From Talpa occidentalis (taxonomy: Eukaryota; Chordata; Mammalia; Eulipotyphla; Talpidae), in NCBI RefSeq assembly GCF_014898055.3, contig NW_023601433.1, positions 20,325,641-20,389,640 on the forward strand: a stretch of 64,000 nt of DNA. The letters are read 5' to 3'. The translations under genes were made by a program, and so were the position numbers. The notes beneath the pieces were generated by a model that did no database searches, had not been told where the DNA came from, and saw nothing but the letters and a program-made list of their open reading frames with translations. Each line of letters opens with the position of its first letter. Within the stretch, counting starts at the first letter, position 1. Below are positions 1 through 64,000 of this stretch, in pieces.

Positions 1-1165
1 TATCTCCCTAGGAGCTTCTGTAACTTCACCTACTTTTCAATCAAGTGCACATACTTTGTGGGTATTTTGATGTGTTAAAGACTTTACTTGGGGGTGGGGG
101 CAGAATGTCATACATATTGGTACGAAATGAAATTTTTACTGGAATGATAACTATGACATTAACAATGCATGGCGGTAAGTAGTGATTTTACCACTTCTAA
201 AAACAGAAATACATCCCCTTAAATTTAGCCAATATTATTTGTTGTGCCCATGAACATTATCCAACAGGTTTGATGACACCGCACTTCCTGCCTTCATATT
301 CAGACAGTGAAAGCTGTATCATGGGACAAGTGTTTTAGATGAAAAGGAACGGGTAGGAAATAAAAGTGTAATGCAAATCTAGACCCATGGTTGGATAGTT
401 GACAGCTGCATGTCTGCAGGGAAAAAAAAGAGTCAATATTTTCTGTGAGGATAGATTGAAATGGGATTGAAGTACAGCTGGATTTTATCTGATGCTCCGT
501 AACAGTACCCATTTCTCTCAGACGTAAAAGAAGTATCTGGATGAGTCTGACGACTTAGACTATTCAGTAATCACAAATTCTATCACTTTTCTTTGTATAT
601 AAATATTGATATTTTTCATGTATCTAATGTGGCATTTCAGAAATAAGAATGTGTTGCTTTGTACTGTTGTGTGATGACTTCTTTAAAACCTTACCAAAAT
701 GATGTACACAATTTTTTTTGTACTAGACAAAGAATTTTATTTTTATAAGACTGAGAAAGATATGACCCCGTGATCTCAAGTACTGTGAATTTTGAATGGT
801 ACTACACTCAGATTTTTCTAGAAATTTCCTAATTATGTTTATATATTACCTTGATCAATATGTTTTCAATATTATGCAGAAGAAAATAGACCTTTTATTT
901 ACATATATATAAAAAATATACTTTTCAAGAACCTATTAACTGTTCTTCCATCAACATTCAGTTAATCTTATTTATTCAATAAATTCAATCCCCAAATACT
1001 TTTTTTGGTTTTATGTTTGTCAGGCAGAATCGTATGTTCATTTTTATTATATTCCTATGTATAATGTGAAAGTTACTGGCAGAATGCAGAGGTAATTCAT
1101 ATGAGGAAAAGTTTTCTGGGTGGGGAGCATGGGGTGAGACATTCTGATTTAAAAAACACAAGTGT
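1..1165. other. AT-rich non-coding sequence, nothing recognised
   Basis: No open frame of convincing length, RNA gene or recognisable repeat is visible in this stretch. Base composition is typical of mammalian intergenic or intronic DNA. Confidence 0.5.
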
Positions 1166-1169
1166 GGAC

Positions 1170-1446
1170 TCAGTGGTTGAGCGCTCGGTGACTCAGTGGT
1201 TGAGCGCTGGGTTGCGAAGCTGCCCGCAGCCTCTGCAGTGCTGGTTTGATCCCTGCCTGCTCCTGGGCCACCAGAGGAGGGCCCCACATGGCATGCAGAC
1301 AGACCTCTCCTGCCGCCCGCTGCTCCCCTCAGCAGTGTACTTTGGTCCTTCTGCCTGCTCTGCTCGCTGCTCCGGCTCTGGTGAGTTCTCTCACCCTCTC
1401 GTGCTTCTGACTATACCCAGTGCTTGTATAAATAAATAAATCTAAA
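1170..1446 (+). repeat. tRNA-derived SINE, full length
   Basis: The left end has a Pol III A box within 'actcagtggttgagcgctgg' and a degenerate B box ('ggtttgatccc'). A body of about 200 bp containing 'cagacctctcctgccgcccg' follows, then an AATAAATAAATCT tail. The start is locally duplicated ('tcagtggttgagcgct' occurs twice). The same family recurs more than ten times in the window. An (AAAT)n tract follows at about 1,488-1,520. Confidence 0.85.
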
Positions 1447-1487
1447 AAAAAAGAAAGAAAGAAGAGAGCTGGGCTTGAGTTCAGATC

Positions 1488-1520
<33 letters not shown>

Positions 1521-1689
1521 AAAAAACACAAGAAACTCTTAGTGTCATCCTGCAAATGCTGTGAAAGCTAAAAACAAGGATTATGTTGCTATACATTACT
1601 CTAAGGACAAAGACTGAAATTTAGCCTGGCCCACAGACCCTGGATCATCTATACTCCATCCCTCTTCCTTTAAATAAACAGAAAGATAT

Positions 1690-3565
1690 ACCCAGCTCAT
1701 GGGTTGGAGGAGTCAGCATTGTAAAAATGGTCATCCAACCCAAAGCAATTTAGAGATTCAATGCAATCCCAATAAAAATCCCAATGGCGTTCTTCAAAGA
1801 AATAGAACAAAGATTAATGAAGTTCATCAGAAAGCACAAAAGACCCCAAATAGCCAAAGCTTTCCTGATATCAAAGGGGGGAAATGAAGGTATCACACTT
1901 CTGATTTCCAACTATATGCTAAAGCCAGAGTAGTTAAAGCAGCATGGCAATGGAACAAAACCAGACACAGAGACTAATGGAACAGAATTGAGAGCCCAGA
2001 AATAAAACCACATTTATGGACAACTAACATACAAGACAGGAACAAAGTCCATACACTGGAACAAGGAAAGCCTCTTCAATAAAGGGTGTTGGAAAAGTGG
2101 ACTGCCACATGTAAAATGATGAAACTAGATCATTACCTCACAGCACACATGAAAATCAATTCAAAATGGATAAAAGACTCAGATATAAGACCTGAAACCA
2201 TCAAACATATAGAGAAAAACCCATGTAAAATGCTCCCTAACATCAATCTCAGAAACATATGAAGGAGAGAGGAAACAACGGATACTACATCAAACTAAAA
2301 GTTTTCTGTACAGCAAAAAAGACAGTGACCCAAACAAAGATACACCGTCTGAATGGGAGAACACACCTGCACACCCTACCTCTGATGAAGAATTCATATC
2401 AAAGTTCACAAAGTACCTATACAAATCAACAAAATGAAAACAACTGAATCAAAAATGGGAAAAGGATCTAAACAATCACTTCCGTAAAGAAGACATGCAG
2501 ATGGCCAACAGGCACATGAAAAAAATTCTCTTTCTCATTTATCTTCAGGGCAATGCAAACCAAACAATCACAAGACACCACCTCAGACTTGTGAGAATGG
2601 CCCACAGTTAAAAAACACACAAACAACAAGTGCTGCAGACGATGTGGAGAAAAGGACCCTCTTACGCTGTTGGTGGGCGTGTGAATTAGTCCAGCCACTA
2701 TGGAAAGAAGTGTGGAGATGCCTGAAAAGACTGAAAATGGATCTTCCACATGACCTAGCAGTTCCACACCTCGGTATCTACCCAAACAGCACAAAAGAGG
2801 GGCCTTCCTGATGTTGCAAGGGGTTAGCCTCAGCACTGTGAAGCTGTCTGCAGCCACTGCAGCACAAGTCACCCTGGCCAAGGAGGTGACCCACTAGGCA
2901 CAGCGGACCTCTCCTCTCTCCCCGCTGCTCCCCTCCATTCCCCTCAGCATTGTACCTGAGCAGACCCAGCTGTTCTGCTCCCCACTCTGTCTTGGTTTGT
3001 ACTGTCACCTGTGCCTTCCACACCTCTGGCCTGCACCCCAGCTGCTATATGCATAAATAAATAAATCTTACAAAAAAAACAAAGAGCACAAATGCACTAA
3101 TCTGAAAGGAAACCTGTGCTCCTATGCTCACTGCAGCACTATTTACACTAGCCAAGATGTGGAAACAACCTATATGCTGCAGGACAGATGGGGGGAACAT
3201 GATGGGGTCTGTAGACACAACGGTATACTACTCTGCGATAGAAAAATGATAAACTCAAGCCGATTGCAGCAACATGGATGGAGCTGAAGGGATGACTCTA
3301 AGCAAAGTGAGCCAGAAGGAGAAAGATAAACACTGGATGGTCTCACTTACATGTGGAGTCTAGACAAACCAAACACAGAATCAGACAGAGACAAACTGTA
3401 AATGGACCCTTGACAACACACTGTGAGTCTGAGACGCTCAGGACCGTTAGGGAGAGGGGGAAGAAAGGGCGACAGTATAGAAGTGGGGGCAGGAGGAGCG
3501 AAGGAATGTGGGGCTAGCAAGGAAGGGAGGACAGGAGGACACTTTTCAAAGAGCACACGGATCAT
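1690..3565 (+). mobile_element. Degenerate L1, ORF2 3' part and 3' UTR
   Basis: Translations in all three plus frames show scraps of the C-terminal third of L1 ORF2p (for example the YYIKLK-FCTAK segment near 2,263) in the order expected for a plus-strand L1. Stops and frameshifts are frequent, so this is an old copy. A diverged SINE is inserted at about 2,806-3,082. The typical 3'-UTR phrases (poly-purine, 'ggtctcacttacatgtgg') run to about 3,560. Confidence 0.8.
2806..3082 (+). repeat. Old tRNA-derived SINE inside an L1
   Basis: This is a diverged member of the same SINE family. It begins 'ggggccttcctgatg', keeps the 'cggacctctcctctctccc' body and ends in an AAATAAATAAATCTTAC tail. It interrupts the L1 3' region, so it is younger than that L1. 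Confidence 0.75.
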
Positions 3566-4190
3566 CCTCTAGGATCAGTCACTTACTGGGTCACAAGACA
3601 AACAGCAACAAGCACATGAAGACTGAAATCATACCAGGGTGTTCTCTGACCATAATGGCATCAAGCTAGAAGTCAACTACGCAATGAGCATGGAACCCCC
3701 ACTCTACATGGAATGGAACAACACGCAACTGAGCAACCACTGCATTCATGATGACATCAAAGAAAAAAATTAAAAAGGGCCTTGAATGACTGAAAATGAG
3801 GAAATAACTTTTCAGAAGGTCTGGGGAACAACAAAAACAGTATTAAGAGGAAAGTATAGAATAACTCAGGCCCACATCAAGAAACAAGAAAAACAAACAA
3901 ACAAACAAACAAAAAAAAACCCTGATCTCCCATCTCGAAGAACCAGAAAAAGAACAAAAAACCCCAAAAAGCAGTAGGAGAAGGGAAATAACAAAAAAAT
4001 AAAGCAGAACTAACTGAAATAGAAACTAAAGACAGTCCAACAGATCCATGAAACCAAAAGCTGGTTCTCTGAAAACATAAGTAAAATGTACTAACCTCTA
4101 GCAAGACTCACAACAAAAAAAGGGAGAACAATCAAAATAAACAGGACCAAAAATGAAAGAGAATAAATCAAAACAGACACCGTGGTCAGG
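3566..4190 (+). mobile_element. Degenerate L1 fragment, ORF2 between endonuclease and RT
   Basis: The nucleotide sequence follows the L1 ORF2 stretch between the endonuclease and reverse transcriptase ('ggtcacaagacaaac', 'gcccacatcaagaaacaag', 'aaaagctggttctctgaaaa'). It is 5' in ORF2 relative to the L1 tail that lies immediately upstream. The two pieces are therefore separate insertions or a rearranged copy. An (AAAC)n tract lies at 3,891-3,920. Confidence 0.7.
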
Positions 4191-4795
4191 AAAAAGACAC
4201 ATCCTGGGTCACACAAACACACAATCCGAGATCATAAATTCTGAAGCTAACAAACAGTGGCACCCAGCATCTGGGAGGTGGCCCACCTGTGTATGAAGAC
4301 AACTTGGAAGTGGGCTGGCATCCTCTACTCAGGGGAAAACCATCAATGGGTTGGAGGTGAGGAGGGTGGGACACACTTCCTGAGAAACTCTGGCCAAAGA
4401 CAAGGTATACAGAGAGATGGAAGTGGCGGTACTGACATAGAGCATGACTGGCCGGGATCCCCAATATCTGACATTATCTTAAAAATCAAGGACCAGGGAA
4501 ATAAGCACATGCCAGGGCTGCATGGTGCCTGGGGACCGGCTGCTTGGATGAGCTCCCCTTCTGGTGAAGCGCTGACTCATGGCAACAGGAGCACCCCGAC
4601 TGACCTGACACCCTGGGCAGGCTGGCTCCATCCCGGGCTAGAGGATTTCTTCAACACGGCGAGGTGACAAGTACTTGGTCTTTCTTTTATTAAAATAATT
4701 TACTTTCTGCTCCCTAGCATTACTAATAAAATATCTTAAATGAAAAGAAAGATCAAATGTCAGCATCAAGTAACAGGAAAAAAAAATGAAGTTTC
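4191..4795. other. Non-coding, nothing recognised
   Basis: The overlapping frames of 92 and 136 residues on opposite strands show no motif and no coding bias. No repeat was recognised by eye. Confidence 0.4.
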
Positions 4796-5052
4796 GGGCC
4801 TCCTTGGTGGCCTAGGGGTTAAGCCTCAGCGCTCCCACTGCAACCGCCCACCGCGATGGCCTGAGTCCTGTCCCCGGCCAGGGAGCTGACTTCATGGTGC
4901 AGCTGACCTCTCCCGTCTCACCGCTGCTCCCCTCAAGCAGTGTATTTCAATGATCCCCTTTTTGCTCCCCACTCTGGGGAGTCCTCTTACCCCCAACTCC
5001 GGCCTACACCCCAGTTCTATATGCATTAATAAAACTACATCTATAAAAAAAC
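4796..5052 (+). repeat. tRNA-derived SINE, diverged
   Basis: Starts 'gggcctccttggtggccta', contains 'cagctgacctctcccgtctc', and ends in an AATAAAACTACATCTATAAAAAA tail. It is an older variant of the window's SINE family. Confidence 0.8.
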
Positions 5053-5269
5053 TCAAGCTTGAAGGGGAGTTGGGGTTTCAGAGGATTATACTCACTGGGC
5101 AGCAGGCTGAGCACCCAGCAGGGCCTGGCCGCCAGGCCCAGCACAGGAAGGTGAGGGGCACGCGGCCTCCCCTCTTCACCAGGTAAGGACCGTGGAGGGC
5201 AGCAAATCAAGGGGAGCTTACAGGTTAGATTTCAACCTGCTGCTTACCAGAGGCTGACACCGCGGGCAT

Positions 5270-6350
5270 ATGCATCGGGTGTGGGGTGTGAGCCAGTGTG
5301 GGCCGCGGAGAGGACATTCAGGCTCCGCAAGGGCCCCTTTGACAGGAGGACTGTCTTTACTGGGCGTCTCTGGAATCAGACGGGGGGCTCTGGCGGGCGG
5401 GTGGAGGTTGCCCTTTTGCAAGACACATCCCGGGAATATAGGGACACCCCGTCTTGGCGAAGGCTCCGGGTTCTCACCTGCGTGCGCTGCCCAACCTCTC
5501 CATCCCTCTCAGAGGCTGTGGCTCCTCGCGAGGCGCCACCCCCGCCCCGGCTGCTGGGCTTCCCGCGCCCCCAGCGCTGACCCCCGTCCTCCGCCCTGTC
5601 CACAGTGAAGATGTTACTGAGGAGGGGCCGAGGCCATGTTGGCGGCCAATGTTTTCCTGGGGCTCCCAGGGGGTGCGAGGGGGAGTCCATGCTGGCCCAG
5701 ATGTGCTTTCTCCCACCCTCTGGCCTTTATCACAGGTGTCCGTCAGGAGCCACAGGGCAGCGGGGATCACTGTCCCTCCATCCAGGGTCCTGGTGCGCCC
5801 AGGGAGCCCCCAGTGGGCGCCAGCAGGGGTCACGGGCCGGCCTGAGGAAGGGTGACCCAGGTGGGGAGCCTCACCCGTGCGGGGATCCAGGCGAGGCCCA
5901 AGCCAGCAGACCCATCCCCCGAGCTCCTCTCAGCCCCCTCCCAGCTCAGCGCCCCTTCAGGGGGCGCAGCAGGGGCCTGGACCCCCCTTTGCAGTCAGGG
6001 CGCTGTGTGTCCCCGCCATCGCGCCAGCCAGGAGACGCAGGCGCGGCCAGAAGCTGGGGGGACACAGTGGCCCCACGTCCTGGGTCTCCAGGGACCGTTG
6101 GCTCCGCCTCCCCCGCACCCCACCCCCAGCCAGCAGCCCAGGTCCGGGTCGAGGCCCCCTGCCCCTGTGGGCCATGCCACCGGCTCCGGGGCCCCGCGCT
6201 TCTCTGCCTTTGTTCCCCCAGGACTCTCCAGCGTCCCTCTGCCCCGTTCATGGGCCCCCCTCTAAGGGCTGCACCTCCTCACATGGACACGCGGGATCCC
6301 CACCCGCCCCCAAGGGTCTCCGTGCTGGGCAACAGGGTCGTGCATAAAGA
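5270..6350. other. GC-rich, CpG-rich block (possible CpG island)
   Basis: About 1.1 kb of high GC with many retained CpG dinucleotides, set in AT-rich surroundings. Long frames occur on both strands (up to 292 codons on plus), but they overlap one another, have biased low-complexity composition and match no family I know. The block may be a promoter or exon-bearing CpG island of a neighbouring gene, or only GC-rich DNA. I cannot support a transcript. Confidence 0.45.
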
Positions 6351-8577
6351 TTTTTATCCCTATTTCAGCATTTCCTCAGGTCATTTCCTGAAAATACAGA
6401 ACTACTACAACAGGCAGCAGAGACCGCCTAAGCCCACAGTTCTCTGTGGAATGGTGGAGCAGCGATTCTCTCCTCAGGAGTGAACGAGAGTCCCTCCTTC
6501 CCCTCACCCTTGCCAACGTTTCCTCCTGTCTACCGGTCAGTCTTCTTCAAGGTTCTGATGCTACCTTTGCAGTAGAACCAAGGACACAAAAAGCTCCATT
6601 ATGCATAAGCAATAAATACTTTAGACTCTCAAAAAGGAACATTAGCTCGGCAGTACTAGCAAATGAAGAAATTAAACTATCTCAAGTTTAGGAAGTAAAA
6701 TACAAGGGGAAAGAAATAAAAAGCAGCTGTTTGCCCTAATCATCAGGAAATTTTAATGTCACAGGTAACTATCTGTTGATGCACTATATGTATACATAAC
6801 TCTACTGCTCACTCACTCGCTTGCTTGCACACACACACATACACACACACACACACAAAACCTTTCCTCTGTCTCCAACAATCAGTTTTCACCTTAATCC
6901 AGTCACTACTGCCACCACGGAGAATGTCTTGATGATAGAATATGTAGGATTGGAGGAAGGTATTTCTGTATCCTTGTAGCACCCCAAACAAGGGAGGAAG
7001 GAGAAGACACATGGGACTAATGAAAAAAACTTGTGTTGAGTCAGCACACTCTGGAGACAACCTGAGCCAACAGCAGGAAGAGCAACTGGCAGGACTAGGA
7101 AGTGGCCACCCCAGGGGAGAGGCATCAGCAGTGCCCACCTGATCTGTCGAGTGGATGGAAGAATCAAGGTACACACTCACCTTCATAGCATAGCTAAGAG
7201 CTTCTGCACGGCAGGCAAGCACACTTCGAAAAGAGGTCATTGAGAGAGTAAATAATATGATTGTCAGATGCTATTCTGATAGGAAAAGGCCTAGGCAGTC
7301 ACAACTCCAGAGCTGCCTCATGCTTACAGCCCTGTGATCCCAAGGTATCAGAGGAACACGGCTGAGGGCTGCTGCTTGGCAAGCTGACCTGGTCTGCTGC
7401 TCACCAGGCATCAACTCAGACACTCACCCGTTTCCTTGGGTTTCTGAGTTCCACACAGGAAGGTACTTAAGACAAGACACTGGCTTCTCAGTGCCTTTTG
7501 TTCATGAGCACAAAGGCTGCAGCAGCTTTGGCAGCCTGGGGTGTCAGCCACAACCTTCTTCATGCCTAATCAGTGAAACCTGCAGGGTTTCATTACAGAC
7601 ATTGAAGTGAACCATACACGATGAGCACTGTTCTAACCCTTGATGATCTTCCTGCAATCCTAACTAAGGTACTGTCTACAGATTCTTTAATATCGGTGGT
7701 TCAAACAGGGCCACATGAGACTTACTCATTTCAGCAGAAACACCCAGATACACTGCGAACAGAAAAGACTATCTTCCCTGAACATGGACGTAGCATTTGT
7801 ATGTTAGGGATGCTCAGACCTCAGCCTGCTTAGCTTGTATAAAAATTCTTGATCCAAAAACTATAATCTTTGAATTGTAAAGATTCTTCTTGTTCTCTTC
7901 CAGGACTTAAGGAAAACAGGCACCTGCCACTGCAAATGTCACCATTTTTCCATGTACACTAATGATGAATAAGCACCCTACAAGTTGTTCTATAAAATTC
8001 ATTACCTGCAGACCCAAGTGAAAGGCTACTTTTAGTGTTGTTACATGTATGACCTTAGCTCATTTTCCACAATATGGAAACCATGAAAACTCAACACCAA
8101 ATATCGGGAACAAACAGCAGAGGAGGTTCACTCGAAACCCACCAAAACAAAGTGGCCACTGCGGATTTCCTAGCAATAGCACATACATTATCCTGGACTC
8201 AGAGAGAAAATAATGCCACAGTCACCCACACAGACTCAGCTCTCCAATTATTCCAGATGATTCTGAATATTAGCTATTATAATATTCTAAATTATTTAAT
8301 GTAAAATTAAATGATCACTACATCTTCCATCCTATCAAAGATGCCAATTTTTCAATTGGCCTCAAATAGTAAAGTCTGCATCTAAAGAATATGACCAATT
8401 CCACAGGTCTCAGAGATAACATTTACAAGCCCCTGAGACAATACCCACCATCAGATCCATAACGAAAATATTTTTTGTGCACCTTCAAAACTAACTTTTG
8501 AACATCTATATTAGTATTCTGTAACATTAAATGAGCTCAACAAATAATTATGCTTATTCAACATCAAAACAAACTTT
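6351..8577. other. Non-coding, (CA)n microsatellite only
   Basis: A CA-rich microsatellite lies at about 6,828-6,858. A minus-strand frame of 143 codons (6,809-7,240) runs through the microsatellite and shows no recognisable domain. Nothing else is supported. Confidence 0.4.
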
Positions 8578-8842
8578 GAGGGCCTCCCTGGTAGACCAGG
8601 GCTTAAGTCTCATCACTATCAACACAATGGCCCACAATATGGCCTAAGTTTGATCCCGAGTCAGGGAGCTGACCCACAGAGGACACATCTCCTGTATTAC
8701 CCGCTGCTTCCCCGAGCAGTGTATTTCAGTAGATCCATCTCTTCTGCTCCCCACTCTGTCCCTGGTAAATCCTCTCATCACCCGACACTGCTGGCCTGCA
8801 CCCCAGGTCTTCTACACAAAAATAAATCTTTAAACAAAAAGA
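8578..8842 (+). repeat. tRNA-derived SINE, diverged
   Basis: Starts 'gagggcctccctggtagac' and contains the body 'acatctcctgtattacccgctgcttcccc' in diverged form. It ends with AAAAATAAATCTTTAAACAAAAAG. Confidence 0.8.
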
Positions 8843-8952
8843 AAAACAAACTTTGAATTAGAAATTGGTAGAGTTCTGGTATGCATAAATAAATAAAAAT
8901 AAAAAAATAGGAATGTTGTAAGAATTATATAAAATATTAAAAAAATAAATCT

Positions 8953-9228
8953 AGGGCCACCTTGGTGGCACAGGGGGTTGAGCACTGCACTATGAGGGGG
9001 TCTGCAGCCTCCACAGTGTGAGTTTGATTCCCGGCCAACGGGTGGCCCACCTGGCGAGGCAGACCTCTCGTATCACCCACTGCTACCTTCAGCTGTGTAT
9101 TTCAATTGGTCTGCCTGTTCTGTTCCCTGCTCTGTCTCTCATGAGTCCTCCCACCCCCAGCTTCTCTGGCCTGTGCCCTAGATCTTTTGTGCATAAATAA
9201 ATAAGTGTTTTAAAAAAATAAATAACAA
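8953..9228 (+). repeat. tRNA-derived SINE
   Basis: Starts 'agggccaccttggtggcaca', has a B box-like 'gtttgattcccgg' and ends in a 'gcataaataaataag' tail. It lies about 110 bp after the previous SINE in the same orientation. Confidence 0.8.
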
Positions 9229-9775
9229 AACACCAATGATTCAAAGCAATAAAGCACAGCAATGGTACCATGATCCCAAATGTCAACAGTAATGTCCAGT
9301 TTGGGGAGCAAAAGGATCAGAGTGTGGTGGCAGGGAGTACTGGCTTCCTCACTGCAAATGTCTACATGGATTTACAGCCTGGGGAAGAACTTAGGCAGAA
9401 GCCAAGTCATATGTGCTTCTCTGTAGCTATTCAATAGCATAATAAAAACTAAACTCCCTATTTTCTACTTACAACTGAGATTCAACCAATGATAGCTATA
9501 AGTTTTTGACATTTTTAAAAGACCACAATAAATTCTAAAGAGGCTATGTGTATAGCCCAGTCCCTGGCAGACTGCAGGCATTTAGCTAACCCTTGTTCAC
9601 TGTCTTGAGTGTTCAGAGTACTTTCTATCATGGAAAAGAATACACACCCTCCCGTGCTGACAAAACTGCTGAAAAAAATAGTTACATATAAACATCATCA
9701 TTAAATTGAAGTCCACTTATCCAGATGTGTATACTTTATTAAAACCCAAAGGATTGTTCTAAGAAGTGTCTATAA

Positions 9776-10097
9776 AGGCACACCCCATCCTGCTTGCTTT
9801 GCTTTATCAGATACTGCTTTTCAAAAATTGAAGGTGTGTGGCAACCTGGACTGGGCTAAGTCCAGCAGTGCCATCTCCCAAAAAAACATATGCTCACCTC
9901 ATGTCTTGGTGATATCTAATTAGGCTATATTCTCATTAGGCAAAATACTACTGCATACTTAATAGACGACACTATAGAGCAAACAATTTTCATTCACACC
10001 AGGAAACCAACAAAAAAAGTAATGACTTTATTCATGCAATATTAGGGTTGTTGTGGTATTCTGGAAATGAACCAATGATATCTTCAAGGTGTGCCTG
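9776..10097. mobile_element. Non-autonomous Tigger-like (mariner superfamily) DNA transposon
   Basis: The left terminus 'aggcacacc' at 9,776-9,784 and right terminus 'ggtgtgcct' at 10,088-10,096 are inverted copies. A 'ta' lies just outside on the left. The interior keeps Tigger-type phrases: 'tttcaaaaattgaaggtgtg' and 'ggcaacc' near the left end, and 'cttaatagac', 'ggaaaccaa', 'ctttatt' and 'caatatt' near the right end. At about 320 bp it has no room for a transposase, so it is an internally deleted copy. The assignment rests on recalled consensus phrases. Confidence 0.75.
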
Positions 10098-11250
10098 AAC
10101 TACCTTTTTTATTTGGTGCAATGTAAGTACGCCTATTAAAGCAAAGAAATTTATTTTGCTAAGGCTGCTGTTTGGAGCTGGCCTTACCCCCAATATGGCA
10201 AACCTAATGAAGATAGGAGGTGATCACAGCTGGTGCTGGGATAGAGAAACGCTTGTCACAATATATTTAAGAACATGTATCACGATGAAATAGGCCTATT
10301 TTTATCTCCAGAGAATTGTTTTGTATTTTGTTTATATCCAAAGGACAATTTAAAAGCGAAGGTAAGTACAGGACAGTGCACAGACACCAGCGGGCAGAGA
10401 GAGCTACAAACGCCAAAAGGTCTGTGAAAAGAAACACCTGCACAGTTACAGGCAGGCGGAAGCGCTGCCTCACTTGCCAGGGCATTTTGTTAAAGTAGGA
10501 CATACATCTTCACACTCAACTTCACATTCGGTTCATCGGAATGACAAACATAATGGAGATCATTTCAGAGAATGGATGTGTACTCTTCAATGCTGAAAAT
10601 TACTAAGAGCAATGTGCAAGAATCTAAACTTTAGAACTATGTAAATAACCTTTTTAAAATCTAATCACAAAATGACACAAGTTCACTGAAAAACTTGTCA
10701 ACAATCACCCTGAATACCAACATCCTGAGGACACCAGTCACTGTTTCTACTGTGTTTCCCTCTTGTATAGATGAGATAGATCAAATCATTAACAATCAAA
10801 AGGGGGGGTCTTATCCTGAATAATACTGCAGGCACTGCTGAGGCATTGCTTTCTTATCAACTGTTCTAGATCTCCAGGAATTCCCTCTGGTAGGTACAGT
10901 ATGGGAATAATTACAGAAAACACTATTTTGAAATGCAGTCTCCTATGAGTAGCAATCATATTTGGGATTAGAGCTATTTCTAAAACTATTAAGGAAATCA
11001 TGTGCAACATTAAAGACAGCATCTGCATGTAACACAATGATACATTAAACTTTTATTTTAACCTGAGGCTCTTTCCTTACGAAGGAGGAAGCCCAACACC
11101 CATGGGGCTGCTCTGAGGATGGATAGGGTTGCCCACACTCCTCCCCTCCCGCTGGCCTTCAGGGGGTTTACAGTTTAGCCTCATTTGACAATCTCTGATT
11201 TGGCCAAAAATATGTAGTCCAAAAATCCCCGACTTTTGTCCTTATTTGTA
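10098..11250. other. Non-coding, one unnamed dispersed repeat
   Basis: Bases about 10,800-10,930 resemble about 19,330-19,470 on the same strand. Both carry 'ctgcaggcactg', then 'tctagatctccaggaatt' or a near form, then 'ctctggtag' or 'ctctggtaa'. This is an interspersed repeat that I cannot name. Nothing else is recognised. Confidence 0.45.
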
Positions 11251-11254
11251 TGAT

Positions 11255-11412
11255 CTTAACACAAGTTCCTTGTCTCCTTTGGACCTTCAGATTCTCAACT
11301 ATGGAGTAGGAATAATGTCTGTACGGTGCCATCAGTGAGATCACATAACTTAAGTAATGAACTTGTTGCACAGGGTCAGGTAATCTCCAGCAGGTGCTCA
11401 ATAAACATCGAT
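11255..11412 (+). repeat. MIR-like SINE fragment
   Basis: The order of phrases fits an ancient MIR: 'acacaagttccttgtctcc', a degenerate 'ctatggagtaggaataatg', then 'ggtgctcaataaacatcga'. It is diverged, as expected of this old family. The call was made by eye only. Confidence 0.65.
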
Positions 11413-12200
11413 TTCTTTCCCCTTCCCTGACCTGTTCAACTTCTCTCCAAAGCAAGCATAAAAGGATTTATGATGGAGGAGGTAATATCAGTTTAACAGA
11501 TTGTAATATTAAAAAGTAGATTATCAACAAAATGTCCACTTCCCAGGTGAATGAGTGATTGTGGCTTATTCACGCTCTAATACAGGAGAGATCCTCTTAG
11601 GGCCAGGTATCAGTAGAGAAAAGACCTCAAGAGCTTAGGAATGGGCCCTTCAGTGTCTCAGATGATTTCCCATGAAGGACCTTCCATCCCCATTGGTGAT
11701 AGCATCCAGCTGTCCCTGCTGTGGGAATCTCGGGGGTGTCCTTTAGTGATAAAGAGATGATCACAGGTTTCAATACACTGAAATGGTGACTACAAACCCA
11801 TTTTTGAAAAGCAGACATTGTAGCCAGAGTGTGGCAGCCGTGTGGCTCTTGGTCACTCAAGGCTCAGGAAAACCTGGTTCTATTCAAGGGGAATCTGAAG
11901 TCACCTCATGAGGCAGTTTCTAGGTGTCAAAGTTCCCTCTTCCAGGCTCTGAATGGCCACATCTGCTGCACAACAGGTAAGTGATGCCTCACCCTTCAGA
12001 CGTGGGCAAAGGCCCAGCACGGGCAGCATCTCAGACCCCTGAGAAATGCAGAGCCCCAGGCACCACACAACCTACTGGGTAAGAACCTGCACCCCGGGAG
12101 ATGGACTCGGCTCTGCCCTCCTGCCTGCTGGACCTGGCGTGTGGGGAGGGGGGTGTCAGCCCCAGAAAAGTCTACAATACATTCTCCAAATTATATCCTA
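11413..12200. other. Non-coding; possible MER5-like fragment
   Basis: Bases about 12,025-12,100 ('gcatctcagacccctgag' and 'cctactgggtaagaacctgca') resemble the middle of a MER5-type hAT element. The match is short and uncertain. Nothing else is supported. Confidence 0.35.
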
Positions 12201-12204
12201 AGAC

Positions 12205-12262
12205 CACAGAAGTAAAACACACAGATCAATGGAACAGAACGGCGAGCCCAGAAAACTCATCC
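12205..12262 (+). mobile_element. Short L1 ORF2 scrap
   Basis: The phrase 'acacagatcaatggaacaga' followed by 'gagcccagaaa' is the well-known L1 ORF2 segment also present at about 1,960-2,010. It is cut off abruptly by the GC-rich block downstream. Confidence 0.6.
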
Positions 12263-12289
12263 GGGGGTTGATCGGTGCAGAAGGGAGGT

Positions 12290-12955
12290 GCTGGGAGCAA
12301 ACACGGGGGATGCGCCTCCATTCAGGGGCGCCGCGCACCCTCAGGGTCACACTCGGGAATGTCCTGACCCCCATATTCCCCCAGGACCCCAATGACCCGC
12401 GCAGAGCTCTCCACAGCCCGCCCGCCCCGCCCCGCCCCGGGTCCCCTGACTCACCGCTCGGCCGTCAGCCGCGGGCAGGGAGACGTCCTCGCCCTCCCCT
12501 GACCTGCTCAGCTTCTCCCCGCACTTCCCCGCCTCCTGTGCTCTGCCCCCGGGGCTTCTCCTTCCTCGGCCAGCGGCCCGCTCCGCTGGGGTGGGCGCTG
12601 CTGGAGGCAGCGGCTCCGCCATTCTGCTCCCGCCGCCGTTCGCGCATCAGCGCACAGGGACGGGACGTCACGCGCAGGGGGCGGGGCAATGCCAAGGACG
12701 TAGAGGCTCGCGGGGGGCCAGGGGCGGGGCAGCGGCGCGCGCGGCCTGGTGGCGCGGAGGGGCGGGCGGCCGAGGCGGGACACTGGCGGGCGGAGGCGCC
12801 AGGGCTGGCGGGAGGCGCAGGGGGGACCGGGTCGCTGCCGAGGGGCGGGTCAGCCGGGCGAGGAGGGGACGCAGCCCGGAGAGCCGTGGGGGGCCGCTTA
12901 GAGGGGGAGCTGGAACGGGAGTGTGTGACGTCAGAGACCTGAAGCTGGGGAGATA
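12290..12955. promoter_or_regulatory. CpG island with GC boxes and CRE motifs
   Basis: About 650 bp of very CpG-rich DNA. It contains several GC boxes (GGGCGGGG type, near 12,680 and 12,724), a CRE half-site (GACGTCA, 12,664-12,670) and a complete palindromic CRE TGACGTCA at 12,926-12,933. No TATA box is apparent. This is the composition of a TATA-less housekeeping-type or bidirectional promoter. Frames of up to 237 codons on both strands are compositional. No downstream exon could be identified, so the gene it would serve is unknown. Confidence 0.55.
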
Positions 12956-13111
12956 GAATGACATGGAGGCAAGAACCCTCTGAAATAGGGATTCTCGCTC
13001 ATTCGGAGAAGAGAAGCCGGTATCGCCCTTCTGTGGGAACTCTGGATTTAGATATTAGCATTTGGGATATTACATATATGTGTGTGTCTGTATTAAAAGA
13101 AATAGTTGAAT

Positions 13112-13378
13112 TTAAAAAAAAAATATTTATTTATTTATACAAGCACTGGGTACAGTCAGAAGCGGGGGAGGGTGAGAGAATTCACCAGAACCAGAGCGGG
13201 GAGTAGAACAGGCAGAACGATGTAATACACTGCTGAGGGGCGCAGCGGGCGGCTGGAGAGGTCTGCGCACCATGTGGGACCCTCGCCGGCGGCCGGGGAT
13301 CCAACCGGCGCTGCAGAGGCTGCGGACAGCCCAGAGCTCAACCAACCGCTGCGCCACCAAGGCGGCCCACCATAGAAT
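13112..13378 (-). repeat. tRNA-derived SINE, minus strand
   Basis: In the plus reading the A/T tail comes first ('atatttatttatttataca'), followed by 'gcactgggtacagtcagaag' and the reverse of the SINE body. The promoter end is at the right ('gcgccaccaaggcggcc'). It is close to the young consensus. It lies head to head with the next SINE, about 35 bp away. Confidence 0.88.
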
Positions 13379-13409
13379 TTTTTAAAAGAAAGCCTTAAAA
13401 ATTCTGTTG

Positions 13410-13692
13410 CAGGGCCTCCCCAGTGGCGCAGCGGTTGAGCGCTGGTTTGCGAAGCTGCTCGCAGCCTCTGCCGCTCCGGTTCGTTTCCTGGCTGCTCCCC
13501 GGCCACTGGAGGAGGGTCCCACATGGTGCACAGACCTCTCCTGCCGCCCGCTGCTCCTCTCAGCAGTGTACTTCGGTCCATCTGCCTGCTCTGCTCCCTG
13601 CTCTGGCACTGGTGAGTTCTCTCACCCTCCCACGCTTCTGACTGTACCCAGTGCTTGTATAAATAAATAAATAAATCTTTAAAAAAAAAATT
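13410..13692 (+). repeat. tRNA-derived SINE, plus strand, near consensus
   Basis: Starts 'gggcctccccagtggcgcag' and has A box TGGCGCAGCGGTTGAGCG and the B box-like 'ggttcgtttcc'. It ends with 'gcttgtataaataaataaat' and a poly(A). With the preceding inverted copy it forms a large potential hairpin. Confidence 0.9.
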
Positions 13693-15084
13693 CTGTTGCA
13701 GTTGTAGAAAAATTTCTAAGGGTGAAAATATTGTCTTCCTGATAGTAAAGCACGTGTGGGAAAAGCAGCAGCATATCAGTTAATGTCAAGTTCACCTTGT
13801 TGTTTTTTGTTTTTACTGAGGGAGGTATCATAAGGGCAATCTATAGAAATCTCTATTAACCCACCTGTGGAAAGTTCCAGCAATCTAAGGTGGGATCAGA
13901 AAACAACACCAGCCAGAGGTGGGGGCAGAGAGGATTATCAAACTCAGAAGACCCATCCATTCTGACCCCAAGGCAATAATTTCCACACTCATTCCATCAC
14001 AGAACATTATGAAAGAACACCCCTTACCCTGGAAAAATGAAGCTTTTGTTCTTTCATAGCCTATCTGAGTCTATGCAGACTTCTCTCTTTCCTGCTCTCT
14101 TTTCCTCAATCACCTTGCCGTGTGCTGATGAAAGGGAACATTATGGAATGATTTGTCAGAGGATCCAAGAATCCCCCCACACTGAACCCCATCACCTGAA
14201 TTCCATCAACAGGTTTTCAATTTTCAGCTTGAACTAATTTGTCAGTCCAAATGAGCACATTTTACCCTTTTTCAATTTTTACAATATTTATTGTTTTAAT
14301 CAACAAGCTTCATCTAGTTAAAGGTAAAAATAAAAAAAAAACAGTGAAAATATTAAGGCACTAATTCAAAGCCCAGACCCTTCCAGCCTCAAATACAAGA
14401 GGTCTGGGGTCTCCCTCTGGGTGCAAGGGGTTAAGCATGTAATCAACATAAAAAGCTTACAAGCAATATAAATACATAGGCTAAGAGTGAAACTAAGAGT
14501 ATGTTAAGGTGTCTGCGAGCACCATGAGTGAATGGGGCTGTGTCCACATCCTGAATGTTAAAGATGATAAAAATAGATGGTGCCTGAGCCTGAATCTGAT
14601 AAGGATGCATAAAAGGAGTGGATTCATGAGCCAGCAGTCCCAAACCTGGCTCTGAGCTAAGGACTTTCCAGAAGCCCCTCTTCCGAGTCCAGCTTGCTGC
14701 TCCTCTTTGGACTCAGACTGTTCTCCAGCCAGAACCTCTCCTCACTCCTCAGTTTGGCACACCATGATCCAAGCCTCACTCCCCAGTTCTTCCTCCCACA
14801 AACCGGTGGCCTGCTCTCTGACAGCAGCACATGCTGCAGACCGGCTCAACATCCTGGGGACCATCTGGACTTCGGGCCCTCAAGCCTAGAGACTTCCACG
14901 GCCGGAGGACTTTCCCCTGGGTGGAAGGCCCGGCTAAGACATGTTGTGGCTACTGTCTTCAGTCAGAGCTACTCTGGGAACTTCGGGTTGCCTTGCCTGT
15001 GTGTGAATGTGTGTGTATGTGAACAATACAGTAATAAAATTCACTTTGAGAGCCAACTTCTGACTGAAGCCAATTAATCCCACT
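13693..15084. other. Non-coding; possible LTR-like 3' end at 14.65-15.05 kb
   Basis: Most of this stretch shows nothing. A short SINE 5' scrap ('ggggtctccctctgggtgca') lies at 14,406-14,440. Bases about 14,650-15,050 end in a TG-rich tract and 'cagtaataaaattcac', a polyadenylation-signal context that could be an old LTR. I cannot name it. Confidence 0.35.
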
Positions 15085-15292
15085 CGCAATAAGTCTCAGC
15101 ACTATCAAGCTACTGGCAGCCACTGTGGTAGAGGTTCCATCCCCAGCCTGGGATCTGGCCCACATGGTACAGCAGACCTCTCCTGTCTCGCCTGCTGCTC
15201 CCCTCAGAAGAGTATCACTGCATCTCTGGCCTACAACCCCAGTCTTGCATGCATAAATAAATAAAAATTTTACAAAATAAATACAAGAGGCC
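15085..15292 (+). repeat. tRNA-derived SINE, 5'-truncated
   Basis: Begins within the head ('aataagtctcagcactatca'). It keeps the body 'cagcagacctctcctgtctc' and the tail 'gcataaataaataaaaattt'. Confidence 0.75.
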
Positions 15293-15603
15293 TGAAAGTT
15301 GTGCATAACTATGGGAAGAAAAAGACAAAATTTTGAATGGAGCAATGACATTCCATAAAACAAAATTTGAAATAACTGATAAAACCTTCCTGTGATTATT
15401 GCATTGCCTTTGCAAAAAGAAATATAGAACATAACAGAATGAAAATCCTGTATTCCAAGTCAACTTGTTATTTTCTGTCTCATCCTACAAGTGAAAACAT
15501 GGTTATTTCAGCAGAGGTTCCATCATTGACAGGAAAGCTGGCAGTATCAAGATTTATATTGATTCACTTGTGGTAGTTCAACAGTGGTTTTGATACAGGA
15601 ATT

Positions 15604-16367
15604 GTCAGGCCTAGTCTCCCAGCCAGGAACAGATCCCAGGCTGCAGGGGCAGTGCTGAGTCCCAGCCACTAGACCCCCAAGGGTTGGTGTCTCACAAAGC
15701 CGCAGCAGGAACTTCACAGACTCTCAGGCAAGCAAGCGAGAAGAGGCAGGTTTGTTTAGAGAAAGAAAAAGTTTATTTAGGAGAAAAGGAACAGAAATAA
15801 AGTGGGACTCCCAGGTCATGAAACCAGGCCTGGGAGGGGCAAGGAAGCCAAAGTGGAGTCGTGTCTCAGGGAATATATACCTTATTTCCTTCATTATTCT
15901 AAAGCTCCACCAGTCTATTTGTGATTGGTTAGTTCTCAGCTGTCTCACTTAATTTGCTACTTAGCGGGGGATCTTCAAATTCCTTATCTAACAGGTTTGT
16001 CTTTCCCCATTTGTTGTATCTTTATCTTTATGGCCTAGTCCTCCGGATGGGCATCTCTGCATTGAAGTTAAACAGCTGCCCTTCTAATTTGTCCATAAAT
16101 TAAACCACGCTCCATTTCCCCAATCTCTACCTCCCTTTATCACCTGAAGGAAACCAAGGCCAGCATTAACAATGTTGTCCTTGGTCCTGGGATGTTTGTT
16201 TTTCCTAGTGGATTAGTTACATTCCTCTTGCTGCCCTTATCTCTGAAGACTTCCTCAACTCTCTGAGGTCCCCTCCTGCAGTGTCCCTAAAACTGCCTAA
16301 TTACCCTAACTTGCCCTGTGTCTCAGTTTTATTTCTGGGTAAACTTGTAAACTGTACAAGTGTTACA
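15604..16367 (-). mobile_element. LTR-like element, minus strand (tentative)
   Basis: Read on the minus strand, this stretch has a TATATA box (plus 15,878-15,889) and an AATAAA signal about 110 bp downstream (plus about 15,771). A U5-like tail ends in CA opposite 15,604. The proposed 5' end would start TGTAACA opposite 16,367. No matching TSD or primer-binding site was found, so boundaries and family are uncertain. Confidence 0.4.
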
Positions 16368-17384
16368 GGACAGAGAGAGGGGCAGCCCAAACCCTGCAAA
16401 CCTGCCTATTCTATATAGGGTTCTGCCATCTGCCACATTAACAAAAAACATGAGACTTTAATGGGAAGGAACTTTAATATAAATTAGGAAACAATACAGG
16501 AAAGGCAAAGAATCTGGTTTCTAAATCAAGCACCCAAAGTTCCCTCGTGGGTAAAACTCCATTCAAATGGAATTGGCCCAGAGCAAGGCCCCAAAGCCTG
16601 CCACAAGTCTAAAGCATCTTCCCGTTGGGACCCACAGAAAAGGGTCAGAAACAACCAGACAAGCCCGGAAGGAAAAGAGCAAAATCAAAATCAAGATAAA
16701 ATCTGCCATTGTCACCTCCCTATAGGTCTCACCCACATCTGTGTCATCCCGTCCATGACCAAAAGACAAGCAGTTTCTTCACGTGTCTCTAGGCTCCATG
16801 TGCCTCCTCCAGGTCTCCTTCTGGCTCCATTCTGCTTCCTTCCTCAGTCTCCTCTGTAGCTTCTTCTCTCCCTGCTCAGCTCCACCCTCCCTTGGGTGGG
16901 CCAGGAAACCTGGAACCTCCCCCTTTCCTGGGGACCACCCTGTTAGACAAGGTCAGAAGTATCATAAATGAAGAGGGTGCAAAGAAAAGGAAGAAAGAAA
17001 GAAAAAAAACACTGGGTGGGAATAGCAAGAGGCATTCAAGGAACCAAAGAATGCCAACAATATTTAACTCCCGTTTTTTAAAAAGGGGATTTTATTTTTG
17101 GCTAAAAAGGTACCCTTTAAATTAATTTTGTCCACTGTCAATGAAAGGAAGTCACTGACACAGAGCAGACGGCTATTGTCATGTCTATCCATGACCTTTA
17201 TTGTTTGTGACATGGTGACTTTCAAGGTAGGAAAAATGGCAACAGATGTTCTAGTCTCAACCCATTTGAGCAATGTTGAAATGGAATTGCACACATGTCC
17301 CACAAAATGGATATCCTCACCAACATTTCCACCCTAGAAAATAACACTTTTTTAGACATTACAGAAAATAACATACTTTTTTTT
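16368..17384. other. Non-coding, nothing firmly recognised
   Basis: A purine-rich tract lies near 16,980-17,010. The rest may include internal sequence of the neighbouring LTR-like element, but no frame with retroviral similarity is visible. Confidence 0.35.
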
Positions 17385-17656
17385 GAAAGATTTATTTATT
17401 TATTTATACAAGCACTGGGTACAGTCAGGAGCACAGGAGGGTGAGAGAATTCACCAGAGCCAGAGCGGGGAGCAGAGCAGGCAGAAGGACCGAAGTACAC
17501 TGCTGAGGGGAGCAGCGGGCGGCTGGAGAGGTCTGCGCGCCATGTGGGACCCTCCTCCAGTGGCCGGGGAGCAGCCGGGGATCGAACCGGTGCTGCAGAG
17601 GCTGCGGGCAGCTTCGCAACCCAGCGCTCAACTGCTGCACCACCGGGGAGGCCCAA
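17385..17656 (-). repeat. tRNA-derived SINE, minus strand, near consensus
   Basis: The tail 'agatttatttatttattta' is at the left, followed by the inverted consensus body. The inverted B box ('gatcgaacc') and A box are at the right, ending 'gcaccaccggggaggccc'. It is among the least diverged copies. Confidence 0.9.
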
Positions 17657-17744
17657 CACATACATTTTTTATTAACACTCTGTTTTATGAATGTTCCATA
17701 ACTGGAAAAAAAGTAACAAACCTAGATGGGACTTCCTATTTGTA

Positions 17745-19250
17745 AGCAATTTACAGATTCAGTGCAATTTCAATGCAAATTTCAATGGTGTCTTCAACAA
17801 AATGTAACCAATACTGTTCAAATTCATATGGAATCACAAAACCTCGAGAAGCGAAAGTTGTGACTAAAAGGGAGGAATAATGGAGGTCTGACACTCCCAG
17901 ACATCCAACAACATGACAAAGCTGTTATAATAAAAACTATGTTGGGACAAAAACAGACACAGAGAACAATGGAATCAAAGTTAAGCCCAGAAATAAAAGC
18001 ACACATATATGGTGAGCTAACCTATGACACAGGAGCAAAGAAAAAAAGCCTCTTCCATAAATGGTGCTGGGGAAACTGGATCGCAACACGCAAAAGAATG
18101 AACTAGACCACTATCTCACACCATACACAAACCAACTCAAGTGGATGAAAGACTTTAATGTGAAAGCTGGCACCATCGAATATACAGAAGGAAACACAGG
18201 ACAACACTCGATGACATGATCCTCAGAAACATCTTTGAGGATTCTTCTCCAGAAGCAAGGAAAACCAGGGAGAATGTAAACAGTTGGGGCTACAGCAAAA
18301 GACAATGATCACAACAAAGAGACACCCTGCTGAATGGGAGAAAATAGCACACCACATGGCAGCTAAGGGCCTGATATCAAAGATCTACAAAGAGTTTACA
18401 CGACTCAACAAAAACAAAAGACCCAGTCCAAACAAATGGGCAGAAGTAAAAAGACACTTCTCCGAAGAAGAAATGCAAATGGCCAACAGGCATAGAAAAA
18501 ATGTTCAGCATCACTAATATCAGGGAAATGCAAATCAAAACCACAATGAGGGACCACCTCACTCCAGTGAGAATGCTCCTCATTAAAAAAAAAAAAAAAC
18601 TGGCAATAACAAATGCTGGAGAAGCAGTGGAGACAAAGAAGGCTCTGATGCTGCTGGTGGGAGCGCAAACTGGTCCAGCCACTATGGGCAGCTGTGTGGA
18701 ATTTCCTCAGAACACTGAAAAGGGTCTACACATGATCCAGAGTTCCAGTCCTAGGAATCTACCCAAGGGACAAAAAAAACCACCCCCCCCCAAAAAAAAA
18801 ACAGGAAACCTGAACTCCTGTGCTTATTGCAGCACTATTCACCGTAGCCATGACATGGAAACAACTCAAATGCCACAAAACAGATGAATGGATCAAAAAG
18901 TTGCGGTACAGTTACACCGCGGAGTATTGCTCATAATCAAAAAAGACAAATTCACGCTGTTTGTGGTGATACGGATGGAGCTGGAAGGGATGATGCTAGC
19001 CACAGTAAGGCAGGAGAAAGAGAAATATCAGGTGGTTTCTTACGTGGGAAATATATAGAAACTGAACAAAAGGTAGAGAAAAAGACAACCCCAGCAGGCT
19101 GACCAAGAGCTGAGGCCCCCAGCACGGAGGGGGTGAAAGGAGGGGAGGGAAGAGCACAAGGGATTATGGTGATGGGTCACGGGTGCTATTCTGGGGGGAG
19201 CACTATGGGCACCACCCCTGAAGGGAGAATCCAATACCTAAAAAAATGAA
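17745..19250 (+). mobile_element. Degenerate L1, ORF2 3' part and 3' UTR
   Basis: Plus-strand frames give C-terminal L1 ORF2p scraps in order. Examples are a segment starting '[20 protein letters not shown]' near 18,308 and the residues around 'QANRHRKN'. They are interrupted by many stops. The copy ends with the usual 3'-UTR wording near 19,100-19,240 and an (AAAT)n tract at about 19,311-19,331. Confidence 0.8.
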
Positions 19251-19479
19251 CAATGATGCAAGAAAATAAAAAAAAGAGATGAGCTTGGGGAAAGGGAAGA
19301 CCCTAAGACAATATAAATAAATAAATAAATGGTCCTAAAGGCGGGTCTCACATGAACAATGCTGCAGGCACTGCCGAGGCATCCTCTCCTCACCAATTGT
19401 TCCAGATCTCCAGGAATTTTCTCTGGTAAGTGCAGCAATTAAGCCTGCTGCCTGGGAATTATTAGAAAAAGGCTAATTT

Positions 19480-19520
19480 TAAAAAAGATTTATTTATTTA
19501 TACAAGAACCGGGGTGCAGG
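19480..19520 (-). repeat. SINE tail scrap
   Basis: 'aaagatttatttatttatac' followed by 'aagaaccggggtgcagg' is the inverted 3' end of the SINE family. The body is missing. Confidence 0.5.
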
Positions 19521-19982
19521 CCAGATGCGCCTCCCCGAGCCCAAGCGCCTTCCCTCCCTGGGCCTCACCTGTCTGCTCCCCGATGCGGGCTTCCCAGGTC
19601 AACGGGCAGCGGCACCCCTACAGGGTTCCTGAAGGACCAGGCTCACCCCAGCCGAACCTCACGCCAAGTCAGGGGCCAGCAGGACCTGAACGAGCGTGCA
19701 CGTGCGGTAGCAGTGCAGGTGCAGCCAGGTGCGCTGGGTGGGGCTGGGCGTGCAGGGGATCCCAGAGGCAATGGCCCCCCTGACGCAGACGCTGGAAGGA
19801 CGGCTCCCAAATAAACACTGAGATGCAGACAAATGCCTCCTCCGCGCCCAAAATACTGTGACCCTACATTATCCGCTAGTCATTAAAAGGGCAAATGAAG
19901 TGGCTTGAATTTCTGGGAAAGATTATTTTTTTAAACCATTCTTAAAAATCCGCTTACCTGCAGCTGACATAAAAGCATGACT

Positions 19983-20266
19983 AGGGGCCACCCTGGTGGG
20001 GAAGGTGTTAAGCACCACACCGTGAAGCCGTCCACAGCCTCTGGAGCCCCAGTTCCATCCCCAGCCAAGAAGGTGACCCACAGGGAGCCACAGACCTCTC
20101 CTGTCACCCCGCTGCTCCCCTCAGCAGTGGATTTCAGTCAGTCCACCTGTTCTGTTCCCTGCGCTGTCTCTGGTGAATTCCCTTACCCCACCCCCACATC
20201 TCTGCCCTGTACCCTAGCTCTTATATTCATAAGTAAATAAATCTGCAAAAAAATAAAATAAAATAA
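19983..20266 (+). repeat. tRNA-derived SINE
   Basis: Starts 'aggggccaccctggtgggga', keeps 'acagacctctcctgtcaccc', and ends in 'cataagtaaataaatctgc' and an A-rich tail with (AAAAT)n. Confidence 0.8.
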
Positions 20267-20274
20267 AGCATAAC

Positions 20275-20646
20275 ACGTCTCCCGACTTACACATCACAAG
20301 ATATGGCCAGGAACGCCCTGGCCAAGGACCAATGTATTGACAAGGGACCCCAGAAGCTGATCAGAGGAACGCCTTGTGGATAAGATTAGAACAGTGGCTG
20401 GGGATTAGGGTGTGTCATGAAGTAGCTAAGAAGTGCCTGGAGGGCAGACTTACAATCCCTAGTCTTCTACACCCTTCCCCTTTCTATCATCTCCAAGCCT
20501 TTAATTTCCTTTTGCTCTTCCCCCTCACAACCAATACCGTGTGTCAATAAAAGGGCCAGGATCTTGCTCTTCAGCAATATCCTGCATTATGTAGCCTGCT
20601 CCAGGACTCCTGTTTCTTTATCAGTGTGGTGTTGCCTGATGCAACA
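20275..20646 (+). mobile_element. ERV LTR, class II-like (5' LTR)
   Basis: An AATAAA signal lies at about 20,546. The LTR-like segment ends in '...gatgcaaca' (20,646), followed two bases later by an 18-nt primer-binding-site-like sequence beginning TGG. The left boundary is not sharp because a SINE abuts it. The internal region downstream supports a 5' LTR rather than a solo LTR. Confidence 0.6.
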
Positions 20647-20648
20647 AA

Positions 20649-20666
20649 TGGCTCCCAAAAAGGGGC
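20649..20666 (+). promoter_or_regulatory. Retroviral primer-binding site, Lys-like
   Basis: TGGCTCCCAAAAAGGGGC sits two bases after the LTR end. By eye it matches the complement of the tRNA-Lys(1,2) 3' end at about 14 of 18 positions, which would fit a class II (betaretrovirus-like) ERV. The tRNA assignment is an inference. Confidence 0.5.
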
Positions 20667-20709
20667 CCCACACCCTGCTTCTCAAGCCCGGAGAAGGGAA
20701 ATGGACATC

Positions 20710-20960
20710 CTCTCAAGCCTGGCCAAAAGGCTTCACAGACCCAGAGTCTGCAACAAAGCGGTAAGAAGGTGTTTTCAGTCGTGTCTTTCCTATCTTTTTC
20801 TTCCAAATCAGCCTGGTAAAAGGCCCACAGATTCTGAGTCTGTGATGTTACTTTCTTCCAAATTATCCAGGTAAAAGGCCCACAGAGCCAGGCTCTGTGA
20901 TGATAATCAGCCTGGTGAAAGGCCCACAGACACTGAGTCTGTGATGTTAACTTTCTTCAG
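20710..20960 (+). repeat. ERV leader with about four short repeats of palindromic core
   Basis: The block 'cctggtaaaaggcccacaga...tctgtgatgtta' recurs near 20,715 (degenerate), 20,811, 20,867 and 20,909. Each carries an inverted pair (CACAGA / TCTGTG) able to form a short hairpin. The position, just downstream of the primer-binding site, is the untranslated leader of the provirus. Confidence 0.6.
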
Positions 20961-21306
20961 TGAGTTTTTCAGTTAAATCTTTACTCTCTCTAAGAAACAT
21001 GAGTGATAATCTCACACCCCTTCAGATCAAAGATCTTAACCTCTCTTCTCCTGTTTTCCCCATGCATGGTCTATAAGAGTTGTTCCATTATCTTAAAAAT
21101 GTTTGGTCTCAATAAAATAAAGCAAAAACAATATAAAGCCAAAGGATTATTTCTTAAAAATACAAACTCTAAAATATTTTAGCATCTCAAACTTAGTAAC
21201 AACTGCCTGTCTTTAAAATTTTGTTGACCTTGGGCCCTCAATCTTAAGTAACGGTTGAAATTAAACACTTTATGTATATAAGGATTTTAACTTCTATCTC
21301 ATTAAA
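20961..21306 (+). mobile_element. ERV internal sequence, non-coding remnant
   Basis: AT-rich sequence continuing the ERV leader with no intact frame. It is interrupted on the right by an L1. The ERV appears to resume at about 24,515 with similar composition. Confidence 0.4.
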
Positions 21307-21544
21307 AATCTTTTTTTTTTTTGGTTATTGAGACTGTATGGTCACAATTTTATTTTATTTTATTTTTTTAATTAATAAATTTTATTTTTATATTCCCCAT
21401 ACAATTGCAATCCCCCCATTCTGACCCCAATCCCTCCCTCCCGCCCCCCACCCCCAAAAAAGTGTCTCTGGTTCATAGTTTTTGTTGATTTTGATTTTCA
21501 CTTTCTTATAGTTATTCATTTTCCTGGTCCCTTATTTAAGTATT

Positions 21545-23092
21545 CTAGATTCCTGCTATGAGTGAGACCATCCGGTATTTTTCTTTTTCTTTCTGGCTTA
21601 TTTCACTGAGCATGATCCCTTCCAGCACCATCCATGTTGCTGCAAATTGCATGTGTTTATCTTTTTTGAATGCTGAGTAATATTCCATGGTATACATGTA
21701 CCACATCTTCTTGATCCAGTCATCTATTTTTGGGCATTTGGACTGTTTCCAAAGCTTAGCTATTGTAAATAGTGCTGCTATAAACATAGGGGTGCAGGTG
21801 TTCTTTGGAATTGATGTTTCTGTGTTCTTTGGGTAAATACCTAGGAGTGGAATTGCTGGATCCTGTGGAAGCTCTATGTTTAGTAGGTCCAGAAATCTCC
21901 ACACAGCTCTCCACAGTGGTTGGACCAGTTTGCACTCCCACCAACAGTGCAGAAGAGTTCCTTTTTCTCCACACCTCGTAAACATTTGTTGTTGCTAGTT
22001 TTTTTAATATGTGCCATTCTCACTGGTGTAAGATGGTATCTCATGGTAGTTTTGATTTGCATTTCCCTGATTGCAAGTGATGTTGAACATTTTTTCATAT
22101 GCCTGTTGGCCATTCGCATTTCCTCTTCAGAGAAGTTTCTTTTTAGCTCCTCTGTCCATTTCTTGACTGGATTATTTTCTTTGTTGTTGTTGAGTCTCAT
22201 CAGCTCTTTGCAGATTTTTGTGATCAGTCCTTTATCATTAGTGTTGTGTGCAAAAATTTTCTCCCAGTTGGTGGGGTTTCTCTTTGCTTTTGTTATTGTC
22301 TCTTTTGCTGTGCAGAAGCTCTTTAATTTGATGTAGTCCCAGCTGTTGATCTTTGCCTTCACTATCACTGCTTTGGGTGAAGTGTCTGTAAAGATGTCTT
22401 TGATATGCAAATCACGTAGTGTTTCGCCTATATTTCCTTCTATGTATTTTATGGTTTCAGGTCTTATGTCTAGTTCTTTAATCCATTTTGAGTTGATTTT
22501 TGTATATGGTGTGAGGTAGTGGTCAAGCTTCATTCTTTTGCATGTAGCGACCCAGTTTTCCCAGCACCATTTATTGAACAAACTTTCTTTGCTCCAATGC
22601 ATAGTCTTTGCTCCTTTGTCAAATATTAGTTGACCATAAACCTGTGGGTTTATTTCTGGATTTTCTATTCGATTCCATTGGTCTGTATGTCTGTTCTTGT
22701 TCCAATACCATGCAGTTTTGATGATTATGGCTTTGTCGTATAGTTTGAAGTCTGGGAGTGTGATGCCTCCATTCCCTTCTTTTTTTTTTCAGGAGAGCTT
22801 TGGCTATTCGGGGTTTTTTGTGATTCCATATTAATTTCATCAATAATTGTTCTATTTCTTTGAAGAATGACATTGAAATTTTGATTGGAATAACATTGAA
22901 TCTGTAGATTGCTTTTGGTAGGATGGCCATTTTAATAATGTTTATTCTCCCAATCCATGAGCAGGGGATGTTTTTCCATTTCTTTGTGTCTTCTTCTATT
23001 TCTTTTAACAGTGTTTTATAGTTTTCTTTGTATAGGTCCTTTACCTCTTTTGTTAGATTTATTCCCAAATATTTGATTTTTTTTTGTTTCAA
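21545..23092 (-). pseudogene. L1 ORF2p C-terminal part, frameshifted
   Basis: Three overlapping minus frames (22,619-23,092; 21,880-22,602; 21,545-21,985) together give the ORF2p region downstream of the RT. This includes the thumb, the Cys-rich end ('[16 protein letters not shown]') and the terminal '[11 protein letters not shown]'. Frameshifts separate the pieces, so no full product can be made. The parts are co-linear with those of the fuller L1 at 25.57-32.9 kb. Confidence 0.85.
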
Positions 23093-24090
23093 TAATAAAA
23101 GGGATGTTTTTTTTTTATTTTTTCTTCTTCAGATTTATTGTTTGTATATAGGAAGGCTACTGACTTTTGCGTGTTGATTTTGTATCCTGCCACTTTACTG
23201 AACTGATTGATGAGTTGAATTAGTTTTTCTGTGGAGTTTTTGGGGTTCTCTATGTATATTATCATATCATCTGCAAAGAGTGATAGTTTGACTTCTTCTT
23301 TTCCTATTTGGATTCCTTGGATGTCTTTCTCTTGTCTTATTGCTCTGGCTAGGACTTCCAGTATTATATTGAAAAGCAGTGGTGAAAGTGGACATCCTTG
23401 TCTTTTTCCAGATCTTAATGGAATTGCTTTCAGCTTTTCACCATTGAGAATGATACTGGCTGTTGGCTTGTCATATATGGCCTTTATGATGTTGAGGTAC
23501 ATTCCTTGTATCCCAAGAATTTCAAGGGCTTTTATCATGAATGGGTGTTGCACTTTGTCGAAAGCTTTCTCAGCATCTATTGATATTATCATATGGTTTT
23601 TATATTTCTTTTTGTTGATGTGTTGGATAACGTTGATTGATTTTCGGATGTTAAACCATCCTTGTGTCCCTGGAATGAATCCTACTTGGTCGTGGTGAAT
23701 TACCTTATGGATACACTGTTGGATTCTGATAGCTAAAATTTTATTGAGGATTTTTGCATCAGTGTTCATTAGGGAGATTGGCCTATAGTTTTCTTTTTTT
23801 GTGTTGTCCTTGTTCGGTTTTGGTATTAGTGTAATGTTGGCTTCATAGAACGTGTTAGGTATTATACCTTCCTTCTCAATTTTTTGGAAGAGTTTGTGAA
23901 GGATAGGCACCAATTCGTCTCTGAATGTTTGGTAGAATTCATTTGTAAATCCATCAGGTCCTGGGCTTTTGTTTTTGGGGAGGTTTTTGATTACCATTTC
24001 AATTTCACTAATTGTAATTGGTCTGTTTAGATGTTCTATTTCTTCTTTATCTAGCTTTGGGTGATTATAGAGTTGTAGGAATTTGTCCAT
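23089..24090 (-). pseudogene. L1 ORF2p reverse transcriptase domain, open for 333 codons
   Basis: This is the non-LTR reverse transcriptase core, which primes DNA synthesis on nicked chromosomal DNA (TPRT). The frame contains the LINE finger entry '[20 protein letters not shown]', the '[19 protein letters not shown]'-type segment (here NYRPISLMN) and the catalytic FADD box ([10 protein letters not shown]) intact. It runs without a stop for 333 codons, unusually clean beside its frameshifted C-terminal part. The endonuclease is absent because of 5' truncation, so it is not autonomous. Confidence 0.88.
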
Positions 24091-24239
24091 CTCCTCTAGA
24101 TTGTTGAACTTGTTTCCATATAACTGTTCATAGTAGTTATTAATTATTCTTTTGATTTCTGCTGTGTCCGTTGTGATTTCTCCTCTTTCATTTATTATCC
24201 TATTTATTTGTGCTTTCTCCCTTTTTGCCCTTGTGATAT

Positions 24240-24515
24240 ATGGGGCCTCCCTGGTGATACAGGGGTTGAAGTCTCAACACTGTTGAGCTATCTCAGGCCA
24301 GTACAGCAAGGGTTAGATCATGGCTGGGGAGTTGGCCCACGTTACACAGCCAGCCTCTCCTGTCTCAGCCGGCTTCTCCCCTCAACAGCATGTTTCGGTA
24401 GATCATCTGTTCTCACCACTCTCAGGTTGGTCTTTTCACCCCCCCCCACATCTGGCTTACACCCTAGTTCTTATTTATGTATACAAATAGATAAAAAAAA
24501 AACTTTAAAAATAAA
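24240..24515 (+). repeat. tRNA-derived SINE
   Basis: Starts 'ggggcctccctggtgataca' and contains 'cagccagcctctcctgtctc'. It ends in a degenerate A-rich tail ('atagataaaaaaaaaac'). It sits exactly at the 5' truncation point of the L1. Confidence 0.8.
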
Positions 24516-25236
24516 TAATTTGACTTCTTAAAATTAACACATGGCCAAAATTTTAAATAAAAATCAAGAGATCTCTGTTTATCCTTATCTTCTACCTCCA
24601 GAGGATTAACTCTAAATGGCACCTATACAAAACCCCCAATTTTGATCATGATCTAAATCTGGCAAACTAGTGTAAATTCAATGGTTTAATTTAAAACATA
24701 CATGTCTTTAGGTTTTAAGATTGGGTGTTAATATTTAATGTTTAAATGTGTTTTCTTAAAAGGTAAAAATTGTGTTGTTCAACAAACATCGGTAATTAAC
24801 TAAATTTCCTTTACAGAAAGACGAACCCACTTTTAAAAATCTTTGTTAGTATAAATAAGTAAGTATGTTATAAAGGTCTGTAAGTTTGTTAATCCTGTAA
24901 AAAGCTTTTTCTTAAACAATAAGCTCCTCATCCTGTGGGTAATAATCCTACCTCCCCTCAAAACATTTATAAAGAATAACTTAATGCTCCCTTTACACGA
25001 GCGTGTTAAAAAACATTTAATGGACTCTTCTGAGTCTGACCCTGATCACAAGACCTCTTCAGAGGCTAGTGGTGGGGAATTTTTTAATCAAGTATAGGAT
25101 GCTACAGCACCTTCCACTGAACTCTATAATAAGCTTCAAGAAATTCTTAGAGTATTTCAGTCTCTTGCCACTCATTCTAACCTGCCAATGTCTCAAGATT
25201 CTTGTCAGCAAAAGTTAGTTTAAAAAAATGCTTAAA
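24516..25236 (+). mobile_element. ERV internal remnant with gag-like scrap
   Basis: AT-rich sequence continuing the ERV interrupted at 21,306. From about 24,978 a plus frame reads LPLHERVKKHLMDSSESDPD and onward to an acidic Ser-rich stretch before a stop. This fits a small matrix-adjacent Gag segment of a class II ERV. The frame seems to resume after the next SINE at about 25,481 (LKERRKRAGPFAFPVSTKRS). Assignment to gag is an inference from composition and position. Confidence 0.4.
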
Positions 25237-25478
25237 GAAGGGCCTCCCTGGTGGTGCAGGCAGTTGAGTGCTGCATTGTGAGTCTGTCCGCAGACTCTGT
25301 ATGGTTGGTTTGATCCCGACCAGCGGGCAAGGATATACACTGCTGCTCCCCTCAGCAGTGTATATTGTCAGTCTGCCTGTTCTGTTCCCCACTCTGTCTC
25401 TGGTGAATCCTCACACCATCCTGCACATCTGGTCTATACCCTGGTTCTACCATAAATAAATAAATATTTAAAAATGCT
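25237..25478 (+). repeat. tRNA-derived SINE
   Basis: Starts 'agggcctccctggtggtgca' and has B box-like 'ggtttgatcccg'. It ends 'taccataaataaataaatat'. It splits the gag-like scrap: 'aaaaatgcttaaagaa' flanks it on both sides (about 25,224 and 25,471), a visible target-site duplication. Confidence 0.85.
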
Positions 25479-25749
25479 TAAAGAACGCCGTAAACGAGCA
25501 GGACCTTTTGCATTTCCTGTTAGTACAAAAAGGAGTTGTGTAACCCATGATAATATCCCCTTTCCTATTTTTTAATTTAAATTTTATTTTTATATTCCCC
25601 ATACAATTACAACCCCCTTATTTTGACCCCAATCCCTCCTTTCCCTGCCCCCCACCCCCCATAGAGTGTCTCTGGTTCATAGTTGTTTGCTGATTTCAAT
25701 ATTTTCTTTCTTATAGATATTCTTTTTCCTGGTCCCTTATTTAAGTTTT

Positions 25750-28700
25750 CTAGATTCCTGCTATGAGTGAGACCATCCGGTGTTTTTCTTTTTCTTTCTG
25801 GCTTATTTCGTTGAGCATGATCCCTTCCAGTGCCATCCATGTTGCTGCAAATTGCATGTGTTTATCTTTTGTGAATGCTGAGTACATATGCTGGTACATA
25901 TGCTGGTACATATACACATATTCCATGGTGTATATGTACCACATCTTCTTGATCCAGTCATCTATTTTTGGGCTTTTGGGTTGTTTCCAAAGCTTAGCTA
26001 TTGTAAATAGTGCTGCTATAAACATAGGGGTGCAGGTGTTCTTTGGAATTGATGTTTCTGTGTCCTTTGGGTAAATACCCAGGATTGGAATGGCTGGATC
26101 ATATGGATGCTCTATGTTTAGTAGGTCAATAAATCTCCACACAGCTCTCCATAGTGGTTGGACCAGTTTGCACACCCACCAACAGCGCAGGAGAGTTCCT
26201 TTTTCTCCACAACCTCGCCAACATTTGTTGTTGCTAGTTTTCTTAATATGTGCCATTCTCACTGGTGTAAGATGGTATCTCATTGTAATTTTGATTTGCA
26301 TTTCCCTGATTACAAGTGATGTTGAACATTTTTTCATGTGCCTGTTGGCCATTTGCATTTCCTCTGCATAGAAGTTTCTTTTTAGCTCTTCTGCCCATTT
26401 TTTGACTGGATTATTTCCTTTGTTTTGTTGAGTCTCATCAGCTCTTTGCAGATTTTTGTGATCAGTCCTTTATTATTAGTGTTGTGTGCAAAAATGTTCT
26501 CCCAGTTGGTGGGGTTTCTCTTTGCTTTTTTATTGTCTCTTTTGCTGTGCAGAAGCTCTTTAATTTGATATTGTACCAGCTGTTGATCTTCGCCTTCACT
26601 ATCACTGCTTTGGGTGATGTGTCTGTAAAGATGTCTTTGATGTGCATATCATATAGTGGTTCACCTATATTTCCTTCTATGTATTTTATGGTTTCAGGTA
26701 TTATGTATAGTTCTTTAATCCATTTTGAGTTGGTTTTTGTGCATGGTGTTAGATAGTAGTCAAGCTTCATTCTTTTGCATGAAGCGACCCAGTTTTCCCA
26801 GCACCATTTATTGAACAAACTTTCTTTGCTCCAATGCAAAATCTTTGCTCCTTTGTCAAAGATTAGTTGACCATAAATCTGTGGGTTTATTTCTGGATTT
26901 TCTATTTGATTTCATTGGTCTGTGTGTCTGTTCTTGTTCCAATACCATGCAGTTTTGATGATTATGGCTTTGTAGTATAGTTTGAAGTCTGGGAGTGTGA
27001 TGCCTCCATTCACTTTTTTTTTTTTTCAGGAGAGCTTTGGCTATTTTGCGTTTTTGGTGATTCCATATGAATTTCATCAATAATTGTTCTATTTCTTTGA
27101 AGAATGACATTGCAATTTTTATTGGAATAGCATTGAATCTGTATATTGCTTTTGGTAGGATGTCCATTTTAATAACGTTTATTCTTCCAATCCATGAGCA
27201 GAGGGTGTATTTCCATTTCTTTGTGTCTTCTTCTATTTCTTTTAACAGTGTTTTATAGTTTTCTTTGTATAGGTCCTTTATGTATATTGTTAGATTTATT
27301 CCCAAGTATTTGATTTTTTTTTGTTTTGATAATAAAAGGGATGTTTTCTTTGATTTATTCTTCTTCAGATTTATTGTTTGTGTATAGGAAGGCTGCTGAC
27401 TTTTGCGTGTTGATTTTGTATCCTGCCACTTTACTGAACTTATTGGTTGAACTGATTAGTTTTTCTGTAGAGTTTTTGGGGTTCTCCAGGTATATTATCA
27501 TATCATCTGTGAGTAGTGATAGTTTAACTTCTTTTCTTATTTGGATTCCTTGTATGTCTTTCTCTTGTCTTATTGCTCTGGCTAGGACTTCCAGTATTAT
27601 ATTGAAAAGCAGTGGTGAGAGTGGACATCCTTGTCTCGTTCCAGATCTTAATGGGAATGCTTTCAGCTTTTCACCATTGAGAATGATACTGGCTGTTGGC
27701 TTGTCATATATGGGCTTTATGATGTTGAGGTATGTTCCTTGTATCCCAAGAATTTCAAGGGATTTTATCATGAATGGGTGTTGCACTTTGTTGAAAGCTT
27801 TCTCGGCATCTATTGATATTATCATATGGTTTTTATATTTCTTTTTGTTGATGTGTTAGATAACATTGATTGATTTTCGGATGTTGAACCATCCTTGTGT
27901 CCCTGGAATGAATCCTACTTGATCGTGGTTACATTGTTGGATTCTGATAGTGAAAATTTTATTGAGGATTTTTGCATCAGTGTTCATTAGGGAGATTTGC
28001 CTGTAGTTTTCTTTTTTTGTGTTGTCCTTGTTTGCTTTTGGTATTAGTGTAATGTTGGCTTCATAGAACGTGTTTGGTATTATCCCTTCCTTCTCAGTAT
28101 TTTGGAAGAGTTTGTGAATGATAGGCACTAATTCTTTTCTGAACGTTTGGTAGAATTCATTTGTAAATCCATCAGGTCCTGGGCTTTTGTTTTTGGGAAA
28201 GTTTTTGATTACCATTTCAATTTCGCTGCTTGTAATTGGTTAGTTTAGGTGTTCTATTTCTTCTTTATCTATCTTTGGGTGATTGTAGAGTTGTAGGAAT
28301 TTGTCCATCTCCTCTATATTGTTGAACTTGTTTCTATATAACTGTTCATAATAGTTTCTGATTATTCTTTTGATTTCTGCTGTGTCCATTGTGATTTCTC
28401 CTCTTTCATTTGTGATCCTGTTTATTTGTGCTTTCTCCCTTTTTTTCCTTTGTGAGCCTGGCTGGGGGTTTGTCTATTTTTGCTGCGGACCAGCACAGCA
28501 GTAGACGATGAGGCCATCTCAGGGTTGAGAGAAGAGTGCAGGGTGGTCAGGGCATCGGCGAAAGAAATGACAAACAGACACACTTCAAGAGAGTGAAAAT
28601 CTGAGTGTAATTTTCTTTGAGTTGGTGACCAGTATATATATGTTTTCTAAAAACATAGGAATGGCGAACATCAGTGAAGAAATCAGCTTGCTTATAGGTT

Positions 28701-30093
28701 TAGCTTATCATTGACAGGGCAGTGATTTACATCTGGACCCAGGCACATTCCTAAGTAGTTAGGCTATTAATTTTTCTTTTTGTTTTATGTGATTATTTTT
28801 TGTTTAAACTGCTCACTACCACTAAATTACTATCAATTAGCATGGGTGAATTTTACTTTTCACAATGTAATATTTTTATCATTAAGATTAATACTAACAA
28901 GGCTAAGCATACAACAGAGAAATTATTAAGCTAACAGTTCTATTAATACACAGAGTTTAGTAAGGTTTCATTTGAATTAGCCTAGTTATTAGATTTTGTA
29001 TGTTCTTTTTTAATCAGCAAACCAATGACCTTTTTAGACAGAGAAAAAGAAAAGATTTTAGAAAGAGAAAAGATTTTAGAGAGACAGTTGTAATAGAATA
29101 AAGTTTGTGGGCTTTGAGAAAGTGAGATAAGGTTCTGTGCAGTCAGCATTCCTGTAGTGGCTCCTTGGGGTCATTATCTTTCAACAGGCTTCCGTCTTAT
29201 CTATGTCTTCAGGGGGTTTGCTGTTCTCCCCCTGCGTGCTGGTTCCTAGCCCAGCTGGACCTAGGGACCGTGGCGAAAGCCATTAGCCCTAAAGGTCACT
29301 GCAGGGGGAGGTGCAGCATATTTTATTGATTTTGTCGAAGAACCAGCTCTTGGTTTCATTGATCTTTTGGATTTTTTTTTTTTAAGTTTCGATTTCATTT
29401 ATTTCTGCTTTGGTTTTTATTATTTCTTTTCTTCTACTAGTTTTGGGTTTTGGTTGTTCTTTTTCTAGTTCTTTGAGCTTTGAGATTAGGTTGTTTCTTT
29501 GAGTTCTTTCTTGTTTCTTGATGTCAGCCTCTATTGCTATATATTTTCCTTTTATTACTGCTTTTGCTGCATCCCATACATTTAGGATATTGGTGTCCTC
29601 CTTGTCATTCAATTCAAAGAATTTTTTAATTTCTTCTTTGATCTCCTCGTTAGTCCAGTGGTCTTCCACTACGTATGTGTTTTCTCTGATGTCCGTTTTC
29701 AAAGATGACAATAGTTGTCTGATATATTTTGGTGCTCCTTCGTTTGGTGAATATATGTTAATGAGTGTTATTTCTTCTTGAAGTATTTTCCTCTTGATCA
29801 TAATGTAGTGACCATTGGGGTCTCTTTTTACCTTTTTGAGTTTAAAATGTTTTACCTGATATAAGTATAGCCGTTCCTGCTTTCTTTTTTGGTCCATTTA
29901 TTTGTAGGATTGTTTTCCATCCTTTTAACTTTGAGGTTTTATTTATCTTTTGTAGCTAAATGTGTTTCCTGGAGACACAAAAGGTTGGGTTTTGTTTCTT
30001 AATCCAGGCTGCAACTCTGTGTCTTTTTATTGAAGAGTTTAGTCCGTTTACCTTTAGAGTTAATATTGATATGTTAGCATCTGTATTTGCCAT
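25750..30093 (-). pseudogene. L1 ORF2p (endonuclease-RT), broken
   Basis: The start codon is at 30,093 (MANTDANISILTLKVNGLNS). Endonuclease segments follow to about 29,700, but the middle of the endonuclease is missing: the frame passes from an LKTDIRENTY segment directly to WTNEEIKEEIKKF. The RT is split over several frames by indels, and its catalytic FADD box has become LTDD ([10 protein letters not shown], near 27,520). Hence it is catalytically dead. The C-terminal part (25,750-26,358) carries a small in-frame expansion ('[10 protein letters not shown]') from a 12-bp duplication at about 25,885-25,915. A solo LTR interrupts it at 28,481-29,318. Confidence 0.88.
28475..29324 (-). mobile_element. 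Solo LTR, 838 bp, with perfect 6-bp TSD
   Basis: The element spans 28,481-29,318 and is bounded by TGCTGC...GCAGCA, a 6-bp terminal inverted repeat. The L1 target 'tatttt' is duplicated exactly at 28,475-28,480 and 29,319-29,324. It has no coding sequence. The orientation is inferred from a TATATATA box in the last third of the minus strand (plus about 28,633-28,640). A partial second copy of the same family lies at 62,032-62,595 in the opposite orientation. Confidence 0.85.
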
Positions 30094-30163
30094 TGTGTTT
30101 GTCTTTCCTTTGATTTTATTTATTTATTCTTTTAATAACTTTTTTTTTGGCCTTCCTTCGTTG

Positions 30164-31020
30164 TTATTCGTCCCTCTGAGGTTCTGGCTTTAGGACTTCT
30201 TGTGGTATTTTTTGGAGTGGGGATTTAATCTCAATGAAATTCCAGAGTTTCTGTTTGTCTGGGAAGATCCTTATTCTTTCTTCATAGAGGAAGGAGATCT
30301 TTGCAGGATAGAGTATTCCTGGATGGCATCTGTTTTCTTGGAGTCTGTTGACTATGTCCCTCCACTCTCTCCTTGCCCGTAGTGTTTCTTTGGAGAAGTC
30401 TGATGTCAGTCTGATTGGTTTTCCTTTGAATGTTATCTGTTTCTTCCCTCTTGTCAGCGTCATTATTTTTTCCGTGTCTTGGATTCTTGGGAGCTTTACT
30501 ATGTGTCTTGCTGTATTTTTCCTTTCGTCATGGAAGCTTGGTGTTCTTCTTGCTTCGTGTGTATCAATTTTCAGCTCCTTCTTCACGTTTGGGAAGTACT
30601 CTTCAATTATCTCCTTGAATATTTTCTCTGTTCCTATGTCTCTCTCCTCTCCTTCTGGGATTCCTATAACTCTTATATTTCCTTTCCTCATGGAGTCAGA
30701 TAGTTCCCGAAGTCTTTCTTCGTTCTTTTTCCTTCATACTTCTCTTTCCTTTTCTGTTTTGGTTCTTTTTATTTCTGTGTCTTCAAGAGTACTTATTTGT
30801 CCTTCCATTTCATCTATTCTGCTTTCATTGCTTTTCCCAGAGTTCTTTAGCGCCTCCATTAATTCTTTGATCTCCTGCATTTCTTTTACTTCCCTCTTTA
30901 GGGACTCATTTCATTCTTCTGAGCATTGTTTTCCTTAATTACTTCCATCAGTTTTTTCATCATGGCAGTTTTAAGTTCTTTTTCTGGAAGGCTCAGAAGT
31001 TCTTCCACTTCACCATAGTT
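30164..31020 (-). pseudogene. L1 ORF1p (RNA-binding chaperone), broken
   Basis: L1 ORF1p is a trimeric RNA-binding chaperone. The open C-terminal part (30,164-30,691, 175 codons) contains the RRM start 'RKGNIRVIGIPEGEE' and the C-terminal domain ending near 'LQENRCHPGILYPAK'. The coiled-coil N-terminal part (about 30,700-31,020) is frameshifted. Its stop at 30,164 lies 70 bp before the ORF2 start, the usual bicistronic spacing. Confidence 0.85.
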
Positions 31021-31111
31021 GCAAGCTGGTGGGTGGTTTTTGTGTGTGTGTGTGTGCTGTGTCTTTTTTTTTGAGGCGATGCTACTTTGCTTGTAGTTTT
31101 TTTTTTTTAAA

Positions 31112-31404
31112 TAGAGGCATGTTTTATTTATTTATTTGTTTGTTTGTTTGTTTATACATGCACTGGGTACAGTCAGAAGCGCGGGAGGGTGAGAGAATTC
31201 ACCAGAGCCAGAGCAGGATGCAGAGCAGGCAGAAGGACCGAAGTACACTGCTGAGGGGAGCAGCGGGCGGCAGGAGAGGTCTGCGCGCCATGTGGGACCC
31301 TCCTCTGGTGGCTGGGGAGCAGCCGGGGATGGAACCGGCGCTGCAGAGGCTGCAGGCAGCTTTGCAACCCAGCGCTCAACCGCTGCGCCACCGGGGAGGC
31401 CTGC
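31112..31404 (-). repeat. tRNA-derived SINE, minus strand, near consensus
   Basis: The tail (TTTATTTATTTATTTG with (TTTG)n) is on the left. The body is almost identical to the SINEs at 13,112 and 17,385. The promoter end 'gcgccaccggggaggcc' is on the right. Confidence 0.9.
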
Positions 31405-31639
31405 TTGTAGTTTTTCTTTTCCCTGCTGCTTGTCTTCTAATTTGCCTTATGCATTGGGACACTGTGCTGCTGGTACTAGCTGGCATCTTTTTGGTGTGTT
31501 CTTTTGGGAGTTTCAGAAACTGGCAATCCAAACGAGTCAAAAACTGTTATGCCAGAAGTCTAGTGAGGTAGTGGTACTTTGAGTATGTTAATGATCACTG
31601 TCACAGAATCTCTCCTCCTTCTGTGTTTAGTTACAAAGG

Positions 31640-32460
31640 TGCGTCTTGAAGTCCCACAGACTTCCCTGGAGGTGGGGCACCTGGATTGCACTCTGAGTTC
31701 TAAATCTCTGGATCCTCCTCTGGGTGCCAACTTCCTGCCTGGTGGGACCATGCTTGTGGGGGCCTTCAGCTCACTTCTGACTGCACAGGGAACCTTCTCC
31801 CTCTGGCTCCATGGGGAATTTTCTGCCAGTTTCAAGCAGTCTTTATTGAAGAAAGGCCCCTGTTCTTAAATGGTGCTTGGAGACAGGCACACTCTTCTGC
31901 ATGCCCAGTCTGCCCTGGCCATGTGTGTCCGCTCCCCTTCTGGGTTTGGACTGCTGGCATGAAGGGGCCTGGCATGGGCAAACTTCCCAGCTCACCTTTG
32001 GCTCCTCTGTGAGCCTTTTGCCGGTTTCAAGCAGTCTTTACTGAAGAAAGGTCACTATTCTAAAATGGCGATTCGGATACAGGCACACTCTTCCACGTGC
32101 CCAGTCTGCCCCGGCTCTGGGTGCCCGCTCCCCCTCTGGGTTCGGACTGCTGGCCAGAGGGGTCCTGGCCTGGGTGAACTTCCAAGCTCACCTCTGGCTC
32201 CTCCGGGAGACTTCTGCCGGTTTCAAGCAGTCCTTATTGAAGGGTCCCTATTCTAAAATGGCGATTCAGAGATAGGCACACTCTTTGGCGCACCCGGTCT
32301 GCCCCGGCCTTGGGTGCCTGCTCCCCCTCTGGGCTCGGGCAGCTGGTCAGAAGGGGCCTGGCTTGGGCGAACTTCCGAGCTCACCTCTGACTCCTGGGAG
32401 CCTTCTGCCCCTTTCAAGTAGACTTTACTGAAGAAAGGTCCCTACTCCATGGGGTGTTGG
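31640..32460 (-). promoter_or_regulatory. L1 5'-UTR promoter monomers, about 195 bp, 3-4 copies
   Basis: The phrase 'tttcaagcagtctttattga' or a close form recurs at 31,829, 32,024, 32,220 and 32,411, spaced 195, 196 and 191 bp. Between these points the text repeats ('acaggcacactcttc', 'cccagtctgcccc', 'cttccgagctcacctctg'). Two units carry an intact AAAATGGCGATTC and one has AAATGGTGCTT, a YY1-like ATGGC core. The position upstream of ORF1 on the minus strand suggests a modular L1 promoter like that of mouse L1. Promoter function is inferred. Confidence 0.7.
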
Positions 32461-32474
32461 TGATTTTTTTCCAG

Positions 32475-32489
32475 CCGCTAGGTGGCACC
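32475..32489 (+). promoter_or_regulatory. CTCF-like motif in L1 5' region
   Basis: CCGCTAGGTGGCACC fits the CTCF core pattern (CC-S-Y-AG-R-K-GGC-R-S-Y) and has the same orientation as the satellite motifs. It is a single occurrence in this L1. Confidence 0.4.
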
Positions 32490-32760
32490 AGAGATGTCTC
32501 CTAGTGTCCTTGGGGACCTTTTCTTTTTACTCCGTGGGACAGGGGAATAGAGTGGGAGTGGTAGGGAAAGCCTCAATGGCTTTGGGGCACTGTGTCTGCC
32601 TTGTGCCCCACCGTCGTGGGGAGCCCATGCCCCAAATTTCGTGCCCTGGGTCTCAGTTCCAAAGCACTCAGGTCCAGGACGGGGCTGTAGTCCTGGCCAG
32701 TGTCCACAGAAATGGCGCATTTTGCACCCTGCTCCCTTTCCAGGTGCATGGTTTCTGATT

Positions 32761-33020
32761 ACTCAGTGAGGGACGTTCAACTTAGAGATGGTCCCCGAGC
32801 ATCTCCGAGCAAGCCATGGTCACAGGTGCGGAGACCTGGTCAGCCAAGAGCCTCATATCCTTTTCAAGGGCACCGCTTTTCCGAACAAAATTACCGGCGG
32901 GCATGGGGCTGTTTGTAGATCAACAGGAGTTTTTGTTTCAAAAACTACAGACAGAAAGGCCTACGCGGAAAGCCCCGGGCAACCCAGGTCAACTCAAGGG
33001 GAAGAAACCTCACCATGCCC
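32761..33020 (+). repeat. Degenerate left edge of the 465-bp satellite
   Basis: Bases about 32,925-33,020 align with the satellite part that reads 'ccaaaacggcaggcagacag' to 'gaagagtcctcacctggccc'. Shared phrases include 'cggaaagccccgggcaaccc' and 'caaggggaagaaacctcacc'. The alignment fades leftward of about 32,925. The 6-bp TSD of provirus A (ATGCCC) is at 33,015-33,020. Confidence 0.6.
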
Positions 33021-33351
33021 TGCCCGAGCCCGCGGACTGGTCAAAGAGGTTCTCGAGGGGAGAGCAGCGACCTGAAGAACAGGGGTACACAGGAGGGAGA
33101 CACGTGCACTCTTCGTTCAGCTATCGCAGGTCTCGTTTACTTTCGGTTTCGGCAGGGCTTTATAGCTGGGGACCGGAAGCGGAAGAAGCAGGCCAAAGCT
33201 GTCATGCGTACTGGGCCAAAAGAGGCTAATCCCGGAAGGGCACATGCCCTTATTTGGTGCGCCGGAGGTCGTCATGCGCACTGGGCCAAAAGAAGCACAG
33301 CCAATCACGGAAAGAGGGAGTATCCTGATGCCACGAGGTAAGGCGCCAACA
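33021..33351 (-). mobile_element. Provirus A 3' LTR
   Basis: Read on the minus strand it starts TGTTGGCGCC and ends GGGCA. A TATAAA box is opposite 33,159-33,164. U3 contains a 70-bp-spaced direct repeat ('gtcatgcg.actgggccaaa', plus 33,201 and 33,271) with a CCAAT motif, a tandem enhancer-like layout. A polypurine tract (plus 33,352-33,367, pyrimidines 'gatccccc...ctct') abuts it as expected for a 3' LTR. Confidence 0.88.
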
Positions 33352-33506
33352 GATCCCCCTTTTCTCTTTATTAGTGAGGAGGAATGTGCCTGTTTTAGGT
33401 TGTGAATTGCAGGGACGAGCCTTACCCGTCATCACCCAACGGTCCTAGATGGAAAGGGAGCGCAGGCTGTCTTAGGTTGGTCTTGTCCCGCATTCCATCT
33501 TACCCG

Positions 33507-34088
33507 TCATTGGCTATCCATTCCAGCATCCTCAAGGGGGCCCAGCCAGGAAGCTGGATAATGACTGAAGTTAAAAGGCTGCCAAAGGTCAGGACGGTGG
33601 GACTCCCATAGCATGTAGGCTGTGCTACCTACTGGCCAGGCACAGACGGCGACCGGAGATCCGTATATGCACCCCCGCTTTCCAGCATTTCCAGGCGGTG
33701 ATAGTGCACCTGGATAGGTCTCGCCTGAAGGGGCTGTATTTGTTGCCTTACAAACCCAACAATTTTGTTTAAAACACAAGGACCTATAGCAAGTAACAAT
33801 AAAAGAGATAACAGGGGGGACCCAACAGGGGAAGCAAATACGGCAAAAGTCCATTAAGGCAAGTCCATAAGGGGTTGGTTGCAAGTTCCTGGAAATGGAG
33901 ATGGCCAAACCGGAGGCACCCGTGGCCAGGGCAGAGGTAATGCCTTGCAGTTGCAGGGCGAATCCAAGGAAGAAGACGCGGATGCGAGAGAGGTGGGTGG
34001 TCCGAGGCCTGCTAAGACACGGGCGACAGGGTACTGTTGAAGAACCAGGAGAATCCAGGTGGCCACAGGCATCCTGAAAAGGAAACAA
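33507..34088 (-). pseudogene. env: Provirus A env remnant (TM fusion-peptide and anchor pieces)
   Basis: The frame of 193 codons contains a segment resembling the N-terminal fusion region of TM ('GITSALATGASGLAISI', near residues 49-65). A sequence like the region before and within the membrane anchor follows immediately ('PPVISFIVTCYRSL'). The immunosuppressive domain, the CX6CC motif and the whole SU are missing. It cannot act as an envelope. The comparison is to the env of proviruses B and C in the same window. Confidence 0.7.
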
Positions 34089-34099
34089 AAAGAGACGCC

Positions 34100-34723
34100 T
34101 CAGAGGGACTCAGCCACCCTGGGCAGAAGGGGTTGACGGGGCGCCTCGGCGGCGTCCAGAGGTTTTGTAGTGGCACTGGGTGGCGCAGGTACAGCGCGAA
34201 CCAAGCGCTCTGGGAGCCAGCGAGGAGAGTCAGCATCGTGGGGGTAGACACAAACCACTCCACGAGCCCAAATTAAAACAGGGTCTGGACCATTCCAAGA
34301 GCCGGTAAGTGGGTCCTTCCATTTGACCAACGCAAACTGAGTAGAGGTGGAGGAGTGCCAAAAGCGGTCGGCTGCACTTTTACCAGCATCATCCAGGAGG
34401 AGGAAATTTAAAATAAACAAGGCATGACACAGGACATTGCGGGGCGCCAACCGGCAGGGGTACCAGGAAGATTGGCGGATTTTGTGAATAACGGTTTTGA
34501 GTGTCTGGTGAGCTCTTTCAACGATGCCCTGTCCCTGGGGATTATATGGTATGCCAGTAGTATGAGTAATGGAAAGGGTGGCACAGAATTCAGAAAATGC
34601 CTTGGAAGTGTAGCCTGGTCCATTATCAGTCTTAAGGGCCTTAGGCATGCCTAAAACAGAGAAGGCATAAAGGAGATGGGAGATAACATGTTTGGTGGCC
34701 TCCCCAGCATGGAGAGAAGCCAC
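34100..34723 (-). pseudogene. pol: Provirus A integrase, catalytic core and C-terminal part
   Basis: Retroviral integrase joins viral DNA to the chromosome. This 207-codon frame holds the second catalytic Asp (in 'ALKTDNGPGYTSK'), the catalytic Glu (in 'GQGIVERAHQTL') and the C-terminal SH3-like region ('ADRFWHSS', 'DPVLIWARG', 'RWLPERLVR'). The first catalytic Asp is in a separate upstream frame. A triplicated 16-bp unit and a frame break lie between the two frames. Confidence 0.88.
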
Positions 34724-34777
34724 TAAAAATCCACTGAAGGTATCAATGGAAACATGGACGGTGATAGTGCATGTTTG

Positions 34778-34822
34778 AGATTACCAAACTCAGAGATTAC
34801 CAAACTTGAGATTACCAAACTC
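34778..34822 (-). repeat. 16-bp tandem triplication inside integrase
   Basis: 'gagattaccaaactcag' and near copies occur three times in a row. On the minus strand they encode repeated FGNL units just after the first catalytic Asp (WQMDVTH). Provirus B has a single FGN at this point, so the expansion is specific to provirus A. Confidence 0.8.
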
Positions 34823-35374
34823 AGAAACATGGGTGACGTCCATTTGCCAGAGGTCTCGAGGGGCCAAACCACGAGGGTTGACACCCAAGTGAGGGACAGG
34901 AAGGGAAGTAGCACACGTTGGGCAGAAGCGAACAATGTGCCTGGCTTGGTCACGGGTGAGACGGAACAACACACGCAGGGACCGGGCATCGAGATGATGG
35001 AGGTCATGGGCTTGTTGGGCCTGGGTGACCGAAAGAACGTGAATTGTCTGAGTGGCTGCATCGGCCAAGTTGTTTCTGTGTGTCAAGGGTCCCGGAAGAC
35101 CCGAATGGGCCCGAAGATGGCCGAGGAAGAAAGGGGCAGTGTGGTCTCGTATGGCCTCCTGGCAGCGTTGAAAAAGGGTCGCAGCCATGGAGGATGTTTT
35201 GATAAATGGGGCGGTTTCAAGTAGGGGGACCGACTGGGCGATGTAAGCACTATCCGTATATAAATTAAGAGGTTGATAGGCAAAGGAAGAAAGAACAGTG
35301 ATCACCGCCTCAAGCTCTACAAGCTGGGCCGAGGAATGAGGGGTTTTGTCTTTCAAAAACCTTACAATTATCAA
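34790..35374 (-). pseudogene. pol: Provirus A RNase H C-terminal part fused to integrase N-terminal part
   Basis: The first about 95 residues are the C-terminal part of retroviral RNase H: 'LVELEAVITVL', the 'LYTDSAYIAQ' Asp box and the 'RAHSGLPGPLTHRNNLAD' end with its catalytic-type His/Asp. The integrase zinc-binding domain follows ('HDLHHL', then 'CPTCA', HHCC type) and then the start of the catalytic core (WQMDVTH). The frame begins at the deletion joint with gag. Betaretroviral type D homology is strong by eye. Confidence 0.88.
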
Positions 35375-36535
35375 TAAACTCAGCCTTCCAAAGGAGGTGA
35401 TCGCCCCCAGAAAGGGTGGCCTTTTCCAGGGAGTACCAATCCGATGGAGTGAGAGAGGATTGGGCTAAGGTGTCCAAAACAGTGAGGGTGAAGGGCGCCG
35501 TGGCTCCATAAAGGGACAACGTCTCTTTAACGTTGCGGAAATTATGAGGCTCATGATGACGTTGAACAATGCCCTGGGCGTTGGTGGTTTCAACCACCGG
35601 AAAGAGATGTAATGGAGCAGGGCGCGAAGGAGGAGGGAGGGATGGAGAGGGCGGCTGAGTGGGAGGAGTCAAAGAAAAAGGCGGCAAGGCAACAAGGGAG
35701 GAAGAAGGAGGGCAAAATGGCGGCAAGGCAGGAACAGAAGAAGGACAAAATGGCGGCGGATTAGCTTGTGGGGGAGGAGCAGAAGGGCCGTCAGCAGACA
35801 CGGGGAATGCCGCACACAATTTATCAAAACGGTTAACAAGACTATTAATTTGGTTTCCCAAAGTCTCAAGTGTTTGCATTAAAACAGGCTTTTTTATGGG
35901 GTCCTTGGCAACAGAGGCGGGGGGAGGCCGGTAGCGACCCTCTTGTTCTGCCAACTCGTCCCAGTCTACCTCGGAAGCCGAAGGAGACCTATGGCGGGGT
36001 CGCGGCAGAGAAGGGTAGAGGCTTTTGCATGGGGGAAGTGTATTTGGAAGGGGCTCCTTTACGGGGGTGCCGGCAGGTTGGGGGGCACCATCTGGCATTG
36101 GGGGTGCATTATTTTGGGGATTAGTCTCATCATCACTATGAAAGGAGATTAGGTCTTCGCAACAAGCCTTAGGAGGAGAAGCCTCAGCAATACTGGAGGG
36201 AGCCCTTTTAAGAATATTTTCAGTATGGGAAATAGTGTGTTGTAAGCCAGGATCATTTCCTCGCTTGGCTATAAGATCATTAATGAGGTTCCAATAGGAA
36301 AAGGCCGTCACAGGGACTTTTTCAGGTCCAAAGACGTGGTAGAAATCATTTAAAGCGTCGCCGACCCTTTTCCAACGTTTTTCATCAATGGTTCCCTCTT
36401 TAGGGAACCACGGGCATGTTTCTTGGACGAAATCAAAAAATGAAAAGAGATCCTTAGGCTTAACCATAACTCCGCGTGTCCTAAGAGCTTCTTTAAGTTG
36501 GGAAACTTAAAGCTGGTGCTAAGTGCCTGTCCCAT
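35375..36535 (-). pseudogene. gag: Provirus A gag, frameshifted and truncated in capsid
   Basis: Gag builds the virion core. The ATG at 36,535 starts MGQ (a myristoylation signal). An early frameshift moves the rest to the frame 36,467-35,310. That frame carries the type-D matrix sequence ('FFDFVQETCPWFPKEGTID', 'VPVTAFSYWNLINDLI'), a Pro-rich middle and the capsid N-terminal half ('HHEPHNFRNVKE', 'APFTLTVLDTL', 'GGDHLLWKAEF'). Capsid stops at the deletion joint near 35,375. The major homology region and nucleocapsid are lost. Confidence 0.9.
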
Positions 36536-36653
36536 TTTTAAACAATTCAGACACCAAAACTTACCTAATGACTGTCCTGCCCGGTGGGCCGGGGCCTGAA
36601 TAACTCGCGCCGAGCGCTGCGTCTGGGTCTACTGTAAATCTCTCGTACCTCGA

Positions 36654-36671
36654 GCGCCACGTTGGGCACCA
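36654..36671 (-). promoter_or_regulatory. Provirus A primer-binding site (Lys-like)
   Basis: On the minus strand, TGGTGCCCAACGTGGCGC lies two bases after the 5' LTR end. It closely resembles the tRNA-Lys(1,2) type used by type-D and HML retroviruses. Confidence 0.75.
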
Positions 36672-36673
36672 CC

Positions 36674-37004
36674 TGCCCGAGCCCGCGGACTGGTCAACGA
36701 GGTTCTCGAGGGGAGAGCAGCGACCTGAAGAACAGGGGTACACAGGAGGGAGACACGTGCACTATTCGTTCAGCTATCGCAGGTCTCGTTTACTTTCGGT
36801 TTCGGCGGGGCTTTATAGCTGGGGACCGGAAGCGGAAGAAGCAGGCCAAAGCCGTCATGAGCACTGGGCCAAAAAAGGCTAATCCAGGAAGGGCACATGC
36901 CCTTATTTGGTGCGCCAGAGGTCGTCATGCGCACTGGGCCAAAAGAAGCACAGCCAATCACGGAAAGGGGGAGTATCCTGATGCCACGAGGTAAGGCGCC
37001 AACA
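36674..37004 (-). mobile_element. Provirus A 5' LTR
   Basis: 331 bp, with a TATAAA box opposite 36,812-36,817 and the same repeated U3 layout as the 3' LTR. It is followed on the minus strand by the primer-binding site and the gag leader (36,536-36,653). Confidence 0.88.
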
Positions 37005-40000
37005 ATGCCCAGCAGCAATGATAAGCCCCAGAATCCACACTGGCCAGAGCCTGACCCCCCCAGCCGATTGCCCATGCACAAAGGGGCGCTTTTCAGGGCA
37101 CAGGTAGGAGCTGCTGGTGAGGGAGTGCAGGGAACCTAAGACACCATGGAGGTAGGGGGACATCTACCCCTAAGGGGAAACGGGACCTCTTCCCTCATGG
37201 GAGAACGGAGACCACTTCCCCCATTGGGGAAAGGTAAGAATTCCCCACGGGGCACACCCGCACCCCCCTGCCGCACTCACACCCCCAGGGGCGCTTGGGG
37301 CGTCAAAAGACGCCCTAGAGGGAGGGGCGGGGTCACTGTCAGGGAGGGAAACCCCTGTAAGCCACCGGCAAGTGGCGAGCGTGGCCTCATCCAAAACGGC
37401 AGGCAGACAGGCCTGCGCGGAATGCCACGGGCAACCCAGCACCACTCAAAGGGGAAGAGTCCTCACCTGGCCCAGCAGAGGCCGATGAGCCCCCGGCGCC
37501 GCCCCCGGCCGGAGACTGACTCCGCCCAACGGACTCTGGCTGCAAAAAGGTGCACTTCAACGGGCCGCCGCTAGGGGGCGCAGGCGAGGGGCCCGGAGCC
37601 CCTCAGACCCCAGGGGGATAATGGCCCTCTAACCCCGTGGGGAGACGGGACCCTCTTTCCCCCTGGGGGTATGGGCACCCCTTCCCCTTGGGGGGAACGG
37701 TAAAGCTCTCAGCGGGGCACACTCGCACCCACCTCCCGCACTCACACCCCCAGGGGCACTTGCGCGCCCAAAGACACCCTAGAGGAAGGGGCGGGGTCAC
37801 TGTCAGGGAGGGAACACCCTGTAAGCCAGCGGCAAGCTGTGAGCGCCACCTCTTCCAAAACGGCAGGCAGACAGGCCGGCGCAGAATGCCACGGGCAACC
37901 CAGCACCACTCAAAGGGGAAGAGTCCTCACCTGGCCCAGCAGAGGCTGATGAGCCCCCGGCGCCGCCCCGGCGGAAGACTGACTCTGCCCACCAGACTCT
38001 GGCTGAACAAAGATGCACTTCAAAGGGCCGCCGCTAGGCGGCGCTGGAGACAGGGCCGGAGCCCCTCAGCCACCAGGGGGATAAGGGCCCTCTATTCCCG
38101 TGGGGAGATGGGACCCTCTTTCCCACTGGGGGTACGGGCAACCCTTCCCCTTTGGGGGAACGGTAAAGCTCTCCGCGGGACACACTCGCACCCTCCTCCC
38201 GCACTCACACCCCCAGGGGCGCTTGCTCCCCCAAAGACACCCTAGAGGGAGGGGCGGGGTCACTGTCAGTGAGGGCACACCCTGTAAGCCACCAGCAAGC
38301 TGTGAGCGCGGCCTCTTCCAAAACGGAAGGCAGACAGGCCGGCGCGGAAATCCCCGGGCAACCCAGCACCGCTCAAAGGGGAAGAGTCCTCAACTGGCCC
38401 AGCAGAGGCTTATGAGCCACAGGCGCCGACCCCGGCCATAGCCTGACCCCGCCCACCGGACTCTGGATGCACAAGGGTGCACTTCTCAGGGCCGCCGCTA
38501 GGAGTCCGTGGTGAGGGGGGGTACCGAGGCCCTCAGCCCCCAGGGGTATAAGGGCCCTCTAACCCCGTTGGGAGACAGGAACCTCTTTCCCCCTGGGGGT
38601 ACGGGGACACTTTCCCCTTTGGGGGAACGGTAAATCTCTCCGCGGGGCACACCCGTACCCCCCTGACACACTCAAACCCCCAGGGGCGCTTGGGGCGCCC
38701 AAAGACGCCCTAGAGGGAGGGGCGGGGTCACTGTCAGGGAGGGCACCCCCTGTTAGCCACCAGCAAGCTGTGAGCGCGGCCTCACCCAAAACGGCAGGCA
38801 GACAGGCCGGCGCGGAATGCCCTGGGCAACCCAGCACCACTGAAAGGGGAAGAGTCCTCACCTGGCCCAGCAGAGGCTGAAGAGCCCCCGGCACCTCCCC
38901 CGGCCGCAGCCTGACCCCGCCCACCGGACTCTGCCTGCACAAAGGTGCATGTTTCAGGGCCGCCGCTAGGGGGCGCAGGTGAGGGGGGGTCTGGAGCCCC
39001 TCAGCCCCCAGGGGTATAAGGGCCCTCTAACCCCTTGGGGAGATGGGACCCTCTTTCCCCCTGGGGGTACGGGGACCACTTCCCCTTTGGGGGAACGGTA
39101 AATCTCACCGCGGGGCACACTGGCACCCCCCTGCCCCACTCACACCCCCAGGGATGCTTGAGGTGCCAAAAGACGCCCTAGAGGGAGAGGCGGGGTCACT
39201 GTCAGGGAGGGAAACCCCTGTAAGCCACTGGCAAGCCGCGAGCGCAGACTCTTCCAAAACGGTAGGCAGAAGGCATGCGCGGAATGCCACGGGCAACCCA
39301 GCACCACACAAGGGGAAGAGTCCTCACCTGGCCCAGCAGAGGCTGAAGAGCCCCTGGCGCCGTCCCCAGCTGGAGCCTGACCCCGCCCACCAGACTCTGG
39401 ATGCACAAATGTGCACTTCTGAGGGACGCCGTTAGGGGGCGCTGGTGAGGGGGTCCGGAGTCCCTCAGCCCCCAGGGGTATAAGGGCCCTATAACCCCGT
39501 GGGGAGACGGGACCCTCTTTCCCCCTGGGGTTACGGGGACCCTTTCCCCTTTGGGGGAACGGTAAAGCTCTCCGCGGGGCACACCCGCACCCCCCTGCCG
39601 CACCCACAACCCCAGGGGTGCTTGGGGCGCCCAAAGACGCCCTAGAGGGAGGGGCGGGGTCACTGTCAGGGAGGGCACCCCCTGTAACCCACCGGCAAGC
39701 GGCGAGCGCGGCCTCACCCAAAACGGCAGGCAGACAGGCCGGCAAGGAAAGCCCCGGGCAACCCAGCACCACTCAAAGGGGAAGAGTCCTAACCTGGCCC
39801 AGCAGAGGCCAATGAGCCCCAGGGGCCGCCCCTGGCCAGAGCCGGACCCCGCCCAGCGGACTCTGCCTGCACAAAGTTGCACATCTCAGGGCCGCCGCTA
39901 GAGGGCGTTGGTAAGGTGGCCGGAGCCCCTCAGCCCCCAGGGGGATAAGGGCCCTCTAACCCCGTGGGGAGACGGGACCCTCTTTCCCCCTGGGGGTACG

Positions 40001-41173
40001 GTGACCCCTTCCATTTTGGGGGAACGGTAAAGCTATCCGCGGGGCACACCCGCACCCCCCTGCCGTACTAACACCCCCAGGGGCGCTAGCAAGCCCAAAG
40101 ACGCCCTAGAGGTAGGGGCGGGGTCACTGTTAGGGAGCGAACCACCAGTAAGCCCCCGGCAAGCGGCGAGCGCGGCCTCTTCCAAAATGGCAGACAGACA
40201 GACCAGCGCGGAAAGTCCCTGGCAACCCGCACCCACCTCCCGCACTCACATCCCCAGGGGCGCTTGCGCGCCCAAAGACTCCCTAGAGGGAGGGGCGGGG
40301 TCACTTTCAGGGAGGGCATACCCTGTAAGCCACCAGCAAGCTGCGAGCGCGGCCTCTTCCAAAACGGCCGGCAGACAAGCCAGTGAGGAAAGCCCGGGGC
40401 AACCCAGCACCACTCAAAGGGGAAGAGTCCTCAACTGGCCCAGCAGAGGCAGATGAGACCCCGGCGCTGCCAACAGCCAGAGACTGACTCCGCCCACTGG
40501 ACTCTGGCTGCAAAAAGGTGCACTTCAAAGGGCCGCCGCTAGGGGGCACTGGCGAGGGGGCCGGAGCCCCTCAGCCCCCAGGGGGATAAGGGCCCTCGTA
40601 CCCTGTGGGGAGACGGGACCCTCTTTCCCCTGGGGGTACGGGCACCCCTTCCCCTTTTGGGGAACTGTAACGCTCTCCGCCGGGCACACACGCACCTCCT
40701 CCCGCACTCACACCCCCAGGGGCGCTTAGGGCGCCCAAAGACGCCCTAGAGGGAGGGTCGGGGTCACTTTCAGGGAGGACACCCCCTGTAAGCCACCTGC
40801 AAGCAGCGAGGGCGGCGACTTCCAAAATGGCAGGCAGACAGGCCGGCTCGGACTGCCCCGGGCAACCCAGCACCACTCAACGGGGAAGATTCCTCACCTG
40901 GCCCAGCAGAGGCTGAAGAGCCTCCGGCGCCCCCCCGGCCGCAGCCTGACCCCGCCCACCGGACTCTGCCTGCACAAAGTTGCAAATCTCAGGGCCGCCA
41001 CTAGGGGGCGCTGGTGAGGGGGTCCAGAGCCCCTCAGCCCCAGGGTATAAGGGCCCTCTAACCTCGTGGGGAGACGGGACCCTCTTTCCCCCTGGGGGTA
41101 CGGGGACCACTTCCCCTTTGGGGGAATGGTAAAGCCCTCTGCGGGGCACACTAGCACCCTCCTCCCGCACTCA
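37005..41173 (+). repeat. Satellite block 1, about 465-bp monomers (8 plus a degenerate edge copy)
   Basis: The CTCF-like core recurs near 37,562, 38,028, 38,487, 38,958, 39,424, 39,892, 40,531 and 40,993. All units have the same order: 'gggagacgggaccctctttc', 'cgcccaaagacgccctagag', 'ccggcaagcggcgagcgcgg', 'aagagtcctcacctggccca', 'gccgctagggggcgctgg'. The first copy (37,005-37,400) is clearly more diverged. The 39,892-40,531 interval is about 174 bp longer because part of the unit is repeated (about 40,040-40,250). GC and CpG density are high throughout. The block ends at the provirus B TSD. Confidence 0.95.
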
Positions 41174-41512
41174 TGGTGGGGCCCAGACCTGAGGCCCAGA
41201 CCTGAACATCCGGGTTCTTGCCTGAAGCAGGTACTGAATGTTAGCTCCAGGGAAGGTTTCAAGTTTCCTATTGTGAAGACTGAACCTTTCCCCCTGCTTG
41301 CTACTGTGGCTTGTTTGCATTGGTGGTCTCTCCTTGCTAGAGATAAAGAGAGACCTCCTCCTCTGAACCCTATATAACATTGTACACATTCCTGAATAAA
41401 TGAGACTGGCGATGATCCTGGCTTTGTCTCCACTCCTCGCGTACCCCTGTCCCATACCAAGCCCCTGCTTCCTCCCCCGGGTACCCCATTGATCTGCCCA
41501 GCTGGCCCGTCA
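41174..41512 (+). mobile_element. Provirus B 5' LTR
   Basis: Starts TG and ends CA. A TATATAA box is at 41,371-41,377 and an AATAAA signal at 41,395-41,400. It is followed two bases later by the primer-binding site. Confidence 0.9.
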
Positions 41513-41514
41513 TT

Positions 41515-41532
41515 TGGCGCCCAGCTTGGGGC
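41515..41532 (+). promoter_or_regulatory. Provirus B primer-binding site (Lys-like)
   Basis: TGGCGCCCAGCTTGGGGC differs at two positions from the usual tRNA-Lys(1,2) site and lies two bases after the LTR. Confidence 0.75.
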
Positions 41533-41663
41533 CCGGGTACGAGGAAGAACTTACAGAGGGAGAAGATGCCCAAAGAGGAAGCTAGCTAGCTCAGGAGGAA
41601 GCCTTACTGATGTGGGACCCTGCTGCATCGTGGATATGTAAGCTCAGGTACAGCGTCTGAATC

Positions 41664-43032
41664 ATGGGACAGGAAATAAGCCAGCATGAGATATATGTGA
41701 AGCAATTAAAAATGGCACTTAGGACGCGAGGAGTCAGGGTCACAAAAAAGGATCTACTCCACTTTTTTGATTTTGTTCAAGACCTGTGTCCTTGGTTCCC
41801 TCAAGAGGGCACAGTAGATCAAAAAAGGTGGGAACGGGTAGGAGATGCTTTAAATGATTTCTATGAAGCTTTTGGCCCCCAAAAAATTCCGGTGACAGCA
41901 TTTTCATACTGGAATCTAATTAATGATTTAATTTCAAAAAAGGAAGCCTACCCTGATATTAAAAATACCATTTGCCAAACAGAACAACTGCTTAGAAATG
42001 CTTCTCCCAGCACTGCAGGGGCCCCATCCCCCAATGATCGCTGTGAGGACTTAATTCCGTTTCACAGTGATGGGGAGGATGATCCATCCAAAGAAGAACA
42101 AAAAGAACCTTTAGAGAAAATTGAAAGGGCCTCTCCCGACCGGTCCAAAATAGAAAAGAAAAACAGAATTTATCCCTCTCTGAGCAAGTTTACTTCTGTA
42201 GCTACAAATCCTCCTTGCTCATCTGAAGAAGAGGGCGGAGTTTTTCCACTGCTTAACTCCAAAAGCGAAATCAAAGTTGCTTTGCAACCTCCCCCCACTA
42301 TCGCAAAAGGGGAGGATCCTGAGGCGGGCGAAGTAGATTGGAGCAACCTGGAGGATGCTGCACGTTACAATCCCCACTCTCCTCCTTATTACACGGCCGC
42401 TGTTGCCTCTGTGCCCTCACAACTCGCTGACCCTAATCTCGACCTTAAAAACCAAAATCGCCCACCTTGAGGAGCGCATGCGCCTACAGGCCCGTTATCA
42501 TAAACTTTCCCTTCAACTTCAACAGATCCAATTAACTTCTTCATCCAACTCGGATCCCGCTCCGCCATTATGGGGGAGGGGTGACGCCGAGACCACCTTA
42601 AAGCCACCTTTACGGGGCGGAGTTGACGCAGACACCATTTTAACTCCTCCCCCGGCTCCCGCAGCTTTGTCTGCTTTCCCGCCTCCCAAAAAGCCCTTTT
42701 CCACGGCTTATGTCTCTCCTGTTATTAAAGCTCTAGATGCTCAAGGCCAATGCCGCCGTTATCACCAGCCACATAATTTTCAACATTTAAAGGAATTAAA
42801 AACTGCTGTTACCCAATATGATGCTAGTGCCCCTTTCACTCTCACAATTCTTGATTCTGTTGCAGAAGGGTGGCTCACTCCCCTAGATTGGCAAAATTTA
42901 GTAAAGGCTGCCCTTGACGGCAGAGATCATTTACTTTGGAGAACTGAATTTCAGGATCTCTGTAGGGACCTGGCCCAAGAAAATAAACGGGCTGGGAACC
43001 CATGGACTTTTGAAATGCTCACAGGCTCATGA
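41664..43032 (+). pseudogene. gag: Provirus B gag, one frameshift, truncated in capsid
   Basis: The ATG at 41,664 starts MGQE, a myristoylation signal. The first frame (41,664-42,470, 268 codons) holds the type-D matrix ('HFFDFVQDLCPWFPQEGTVD', 'VPVTAFSYWNLINDL') and an acidic, Pro-rich middle ('GEVDWSNLEDAARY', SPPYY). A frameshift near 42,440-42,470 moves the rest to the frame 42,355-43,032. That frame carries the capsid N-terminal half ('RYHQPHNFQHLKELK', 'GRDHLLWRTEF', ending FEMLTGS). Capsid ends there at the deletion joint. The assembly domain is lost. Confidence 0.9.
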
Positions 43033-43842
43033 GCTTCATCATCTCAACTCTAGCTCATTACGGCTTTTATTTAAAATTACTCGTGACCAAGCCAGACAAA
43101 TTGTAAAAGCCTGCTCCACCTGCGCGACAGGTCTTCCTGTGCCCCATCTTGGTGTTAATCCCAGGGGCCTCGTCCCCAACGCCCTCTGGCAAATGGATGT
43201 AACCCATAATTCTCAATTCGGTAATTTTAAGTATATTCACATTACTGTGAATACCTTTAGTGGGTTTCTCCTTGCCACCCTTCAAACAGGTGAAACCTCT
43301 AGACATGTTATTGCACACCTGCTCCACTGTTTCTCCATTTTGGGGATACCAAAACTATTAAAACTGATAATGGCCCATGCTACACTGCAAAGGCCTTAAA
43401 AAATTTTTGCTCTACCCTGTCCATGCACCACACCACAGGCATCCCTTATAATCCTCAAGGACAAGGCATAGTTGAGCATGCCCATCTTTCGTTAAAAACC
43501 ACCATCCAAAAAATTTTACATGGTTCCTGGTACCCCTCTAAAGGTAACCCCCGCAATACACTAAACCATGCTCTGTTCATCCTCAATTTCTTAAGGCTTG
43601 ACGCTCAGGCGAAAAGTGCGGCCGATCGTTTCTGGCATATGGAAACGCAAAATCAATTAGCAATGGTAAAATGGAAGGACCCTTTGGACAATACTTGGTA
43701 CGGCCCTGACCCAGTTCTGATCTGGGAAAGGGGATCTGTATGTGTCTTCTCACAGACTCATGATGCAGCCCGATGGTTGCCTGAACGGCTTGTCAGACAA
43801 ATTAATCATAAACACCAACCCAGGGACACTCAACCTCCCTGA
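43033..43842 (+). pseudogene. pol: Provirus B integrase, frameshifted
   Basis: The frame up to 43,399 contains the zinc-binding domain ('AHELHHLNSSSLRLLF', 'CSTCATGLPVPHLG') and the first catalytic Asp (WQMDVTHNSQ). It then goes out of frame just before the second catalytic Asp. A second frame (43,423-43,842) resumes with 'TTGIPYNPQGQGIVEHAH' (catalytic Glu) and the C-terminal domain ('ADRFWHMET', 'DPVLIWERGS', 'RWLPERLVRQ'). It joins gag directly, so RT and RNase H are absent. It is inactive. Confidence 0.88.
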
Positions 43843-43856
43843 GGTATCTTTTACTT

Positions 43857-44720
43857 TTGATTTCTTACAGTATGGTGACCGCTTCCTGGCTCATCCTCTG
43901 TGCTGAGATGTTACTTTTCTCCTCGGCCTTCGCCGGCTTCGGAGACACAGGCCAACTGATGTCCTTGACTGAAGCACTGTACGGTAAACCCTGTAATTGT
44001 AAAGGGGGTTACATAAAAATGTCGCCCACCAGCTATACCTCTCAGGTGACCTGTACTGGTGCCATTGCCTACTTGGTAACCGCTTGCTATGGGCCCACAA
44101 GCTGTCAGGCCTGTTACAAGTGCCTAAAAACCTCCGTAAACCTCTCTCCAGGCGGGCGGTGCCCCTGCACCAGTTTTCTTTCTTCAGTCCACTCCTCGTG
44201 CTACAAGACTTTTTCTCAATGCACGGCCAATAATAATAATAAGACTTATTATACTGCTGTTCTTATCAGGAAGTCCCCTGCAAATCAGGCACTGGCATCT
44301 ACCTTGCTGACCACCTGTGGTGCTAACAAAAAGGTCGGTGACACAGTGTGTTGGGCAACTACTGCCCCAGTACATGTCACCGATGGAGGAGGTCCTCAAG
44401 ACAAAGCCAAAGATCACTTTGTCAGTACAGTCTTAAAACATCTTGCACCACGCCTTCCCCCTGCGCTTAGCTACCATCCACTTGCCCTTCCTGCTGAAAG
44501 ACAAAAGTTGGGCATTGACTACAATACTTTTAATATCCTCAACTCTTCGTTCAATTTACTTAATTCAACAAACTCCTCACTGGCCAGTAACTGTTGGCTA
44601 TGTTTACAAATGGGTTTCCCTGTGCCTTTGGCCTTTCCAACAACCAATTCCTCACTTGCGCCCTACCGTAATTGCTCCTTCACAGTTCCCATTTTTGGTT
44701 CAGCCTATCCAATTTTTTGA
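43857..44720 (+). pseudogene. env: Provirus B env SU (receptor-binding subunit), truncated at 7SL joint
   Basis: The 287-codon frame begins with a hydrophobic signal peptide (residues about 8-27, ending AFAG). A Cys-rich surface domain follows ('CQACYKCLKTSVN', several N-X-S/T sites) and then the CWLC motif at residues 246-249, which in this Env class bonds covalently to TM. The product would be a type-D/gammaretrovirus-like SU. The frame stops at 44,718-44,720, three bases before the 7SL-derived sequence, so the SU C-terminus and the link to TM are lost. Confidence 0.88.
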
Positions 44721-44723
44721 CAC

Positions 44724-44960
44724 GCCGGGCGCAGTGGCGCGCGCCTGTAATCCCAGGCTACATGGGAGGCTGAGGCAGGAGGATCGCTTGATCGGCAATT
44801 CTGGGCCCCAGTCGGCCACAGTGCGCTGCACCCAGGTGCCCGCATGTTCACCTCCTCAGATGTGGTGACCTCTCCGGGGGCGGGGGTACCACACCAGACA
44901 GCCTGCGTAAACTGGCCGTCCCAGGTTGGCACAGTTTGGAGCACAGAGAGAGGCTCCTCA
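44724..44960 (+). pseudogene. 7SL (SRP) RNA-derived segment inside env
   Basis: Begins GCCGGGCGCAGTGGCGCG, the exact 5' end of 7SL RNA, and continues through the Alu-domain helices ('gggaggctgaggcaggagga', 'tcgcttga'). It goes on into the S domain ('gtggtgacctctccgggggc', then 'gggggtaccacac'), which excludes a plain Alu-type SINE. Similarity fades after about 44,935. Env sequence resumes at about 44,968. It is in the same sense as env, with no poly(A) and no flanking duplication. Relative to provirus C it replaces some env sequence rather than simply inserting. Confidence 0.82.
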
Positions 44961-44967
44961 AGAGTTC

Positions 44968-45644
44968 TGGAAATAAATCACATCCATTGCCGGCTAACTG
45001 GACTGGTCAATGCGTGTTGGGTTTCCTTCTACCCGACATAAACGTGGTTCCTGGAAGTGAGCCCATGCCCATTCCAACGGTTGACCAATTTTTTCAGTAA
45101 AAGTAAAAGAGCAGTACACCTGATTCCCTTATTTGCAGGCCTGGGTATAACTGCCGCCATGGCCTCAGGGACAGCTGGATTAGGCATATCTCTCTCACAA
45201 TATACTAAACTGTCTCAACAACTTATTAATGATGTTCATGCTCTTTCTAGTACTATTCAGGATCTTCAGGATCAGGTTGACTCCTTAGCTGAGGTAGTTC
45301 TTCAAAATCGACGGGGCCTTGATTTGCTAACTGCGGAAAAGGGGGGTATTTGGTTGGTCCTGCAGGAGAAATGCTGTTTCTATGCCAACAAATCAGGAAT
45401 TGTCTGCAATAAAATCCGACAGTTACAAGATGACCTGGAAAGAAAACGCCAGGAGCTAGCTGAAAATCCACTCTGGACTGGTCTCAATGGACTCTTACCC
45501 TACCTTCTCCCCCTCATGGGTCCCCTATTAACCCTTTTGATATTGGTTGTCCTGGGTCCTTGCATTTTTAACAGGATAATCTCCTTTGTAAGACAACAGA
45601 TTCAGGCCCTTCAGGCAAAACCCAATTCAGGTACATTACCATAA
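44968..45644 (+). pseudogene. env: Provirus B env, SU end and TM (fusion subunit)
   Basis: The open frame is 45,057-45,644 (195 codons). It has a furin-type site KSKR (residues 15-18), a hydrophobic fusion peptide (about 19-44), a heptad-repeat region and the immunosuppressive-domain motif starting [10 protein letters not shown] (82-). At the CX6CC site the first Cys is Trp (residue 99; the pair at 106-107 is kept). A membrane anchor lies at about 146-170, with a short tail. Without the first Cys the covalent SU link would be lost. Upstream env sequence to 44,968 is out of frame. Homologous to provirus C over its whole length. Confidence 0.88.
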
Positions 45645-45872
45645 GTTGGAGATGCGAGATAAGGGAGGCTCTTACTCAGACTTATGCTCAGTCTGAAGAA
45701 ATAAGACTCCCTTCCCCTGTGCAATGGACTGGTCAGCCAATGACGGATAAGATCGGGGGCAGACTCAAAATGGCTTGAGGTGCTAAATCGCCACACGTCT
45801 GTGACTCCTGACGACCTAAGACAGGCGCAGTCCCCGAGGGGTTTTTGTCTTTTCACTCTCTCATTAGAAATA

Positions 45873-45888
45873 ATAGAAAAGGAGGATC
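45873..45888 (+). promoter_or_regulatory. Provirus B polypurine tract
   Basis: 'agaaaaggaggat' directly precedes the 3' LTR and is the plus-strand primer site. The same tract is seen inverted at 62,936-62,951 in provirus C. Confidence 0.8.
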
Positions 45889-46228
45889 TGTCGGGGCCCA
45901 GACCTGAGGCCCAGACCTGAACATCCGGGTTCTTGCCTGAAGCAGGTACTGAATGTTAGCTCCAGGGAAGGTTTCAAGTTTCCTATTGTGACGACTGATC
46001 CTTTCCCCCTGCTTGCTACTGTGGCTTGTTTGCAATGGTGGTCTCTCCTTGCTAGAGATAACGAGAGACCTGCTCCTCTGAACCCTATATAACATTGTAC
46101 ACATTCCTGAATAAATGAGACTGGCGATGATCCTGGCTTTGTCTCCACTCCTCGCGTACCCCTGTCCCATACCAATCCCCTGCTTCCTCCCCCGGGTACC
46201 CCGTTGATCTGCCTGGCTGGCCCAGACA
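45889..46228 (+). mobile_element. Provirus B 3' LTR
   Basis: 340 bp, TG...CA, with TATATAA and AATAAA as in the 5' LTR. The TSD CACTCA follows. Confidence 0.9.
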
Positions 46229-49200
46229 CACTCACACCCCCAGGGGCGCTTGCGCACCCCAAGATGCCCTAGAGGGAGGGGCGGGGTCACTGTCAGGGAG
46301 GGCACACACTGTAAGCCACCAGCAAGCGGCGAGCGCGGCCTCTTCCAAAACGGCAGGCAGACAGACCAGCGCGGAAAGCCCCGGGCAACCCAGCACCACT
46401 CAAAGGGGAAGAGTCCTCACCTGGCCCAGCAGAGGCTGATGAGACCCAGGCGCCGACCCCGGCCGGAGACTGACCCCGCCCACAGTACTCTGCCTGCACA
46501 AAGGTGCACTTCTCAGGGCCGCCGCTAGGGGGCGCTGGTGAGGGGGGTCCGGAGCCCCTCAGCCCCCAGGGGGTTAAGGGGCCTCTAACCACGTGGGGAG
46601 ACGGTACCCTCTTTCCCCCTGGGGGTACGGGGACCCCTTCCCCTTTGGGGGAACGGTAAAGCTCTCCGCGGGGCACACTCGCACCCTCCTGCCGCACTCA
46701 CACGCCCAGGGGCGCTTACCCGCGAAAAGACGCCCTAGAGGAAGGGGCGGGGTCACTGTCAGGGAGGGCACCCCCTGTAAGACACCGGCAAGCAGCGAGC
46801 GCGGCCTCTTCCAAAACGGCAGGCAGACAGGCCAGAGCAGAAAGCCCCGGGCAACCAGCCTCACTCAAAGGGGAAGAGTCCTCACCTGGCCCAGCAGAGG
46901 CAGATGATCCCCCGGCGCCACCCCAGGCCTGAGCCTGACTCCGCCCACCGGTCTCTGGCTGCAAAAAGGTGCACTTCAAAGGACGGCCGCTAAGGGGCGC
47001 TGGTGAGGGGTGCCGGACCCTCGCAGTGCCCAGGGGGATAAGGGCCCTCTAATCCCATGGGGAGACGGGACCCTCTTTCCCCAGGGATACGGGAACACCT
47101 TCCCCTTTGGGGGAACGGTAAATCTCACCGCGGGGCACACCCGCACCCCCCTGCCGCCCTCACACCCCCAGGGGCGCTTGGTGCGCCAAAAGACGCCCTA
47201 GAGGGAGAGGCGGGGTCACTGTCAGGGAGGGCACTTCCTGTAAGACACCGGCAAGCAGCGAGCGCGTCCTCATTCAAAACGGCAGGTAGACAGGCCGGCG
47301 AGAAAAACCCGGGCAACCGAACACCACTCAAAGGGGAAGAGTCCTCACCTGGCCCAGCAGTGGCCGATGAGCCCCCGGCGCCGCCCCTGGCCGGAGCCTG
47401 ACTCCACCCACCGGACTCTGGCTGCACAATATTGCACTTCAAAGGGCCTCCGCTAGGGGGCGCTGGCGAGAGGGGCCGGAGCCCCTCAGCCCCGAGGGGA
47501 ATAACAGCCCTCTAACTCCATGGGGAGACGAGACCCTCTTTCCCTCTGGGGGTACGGGCACCACTTCCCCTTTGGGGGAATGATAAACCTCTCCGCAGGA
47601 ACACTCGCACCCTCCTCCTGCACTCACACCCCCAGGGGCCCTTGCGCGACCAAAGACGCCCTAGAGGGAGGGGCGGGGTCACTATCAGGGAGGGCACACA
47701 CTGTAAGCCACCAACAAGCGGCGTGTGTGGCCTCTTCCAAAATGGTAGGCAGACAGCCGGCGCGGAGAGCCGCAGGCAACCCAGCACCACTCAAAAGGGA
47801 AGAGTCCTCACCTGGCCCAGCAGAGGCCCATGAGCCCCCGGCGCCGCCCCCGCCAGAGCCTGACTCCGCCCACCGGAATCTGGCTGCACAAAGGTGCACT
47901 TCAAATGGCCGCAGCTAGGGGGCTCTGGTGAGGCGTCCGGAGGCCCTCAGCCCCCAGGGGGATAAGGGCCCTCTAACCCCGTGGTGAGACGGGACCCTCT
48001 TTCACCCTGGGGGTACGGGCACCCATTCCCCTTTGGTGGAACGGTAAAGCTCTCCGCGGGGCACACTCGCACCCCGCTGCCGCATTCACACCCCCAGTGG
48101 CCTTTGGGGCATCCAAAGACGCCCTAGAGGAAGGGGCGCGGTCACTGTCAGGGAGGGCACCCCCTGTAAGCCACTGGCAAGCGGCGAGCGCGTCCTCTTC
48201 AAAAACGGCAGGAAGACAGGCCGGCGCGGAAAGCCCCAGGCAACCCAGCACCACTCAAAGGGGAAGAGTCCTCACCTGGCCCAGCAGAGGCTGATGAGCC
48301 CCAGGCGCCGACCCCTGCCAGAGCCGGACCCCGCCCAACCGGTCTCTGGCTGCACAAAGGTGCACTTTTCAGGGTCGCCGCTAAGGGGCGCTGGAGAGTG
48401 GGGCCCAAGCCCCTCAGCCCCCAGGGGGATAAGGGCCCTCTAACTTCGTGGTGAGACGGGACCCTCTTTCCCCCTGGGGGTACGGGCACCCCTTCCCTTT
48501 GGTGGAACGGTAAAGCTCTCCGCGGGGCACACTCGCACCCCCCTGCCGCACTCACACCCTCAGTGGCCCTTGGGGCGCCCAAAGACGCCCGAGAGGAAGG
48601 GGCGGAGTGACTGTCAGGGAGGGCACCCCCTGTAAGCCACCGGCAAGCGGCGAGCGCGGCCTCTTCAAAAACGGCAGGCAGACAGGCCAGCGCGGAATGC
48701 CCCGGGCAACCCAGCACCACTCAAAGGGAAGAGTCCTCACGTGGCCCAGCAGAGGCTGATGAGCCACCTGCGCCACCCCCGGCCAGAGCCTGACCCCGCC
48801 CTCCGGACTCTGGCTTCACAAAGTTGCACTTCAAAGGGCCGCCGCTAGGGGCCGCTGGTGAGGGGTCCGGAGACCCTCAGCCCCCAGGGGTATAACGGCC
48901 CTCTAAACCCGTGGGGAGACGGGACGCTCGTTCCCCCTGGGGGTACGGGGTCCCTTTCCCCTTTGGGGGAACGGTAAAGCTCTCCATGTGGCACACCCGC
49001 ACCCCCCTGCCGCACTCACAACCCCCGGGTCGCTTGGGGCGCCCAAAGACGCCCTGGAATGTGGGGTGGGGTCACTGTCAGGGAGGGCACCCCCTGAAAG
49101 CCAACGGAAAGCGGCGACGCGGCCTCATCCAAAACGGCAGGCAGACAGGCTGGCGCTGAATGCCCCGGGAATCCCAGCACCACTCAAAGGGGAAGAGTCC

Positions 49201-52200
49201 TCACCTGGCCCAGCAGAGGCCGATGAGACCTCGGCGCCGCCCCCGGCCGAGGCCTGACCCCGCCCACCGGACTCTGCCTGCACAAAAGTGCACTTCTCAG
49301 GGCCGCCGCTAGGGGGCGCTGGAGAGGGGCCCGGATGCCCTCAGCCCCCAGGGGGTTAAGTGCCCTCTAACCCCGTGGGGAGACGGGACCCTATTTCCCC
49401 TTGGGGGAACGGGGACGCTTTCCCCTTTGGGAGAACGGTAAAGTTCTCTGCGGGGCACACCCGCACCCCCCCTGCCTCAATCACACCCCCAGGGGCGATT
49501 GGGGCGCCCAAAGATGCCCTAGAGGGAGGGTCGGGGTCACTGTCAGTGAGGGCACACCATGTAAGCCACCGGCAAGCGTGGAGCGCGGCCTCTTCCAAAA
49601 CGGCAGGCGGACAGGCCAACGCAGAAAGCCCGGGCAAACCAGCACACTCAAAGGGGAAGAGTCTTCACCTGGCCCAGCAGAGGCTGATGAGCCCCAGGCG
49701 CTGACCCCGGCCAGAGCCGGACCCAGCCCAACCGGACTCTGGCTGCAAAAATGTGCAATTTTCAGGGTCGCCGCTAGGGGGCGCTGGTGAGTGGGGCCCG
49801 AGCCCCTCAGCCACCCGGGGGATAAGGGCCCTCTAACCCCGTGGGGAGACGGGAACCTCTTTCCCCCTGGGGGTACAGGACCCCTTCCCCTTTGGGTGAA
49901 CGGTAAAGCTCTCCGCCGGGCACACCTGCACCCTCCTGCCACACTCACACCCCCAGGGGTGCTTGGGGCGCCCAAAGACGCCCTAGAGGGAGGGGAGGGG
50001 TCACTGTCAAGGAGGACAAACCAGTAAGCCACCAGCAAGCGTCGAGCAGCAGGCAGACAGGCTGGCGCGGAATGCCCCGGGCAACCCAGAACCTCTCAAA
50101 GGGGAGGAGTCCTCACCTGGCCCAGCAGAGGCTGAAGAGCCCCCGTCGCCGCCCACGGCCAGAGCCTGACACCGCCCTCCAGACTCTGGCTGCACAAATT
50201 TGCACTACTCAGGGCCGCCGCTAGGGGGCGCTGGTGAGGGGGTTCCGGAGCCCCTCAGCCCCCAGGGGGATAAGGGCCTTCTAACCCCGTTTGGAGATGG
50301 GACACTCTTTCCCCCTGGGTGTACGGGCACACCTTCCCATTTGGGGGAACGGTAAATCTCACCGCGGGGCACACCCGCACCACCCTGCCTCACTCACACC
50401 CAATGGGGCGCTTGGGGCGCCCAAAGACGCCCTAGAGGGAGGGGCGGGGTTACTGTCAGGGAGGGCACCCCCTATAAGCCACCGTCAAGCGGCAAGCGCG
50501 GCCTCATCCAAAACGGCCAGCAGACAAGCCAGCGAGGAAAGCCCCGGGCAACCCAGCACCTCTCAAAGGGGAAGAGACCTCACCTGGCCCAGCATAGGCT
50601 GAAGAGCCCCCGGCGCCGCCCCCGGCCGCAGCCTGACCCCGCCCACCGGACTCTGCCTACACAAAGGTGCACTTCTCAGGGGCGCAGATAGAGAGCGCTG
50701 GTCAGGGGGGTTCCGGAGCCCCTCAGCCCCCGGAGGGATAAGGCCCCTCTAACCCCATGGGGAGACGGGACCCTCTTTCCCCCTGGCAGTACGGGGACCC
50801 CTTCCCCTTTGGGGGAATGGTAAAGCTCTCCTCGAAGCACACCCGAAACCCCCTGCCGCACTCACATACCCAGAGGCGCTTGGGGCACCCAAAGACGCCG
50901 TAGAGGTAGGGGCGGGGTCACTGTCATTGAGCGCACCCCCAGTAAGACACCGGCAAGCGGCGAGCGCGGCCTCTTCCAAAAGGGCAGGCAGACAGGCCGG
51001 CGCGGAAAGCCCCGGGAAACCCAGTACCACTCAAAGGGGAAGAGTCCTCACCTGGCCCAGCAGAGGCTGATGAGCCCCAGGCGCAGCCCGCGGCCAGAGC
51101 CAGACCCCGCCCAACGGACTCTGCCTGCAGAAAGTTGCACTTCTCAGGGCCGCCTCTAGGGGGCGCTGGTAAGGGGGGCCGGAGCCCCTCAGCCCCCAGG
51201 GGGATAAGGGCCCACTAACCCCCTGGGAGACTGGACCCTCTTTGCCCCTGGGGGTACGGGGACCCCTTCCCCTTTGGGGGAACGGTAAAGCACTCCGCGG
51301 GCCACACCCGCACCCCACTGCTGCAATCACACCACCAGGGGCGCATGGGGCGCCCAAAGACGCCCTAGAGGGAGTGGCAGGGTCACTGCCAGATAGCGCA
51401 CCCCTATTAAGCCACCGGCATTCGGCGAGCGCGGCCTCTTCCAAAACGGCAGGCAGACAGGCCAGCGCGGAAAGCCCCGGGCAACCCAGTACCACTCAAA
51501 GGGGAAGAGTACTCACCTGGCCCAGCAGAGGCTGATGAGCCCCAGGCGCCGCCCCCTGCCACAGCCGGACCCCGCCCACCGGACTCTGCCTGCACAAAGT
51601 TGCACTTCTCAGGGCCGCAGCTACAGAGCGCTGGTGAGGGGGGGCGGAGCCCCTCAGACACCAGGGGGATAAGGGCCCTCTAACCACGTGGGGAGACGGG
51701 ACCCTCAATTCCCCTGGGGGTACGGGGACCCCTTCCCGTTTGGGGGAACAGTAAATCTCTCCGCCGGGCACACCGTAACCCCCCTCGGCACTCACAACCC
51801 CAGGGGCGCTTGGGGAGCCCAAAGACGCCCGAGAGGGAGGGGCGGGGTCACTGTCAGAGAGGGCACCCCCTGTAAGCCACCGGCAAGTGGCGAACGCGGC
51901 GTCATTCAAAACTGCAAGCAGACAGCCCGGCGAGGAAAGCCCCGGGCAACCCAGCACCACTCAAAGGGGAAGAGTCCTCACCTGGCCCAGCAGAGGCTGA
52001 TGAGCCCCGGCACCGCCCCTGGCCAGATCCTGTCCCCAACCACCAGACTCTGGCTCCACAAAGGTGCACTTCTTAGGGCCGCCGCTAGGGGGCGCTGGTG
52101 AGGGGGCCGGAGCCCCTCAGCCCCCAGGGGGATAAGGGCCCTCTAACCCAGTGGGTAGACGGGACCCTGTTCCCCCTGGGGGTACTGGGACTCCTTCCCC

Positions 52201-55200
52201 TTTGGGGTAAAGGTAAAGCTCTCTTCCGGGCACACCCGCACCATCCTCCCGCACTCACACCCCCAGGGTCGATTGGGGCGCCCAAAGACTCCCTAGAGGA
52301 AGGGGTGGCATCACTGTCAGGGAGCGCACCCCCTGTAAACCCCGGCAAGCGGCGAGCATGGCGCATTCCAAAACAGCAGGCAGACAGGCCAGCGCGGAAT
52401 GCCACAGGCAACCCAACACCACACAAAGGGGAAGAGTCCTCACCTGGCCCAGCAGAGGCTGAAGAGCCCCCGGAGCCGCCCCCTCCCCAGCCTGACTCCG
52501 CCCACCGGACTCTTCCTGCCCAAAGGTGCGTTCTCAGGGCAGCCGATAGGGGGCGCTGGTGAGGGAGGGTCCGGAGCCCCTCAGACCCCAGGGGGATAAG
52601 GGCCACCTGACCCGTGTGGAGACGGGAATCTCTTTCCCCCTGGTGGTCAGGGACACCTTCCCCTTTGGGGGAACGGTAAATCTCACCGCGAGGCACACCC
52701 GCACCCCCCTGCCGCACTCACACACCCAGGGTCGCATGGGGCTCCTAAAGACGGCCTAGAGGGAGGGGCGGGGTCACTGTCAGGGAGGGCACCCCCTGTA
52801 AGCCACCGGCAAGTGGCGAGCGCGGCCTCTTCCAAAAGGGCAGGCAGAAAGTACGGCGCGGAAAGCCCCGGGCAACCCAGCACCACTCAAAGGGGAAGAG
52901 TCCTCACCTGGCCCAGGAGGGTGATGAGCCCCTGGCGCCACACGATGCAGGAGCCTGACCCCGCCCACCGGACTCTGCCTGCAAAAAGGTGCACATCTCA
53001 GGGCCGCCGCTAGGGGGCGCTGTTGAGGGAGCTCCGGAGCCCTTCAGCCACAGAGGTATAAGGGCCCTCTAACCCCGTGTGGAGACGGGACGCTCTTTCC
53101 CCCTAGGGGTACGGAGACCCCTTCCTCTTTGGGGGAACTGAAAAGCTCTCCGCGGGGCTCACCCGCACCCTCCTCCCGCACTCACACCCCCAGAGGCGCT
53201 TGCGAGCCCAAAGACGCCCTAGAAGGAGGGGTGGGGACACGGTCAGGGAGGGCACCCCCTGTAAGCCACCGGCAAGCGGCGAGCGTGTCCTCTTCCAAAA
53301 CGGCAGGCAGACAGGCCGGCGCGTAAAGCCCCGGGCAACCCAACACCACTCAAAGGGGAAGAGTCCTTTCCTGGCCCATCAGAGTCTGAAGAGCCCCCGG
53401 AGCCGCCCCCTCCCCAGCCTGACTCCGCCCACCGGACTCTTCCTGCCCAAAGGTGCGTTCTCAGGGCAGCCGATAGGGGGCGCTGGTGAGGGAGGGTCCG
53501 GAGCCCCTCAGACCCCAGGGGGATAAGGGCCACCTGACCCGTGTGGAGACGGGACCCGTTCCCCCTGGGGGTACGGGGACACCTTCCCCTTTGGGGGAAC
53601 AGTAAAGCTCTCTGCCGGGCACACCCGCAACCTCCTCCCGCATTTACACACCCAGGGACGCTTGGGGCGCCCAAAGACGCCAAAGAGGGAGGCGCGGGGT
53701 CACTGTCAGGGAGGGCACCCCCAGTAAGCCACCGGCAAGCAGCGAGCGCGGCCTCTTCCAAAACGGCAGGCAGACAGGCCAGCGCGGAAAGCCCCGGGCA
53801 ACCCAGCACCACTCAAAGGGGAAGAGTCCTCACCTGGCCCTGCAGAGGCTGATGAGGCCCTGGCGCCGCCCCCGGCCGGAAACGGACCCCGCCCACCGGA
53901 CTCTGGCTGCACAAAGGTGCAATTCTCAGGGCCGCCGCTAGGGGGCGCTGGTGAGGGGGGCCGGAGCCCCTCAGCCCTCAGGGGGATAAGGGCCCATTAA
54001 CCCCGTGGGTAGAAGGGACCCTATTTCCCCCTGGCAGTACAGGGACCCCTTCACCTTTGGAGGAACGGTAAAGCTCTCCGCCGGGCCACCCGCACCCTCC
54101 TCCCGCACTCACACCCACAGTGGCGCTTGGGGCGCCCAAAGACGCCCTAGAGGAAGGGGTGGGGTCACTGTCAAAGAGGGCACCCGCGGTAAACCACCGG
54201 CTAGCGGCGAGCGCGGCCTCTTCCAAAACGGCAGGCAGACAGGCTGGCGCAGAAAGGCCCGGGCAACCCAGCACCACTCAAAGGGGAAGAGTCCTCACCT
54301 GGCCCAGCAGAGGCTGAAGAGCCCCCGGCGCCGCCCCACCCGCAGCCTGACCCCGCCCACCGGACTCTGCCTTTAGAAAGGTGCACTTCTGAGGGCGGCC
54401 GTTAGGCGGCGCTGGTGAGGAGGATCCTGAGCCCCTCAACCCCCAGGGGTATAAGGGCTCCCTAACCCCGTGGGGAGACATGACCCTCTTTCCGACTGCA
54501 GTTACGGGGACCCCTTCCCCTTTGGGGAACGGTAAAGCTCTCCGCGGGGAACACCCGCATCCTCCTCCGGCACTCACACCCTCAGGGGCGCTTGGGGCGC
54601 CCAAGGACACCCTAGAGGGAGGGGCGGGGTCACTGTCAGGGAGGGCACCCCCTATAAGCCACCAGCAAGCGGCGAGCACGGCCTCTTCCAAAACGGCAGG
54701 CAGACAGGCCGGCGGGGAAATCCCCGGGCCACCCAGCACCACTCAAACGGGAAGAGTCCTCACCTGGCCCAGCAGAGGCTGAAAAGCCCCCGGCGCCGCC
54801 CCCAACCGGAGCCTGACCCCGCCCACCGGACTCTGGCTGCACAAAGGTGCACTTCTCAGGGCCGCCGCTAGGGGGCGCTGGTGAGGGGGTCCGGAGCCCC
54901 TCAGCCACCAGGGGGATAAGGGCCCTCTAACTCCGTGGGGAGACGGGACCCTCATTTTCCCTGGGGGTACGGGAACCCCTTCCCCTTTGGGGGAACAGAA
55001 AAGCTCTCCGCGGGGCACACCCGCACCCTCCTCCCGCACTCACACACCGAGGGGCGCTTGGGACGCCCAAAGATGCCCTAGATGGAGGGGCAGGGTCGCT
55101 GTCATGGAGGGGAACGCCTGTAAGCCACAGGCAAGCGGCAAGCGCAGCCTCTTCCAAAACGGCAGGCAGACAGGCCGGTGCGGAAAGCCCTGGGCAACCC

Positions 55201-58200
55201 AGCACCACTCAAAGGGGAAGAGTCCTCACCTGGCACAGCAGAGGCTGATGAGCCCCAGGCGCATCCCCAGTATGGAGCCTGACCCCGCCCACCGGTCTCT
55301 GCCTGAACAAGGTGCTCTTCTCAGGGCCGCCGCTAGGGGGCGCTGGTGAGGGGTTCCGGAGCCCCTCAGTCTCCAGGGGGATAAGGGCCCTCTAACCCGG
55401 TAGGGAGACGCGACCCTCTTTCCCCCGGGAGTACTGGGACCCCTTCCCCTTTGGGGGAACGGTAAAGCTCTCCGCGGGGCACACCCGCACCCTCCTCCCG
55501 CTCTCACACCCCAGGGGTGCTTGGGGCGCCCAAAGAAGCCCTATATGGAGGCGCGGTGTCACTGTCATGGAGGGGAACGCCTGTAAGCCACCTGCAAGCT
55601 GCGAGAGTGGCCTCATCCAAAACGGCAGGTAGACAGGCCAGCGCGGAAAGCCCCGGGCAACCCAGCACCACTCAAATGGGAAGATTCCTCACCTGGCGCA
55701 GCAGAGGCTGATGAGCCCCCGGCGCCGCCCCCGGTTGGAGCCTGACCCCACCCACCGGACTCTGCCTGCACAAATTTGCACTATTCAGTGCCGCCGCTAT
55801 GGGGAGCTTGTGAGGGGGTCCGGAGCCCCTCAGCCCCCAGGAGGATAAGGGCCCTCTAACCCCGTGGGGAGACGGGACCCTCTTTTCCTCTGGGGGTACT
55901 GGGACCCTTTCCCCTTTCGGGGAACAGTAAAGCTCTCCGTGGGGCACACCCGCACCCTCCTCCCGCACTCACACCCCCAGGGGTGCTTTGGGAGCCCAAA
56001 CACACCCTAGAGGAGGGGCAGGGTGTCAGTCAGGAAGGGCACCCCAGGTAAGCCACCGGCAAACGGTGAGCGGGGCCACTTCCAAAAAGGCAGGCAGACA
56101 GACCTGCGCAGAAAGCCCCGGGAAACCCAGCACCACTCAAATGGGAAGTCCTCACCTGGCCCACGAGAGGCTGATGAGCCCCCGGCGCCGCCCCGTCCAG
56201 AGCCTGACTCCGCCCACCGGACTCTGCCTGCACAAAGATGTTATTCTCAGGGCCGCCGCTAGGGGTCGCTGGTGAGCGTGGGGGTTTGGAGTCCCTCAAC
56301 CCCCAGGGGGATAAGGGACCTCTAACTCCTTGGGGAGACGGGACCCTCTTTCCCCCTGGGGGTATGAAGACCCCTTCCCAATTGGGGGAATGGTAAAGCT
56401 CTCCGCGGGGCACACCCGCACCCTCCTCCCACACTCACACCCCCACGCGTGCTTGGGGTGCCCAAAGACGCCCTAGAGGGAGGGTCGGGGTCACTGTCTG
56501 GGAGGGCACTCCCTGTAAGCCACAGGCAAGCGGCGAGCGCGGCCTCTTCCAAAATGGCAGGAAGACAGGCCGGCGCAGAATGCCCCGGGTAACAGAGCAC
56601 CACTCAAATGGGAAGAGTCCTCACCTGGCCCAGCACAGGCTGATGAGCCCCAGGCGCAGCCCACGGGCGGAGCCTGACCCCGCACCCTGGACTCTGCCTG
56701 CACAAAGGTGCACTACTCAGGGCCACGGCTAGGGGGCGCTGGTGAGGGTGGGTCAGGAACCCCTCAGACCCAGAGGGTTAAGGGCCCTCTAAGCCCGTGG
56801 GCAGACGGGACCCTCTTTCCCCCTGGCAGTACGGGTACCCCTTCCCCTTTGGGGGAAATGTAAAGCTCTCCGCGGGGCACACCCGCACACTCCTCCCGCA
56901 CTCACACACTCAGGCGCACTTGGAGCGCCCAAACGCCCTAGAGGGAGGGGCGGGGTCATTGTCAGGGAAGGCACCCCCTGTAAGCCAACAGCAAGCTGTG
57001 AGAGCGGCCTCTTCCAAAACGGCAGGCAGATGGACGGCGCGGAAAGCCCCAGGCAACACAGCACCACTCAAAGGGGAAGAGTCCTCACCTGGTCCAGCAG
57101 AGGCTGATGAGCCCCTGGCGCCGCCCGGGCAGGAGCCTGACTCCGCCCACCGGACTCTGGCTGCACAAATTTTCACTTCTCAGTGCCCCCGATAGGGGGA
57201 GCTGGTGAGGGGTGTCCGGAGCCCCTCAGCCCACAGGGGGATAAGGGCCCTCTAACCCCGTGGGGAGACGGGACCCTCTTTTCCCCTGGGGGTATGGGGT
57301 CCCCTTCCCCTTTGGGGGAACAGTAAAGCTCTCCGCGTGGCACACCCGCACCCTCCTCCAGCACTCACACACCCAGGGGCGCTTGCGGCGCCCAAAGACG
57401 CCCTAGAGGGAGGGGCGGGGTCACTGTCAGGGTGGGCACCCCCAGTAAGCCACCGGAAAACGGCGATCGCGGCCTCTACCAAAACGGCAGGCAGAGAGGC
57501 CGGCGCGGAAAGCCCCGGGTAACCCAGCACCACTCAAACGGGAAGAGTCCTCACCTGGCCCAGCAGAGGCTGAAGAGACCGTGGCACCGCCCCCGGCCGG
57601 ATCCTGACCCCGCCCACTGGACTCTGACTTCACAAAGGTGCATTTCTCAGGGCCACCGCTAGGGGAGGCTGGTGAGGGGTGTCCGGAGCCCCTCAGCCCC
57701 CAGGGGGATAAGGGCCCTCTAACCCCGTAGGGAGACGGGACCCACGTTCCCCCTGGGGGTACGGGGAACACTTCCCCTTTTGGGGAATGGTAAAGCTCTC
57801 CGCGGGGCACACCCGCACCCTCCTCCCGCACTCACACCCACAGGGGCGTTGGGGCGCCGAAGACGCCCTAGAGGGAGGGGCTGAGTTACTGTCAAGGAGG
57901 GCACCCCCTGTAAGCCACCGGCAAGCGGCGAGCGCGGCCTCTTCAAAACGGCAGGCAGACAGGCCAGCGTGGAATGTCCCGGGCAACCCAGCACCTCTCA
58001 ACGGGGAAGAGTCCTCACCTGGCCCAGCAGAGGCTGATGAGACCCCGGAGCCGCCCCCAGCCAGTGCCTGACCCCCGCCCACTGGACTCTGCCTGAGCAA
58101 AGGTGCACTTCTCAGGGCCGCCGCTAGATGCGCTGGTCAGCGGGGGGGTCCGGAGCCCCTCAGCCCCCAGGGGGATAAGGGCCCTCAAGATCCGTGGGGA

Positions 58201-61200
58201 GACGGGACCCTATTTCCCCTGGGGGTACGGGGAACCCTTCCCCTTTGACGGAACGGTAAAGCTCTCCACGGGGCACACCCGCACCCTCCTCCCGCACTCA
58301 CACCCACAGGTGCGCTTGGGGCGCCAAAGACTTCCTAGAGGGATGGGCGGGTTTACTGTCAGGGAGGGCATCCCCAGTAAGCCACTGGCAATGGCGAGCG
58401 TGGCCTCTTCCAAAACGGCAGGCAGACAGGCTGGCGCGGAAAGCCCCGGGAAACCCAGCACCACTCAAATGGGAAGAGTCCTCACATGGCCCAGCAAAGG
58501 CTGATGAGTCCCAGGCGCCGCCCCAGGCTGGAGCCTGACCCCGCCCACCAGACTCTGCCTGCACAAAGGTGCACTTCTCGGGGCCGCCGCTAGGGGGCCC
58601 TGTTGAGAGGGGGTCCGGAGCCCCACAGCCCCCAGGGGGATAAGGTCCCTCTTACCCGGTGGGGAGACGGGACCCTCTATCCCCCGGGGGTACTGGGACC
58701 CCTTCTCCTTTGTGGGAACGGTAAAGCTCTCCGCGGGGCACACCCACACCCTCCTCCAGCAATCAACCCCCAGGGGCGTTGGGGCGCCCAAAGACGCCCT
58801 AGAGGGTAGGGCGGGGTCACTGTCAGGGATGACACCCCCTGTTAGCCACCGTCAAGCGGCGAGCGCGGCCTCTTAAATAACTGCAGGCAGACAGGCCTGC
58901 GCAGAAAGCCCCGGGCAACCCAGCACCACTCAAAGGGGAAGAGTCCTCACCTGGCACAGCAGAGGCTGATGAACCCAAGTCGCAGCCCCCAGCCTGAGCC
59001 TGACCCCGCCCACGGAAGTCGGCCTGCAGAAAGATGCAATTCTCAGGGCCGCCGCTAGGGGGCGCTGGTGAGGGTGCGGTCCGGAGCCACTCAACCCCCA
59101 GGGGGATAAGGGACCTCTAACCCCGTGGGGAGAAGGGACCCTCTTTCTTCCTGGGGATCCGGGGACCCCTTCCCCTTTGGGGGACGGTAAAGCTCTCCAC
59201 GGGGCACACCCACACCCCCCTGCCGCACATACCCCCAGGGGCACTTGGGGCACCCAAAGACGCCCTAGAGGGAAGGTCCAGGTCACTGTCAGGGAGGGTA
59301 CCCCCTGTTAGCCACCAGCAAGCGGCGAGCCTGGCCTCTTCCAAAACGGCAGGCAGAGAGGCTGGCGCGGAAAGCCCTGGGCAACCCAGGACCACTCAAA
59401 GGGGAAGAGTCCACACCTGGCCCAGCAGAGGCTGATGAGCCCCCGGCGCCGCCCCAGGCGCCGCCACCGGCCGGAGCCTGACCCCGCCCACCGGATTCTG
59501 GCTGCACAAAAGTGCACTTCTCAGGGCCGCAGCGAGGGGCCGCTGGTGAGGGGGTGTCCGGAGCCCCTCAGCCTCCAGGGGGATAAGGGCCATCTAACCC
59601 CGTGGGGAGACATGAACCTCTTTCCCCCTGGGGGTACGGCGACCACTTCCCCTTTGGGGGAACGGTAAAGCTCTCCGCGGGGCACACCCACTCCCTCCTC
59701 CTGCACTCACACCCTCTGGGTCGCTTGGCGCGCCCAACGACGCCCTAGAGGGAGGGTCGGGGTCACTGTCAGGGAGGGCACCCCCAGTAAGCCACCGGCA
59801 AATGGCGAACGCTGCCTCTTCCAAAACGGCAGGCAGACAGGCCGGCGCGGAAAGCCCTGGGCAACGCAGCACCACACAAAGGGGAAGAGTCCTCACCTGG
59901 CCCAGCAAAGGCTGATGAGCCCCAGGCGCAGCCCCAGGCTGGAGCCTGACCCCAACCACCGGACTCTGCCTGCACAAAGGTGCACTTCTCAGGCCCGCCG
60001 CTAGGGGGCGCTGGTGAGGGGGTCCGGAACCCCTCAGCCCACAGGGGGATAAGGGCCCTCTAACCCCGTGGGGAGACAGGACCCTCTTTCCCCCTGGGGG
60101 TACGAGGACTCCTTCCCCTTTTGGGAACGGTAAAGCTCTCCGCCAGGCACACCCGCAATCTCCTCCCGCACTCACACACCCAGGGACGCTTGGGGCGCCC
60201 AAAGACCCCCTAGAGGGAGGGGCGGGGTCACTGTCAGATAGTGCACCCCCTGTAAGCCACCGGCAAGTGACGCGCGCGGCCTATTCCAAAACGGCAGGGA
60301 GACAGGCCGGCGCGTAAAGCCCCGGACAACCAAGCACCACTCAAAGGGGAAGAGTCCTCACCTGGCCCAGCACTGGCTGATGAGCCTCAGGTGCCGCCCC
60401 CGGCCGGAGCCTGACCCCGACCACCGGACTCTGCCTGCACAAGGTGCACTTCTCAGGTCCGCCGCTAGTGGGCGCTGGTGAGGGGAGGGCTGTCCGGAGC
60501 CCCTCAGCACCCAGGAGGATAAGGGCCTATAACCCAGTGTGGAGACAGGACCCTCTTTCCCCCTCAAGCTACGGGGACCACTTCCCCTTTGGGGTAATGG
60601 TAAAGCTCTCCGCGGGGCACATCCTCACCCTCCTCCCGCACTCACACCCCCAGGGGCGCTTGGGGCGCCCAATGACGCCCTGGAGGGAGGGGCGGTGTCA
60701 CTGTCAGGGAGGGCACCCCATGTACGCCAACGGCAAACGGCGAGCGCGGCCTCTTCCAAAACGGCAGGCAGACAGGCCGGCGCAGAAAGCCCCGGGCAAC
60801 CAGCACCACTCAAAGGGGAAGAGTCCTCACCTGGCCCAGCAGAGGCTGATGAGCCCCAGGCGCCGCCCTGGGCCAGAGCCTGACCGCGCCCACCGGATTC
60901 TGCCTGCATAAATGTGCACTTCTCTGGGCCGCCGCTAGGGATTGCTTCTGAGTGGGGTCCGGAGGCCCTCAGCCTCCAGGGGGATTAGGGCCCTCTAACC
61001 CCGTGGGGAGACGGGACCCTTTTTCGCCCTCGGGGTACGGGGACCACTTCCCCTTTGGTGGAACGGTAAAGCTTAACAACGGGCACACCCGCACCCTCCT
61101 CCCGCACACACACACCCAGGGGCGCTTCTGGCGCCCAAAGACGCCCTAGAGGGAGGGGCGGTGTCACTGTTAGGGAGGGCACCCCCAGTAAGCCACTGGC

Positions 61201-62031
61201 AAGCGGCGAGCGCGGCCTCTTCCAAAACGGCAGGCAGACACCTGCACGGAATGCCCCGGGCAACCCAGCACCACTCAAAGGGGAAGAGTACTCACTTGGC
61301 CCAGCAAAGGCTGAAGAGCCCCCGGCGCCGCCCCCGGCTGGAGCCTGACACCGCCCACCGGACTCTGCCTGCAGAAAGGTGCACTTCTCAGGGCCGCCGC
61401 TAGGGGGCGCTGTTGAGTGGGGGCCGGAGCCCCTCAGCCCCCAGGGGGATAAGGGCCCTCTAAACCCGTGGGGGACGGCACCCTCTTTCCCCCTGGGGGT
61501 ACGTGGACCCCTTCCCCTTTGGGGGAACTCTAACGCTCTCTGCCGGGCACACCCACATCCTCCTCCCGCACTCAAACCCCCAGGGGCGCTTGGGGCGCCC
61601 AAAGAAGCCCTAGAGGGAGGGGCGGGGTCACTGTCAGGGAGGGCACCCTCTGTAAGCCACCGGCAAGCAGCGAGCTCGGACTCTTCCAAAACGGCAGGCA
61701 GATAGGCCTGCGCGGAAAGCCCCGGGCAACCCAGCACCACTCAAAGGGCAAGAGTCCTCACCTTTCCCAGCAGAGGCTGAAGAGCCCCTGGCGCAGCCCC
61801 TGGGCGAGCCTGATCCTGCCCACCAGACTCTGCCTTCACCAAGGTGCACTTCTCAGGACCGCCGCTAGGGGGCGCTGGTGCGGGAGTGTCTGGAGACCCT
61901 CATCCCCCAGGGGAATAAGGGCCCTCTAACCCCTTGGGGAGATGGGACCCTCGTTCTCCCTGAGCGTACGGGGACCCCTTCCCCTTTGGTGGAACGTTAA
62001 AGCTCTCCGCCCGGCACACCCGCACGCTCCT
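46229..62031 (+). repeat. Satellite block 2, about 34 monomers of about 465 bp
   Basis: CTCF-like cores lie near 46,519, 46,984, 47,450 and so on to 61,859. The mean spacing is 465 bp (34 cores in 15.34 kb). Units diverge individually by point changes and small indels, and one (49,773-50,215) is about 22 bp short. All are in one orientation. Bases 52,461-52,627 and 53,388-53,554 are identical over 167 bp. No unit encodes a protein with known homology. The array is cut at 62,031 by an LTR. Confidence 0.95.
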
Positions 62032-62595
62032 TGCTGCACCTCCCCCTGCAGTGACCCTTAGGGCTAATGGCTTGCGCCACGGTCCCTAGGTCCGGCTGGG
62101 CAACCAGCGCGCACGGGGAGAACAGCAAAACCCCCTGAAGATATACCTGCTGCACCTCCTCCTGCAGTGACCTCTAGGAATCCCTAGGTCCCGCTGGGCA
62201 ACCAGTGGGCAGGAGGAGAACAGCAAAAAACCGCCTGAAGACATAGATAAGACGGAAGCCTGTTGAAAGATAACGACCACCAGGAGCCACTACAGGAATG
62301 CTGTCCGCACGGAAACTTATCTCACCTTCTCTAGACCCACAAACTTTATTCTAATACAACTGTCCCTCTAAAATCTTTTCTCTTTCTCTGTTTAAAAGGT
62401 CATTGGTTTGCCGATTAAAAAAGAACATATGAAATCTAATAACTAGGCTGATTCAAATGAAACATTACTAAACTCTGTGTATTAATAGAACTGCTAGCTT
62501 AATAATTTCTCTGTTATATACTTAGCCTTGTTAGTATTAATCTAAATGATAAAAATATTACATTGTGAAAAGTAAAATTCACCCGTGTTAATTAA
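62032..62595 (+). mobile_element. LTR of the 838-bp family, partial, with terminal duplication
   Basis: The sequence is the plus-strand counterpart of the solo LTR at 28,481-29,318. It starts TGCTGCACCTCC in satellite DNA and matches to about the 'cacccgtgttaatt' region, where provirus C interrupts it. The first about 118 bp are tandemly duplicated (TGCTGCACCTCC at 62,032 and 62,150), which the 28-kb copy does not show. The remainder should lie beyond the window, after provirus C. Confidence 0.82.
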
Positions 62596-62935
62596 TGTCC
62601 GGGCCAGCCGGGCAGATCAACGGGGTACCCGGGGGAGGAAGCAGGGGCTTGGTATGGGACAGGGGTACGCGAGGAGTGGAGACAAAGCCAGGATCATCGC
62701 CAGTCTCATTTATTCAGGAATGTGTACAATGTTATATAGGGTTCAGAGGAGGAGGTCTCTCGTTATCTCTAGCAAGGAGAGACCACCAATGCAAACAAGC
62801 CACAGTAGCAAGCAGGGGGAAAGGTTCAGTCGTCACAATAGGAAACTTGAAACCTTCCCTGGAGCTAACATTCAGTACCTGCTTCAGGCAAGAACCCGGA
62901 TGTTCAGGTCTGGGCCTCAAGTTTGGGACCCGACA
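62596..62935 (-). mobile_element. Provirus C 3' LTR
   Basis: 340 bp. Its TATATAA and AATAAA signals are seen inverted at about 62,734-62,740 and 62,710-62,715. Close to the provirus B LTRs except for differences near the U3 start. Confidence 0.88.
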
Positions 62936-63127
62936 TATCCTCCTTTTCTATTATTTCTAATGAGAGAGCGAAAAGACAAAAACCCCTCGGGGACTGCGCC
63001 TGTCTTAGGTCGTCAGGAGTCACAGACGTGTGGCGATTTAGCACCTCAAGCCATTTTGAGTCTGCCCCCGATCTTACCCATCATTGGCTGACCAGTCCAT
63101 CGCACAGGGGAAGGGAGTCTTATTTCT

Positions 63128-64000
63128 TCAGAATGAGCATAAGTCTGAGTAAGAGCCTCCCTTATCTCGCATCTCCAACTTATGGTAATGTACCTGAATG
63201 GGTTTTGCCTGAAGGGCCTGAATTTGTTGTCTTACAAAAGAGATTATTCTGTTAAAAATGTAAGGACCCACGACAACCAATATCAAAAGGGTTAATAGGG
63301 GACCCATGAGGGGAAGAAGGTAAGGTAAGAGTCCATTGAGACCAGTCCAGAGTGGATTTTCAGCTAGTTCCTGGCGTCTTCTTTCCAGGTCATCTTGTAA
63401 CTGTCGGATTTTATTGCGGACAATTCCTGATTTGTTGGCGTAGAAACAGCATTTCTCCTGCAGGACCAAGCAAATACCCCCCTTTTCCGCAGTTAGCAAA
63501 TCAAGGCCCCGTCGATTTTGAAGGACTACCTCAGCTAAGGAGTCAACCTGATCCTGAAGATCCTGAATAGTACTAGAAAGAGCATGAACATCATTAATAA
63601 GTTGTTGAGACAGTTTAGTATATTGTGAGAGAGATATGCCTAATCCAGCTGTCCCTGAGGCCACAGCGGCAGTTATACCCAGGCCTGCAAATAAGGGAAT
63701 CAGGTGTACTGCTCTCTTACTTCTACTGAAAAAATGGTCAACCGTTGGAATGGGCATGGGCTCACTTCCAGGAACCACGTTTATGTCAGGTAGAAGGAAC
63801 CCCAATACACATTGACCAGTCCAATTAGTCGGCAATGCGGTATACGCCCAGTTATTTCCACAAATGAAAACAGTGTCCACGGGAGGACAAAGAGGAGAAT
63901 TCACCTGAGAGGTGACATTGGTAAAAGTGGAGCAATTTGAAAAAGCTAGTGCGCCCAAGTCAAGAGAGGTATTAAGATCGGAAGTGAAACAATGCGCCTC
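63128..64000 (-). CDS. env: Provirus C env, SU C-terminus and full TM, open to window edge
   Basis: One frame is open from the window edge to 63,128 (at least 290 codons). Counting from 63,958, it carries SU C-terminal sequence with N-glycosylation sites, a furin-type SRSKR (79-82), a fusion peptide and the immunosuppressive-domain motif. It has an intact CX6CC (Cys163, Cys170, Cys171) and a membrane anchor. The tail runs beyond that of provirus B because of a one-base difference. This frame has no internal stop and keeps the key cysteines, unlike provirus B. Whether the rest of the gene is intact lies outside the window. Confidence 0.85.
   Translation of the reverse strand, partial: EAHCFTSDLNTSLDLGALAFSNCSTFTNVTSQVNSPLCPPVDTVFICGNNWAYTALPTNWTGQCVLGFLLPDINVVPGSEPMPIPTVDHFFSRSKRAVHLIPLFAGLGITAAVASGTAGLGISLSQYTKLSQQLINDVHALSSTIQDLQDQVDSLAEVVLQNRRGLDLLTAEKGGICLVLQEKCCFYANKSGIVRNKIRQLQDDLERRRQELAENPLWTGLNGLLPYLLPLMGPLLTLLILVVVGPYIFNRIISFVRQQIQALQAKPIQVHYHKLEMRDKGGSYSDLCSF

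Follow-up and report, generated by a model that had tools for sequence, protein, structure and literature searches.

To our knowledge, satellites with a CTCF site in every monomer are few. DXZ4 is X-linked and lies downstream of PLS3. It is a GC-rich tandem array that carries a CTCF motif per monomer, always in one orientation; its monomers are about 3 kb long, neighbouring monomers diverge by less than 1% in humans, and the CTCF segment is the part most conserved between mammals (PMC3491370). Clustered CTCF-type motifs are also found in human tandem repeats, including the telomeric satellite TAR1, for whose binding by CTCF and CTCFL/BORIS there is ChIP evidence (PMC5007689). FA-SAT, the major satellite of the cat, is GC-rich, has a CpG island and has a monomer similar in size to that described below; its host is a carnivore, and the likeness is one of description only (PMC6379292). 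In moles, the text of PMC9859602 describes TaquSat4, with units of 437–466 bp, an A+T content of 30.4–32.6% and a Kimura divergence of 13.3–18.5%, the divergence being measured from short reads against the Talpa aquitania consensus. TaquSat4 makes up 0.146% of the genome, lies in pericentromeres including that of the X, occurs also on the Y, and has been found in T. occidentalis too (PMC9859602). TaquSat4-437-466 and TaquSat5-3102 are the only T. aquitania satellites with units above 183 bp named in that text.

Here we describe a satellite array with a 465-bp period and a CTCF-type motif at one place in the monomer, located in a 64-kb stretch of DNA (the window). The array resembles DXZ4 in its GC-rich tandem structure, its motif per monomer and its single orientation, and would work in the same way if bound; its units, in contrast, are far from the 3-kb length of DXZ4 monomers, and neighbours differ by about 14%. 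Unlike those of the human repeats bound by CTCF and CTCFL, its sites are predicted from motifs. The reading that we consider rather likely is that this is a relic block of an old GC-rich mole satellite, mostly silent, to which CTCF or CTCFL could bind wherever it is unmethylated.

Results

An array interrupted by two retroviral insertions

A profile search of the 64-kb window, with a profile built from the units (length 466–467), found 42 full monomers plus three partial copies, every one of them on the + strand. Tandem Repeats Finder gave a period of 463–465 bp at 37174–40233, 40229–41173 and 46229–62031, and the mean spacing in the right block was 464.8 bp. The left end of the array is a partial monomer at 32936..33020 (+ strand, monomer positions about 114–200; profile match 32936–33023). 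The first block, at 37005..41173 on the + strand, consists of eight complete units of 465 bp together with two partial units, and the second, at 46229..62032 on the + strand, holds 34 full units. The initial annotation had described 42 monomers spaced by about 465 bp, with a CTCF-type motif at the same position in each, and the profile and motif searches bear this out. The interval that it gave, 37005..62031, needs correction: 41174–46228 is a provirus-like insertion, and the satellite extends leftward to 32936, beyond a second insertion at 33021–37004.

Both insertions are endogenous betaretrovirus-like elements, each with an LTR pair and one of the two betaretrovirus packaging-signal matches. 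ERV1 (41174..46228, + strand) has a Gag and an Env domain match, each in its own open frame, and is flanked by the 6-bp target duplication CACTCA at 41168–41173 and 46229–46234; in self-comparison its LTRs (41178–41509 and 45893–46223) were 97.3% identical. ERV2 (33021..37004, − strand) has Gag domains in an open frame and the 6-bp target duplication ATGCCC at 33015–33020 and 37005–37010, and its LTRs (33019–33351 and 36672–37004) were 97.0% identical by the same comparison. LTR distances of the two insertions were 3.6% and 3.0%, and each insertion occurs once in the array. The satellite was thus already in place when two retroviral elements entered it, and its former left limit at 37005 is only where ERV2 ends on the right. 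The possibility that the satellite is a variable repeat inside an LTR, raised by LTR ends that abut the array, is excluded by the LTR pairs and the 6-bp target duplications.

The ERV1 Gag frames matched one Talpa occidentalis protein with 91% identity over 108 residues and 90% over 178 residues. The ERV2 Gag was distant from all of its matches, with the star-nosed mole second of 70 at 41%, and for an L1 fragment no mole was named among the 120 of 6725 matches listed, many of which carried no name. The ERV1 matches point to a mole-like host; a bat or a carnivore, considered on the strength of the SINE sequences, was set aside. The rest of the window is mammalian-looking DNA with copies of what we take to be L1 and a tRNA-derived SINE. 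A domain search of open frames found a reverse-transcriptase domain, and no gene was identified in the 64-kb window. On both strands of the satellite there were no CENP-B boxes with at most one mismatch, and G-quadruplex motifs numbered zero on the + strand and three on the − strand. An exact monomer 43-mer had 0 matches in viral contigs.

Likely membership in a mole satellite family

The satellite had not been recognised in the initial annotation. Its GC content and monomer size at first suggested FA-SAT, whose period is reportedly 483 bp; this was dropped when the Gag frame of an insertion pointed to moles. A literature search for 465-bp satellites gave no lead among the matches listed. The satellite is most likely TaquSat4-466 of Talpa, an assignment made from length, composition, divergence and host only: TaquSat4-437-466 likewise has a 466-bp monomer, is GC-rich, old and divergent, and has a mole host (PMC9859602). 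The period of 465 bp compares with about 466 bp, and the pairwise K2P distance between units (15.9%) with a Kimura divergence of 13.3–18.5%, while the A+T content of 33.5% per unit lies slightly outside the range of 30.4–32.6%. No copy of the 437-bp variant turned up in the window. CTCF is mentioned 0 times in the main text of the TaquSat4 description (PMC9859602), whereas the array described here carries a CTCF motif.

A two-part CTCF-type site in the monomer

The 17-mer core, allowing three or fewer mismatches, occurred 37 times, always on the + strand, against 0.27 expected from shuffles, and 12 of the 37 were exact copies. Sites were scored with a hand-entered version of the CTCF matrix MA0139.1 (column sums 908–913), for which p<1e-5 and p<1e-6 correspond to at least 13.14 and 16.98 bits under a uniform background. 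With this hand-entered matrix the intact 19-bp core (monomer 291–309; for example 46519..46537, + strand) scored 19.41 bits, as did the consensus (p = 1.7e-7 under a uniform and 7.2e-7 under a GC-rich background), well over the p<1e-5 threshold in the scan that the initial annotation had called for. In aligned columns, 33, 27 and 19 of the 42 units reached p<1e-4, p<1e-5 and p<1e-6, respectively, the last figure being close to the roughly 18 cores formerly judged essentially consensus. The core of unit 49943 is displaced by a deletion. At p<1e-5 the satellite (about 20 kb) holds 27 sites on the + strand and one on the −, and the remaining 44 kb of the window holds five. A further strong motif (18.9 bits) lies just left of the array at 32472..32490, on the + strand and in the array's orientation. 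A text search of the literature for three core strings gave no match, and a search for Talpa with CTCF returned nothing on moles, by title, among the matches listed.

Because the monomers are repeated head to tail, their common orientation is one event and not 42, and since all units descend from one sequence the single monomer is the fair unit of evidence. The consensus score was reached by 39 of 20000 dinucleotide shuffles of one monomer and by 18 of 20000 column-permuted matrices. The motif in a single monomer thus exceeds chance, at about the 0.1–0.2% level.

The consensus also contains TGCACTTCT at 277–285, five bases ahead of the 19-mer (by consensus offset, 46505..46513 on the + strand for the example above). 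It fits six of the eight positions of the CTCF upstream motif TGCAGTNCC, the sole such score among 465 + strand offsets, and its chance at a fixed place is about 0.005 under base composition. Six positions were retained in 30 of the 42 units, five in ten and four in two. The three binding sites printed in PMC11194110 show, by our own reading, the same 5-bp gap. The upstream motif is present at about 13% of CTCF sites, where it is tied to high affinity and insulation, and its spacer to the core is variable (PMC12885311). From the core score together with a half-motif at the spacing of published sites, we conclude that a true two-part CTCF site was probably present in the ancestral monomer. Binding of CTCF, as first proposed for this array, accordingly stands as plausible for unmethylated copies.

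We regard as unlikely the alternative that the CTCF likeness arises incidentally from a monomer rich in G+C and in runs of G, and never was a binding site. The consensus is 71% G+C, any site at p<1e-5 appeared in 1570 of 20000 monomer shuffles with the 39 noted above matching the real score, and 41% of same-size windows are as conserved as the core. The consensus score, however, is far over the p<1e-5 threshold, and the half-motif at the right spacing would have to be an independent coincidence, at the chance of about 0.005 given above.

Sites are retained at the level of neutral decay

Decay was simulated at the mutation rates of the other columns, with the array consensus taken as the ancestor. 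The neutral expectation was 34.9, 25.9 (20–32) and 15.7 units at p<1e-4, p<1e-5 and p<1e-6, against 33, 27 and 19 seen (P = 0.84, 0.43 and 0.19), and the mean core score was 13.95 expected and 14.08 seen. CTCF sites are thus retained at the neutral-decay level. Mean identity of the 17-mer was 0.923, compared with 0.915 over all same-size windows, and positions within the core were not conserved in step with their weight in the matrix (Spearman −0.38, p = 0.11). Among units of this one array, conservation was highest in the 40-bp block at monomer 169–208 (P = 0.006 by permutation). The 19-mer was slightly more conserved than random columns when base class was corrected for (P = 0.042, uncorrected), a feature that a pure relic does not need.

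Identity between units was about 0.855 at nearly all lags (0.858 at lag 1; best pair 0.909), and the K2P distance to the consensus was 8.4%. Neutral site retention, flat identity across lags and the single occurrence of each insertion indicate that this is a static, ageing array that is no longer homogenised.

These results bear on whether the array, like DXZ4, serves as an active boundary or loop anchor in one direction, with same-facing sites that halt cohesin from the right and separate chromatin domains. From its motif content a strong one-directional boundary is possible, as had initially been suggested: the 27 same-facing sites in the satellite contrast with five in the other 44 kb, the extra + strand site at 32472 adds to them, the upstream half-motif is of the type linked to affinity and insulation (PMC12885311), and the 19-mer is slightly above random-column conservation. 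No sign of upkeep was seen, however. Retention matches neutral decay (P = 0.43), core conservation does not track matrix importance, and the top block lies elsewhere in the monomer; in DXZ4 the CTCF segment is the most conserved part between mammals, whereas between units of this one array the core is not. Adjacent units are 0.858 identical, in contrast to the near-identical neighbours of human DXZ4 (PMC3491370), and the probable family is pericentromeric (PMC9859602). We consider an active boundary at this locus improbable.

Transversion-rich variation between units

Singletons among the units comprised 109 transitions and 249 transversions, about the proportion that random substitution would give, and variants common to five or more units comprised 25 and 35. 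Non-CpG C>T to C>A was 0.84 among the 42 units; elsewhere in the window it was 13.0 (four of five SINE copies, the fifth, at 13124–13384 and 80% identical, being left out), 2.1 (an L1 pair), 3.8 (ERV1 versus ERV3) and 2.9 (a 196-bp repeat). Other controls agree less well: L1 and SINE pairs of greater age, at about 70% identity, come near a transition:transversion ratio of 1:1, and the two LTR pairs gave transitions:transversions of 5:7 and 6:4, together 11:11. Variants showed excess linkage, mainly at short distances. Neighbour-templated substitution fails to account for the transversions between units, and the excess is not explained by any reading considered. Assembly error may feed the singletons and would hardly produce variants common to many units.

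That the unit variation and apparent core decay are largely assembly or polishing error in a repeat, as the near-random singletons and the transition-rich repeats of comparable age in other parts of the window might suggest, is improbable, since variants in five or more units are also transversion-rich, alternative bases are shared beyond Poisson expectation, short reads gave a similarly high divergence for the published family (PMC9859602), and two LTR pairs outside the satellite are not transition-rich, so that the window is not uniformly so.

Discussion

A relic block of an old mole satellite, the reading that we prefer, would have arisen from an ancestral monomer with one two-part CTCF site, an upstream half-motif plus a core. 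Tandem amplification would have spread this site in one orientation, and the copies would since have decayed at the rate of the remaining monomer, as the neutral comparison shows. The core contains two CpGs; methylation at such positions lowers CTCF binding, and pericentromeric satellites are usually methylated. We infer that these cores are methylated and unoccupied in most cells. CpG transitions exceeded non-CpG transitions 2.6-fold in the array and 3.4- to 5.7-fold in four other repeats of the window, and by this ratio the array does not clearly stand out as hypomethylated in the germline.

Germ cells, early embryos and tumours are examples of settings in which the array might be unmethylated, and there CTCF, or CTCFL as its germline paralogue, could bind at about 27 sites. 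We expect most cells to show little occupancy, with binding conditional on the array being open. Bound units would stall cohesin coming from the downstream (right) side, at higher coordinates, because an enhancer is reportedly insulated more strongly when it is faced by the N-terminal side of CTCF, which lies downstream of the core (PMC12885311).

If TaquSat4-466 amounts to 0.066–0.2% of a 2.1-Gb genome (PMC9859602), simple arithmetic puts its monomers at about 3000 to 9000, which would mean thousands of potential sites were this array typical. We think it doubtful, and offer only as a speculation, that a pericentromeric satellite at roughly 0.07–0.2% of mole genomes holds thousands of two-part CTCF/CTCFL motifs on the X, the Y and the autosomes, and that demethylation in the germline or embryo opens a large same-facing reservoir that titrates CTCF or CTCFL or sets up boundaries next to centromeres. 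However numerous they are, same-facing motifs in a tandem array trace back to a single evolutionary event, and counting them does not by itself show function. DXZ4 shows what a satellite with a CTCF site per monomer can do. Should an ancestral two-part site prove to be part of a common mole satellite, moles would provide a natural experiment on whether CTCF motifs amplified in heterochromatin have any effect.

Substitutions among satellite units

The 465-bp units of the satellite array (37275-41167 and 46230-62032) differ from one another mainly by transversions. Outside CpG sites, the ratio of C>T to C>A changes was 0.84 in these units; for four repeats from elsewhere in the window (four SINE copies, an L1 pair, ERV1 vs ERV3 and a 196-bp repeat) it ranged from 2.1 to 13.0.

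Among 40-bp blocks of the monomer, the one at positions 169-208, CACTCAAAGGGGAAGAGTCCTCACCTGGCCCAGCAGAGGC, is the best conserved (P 0.006, permutation); an example copy lies at about 46398-46437. The 19-bp CTCF core (monomer positions 291-309) lies elsewhere in the unit.

Sequences outside the array

A short stretch at 12300-12900 is rich in GC and CpG and, judged by eye, resembles a CpG island; no Pfam domain was found in the open frame that spans it (12202-12939). A little to the left of the array, at 31800-32490, a strong CTCF-type motif (at 32472; 18.9 bits, scanned with matrix MA0139.1) comes after three copies of the 196-bp tandem repeat and has the same orientation as the motifs of the array. 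On the right (62032-64000), self-comparison of the window showed that the array edge adjoins an inverted copy of 28832-29318 (84-91%), beyond which lies a third betaretrovirus-like element, antisense, that matches ERV1, the betaretrovirus-like insertion within the array (41174..46228), at 97% across 1.24 kb.
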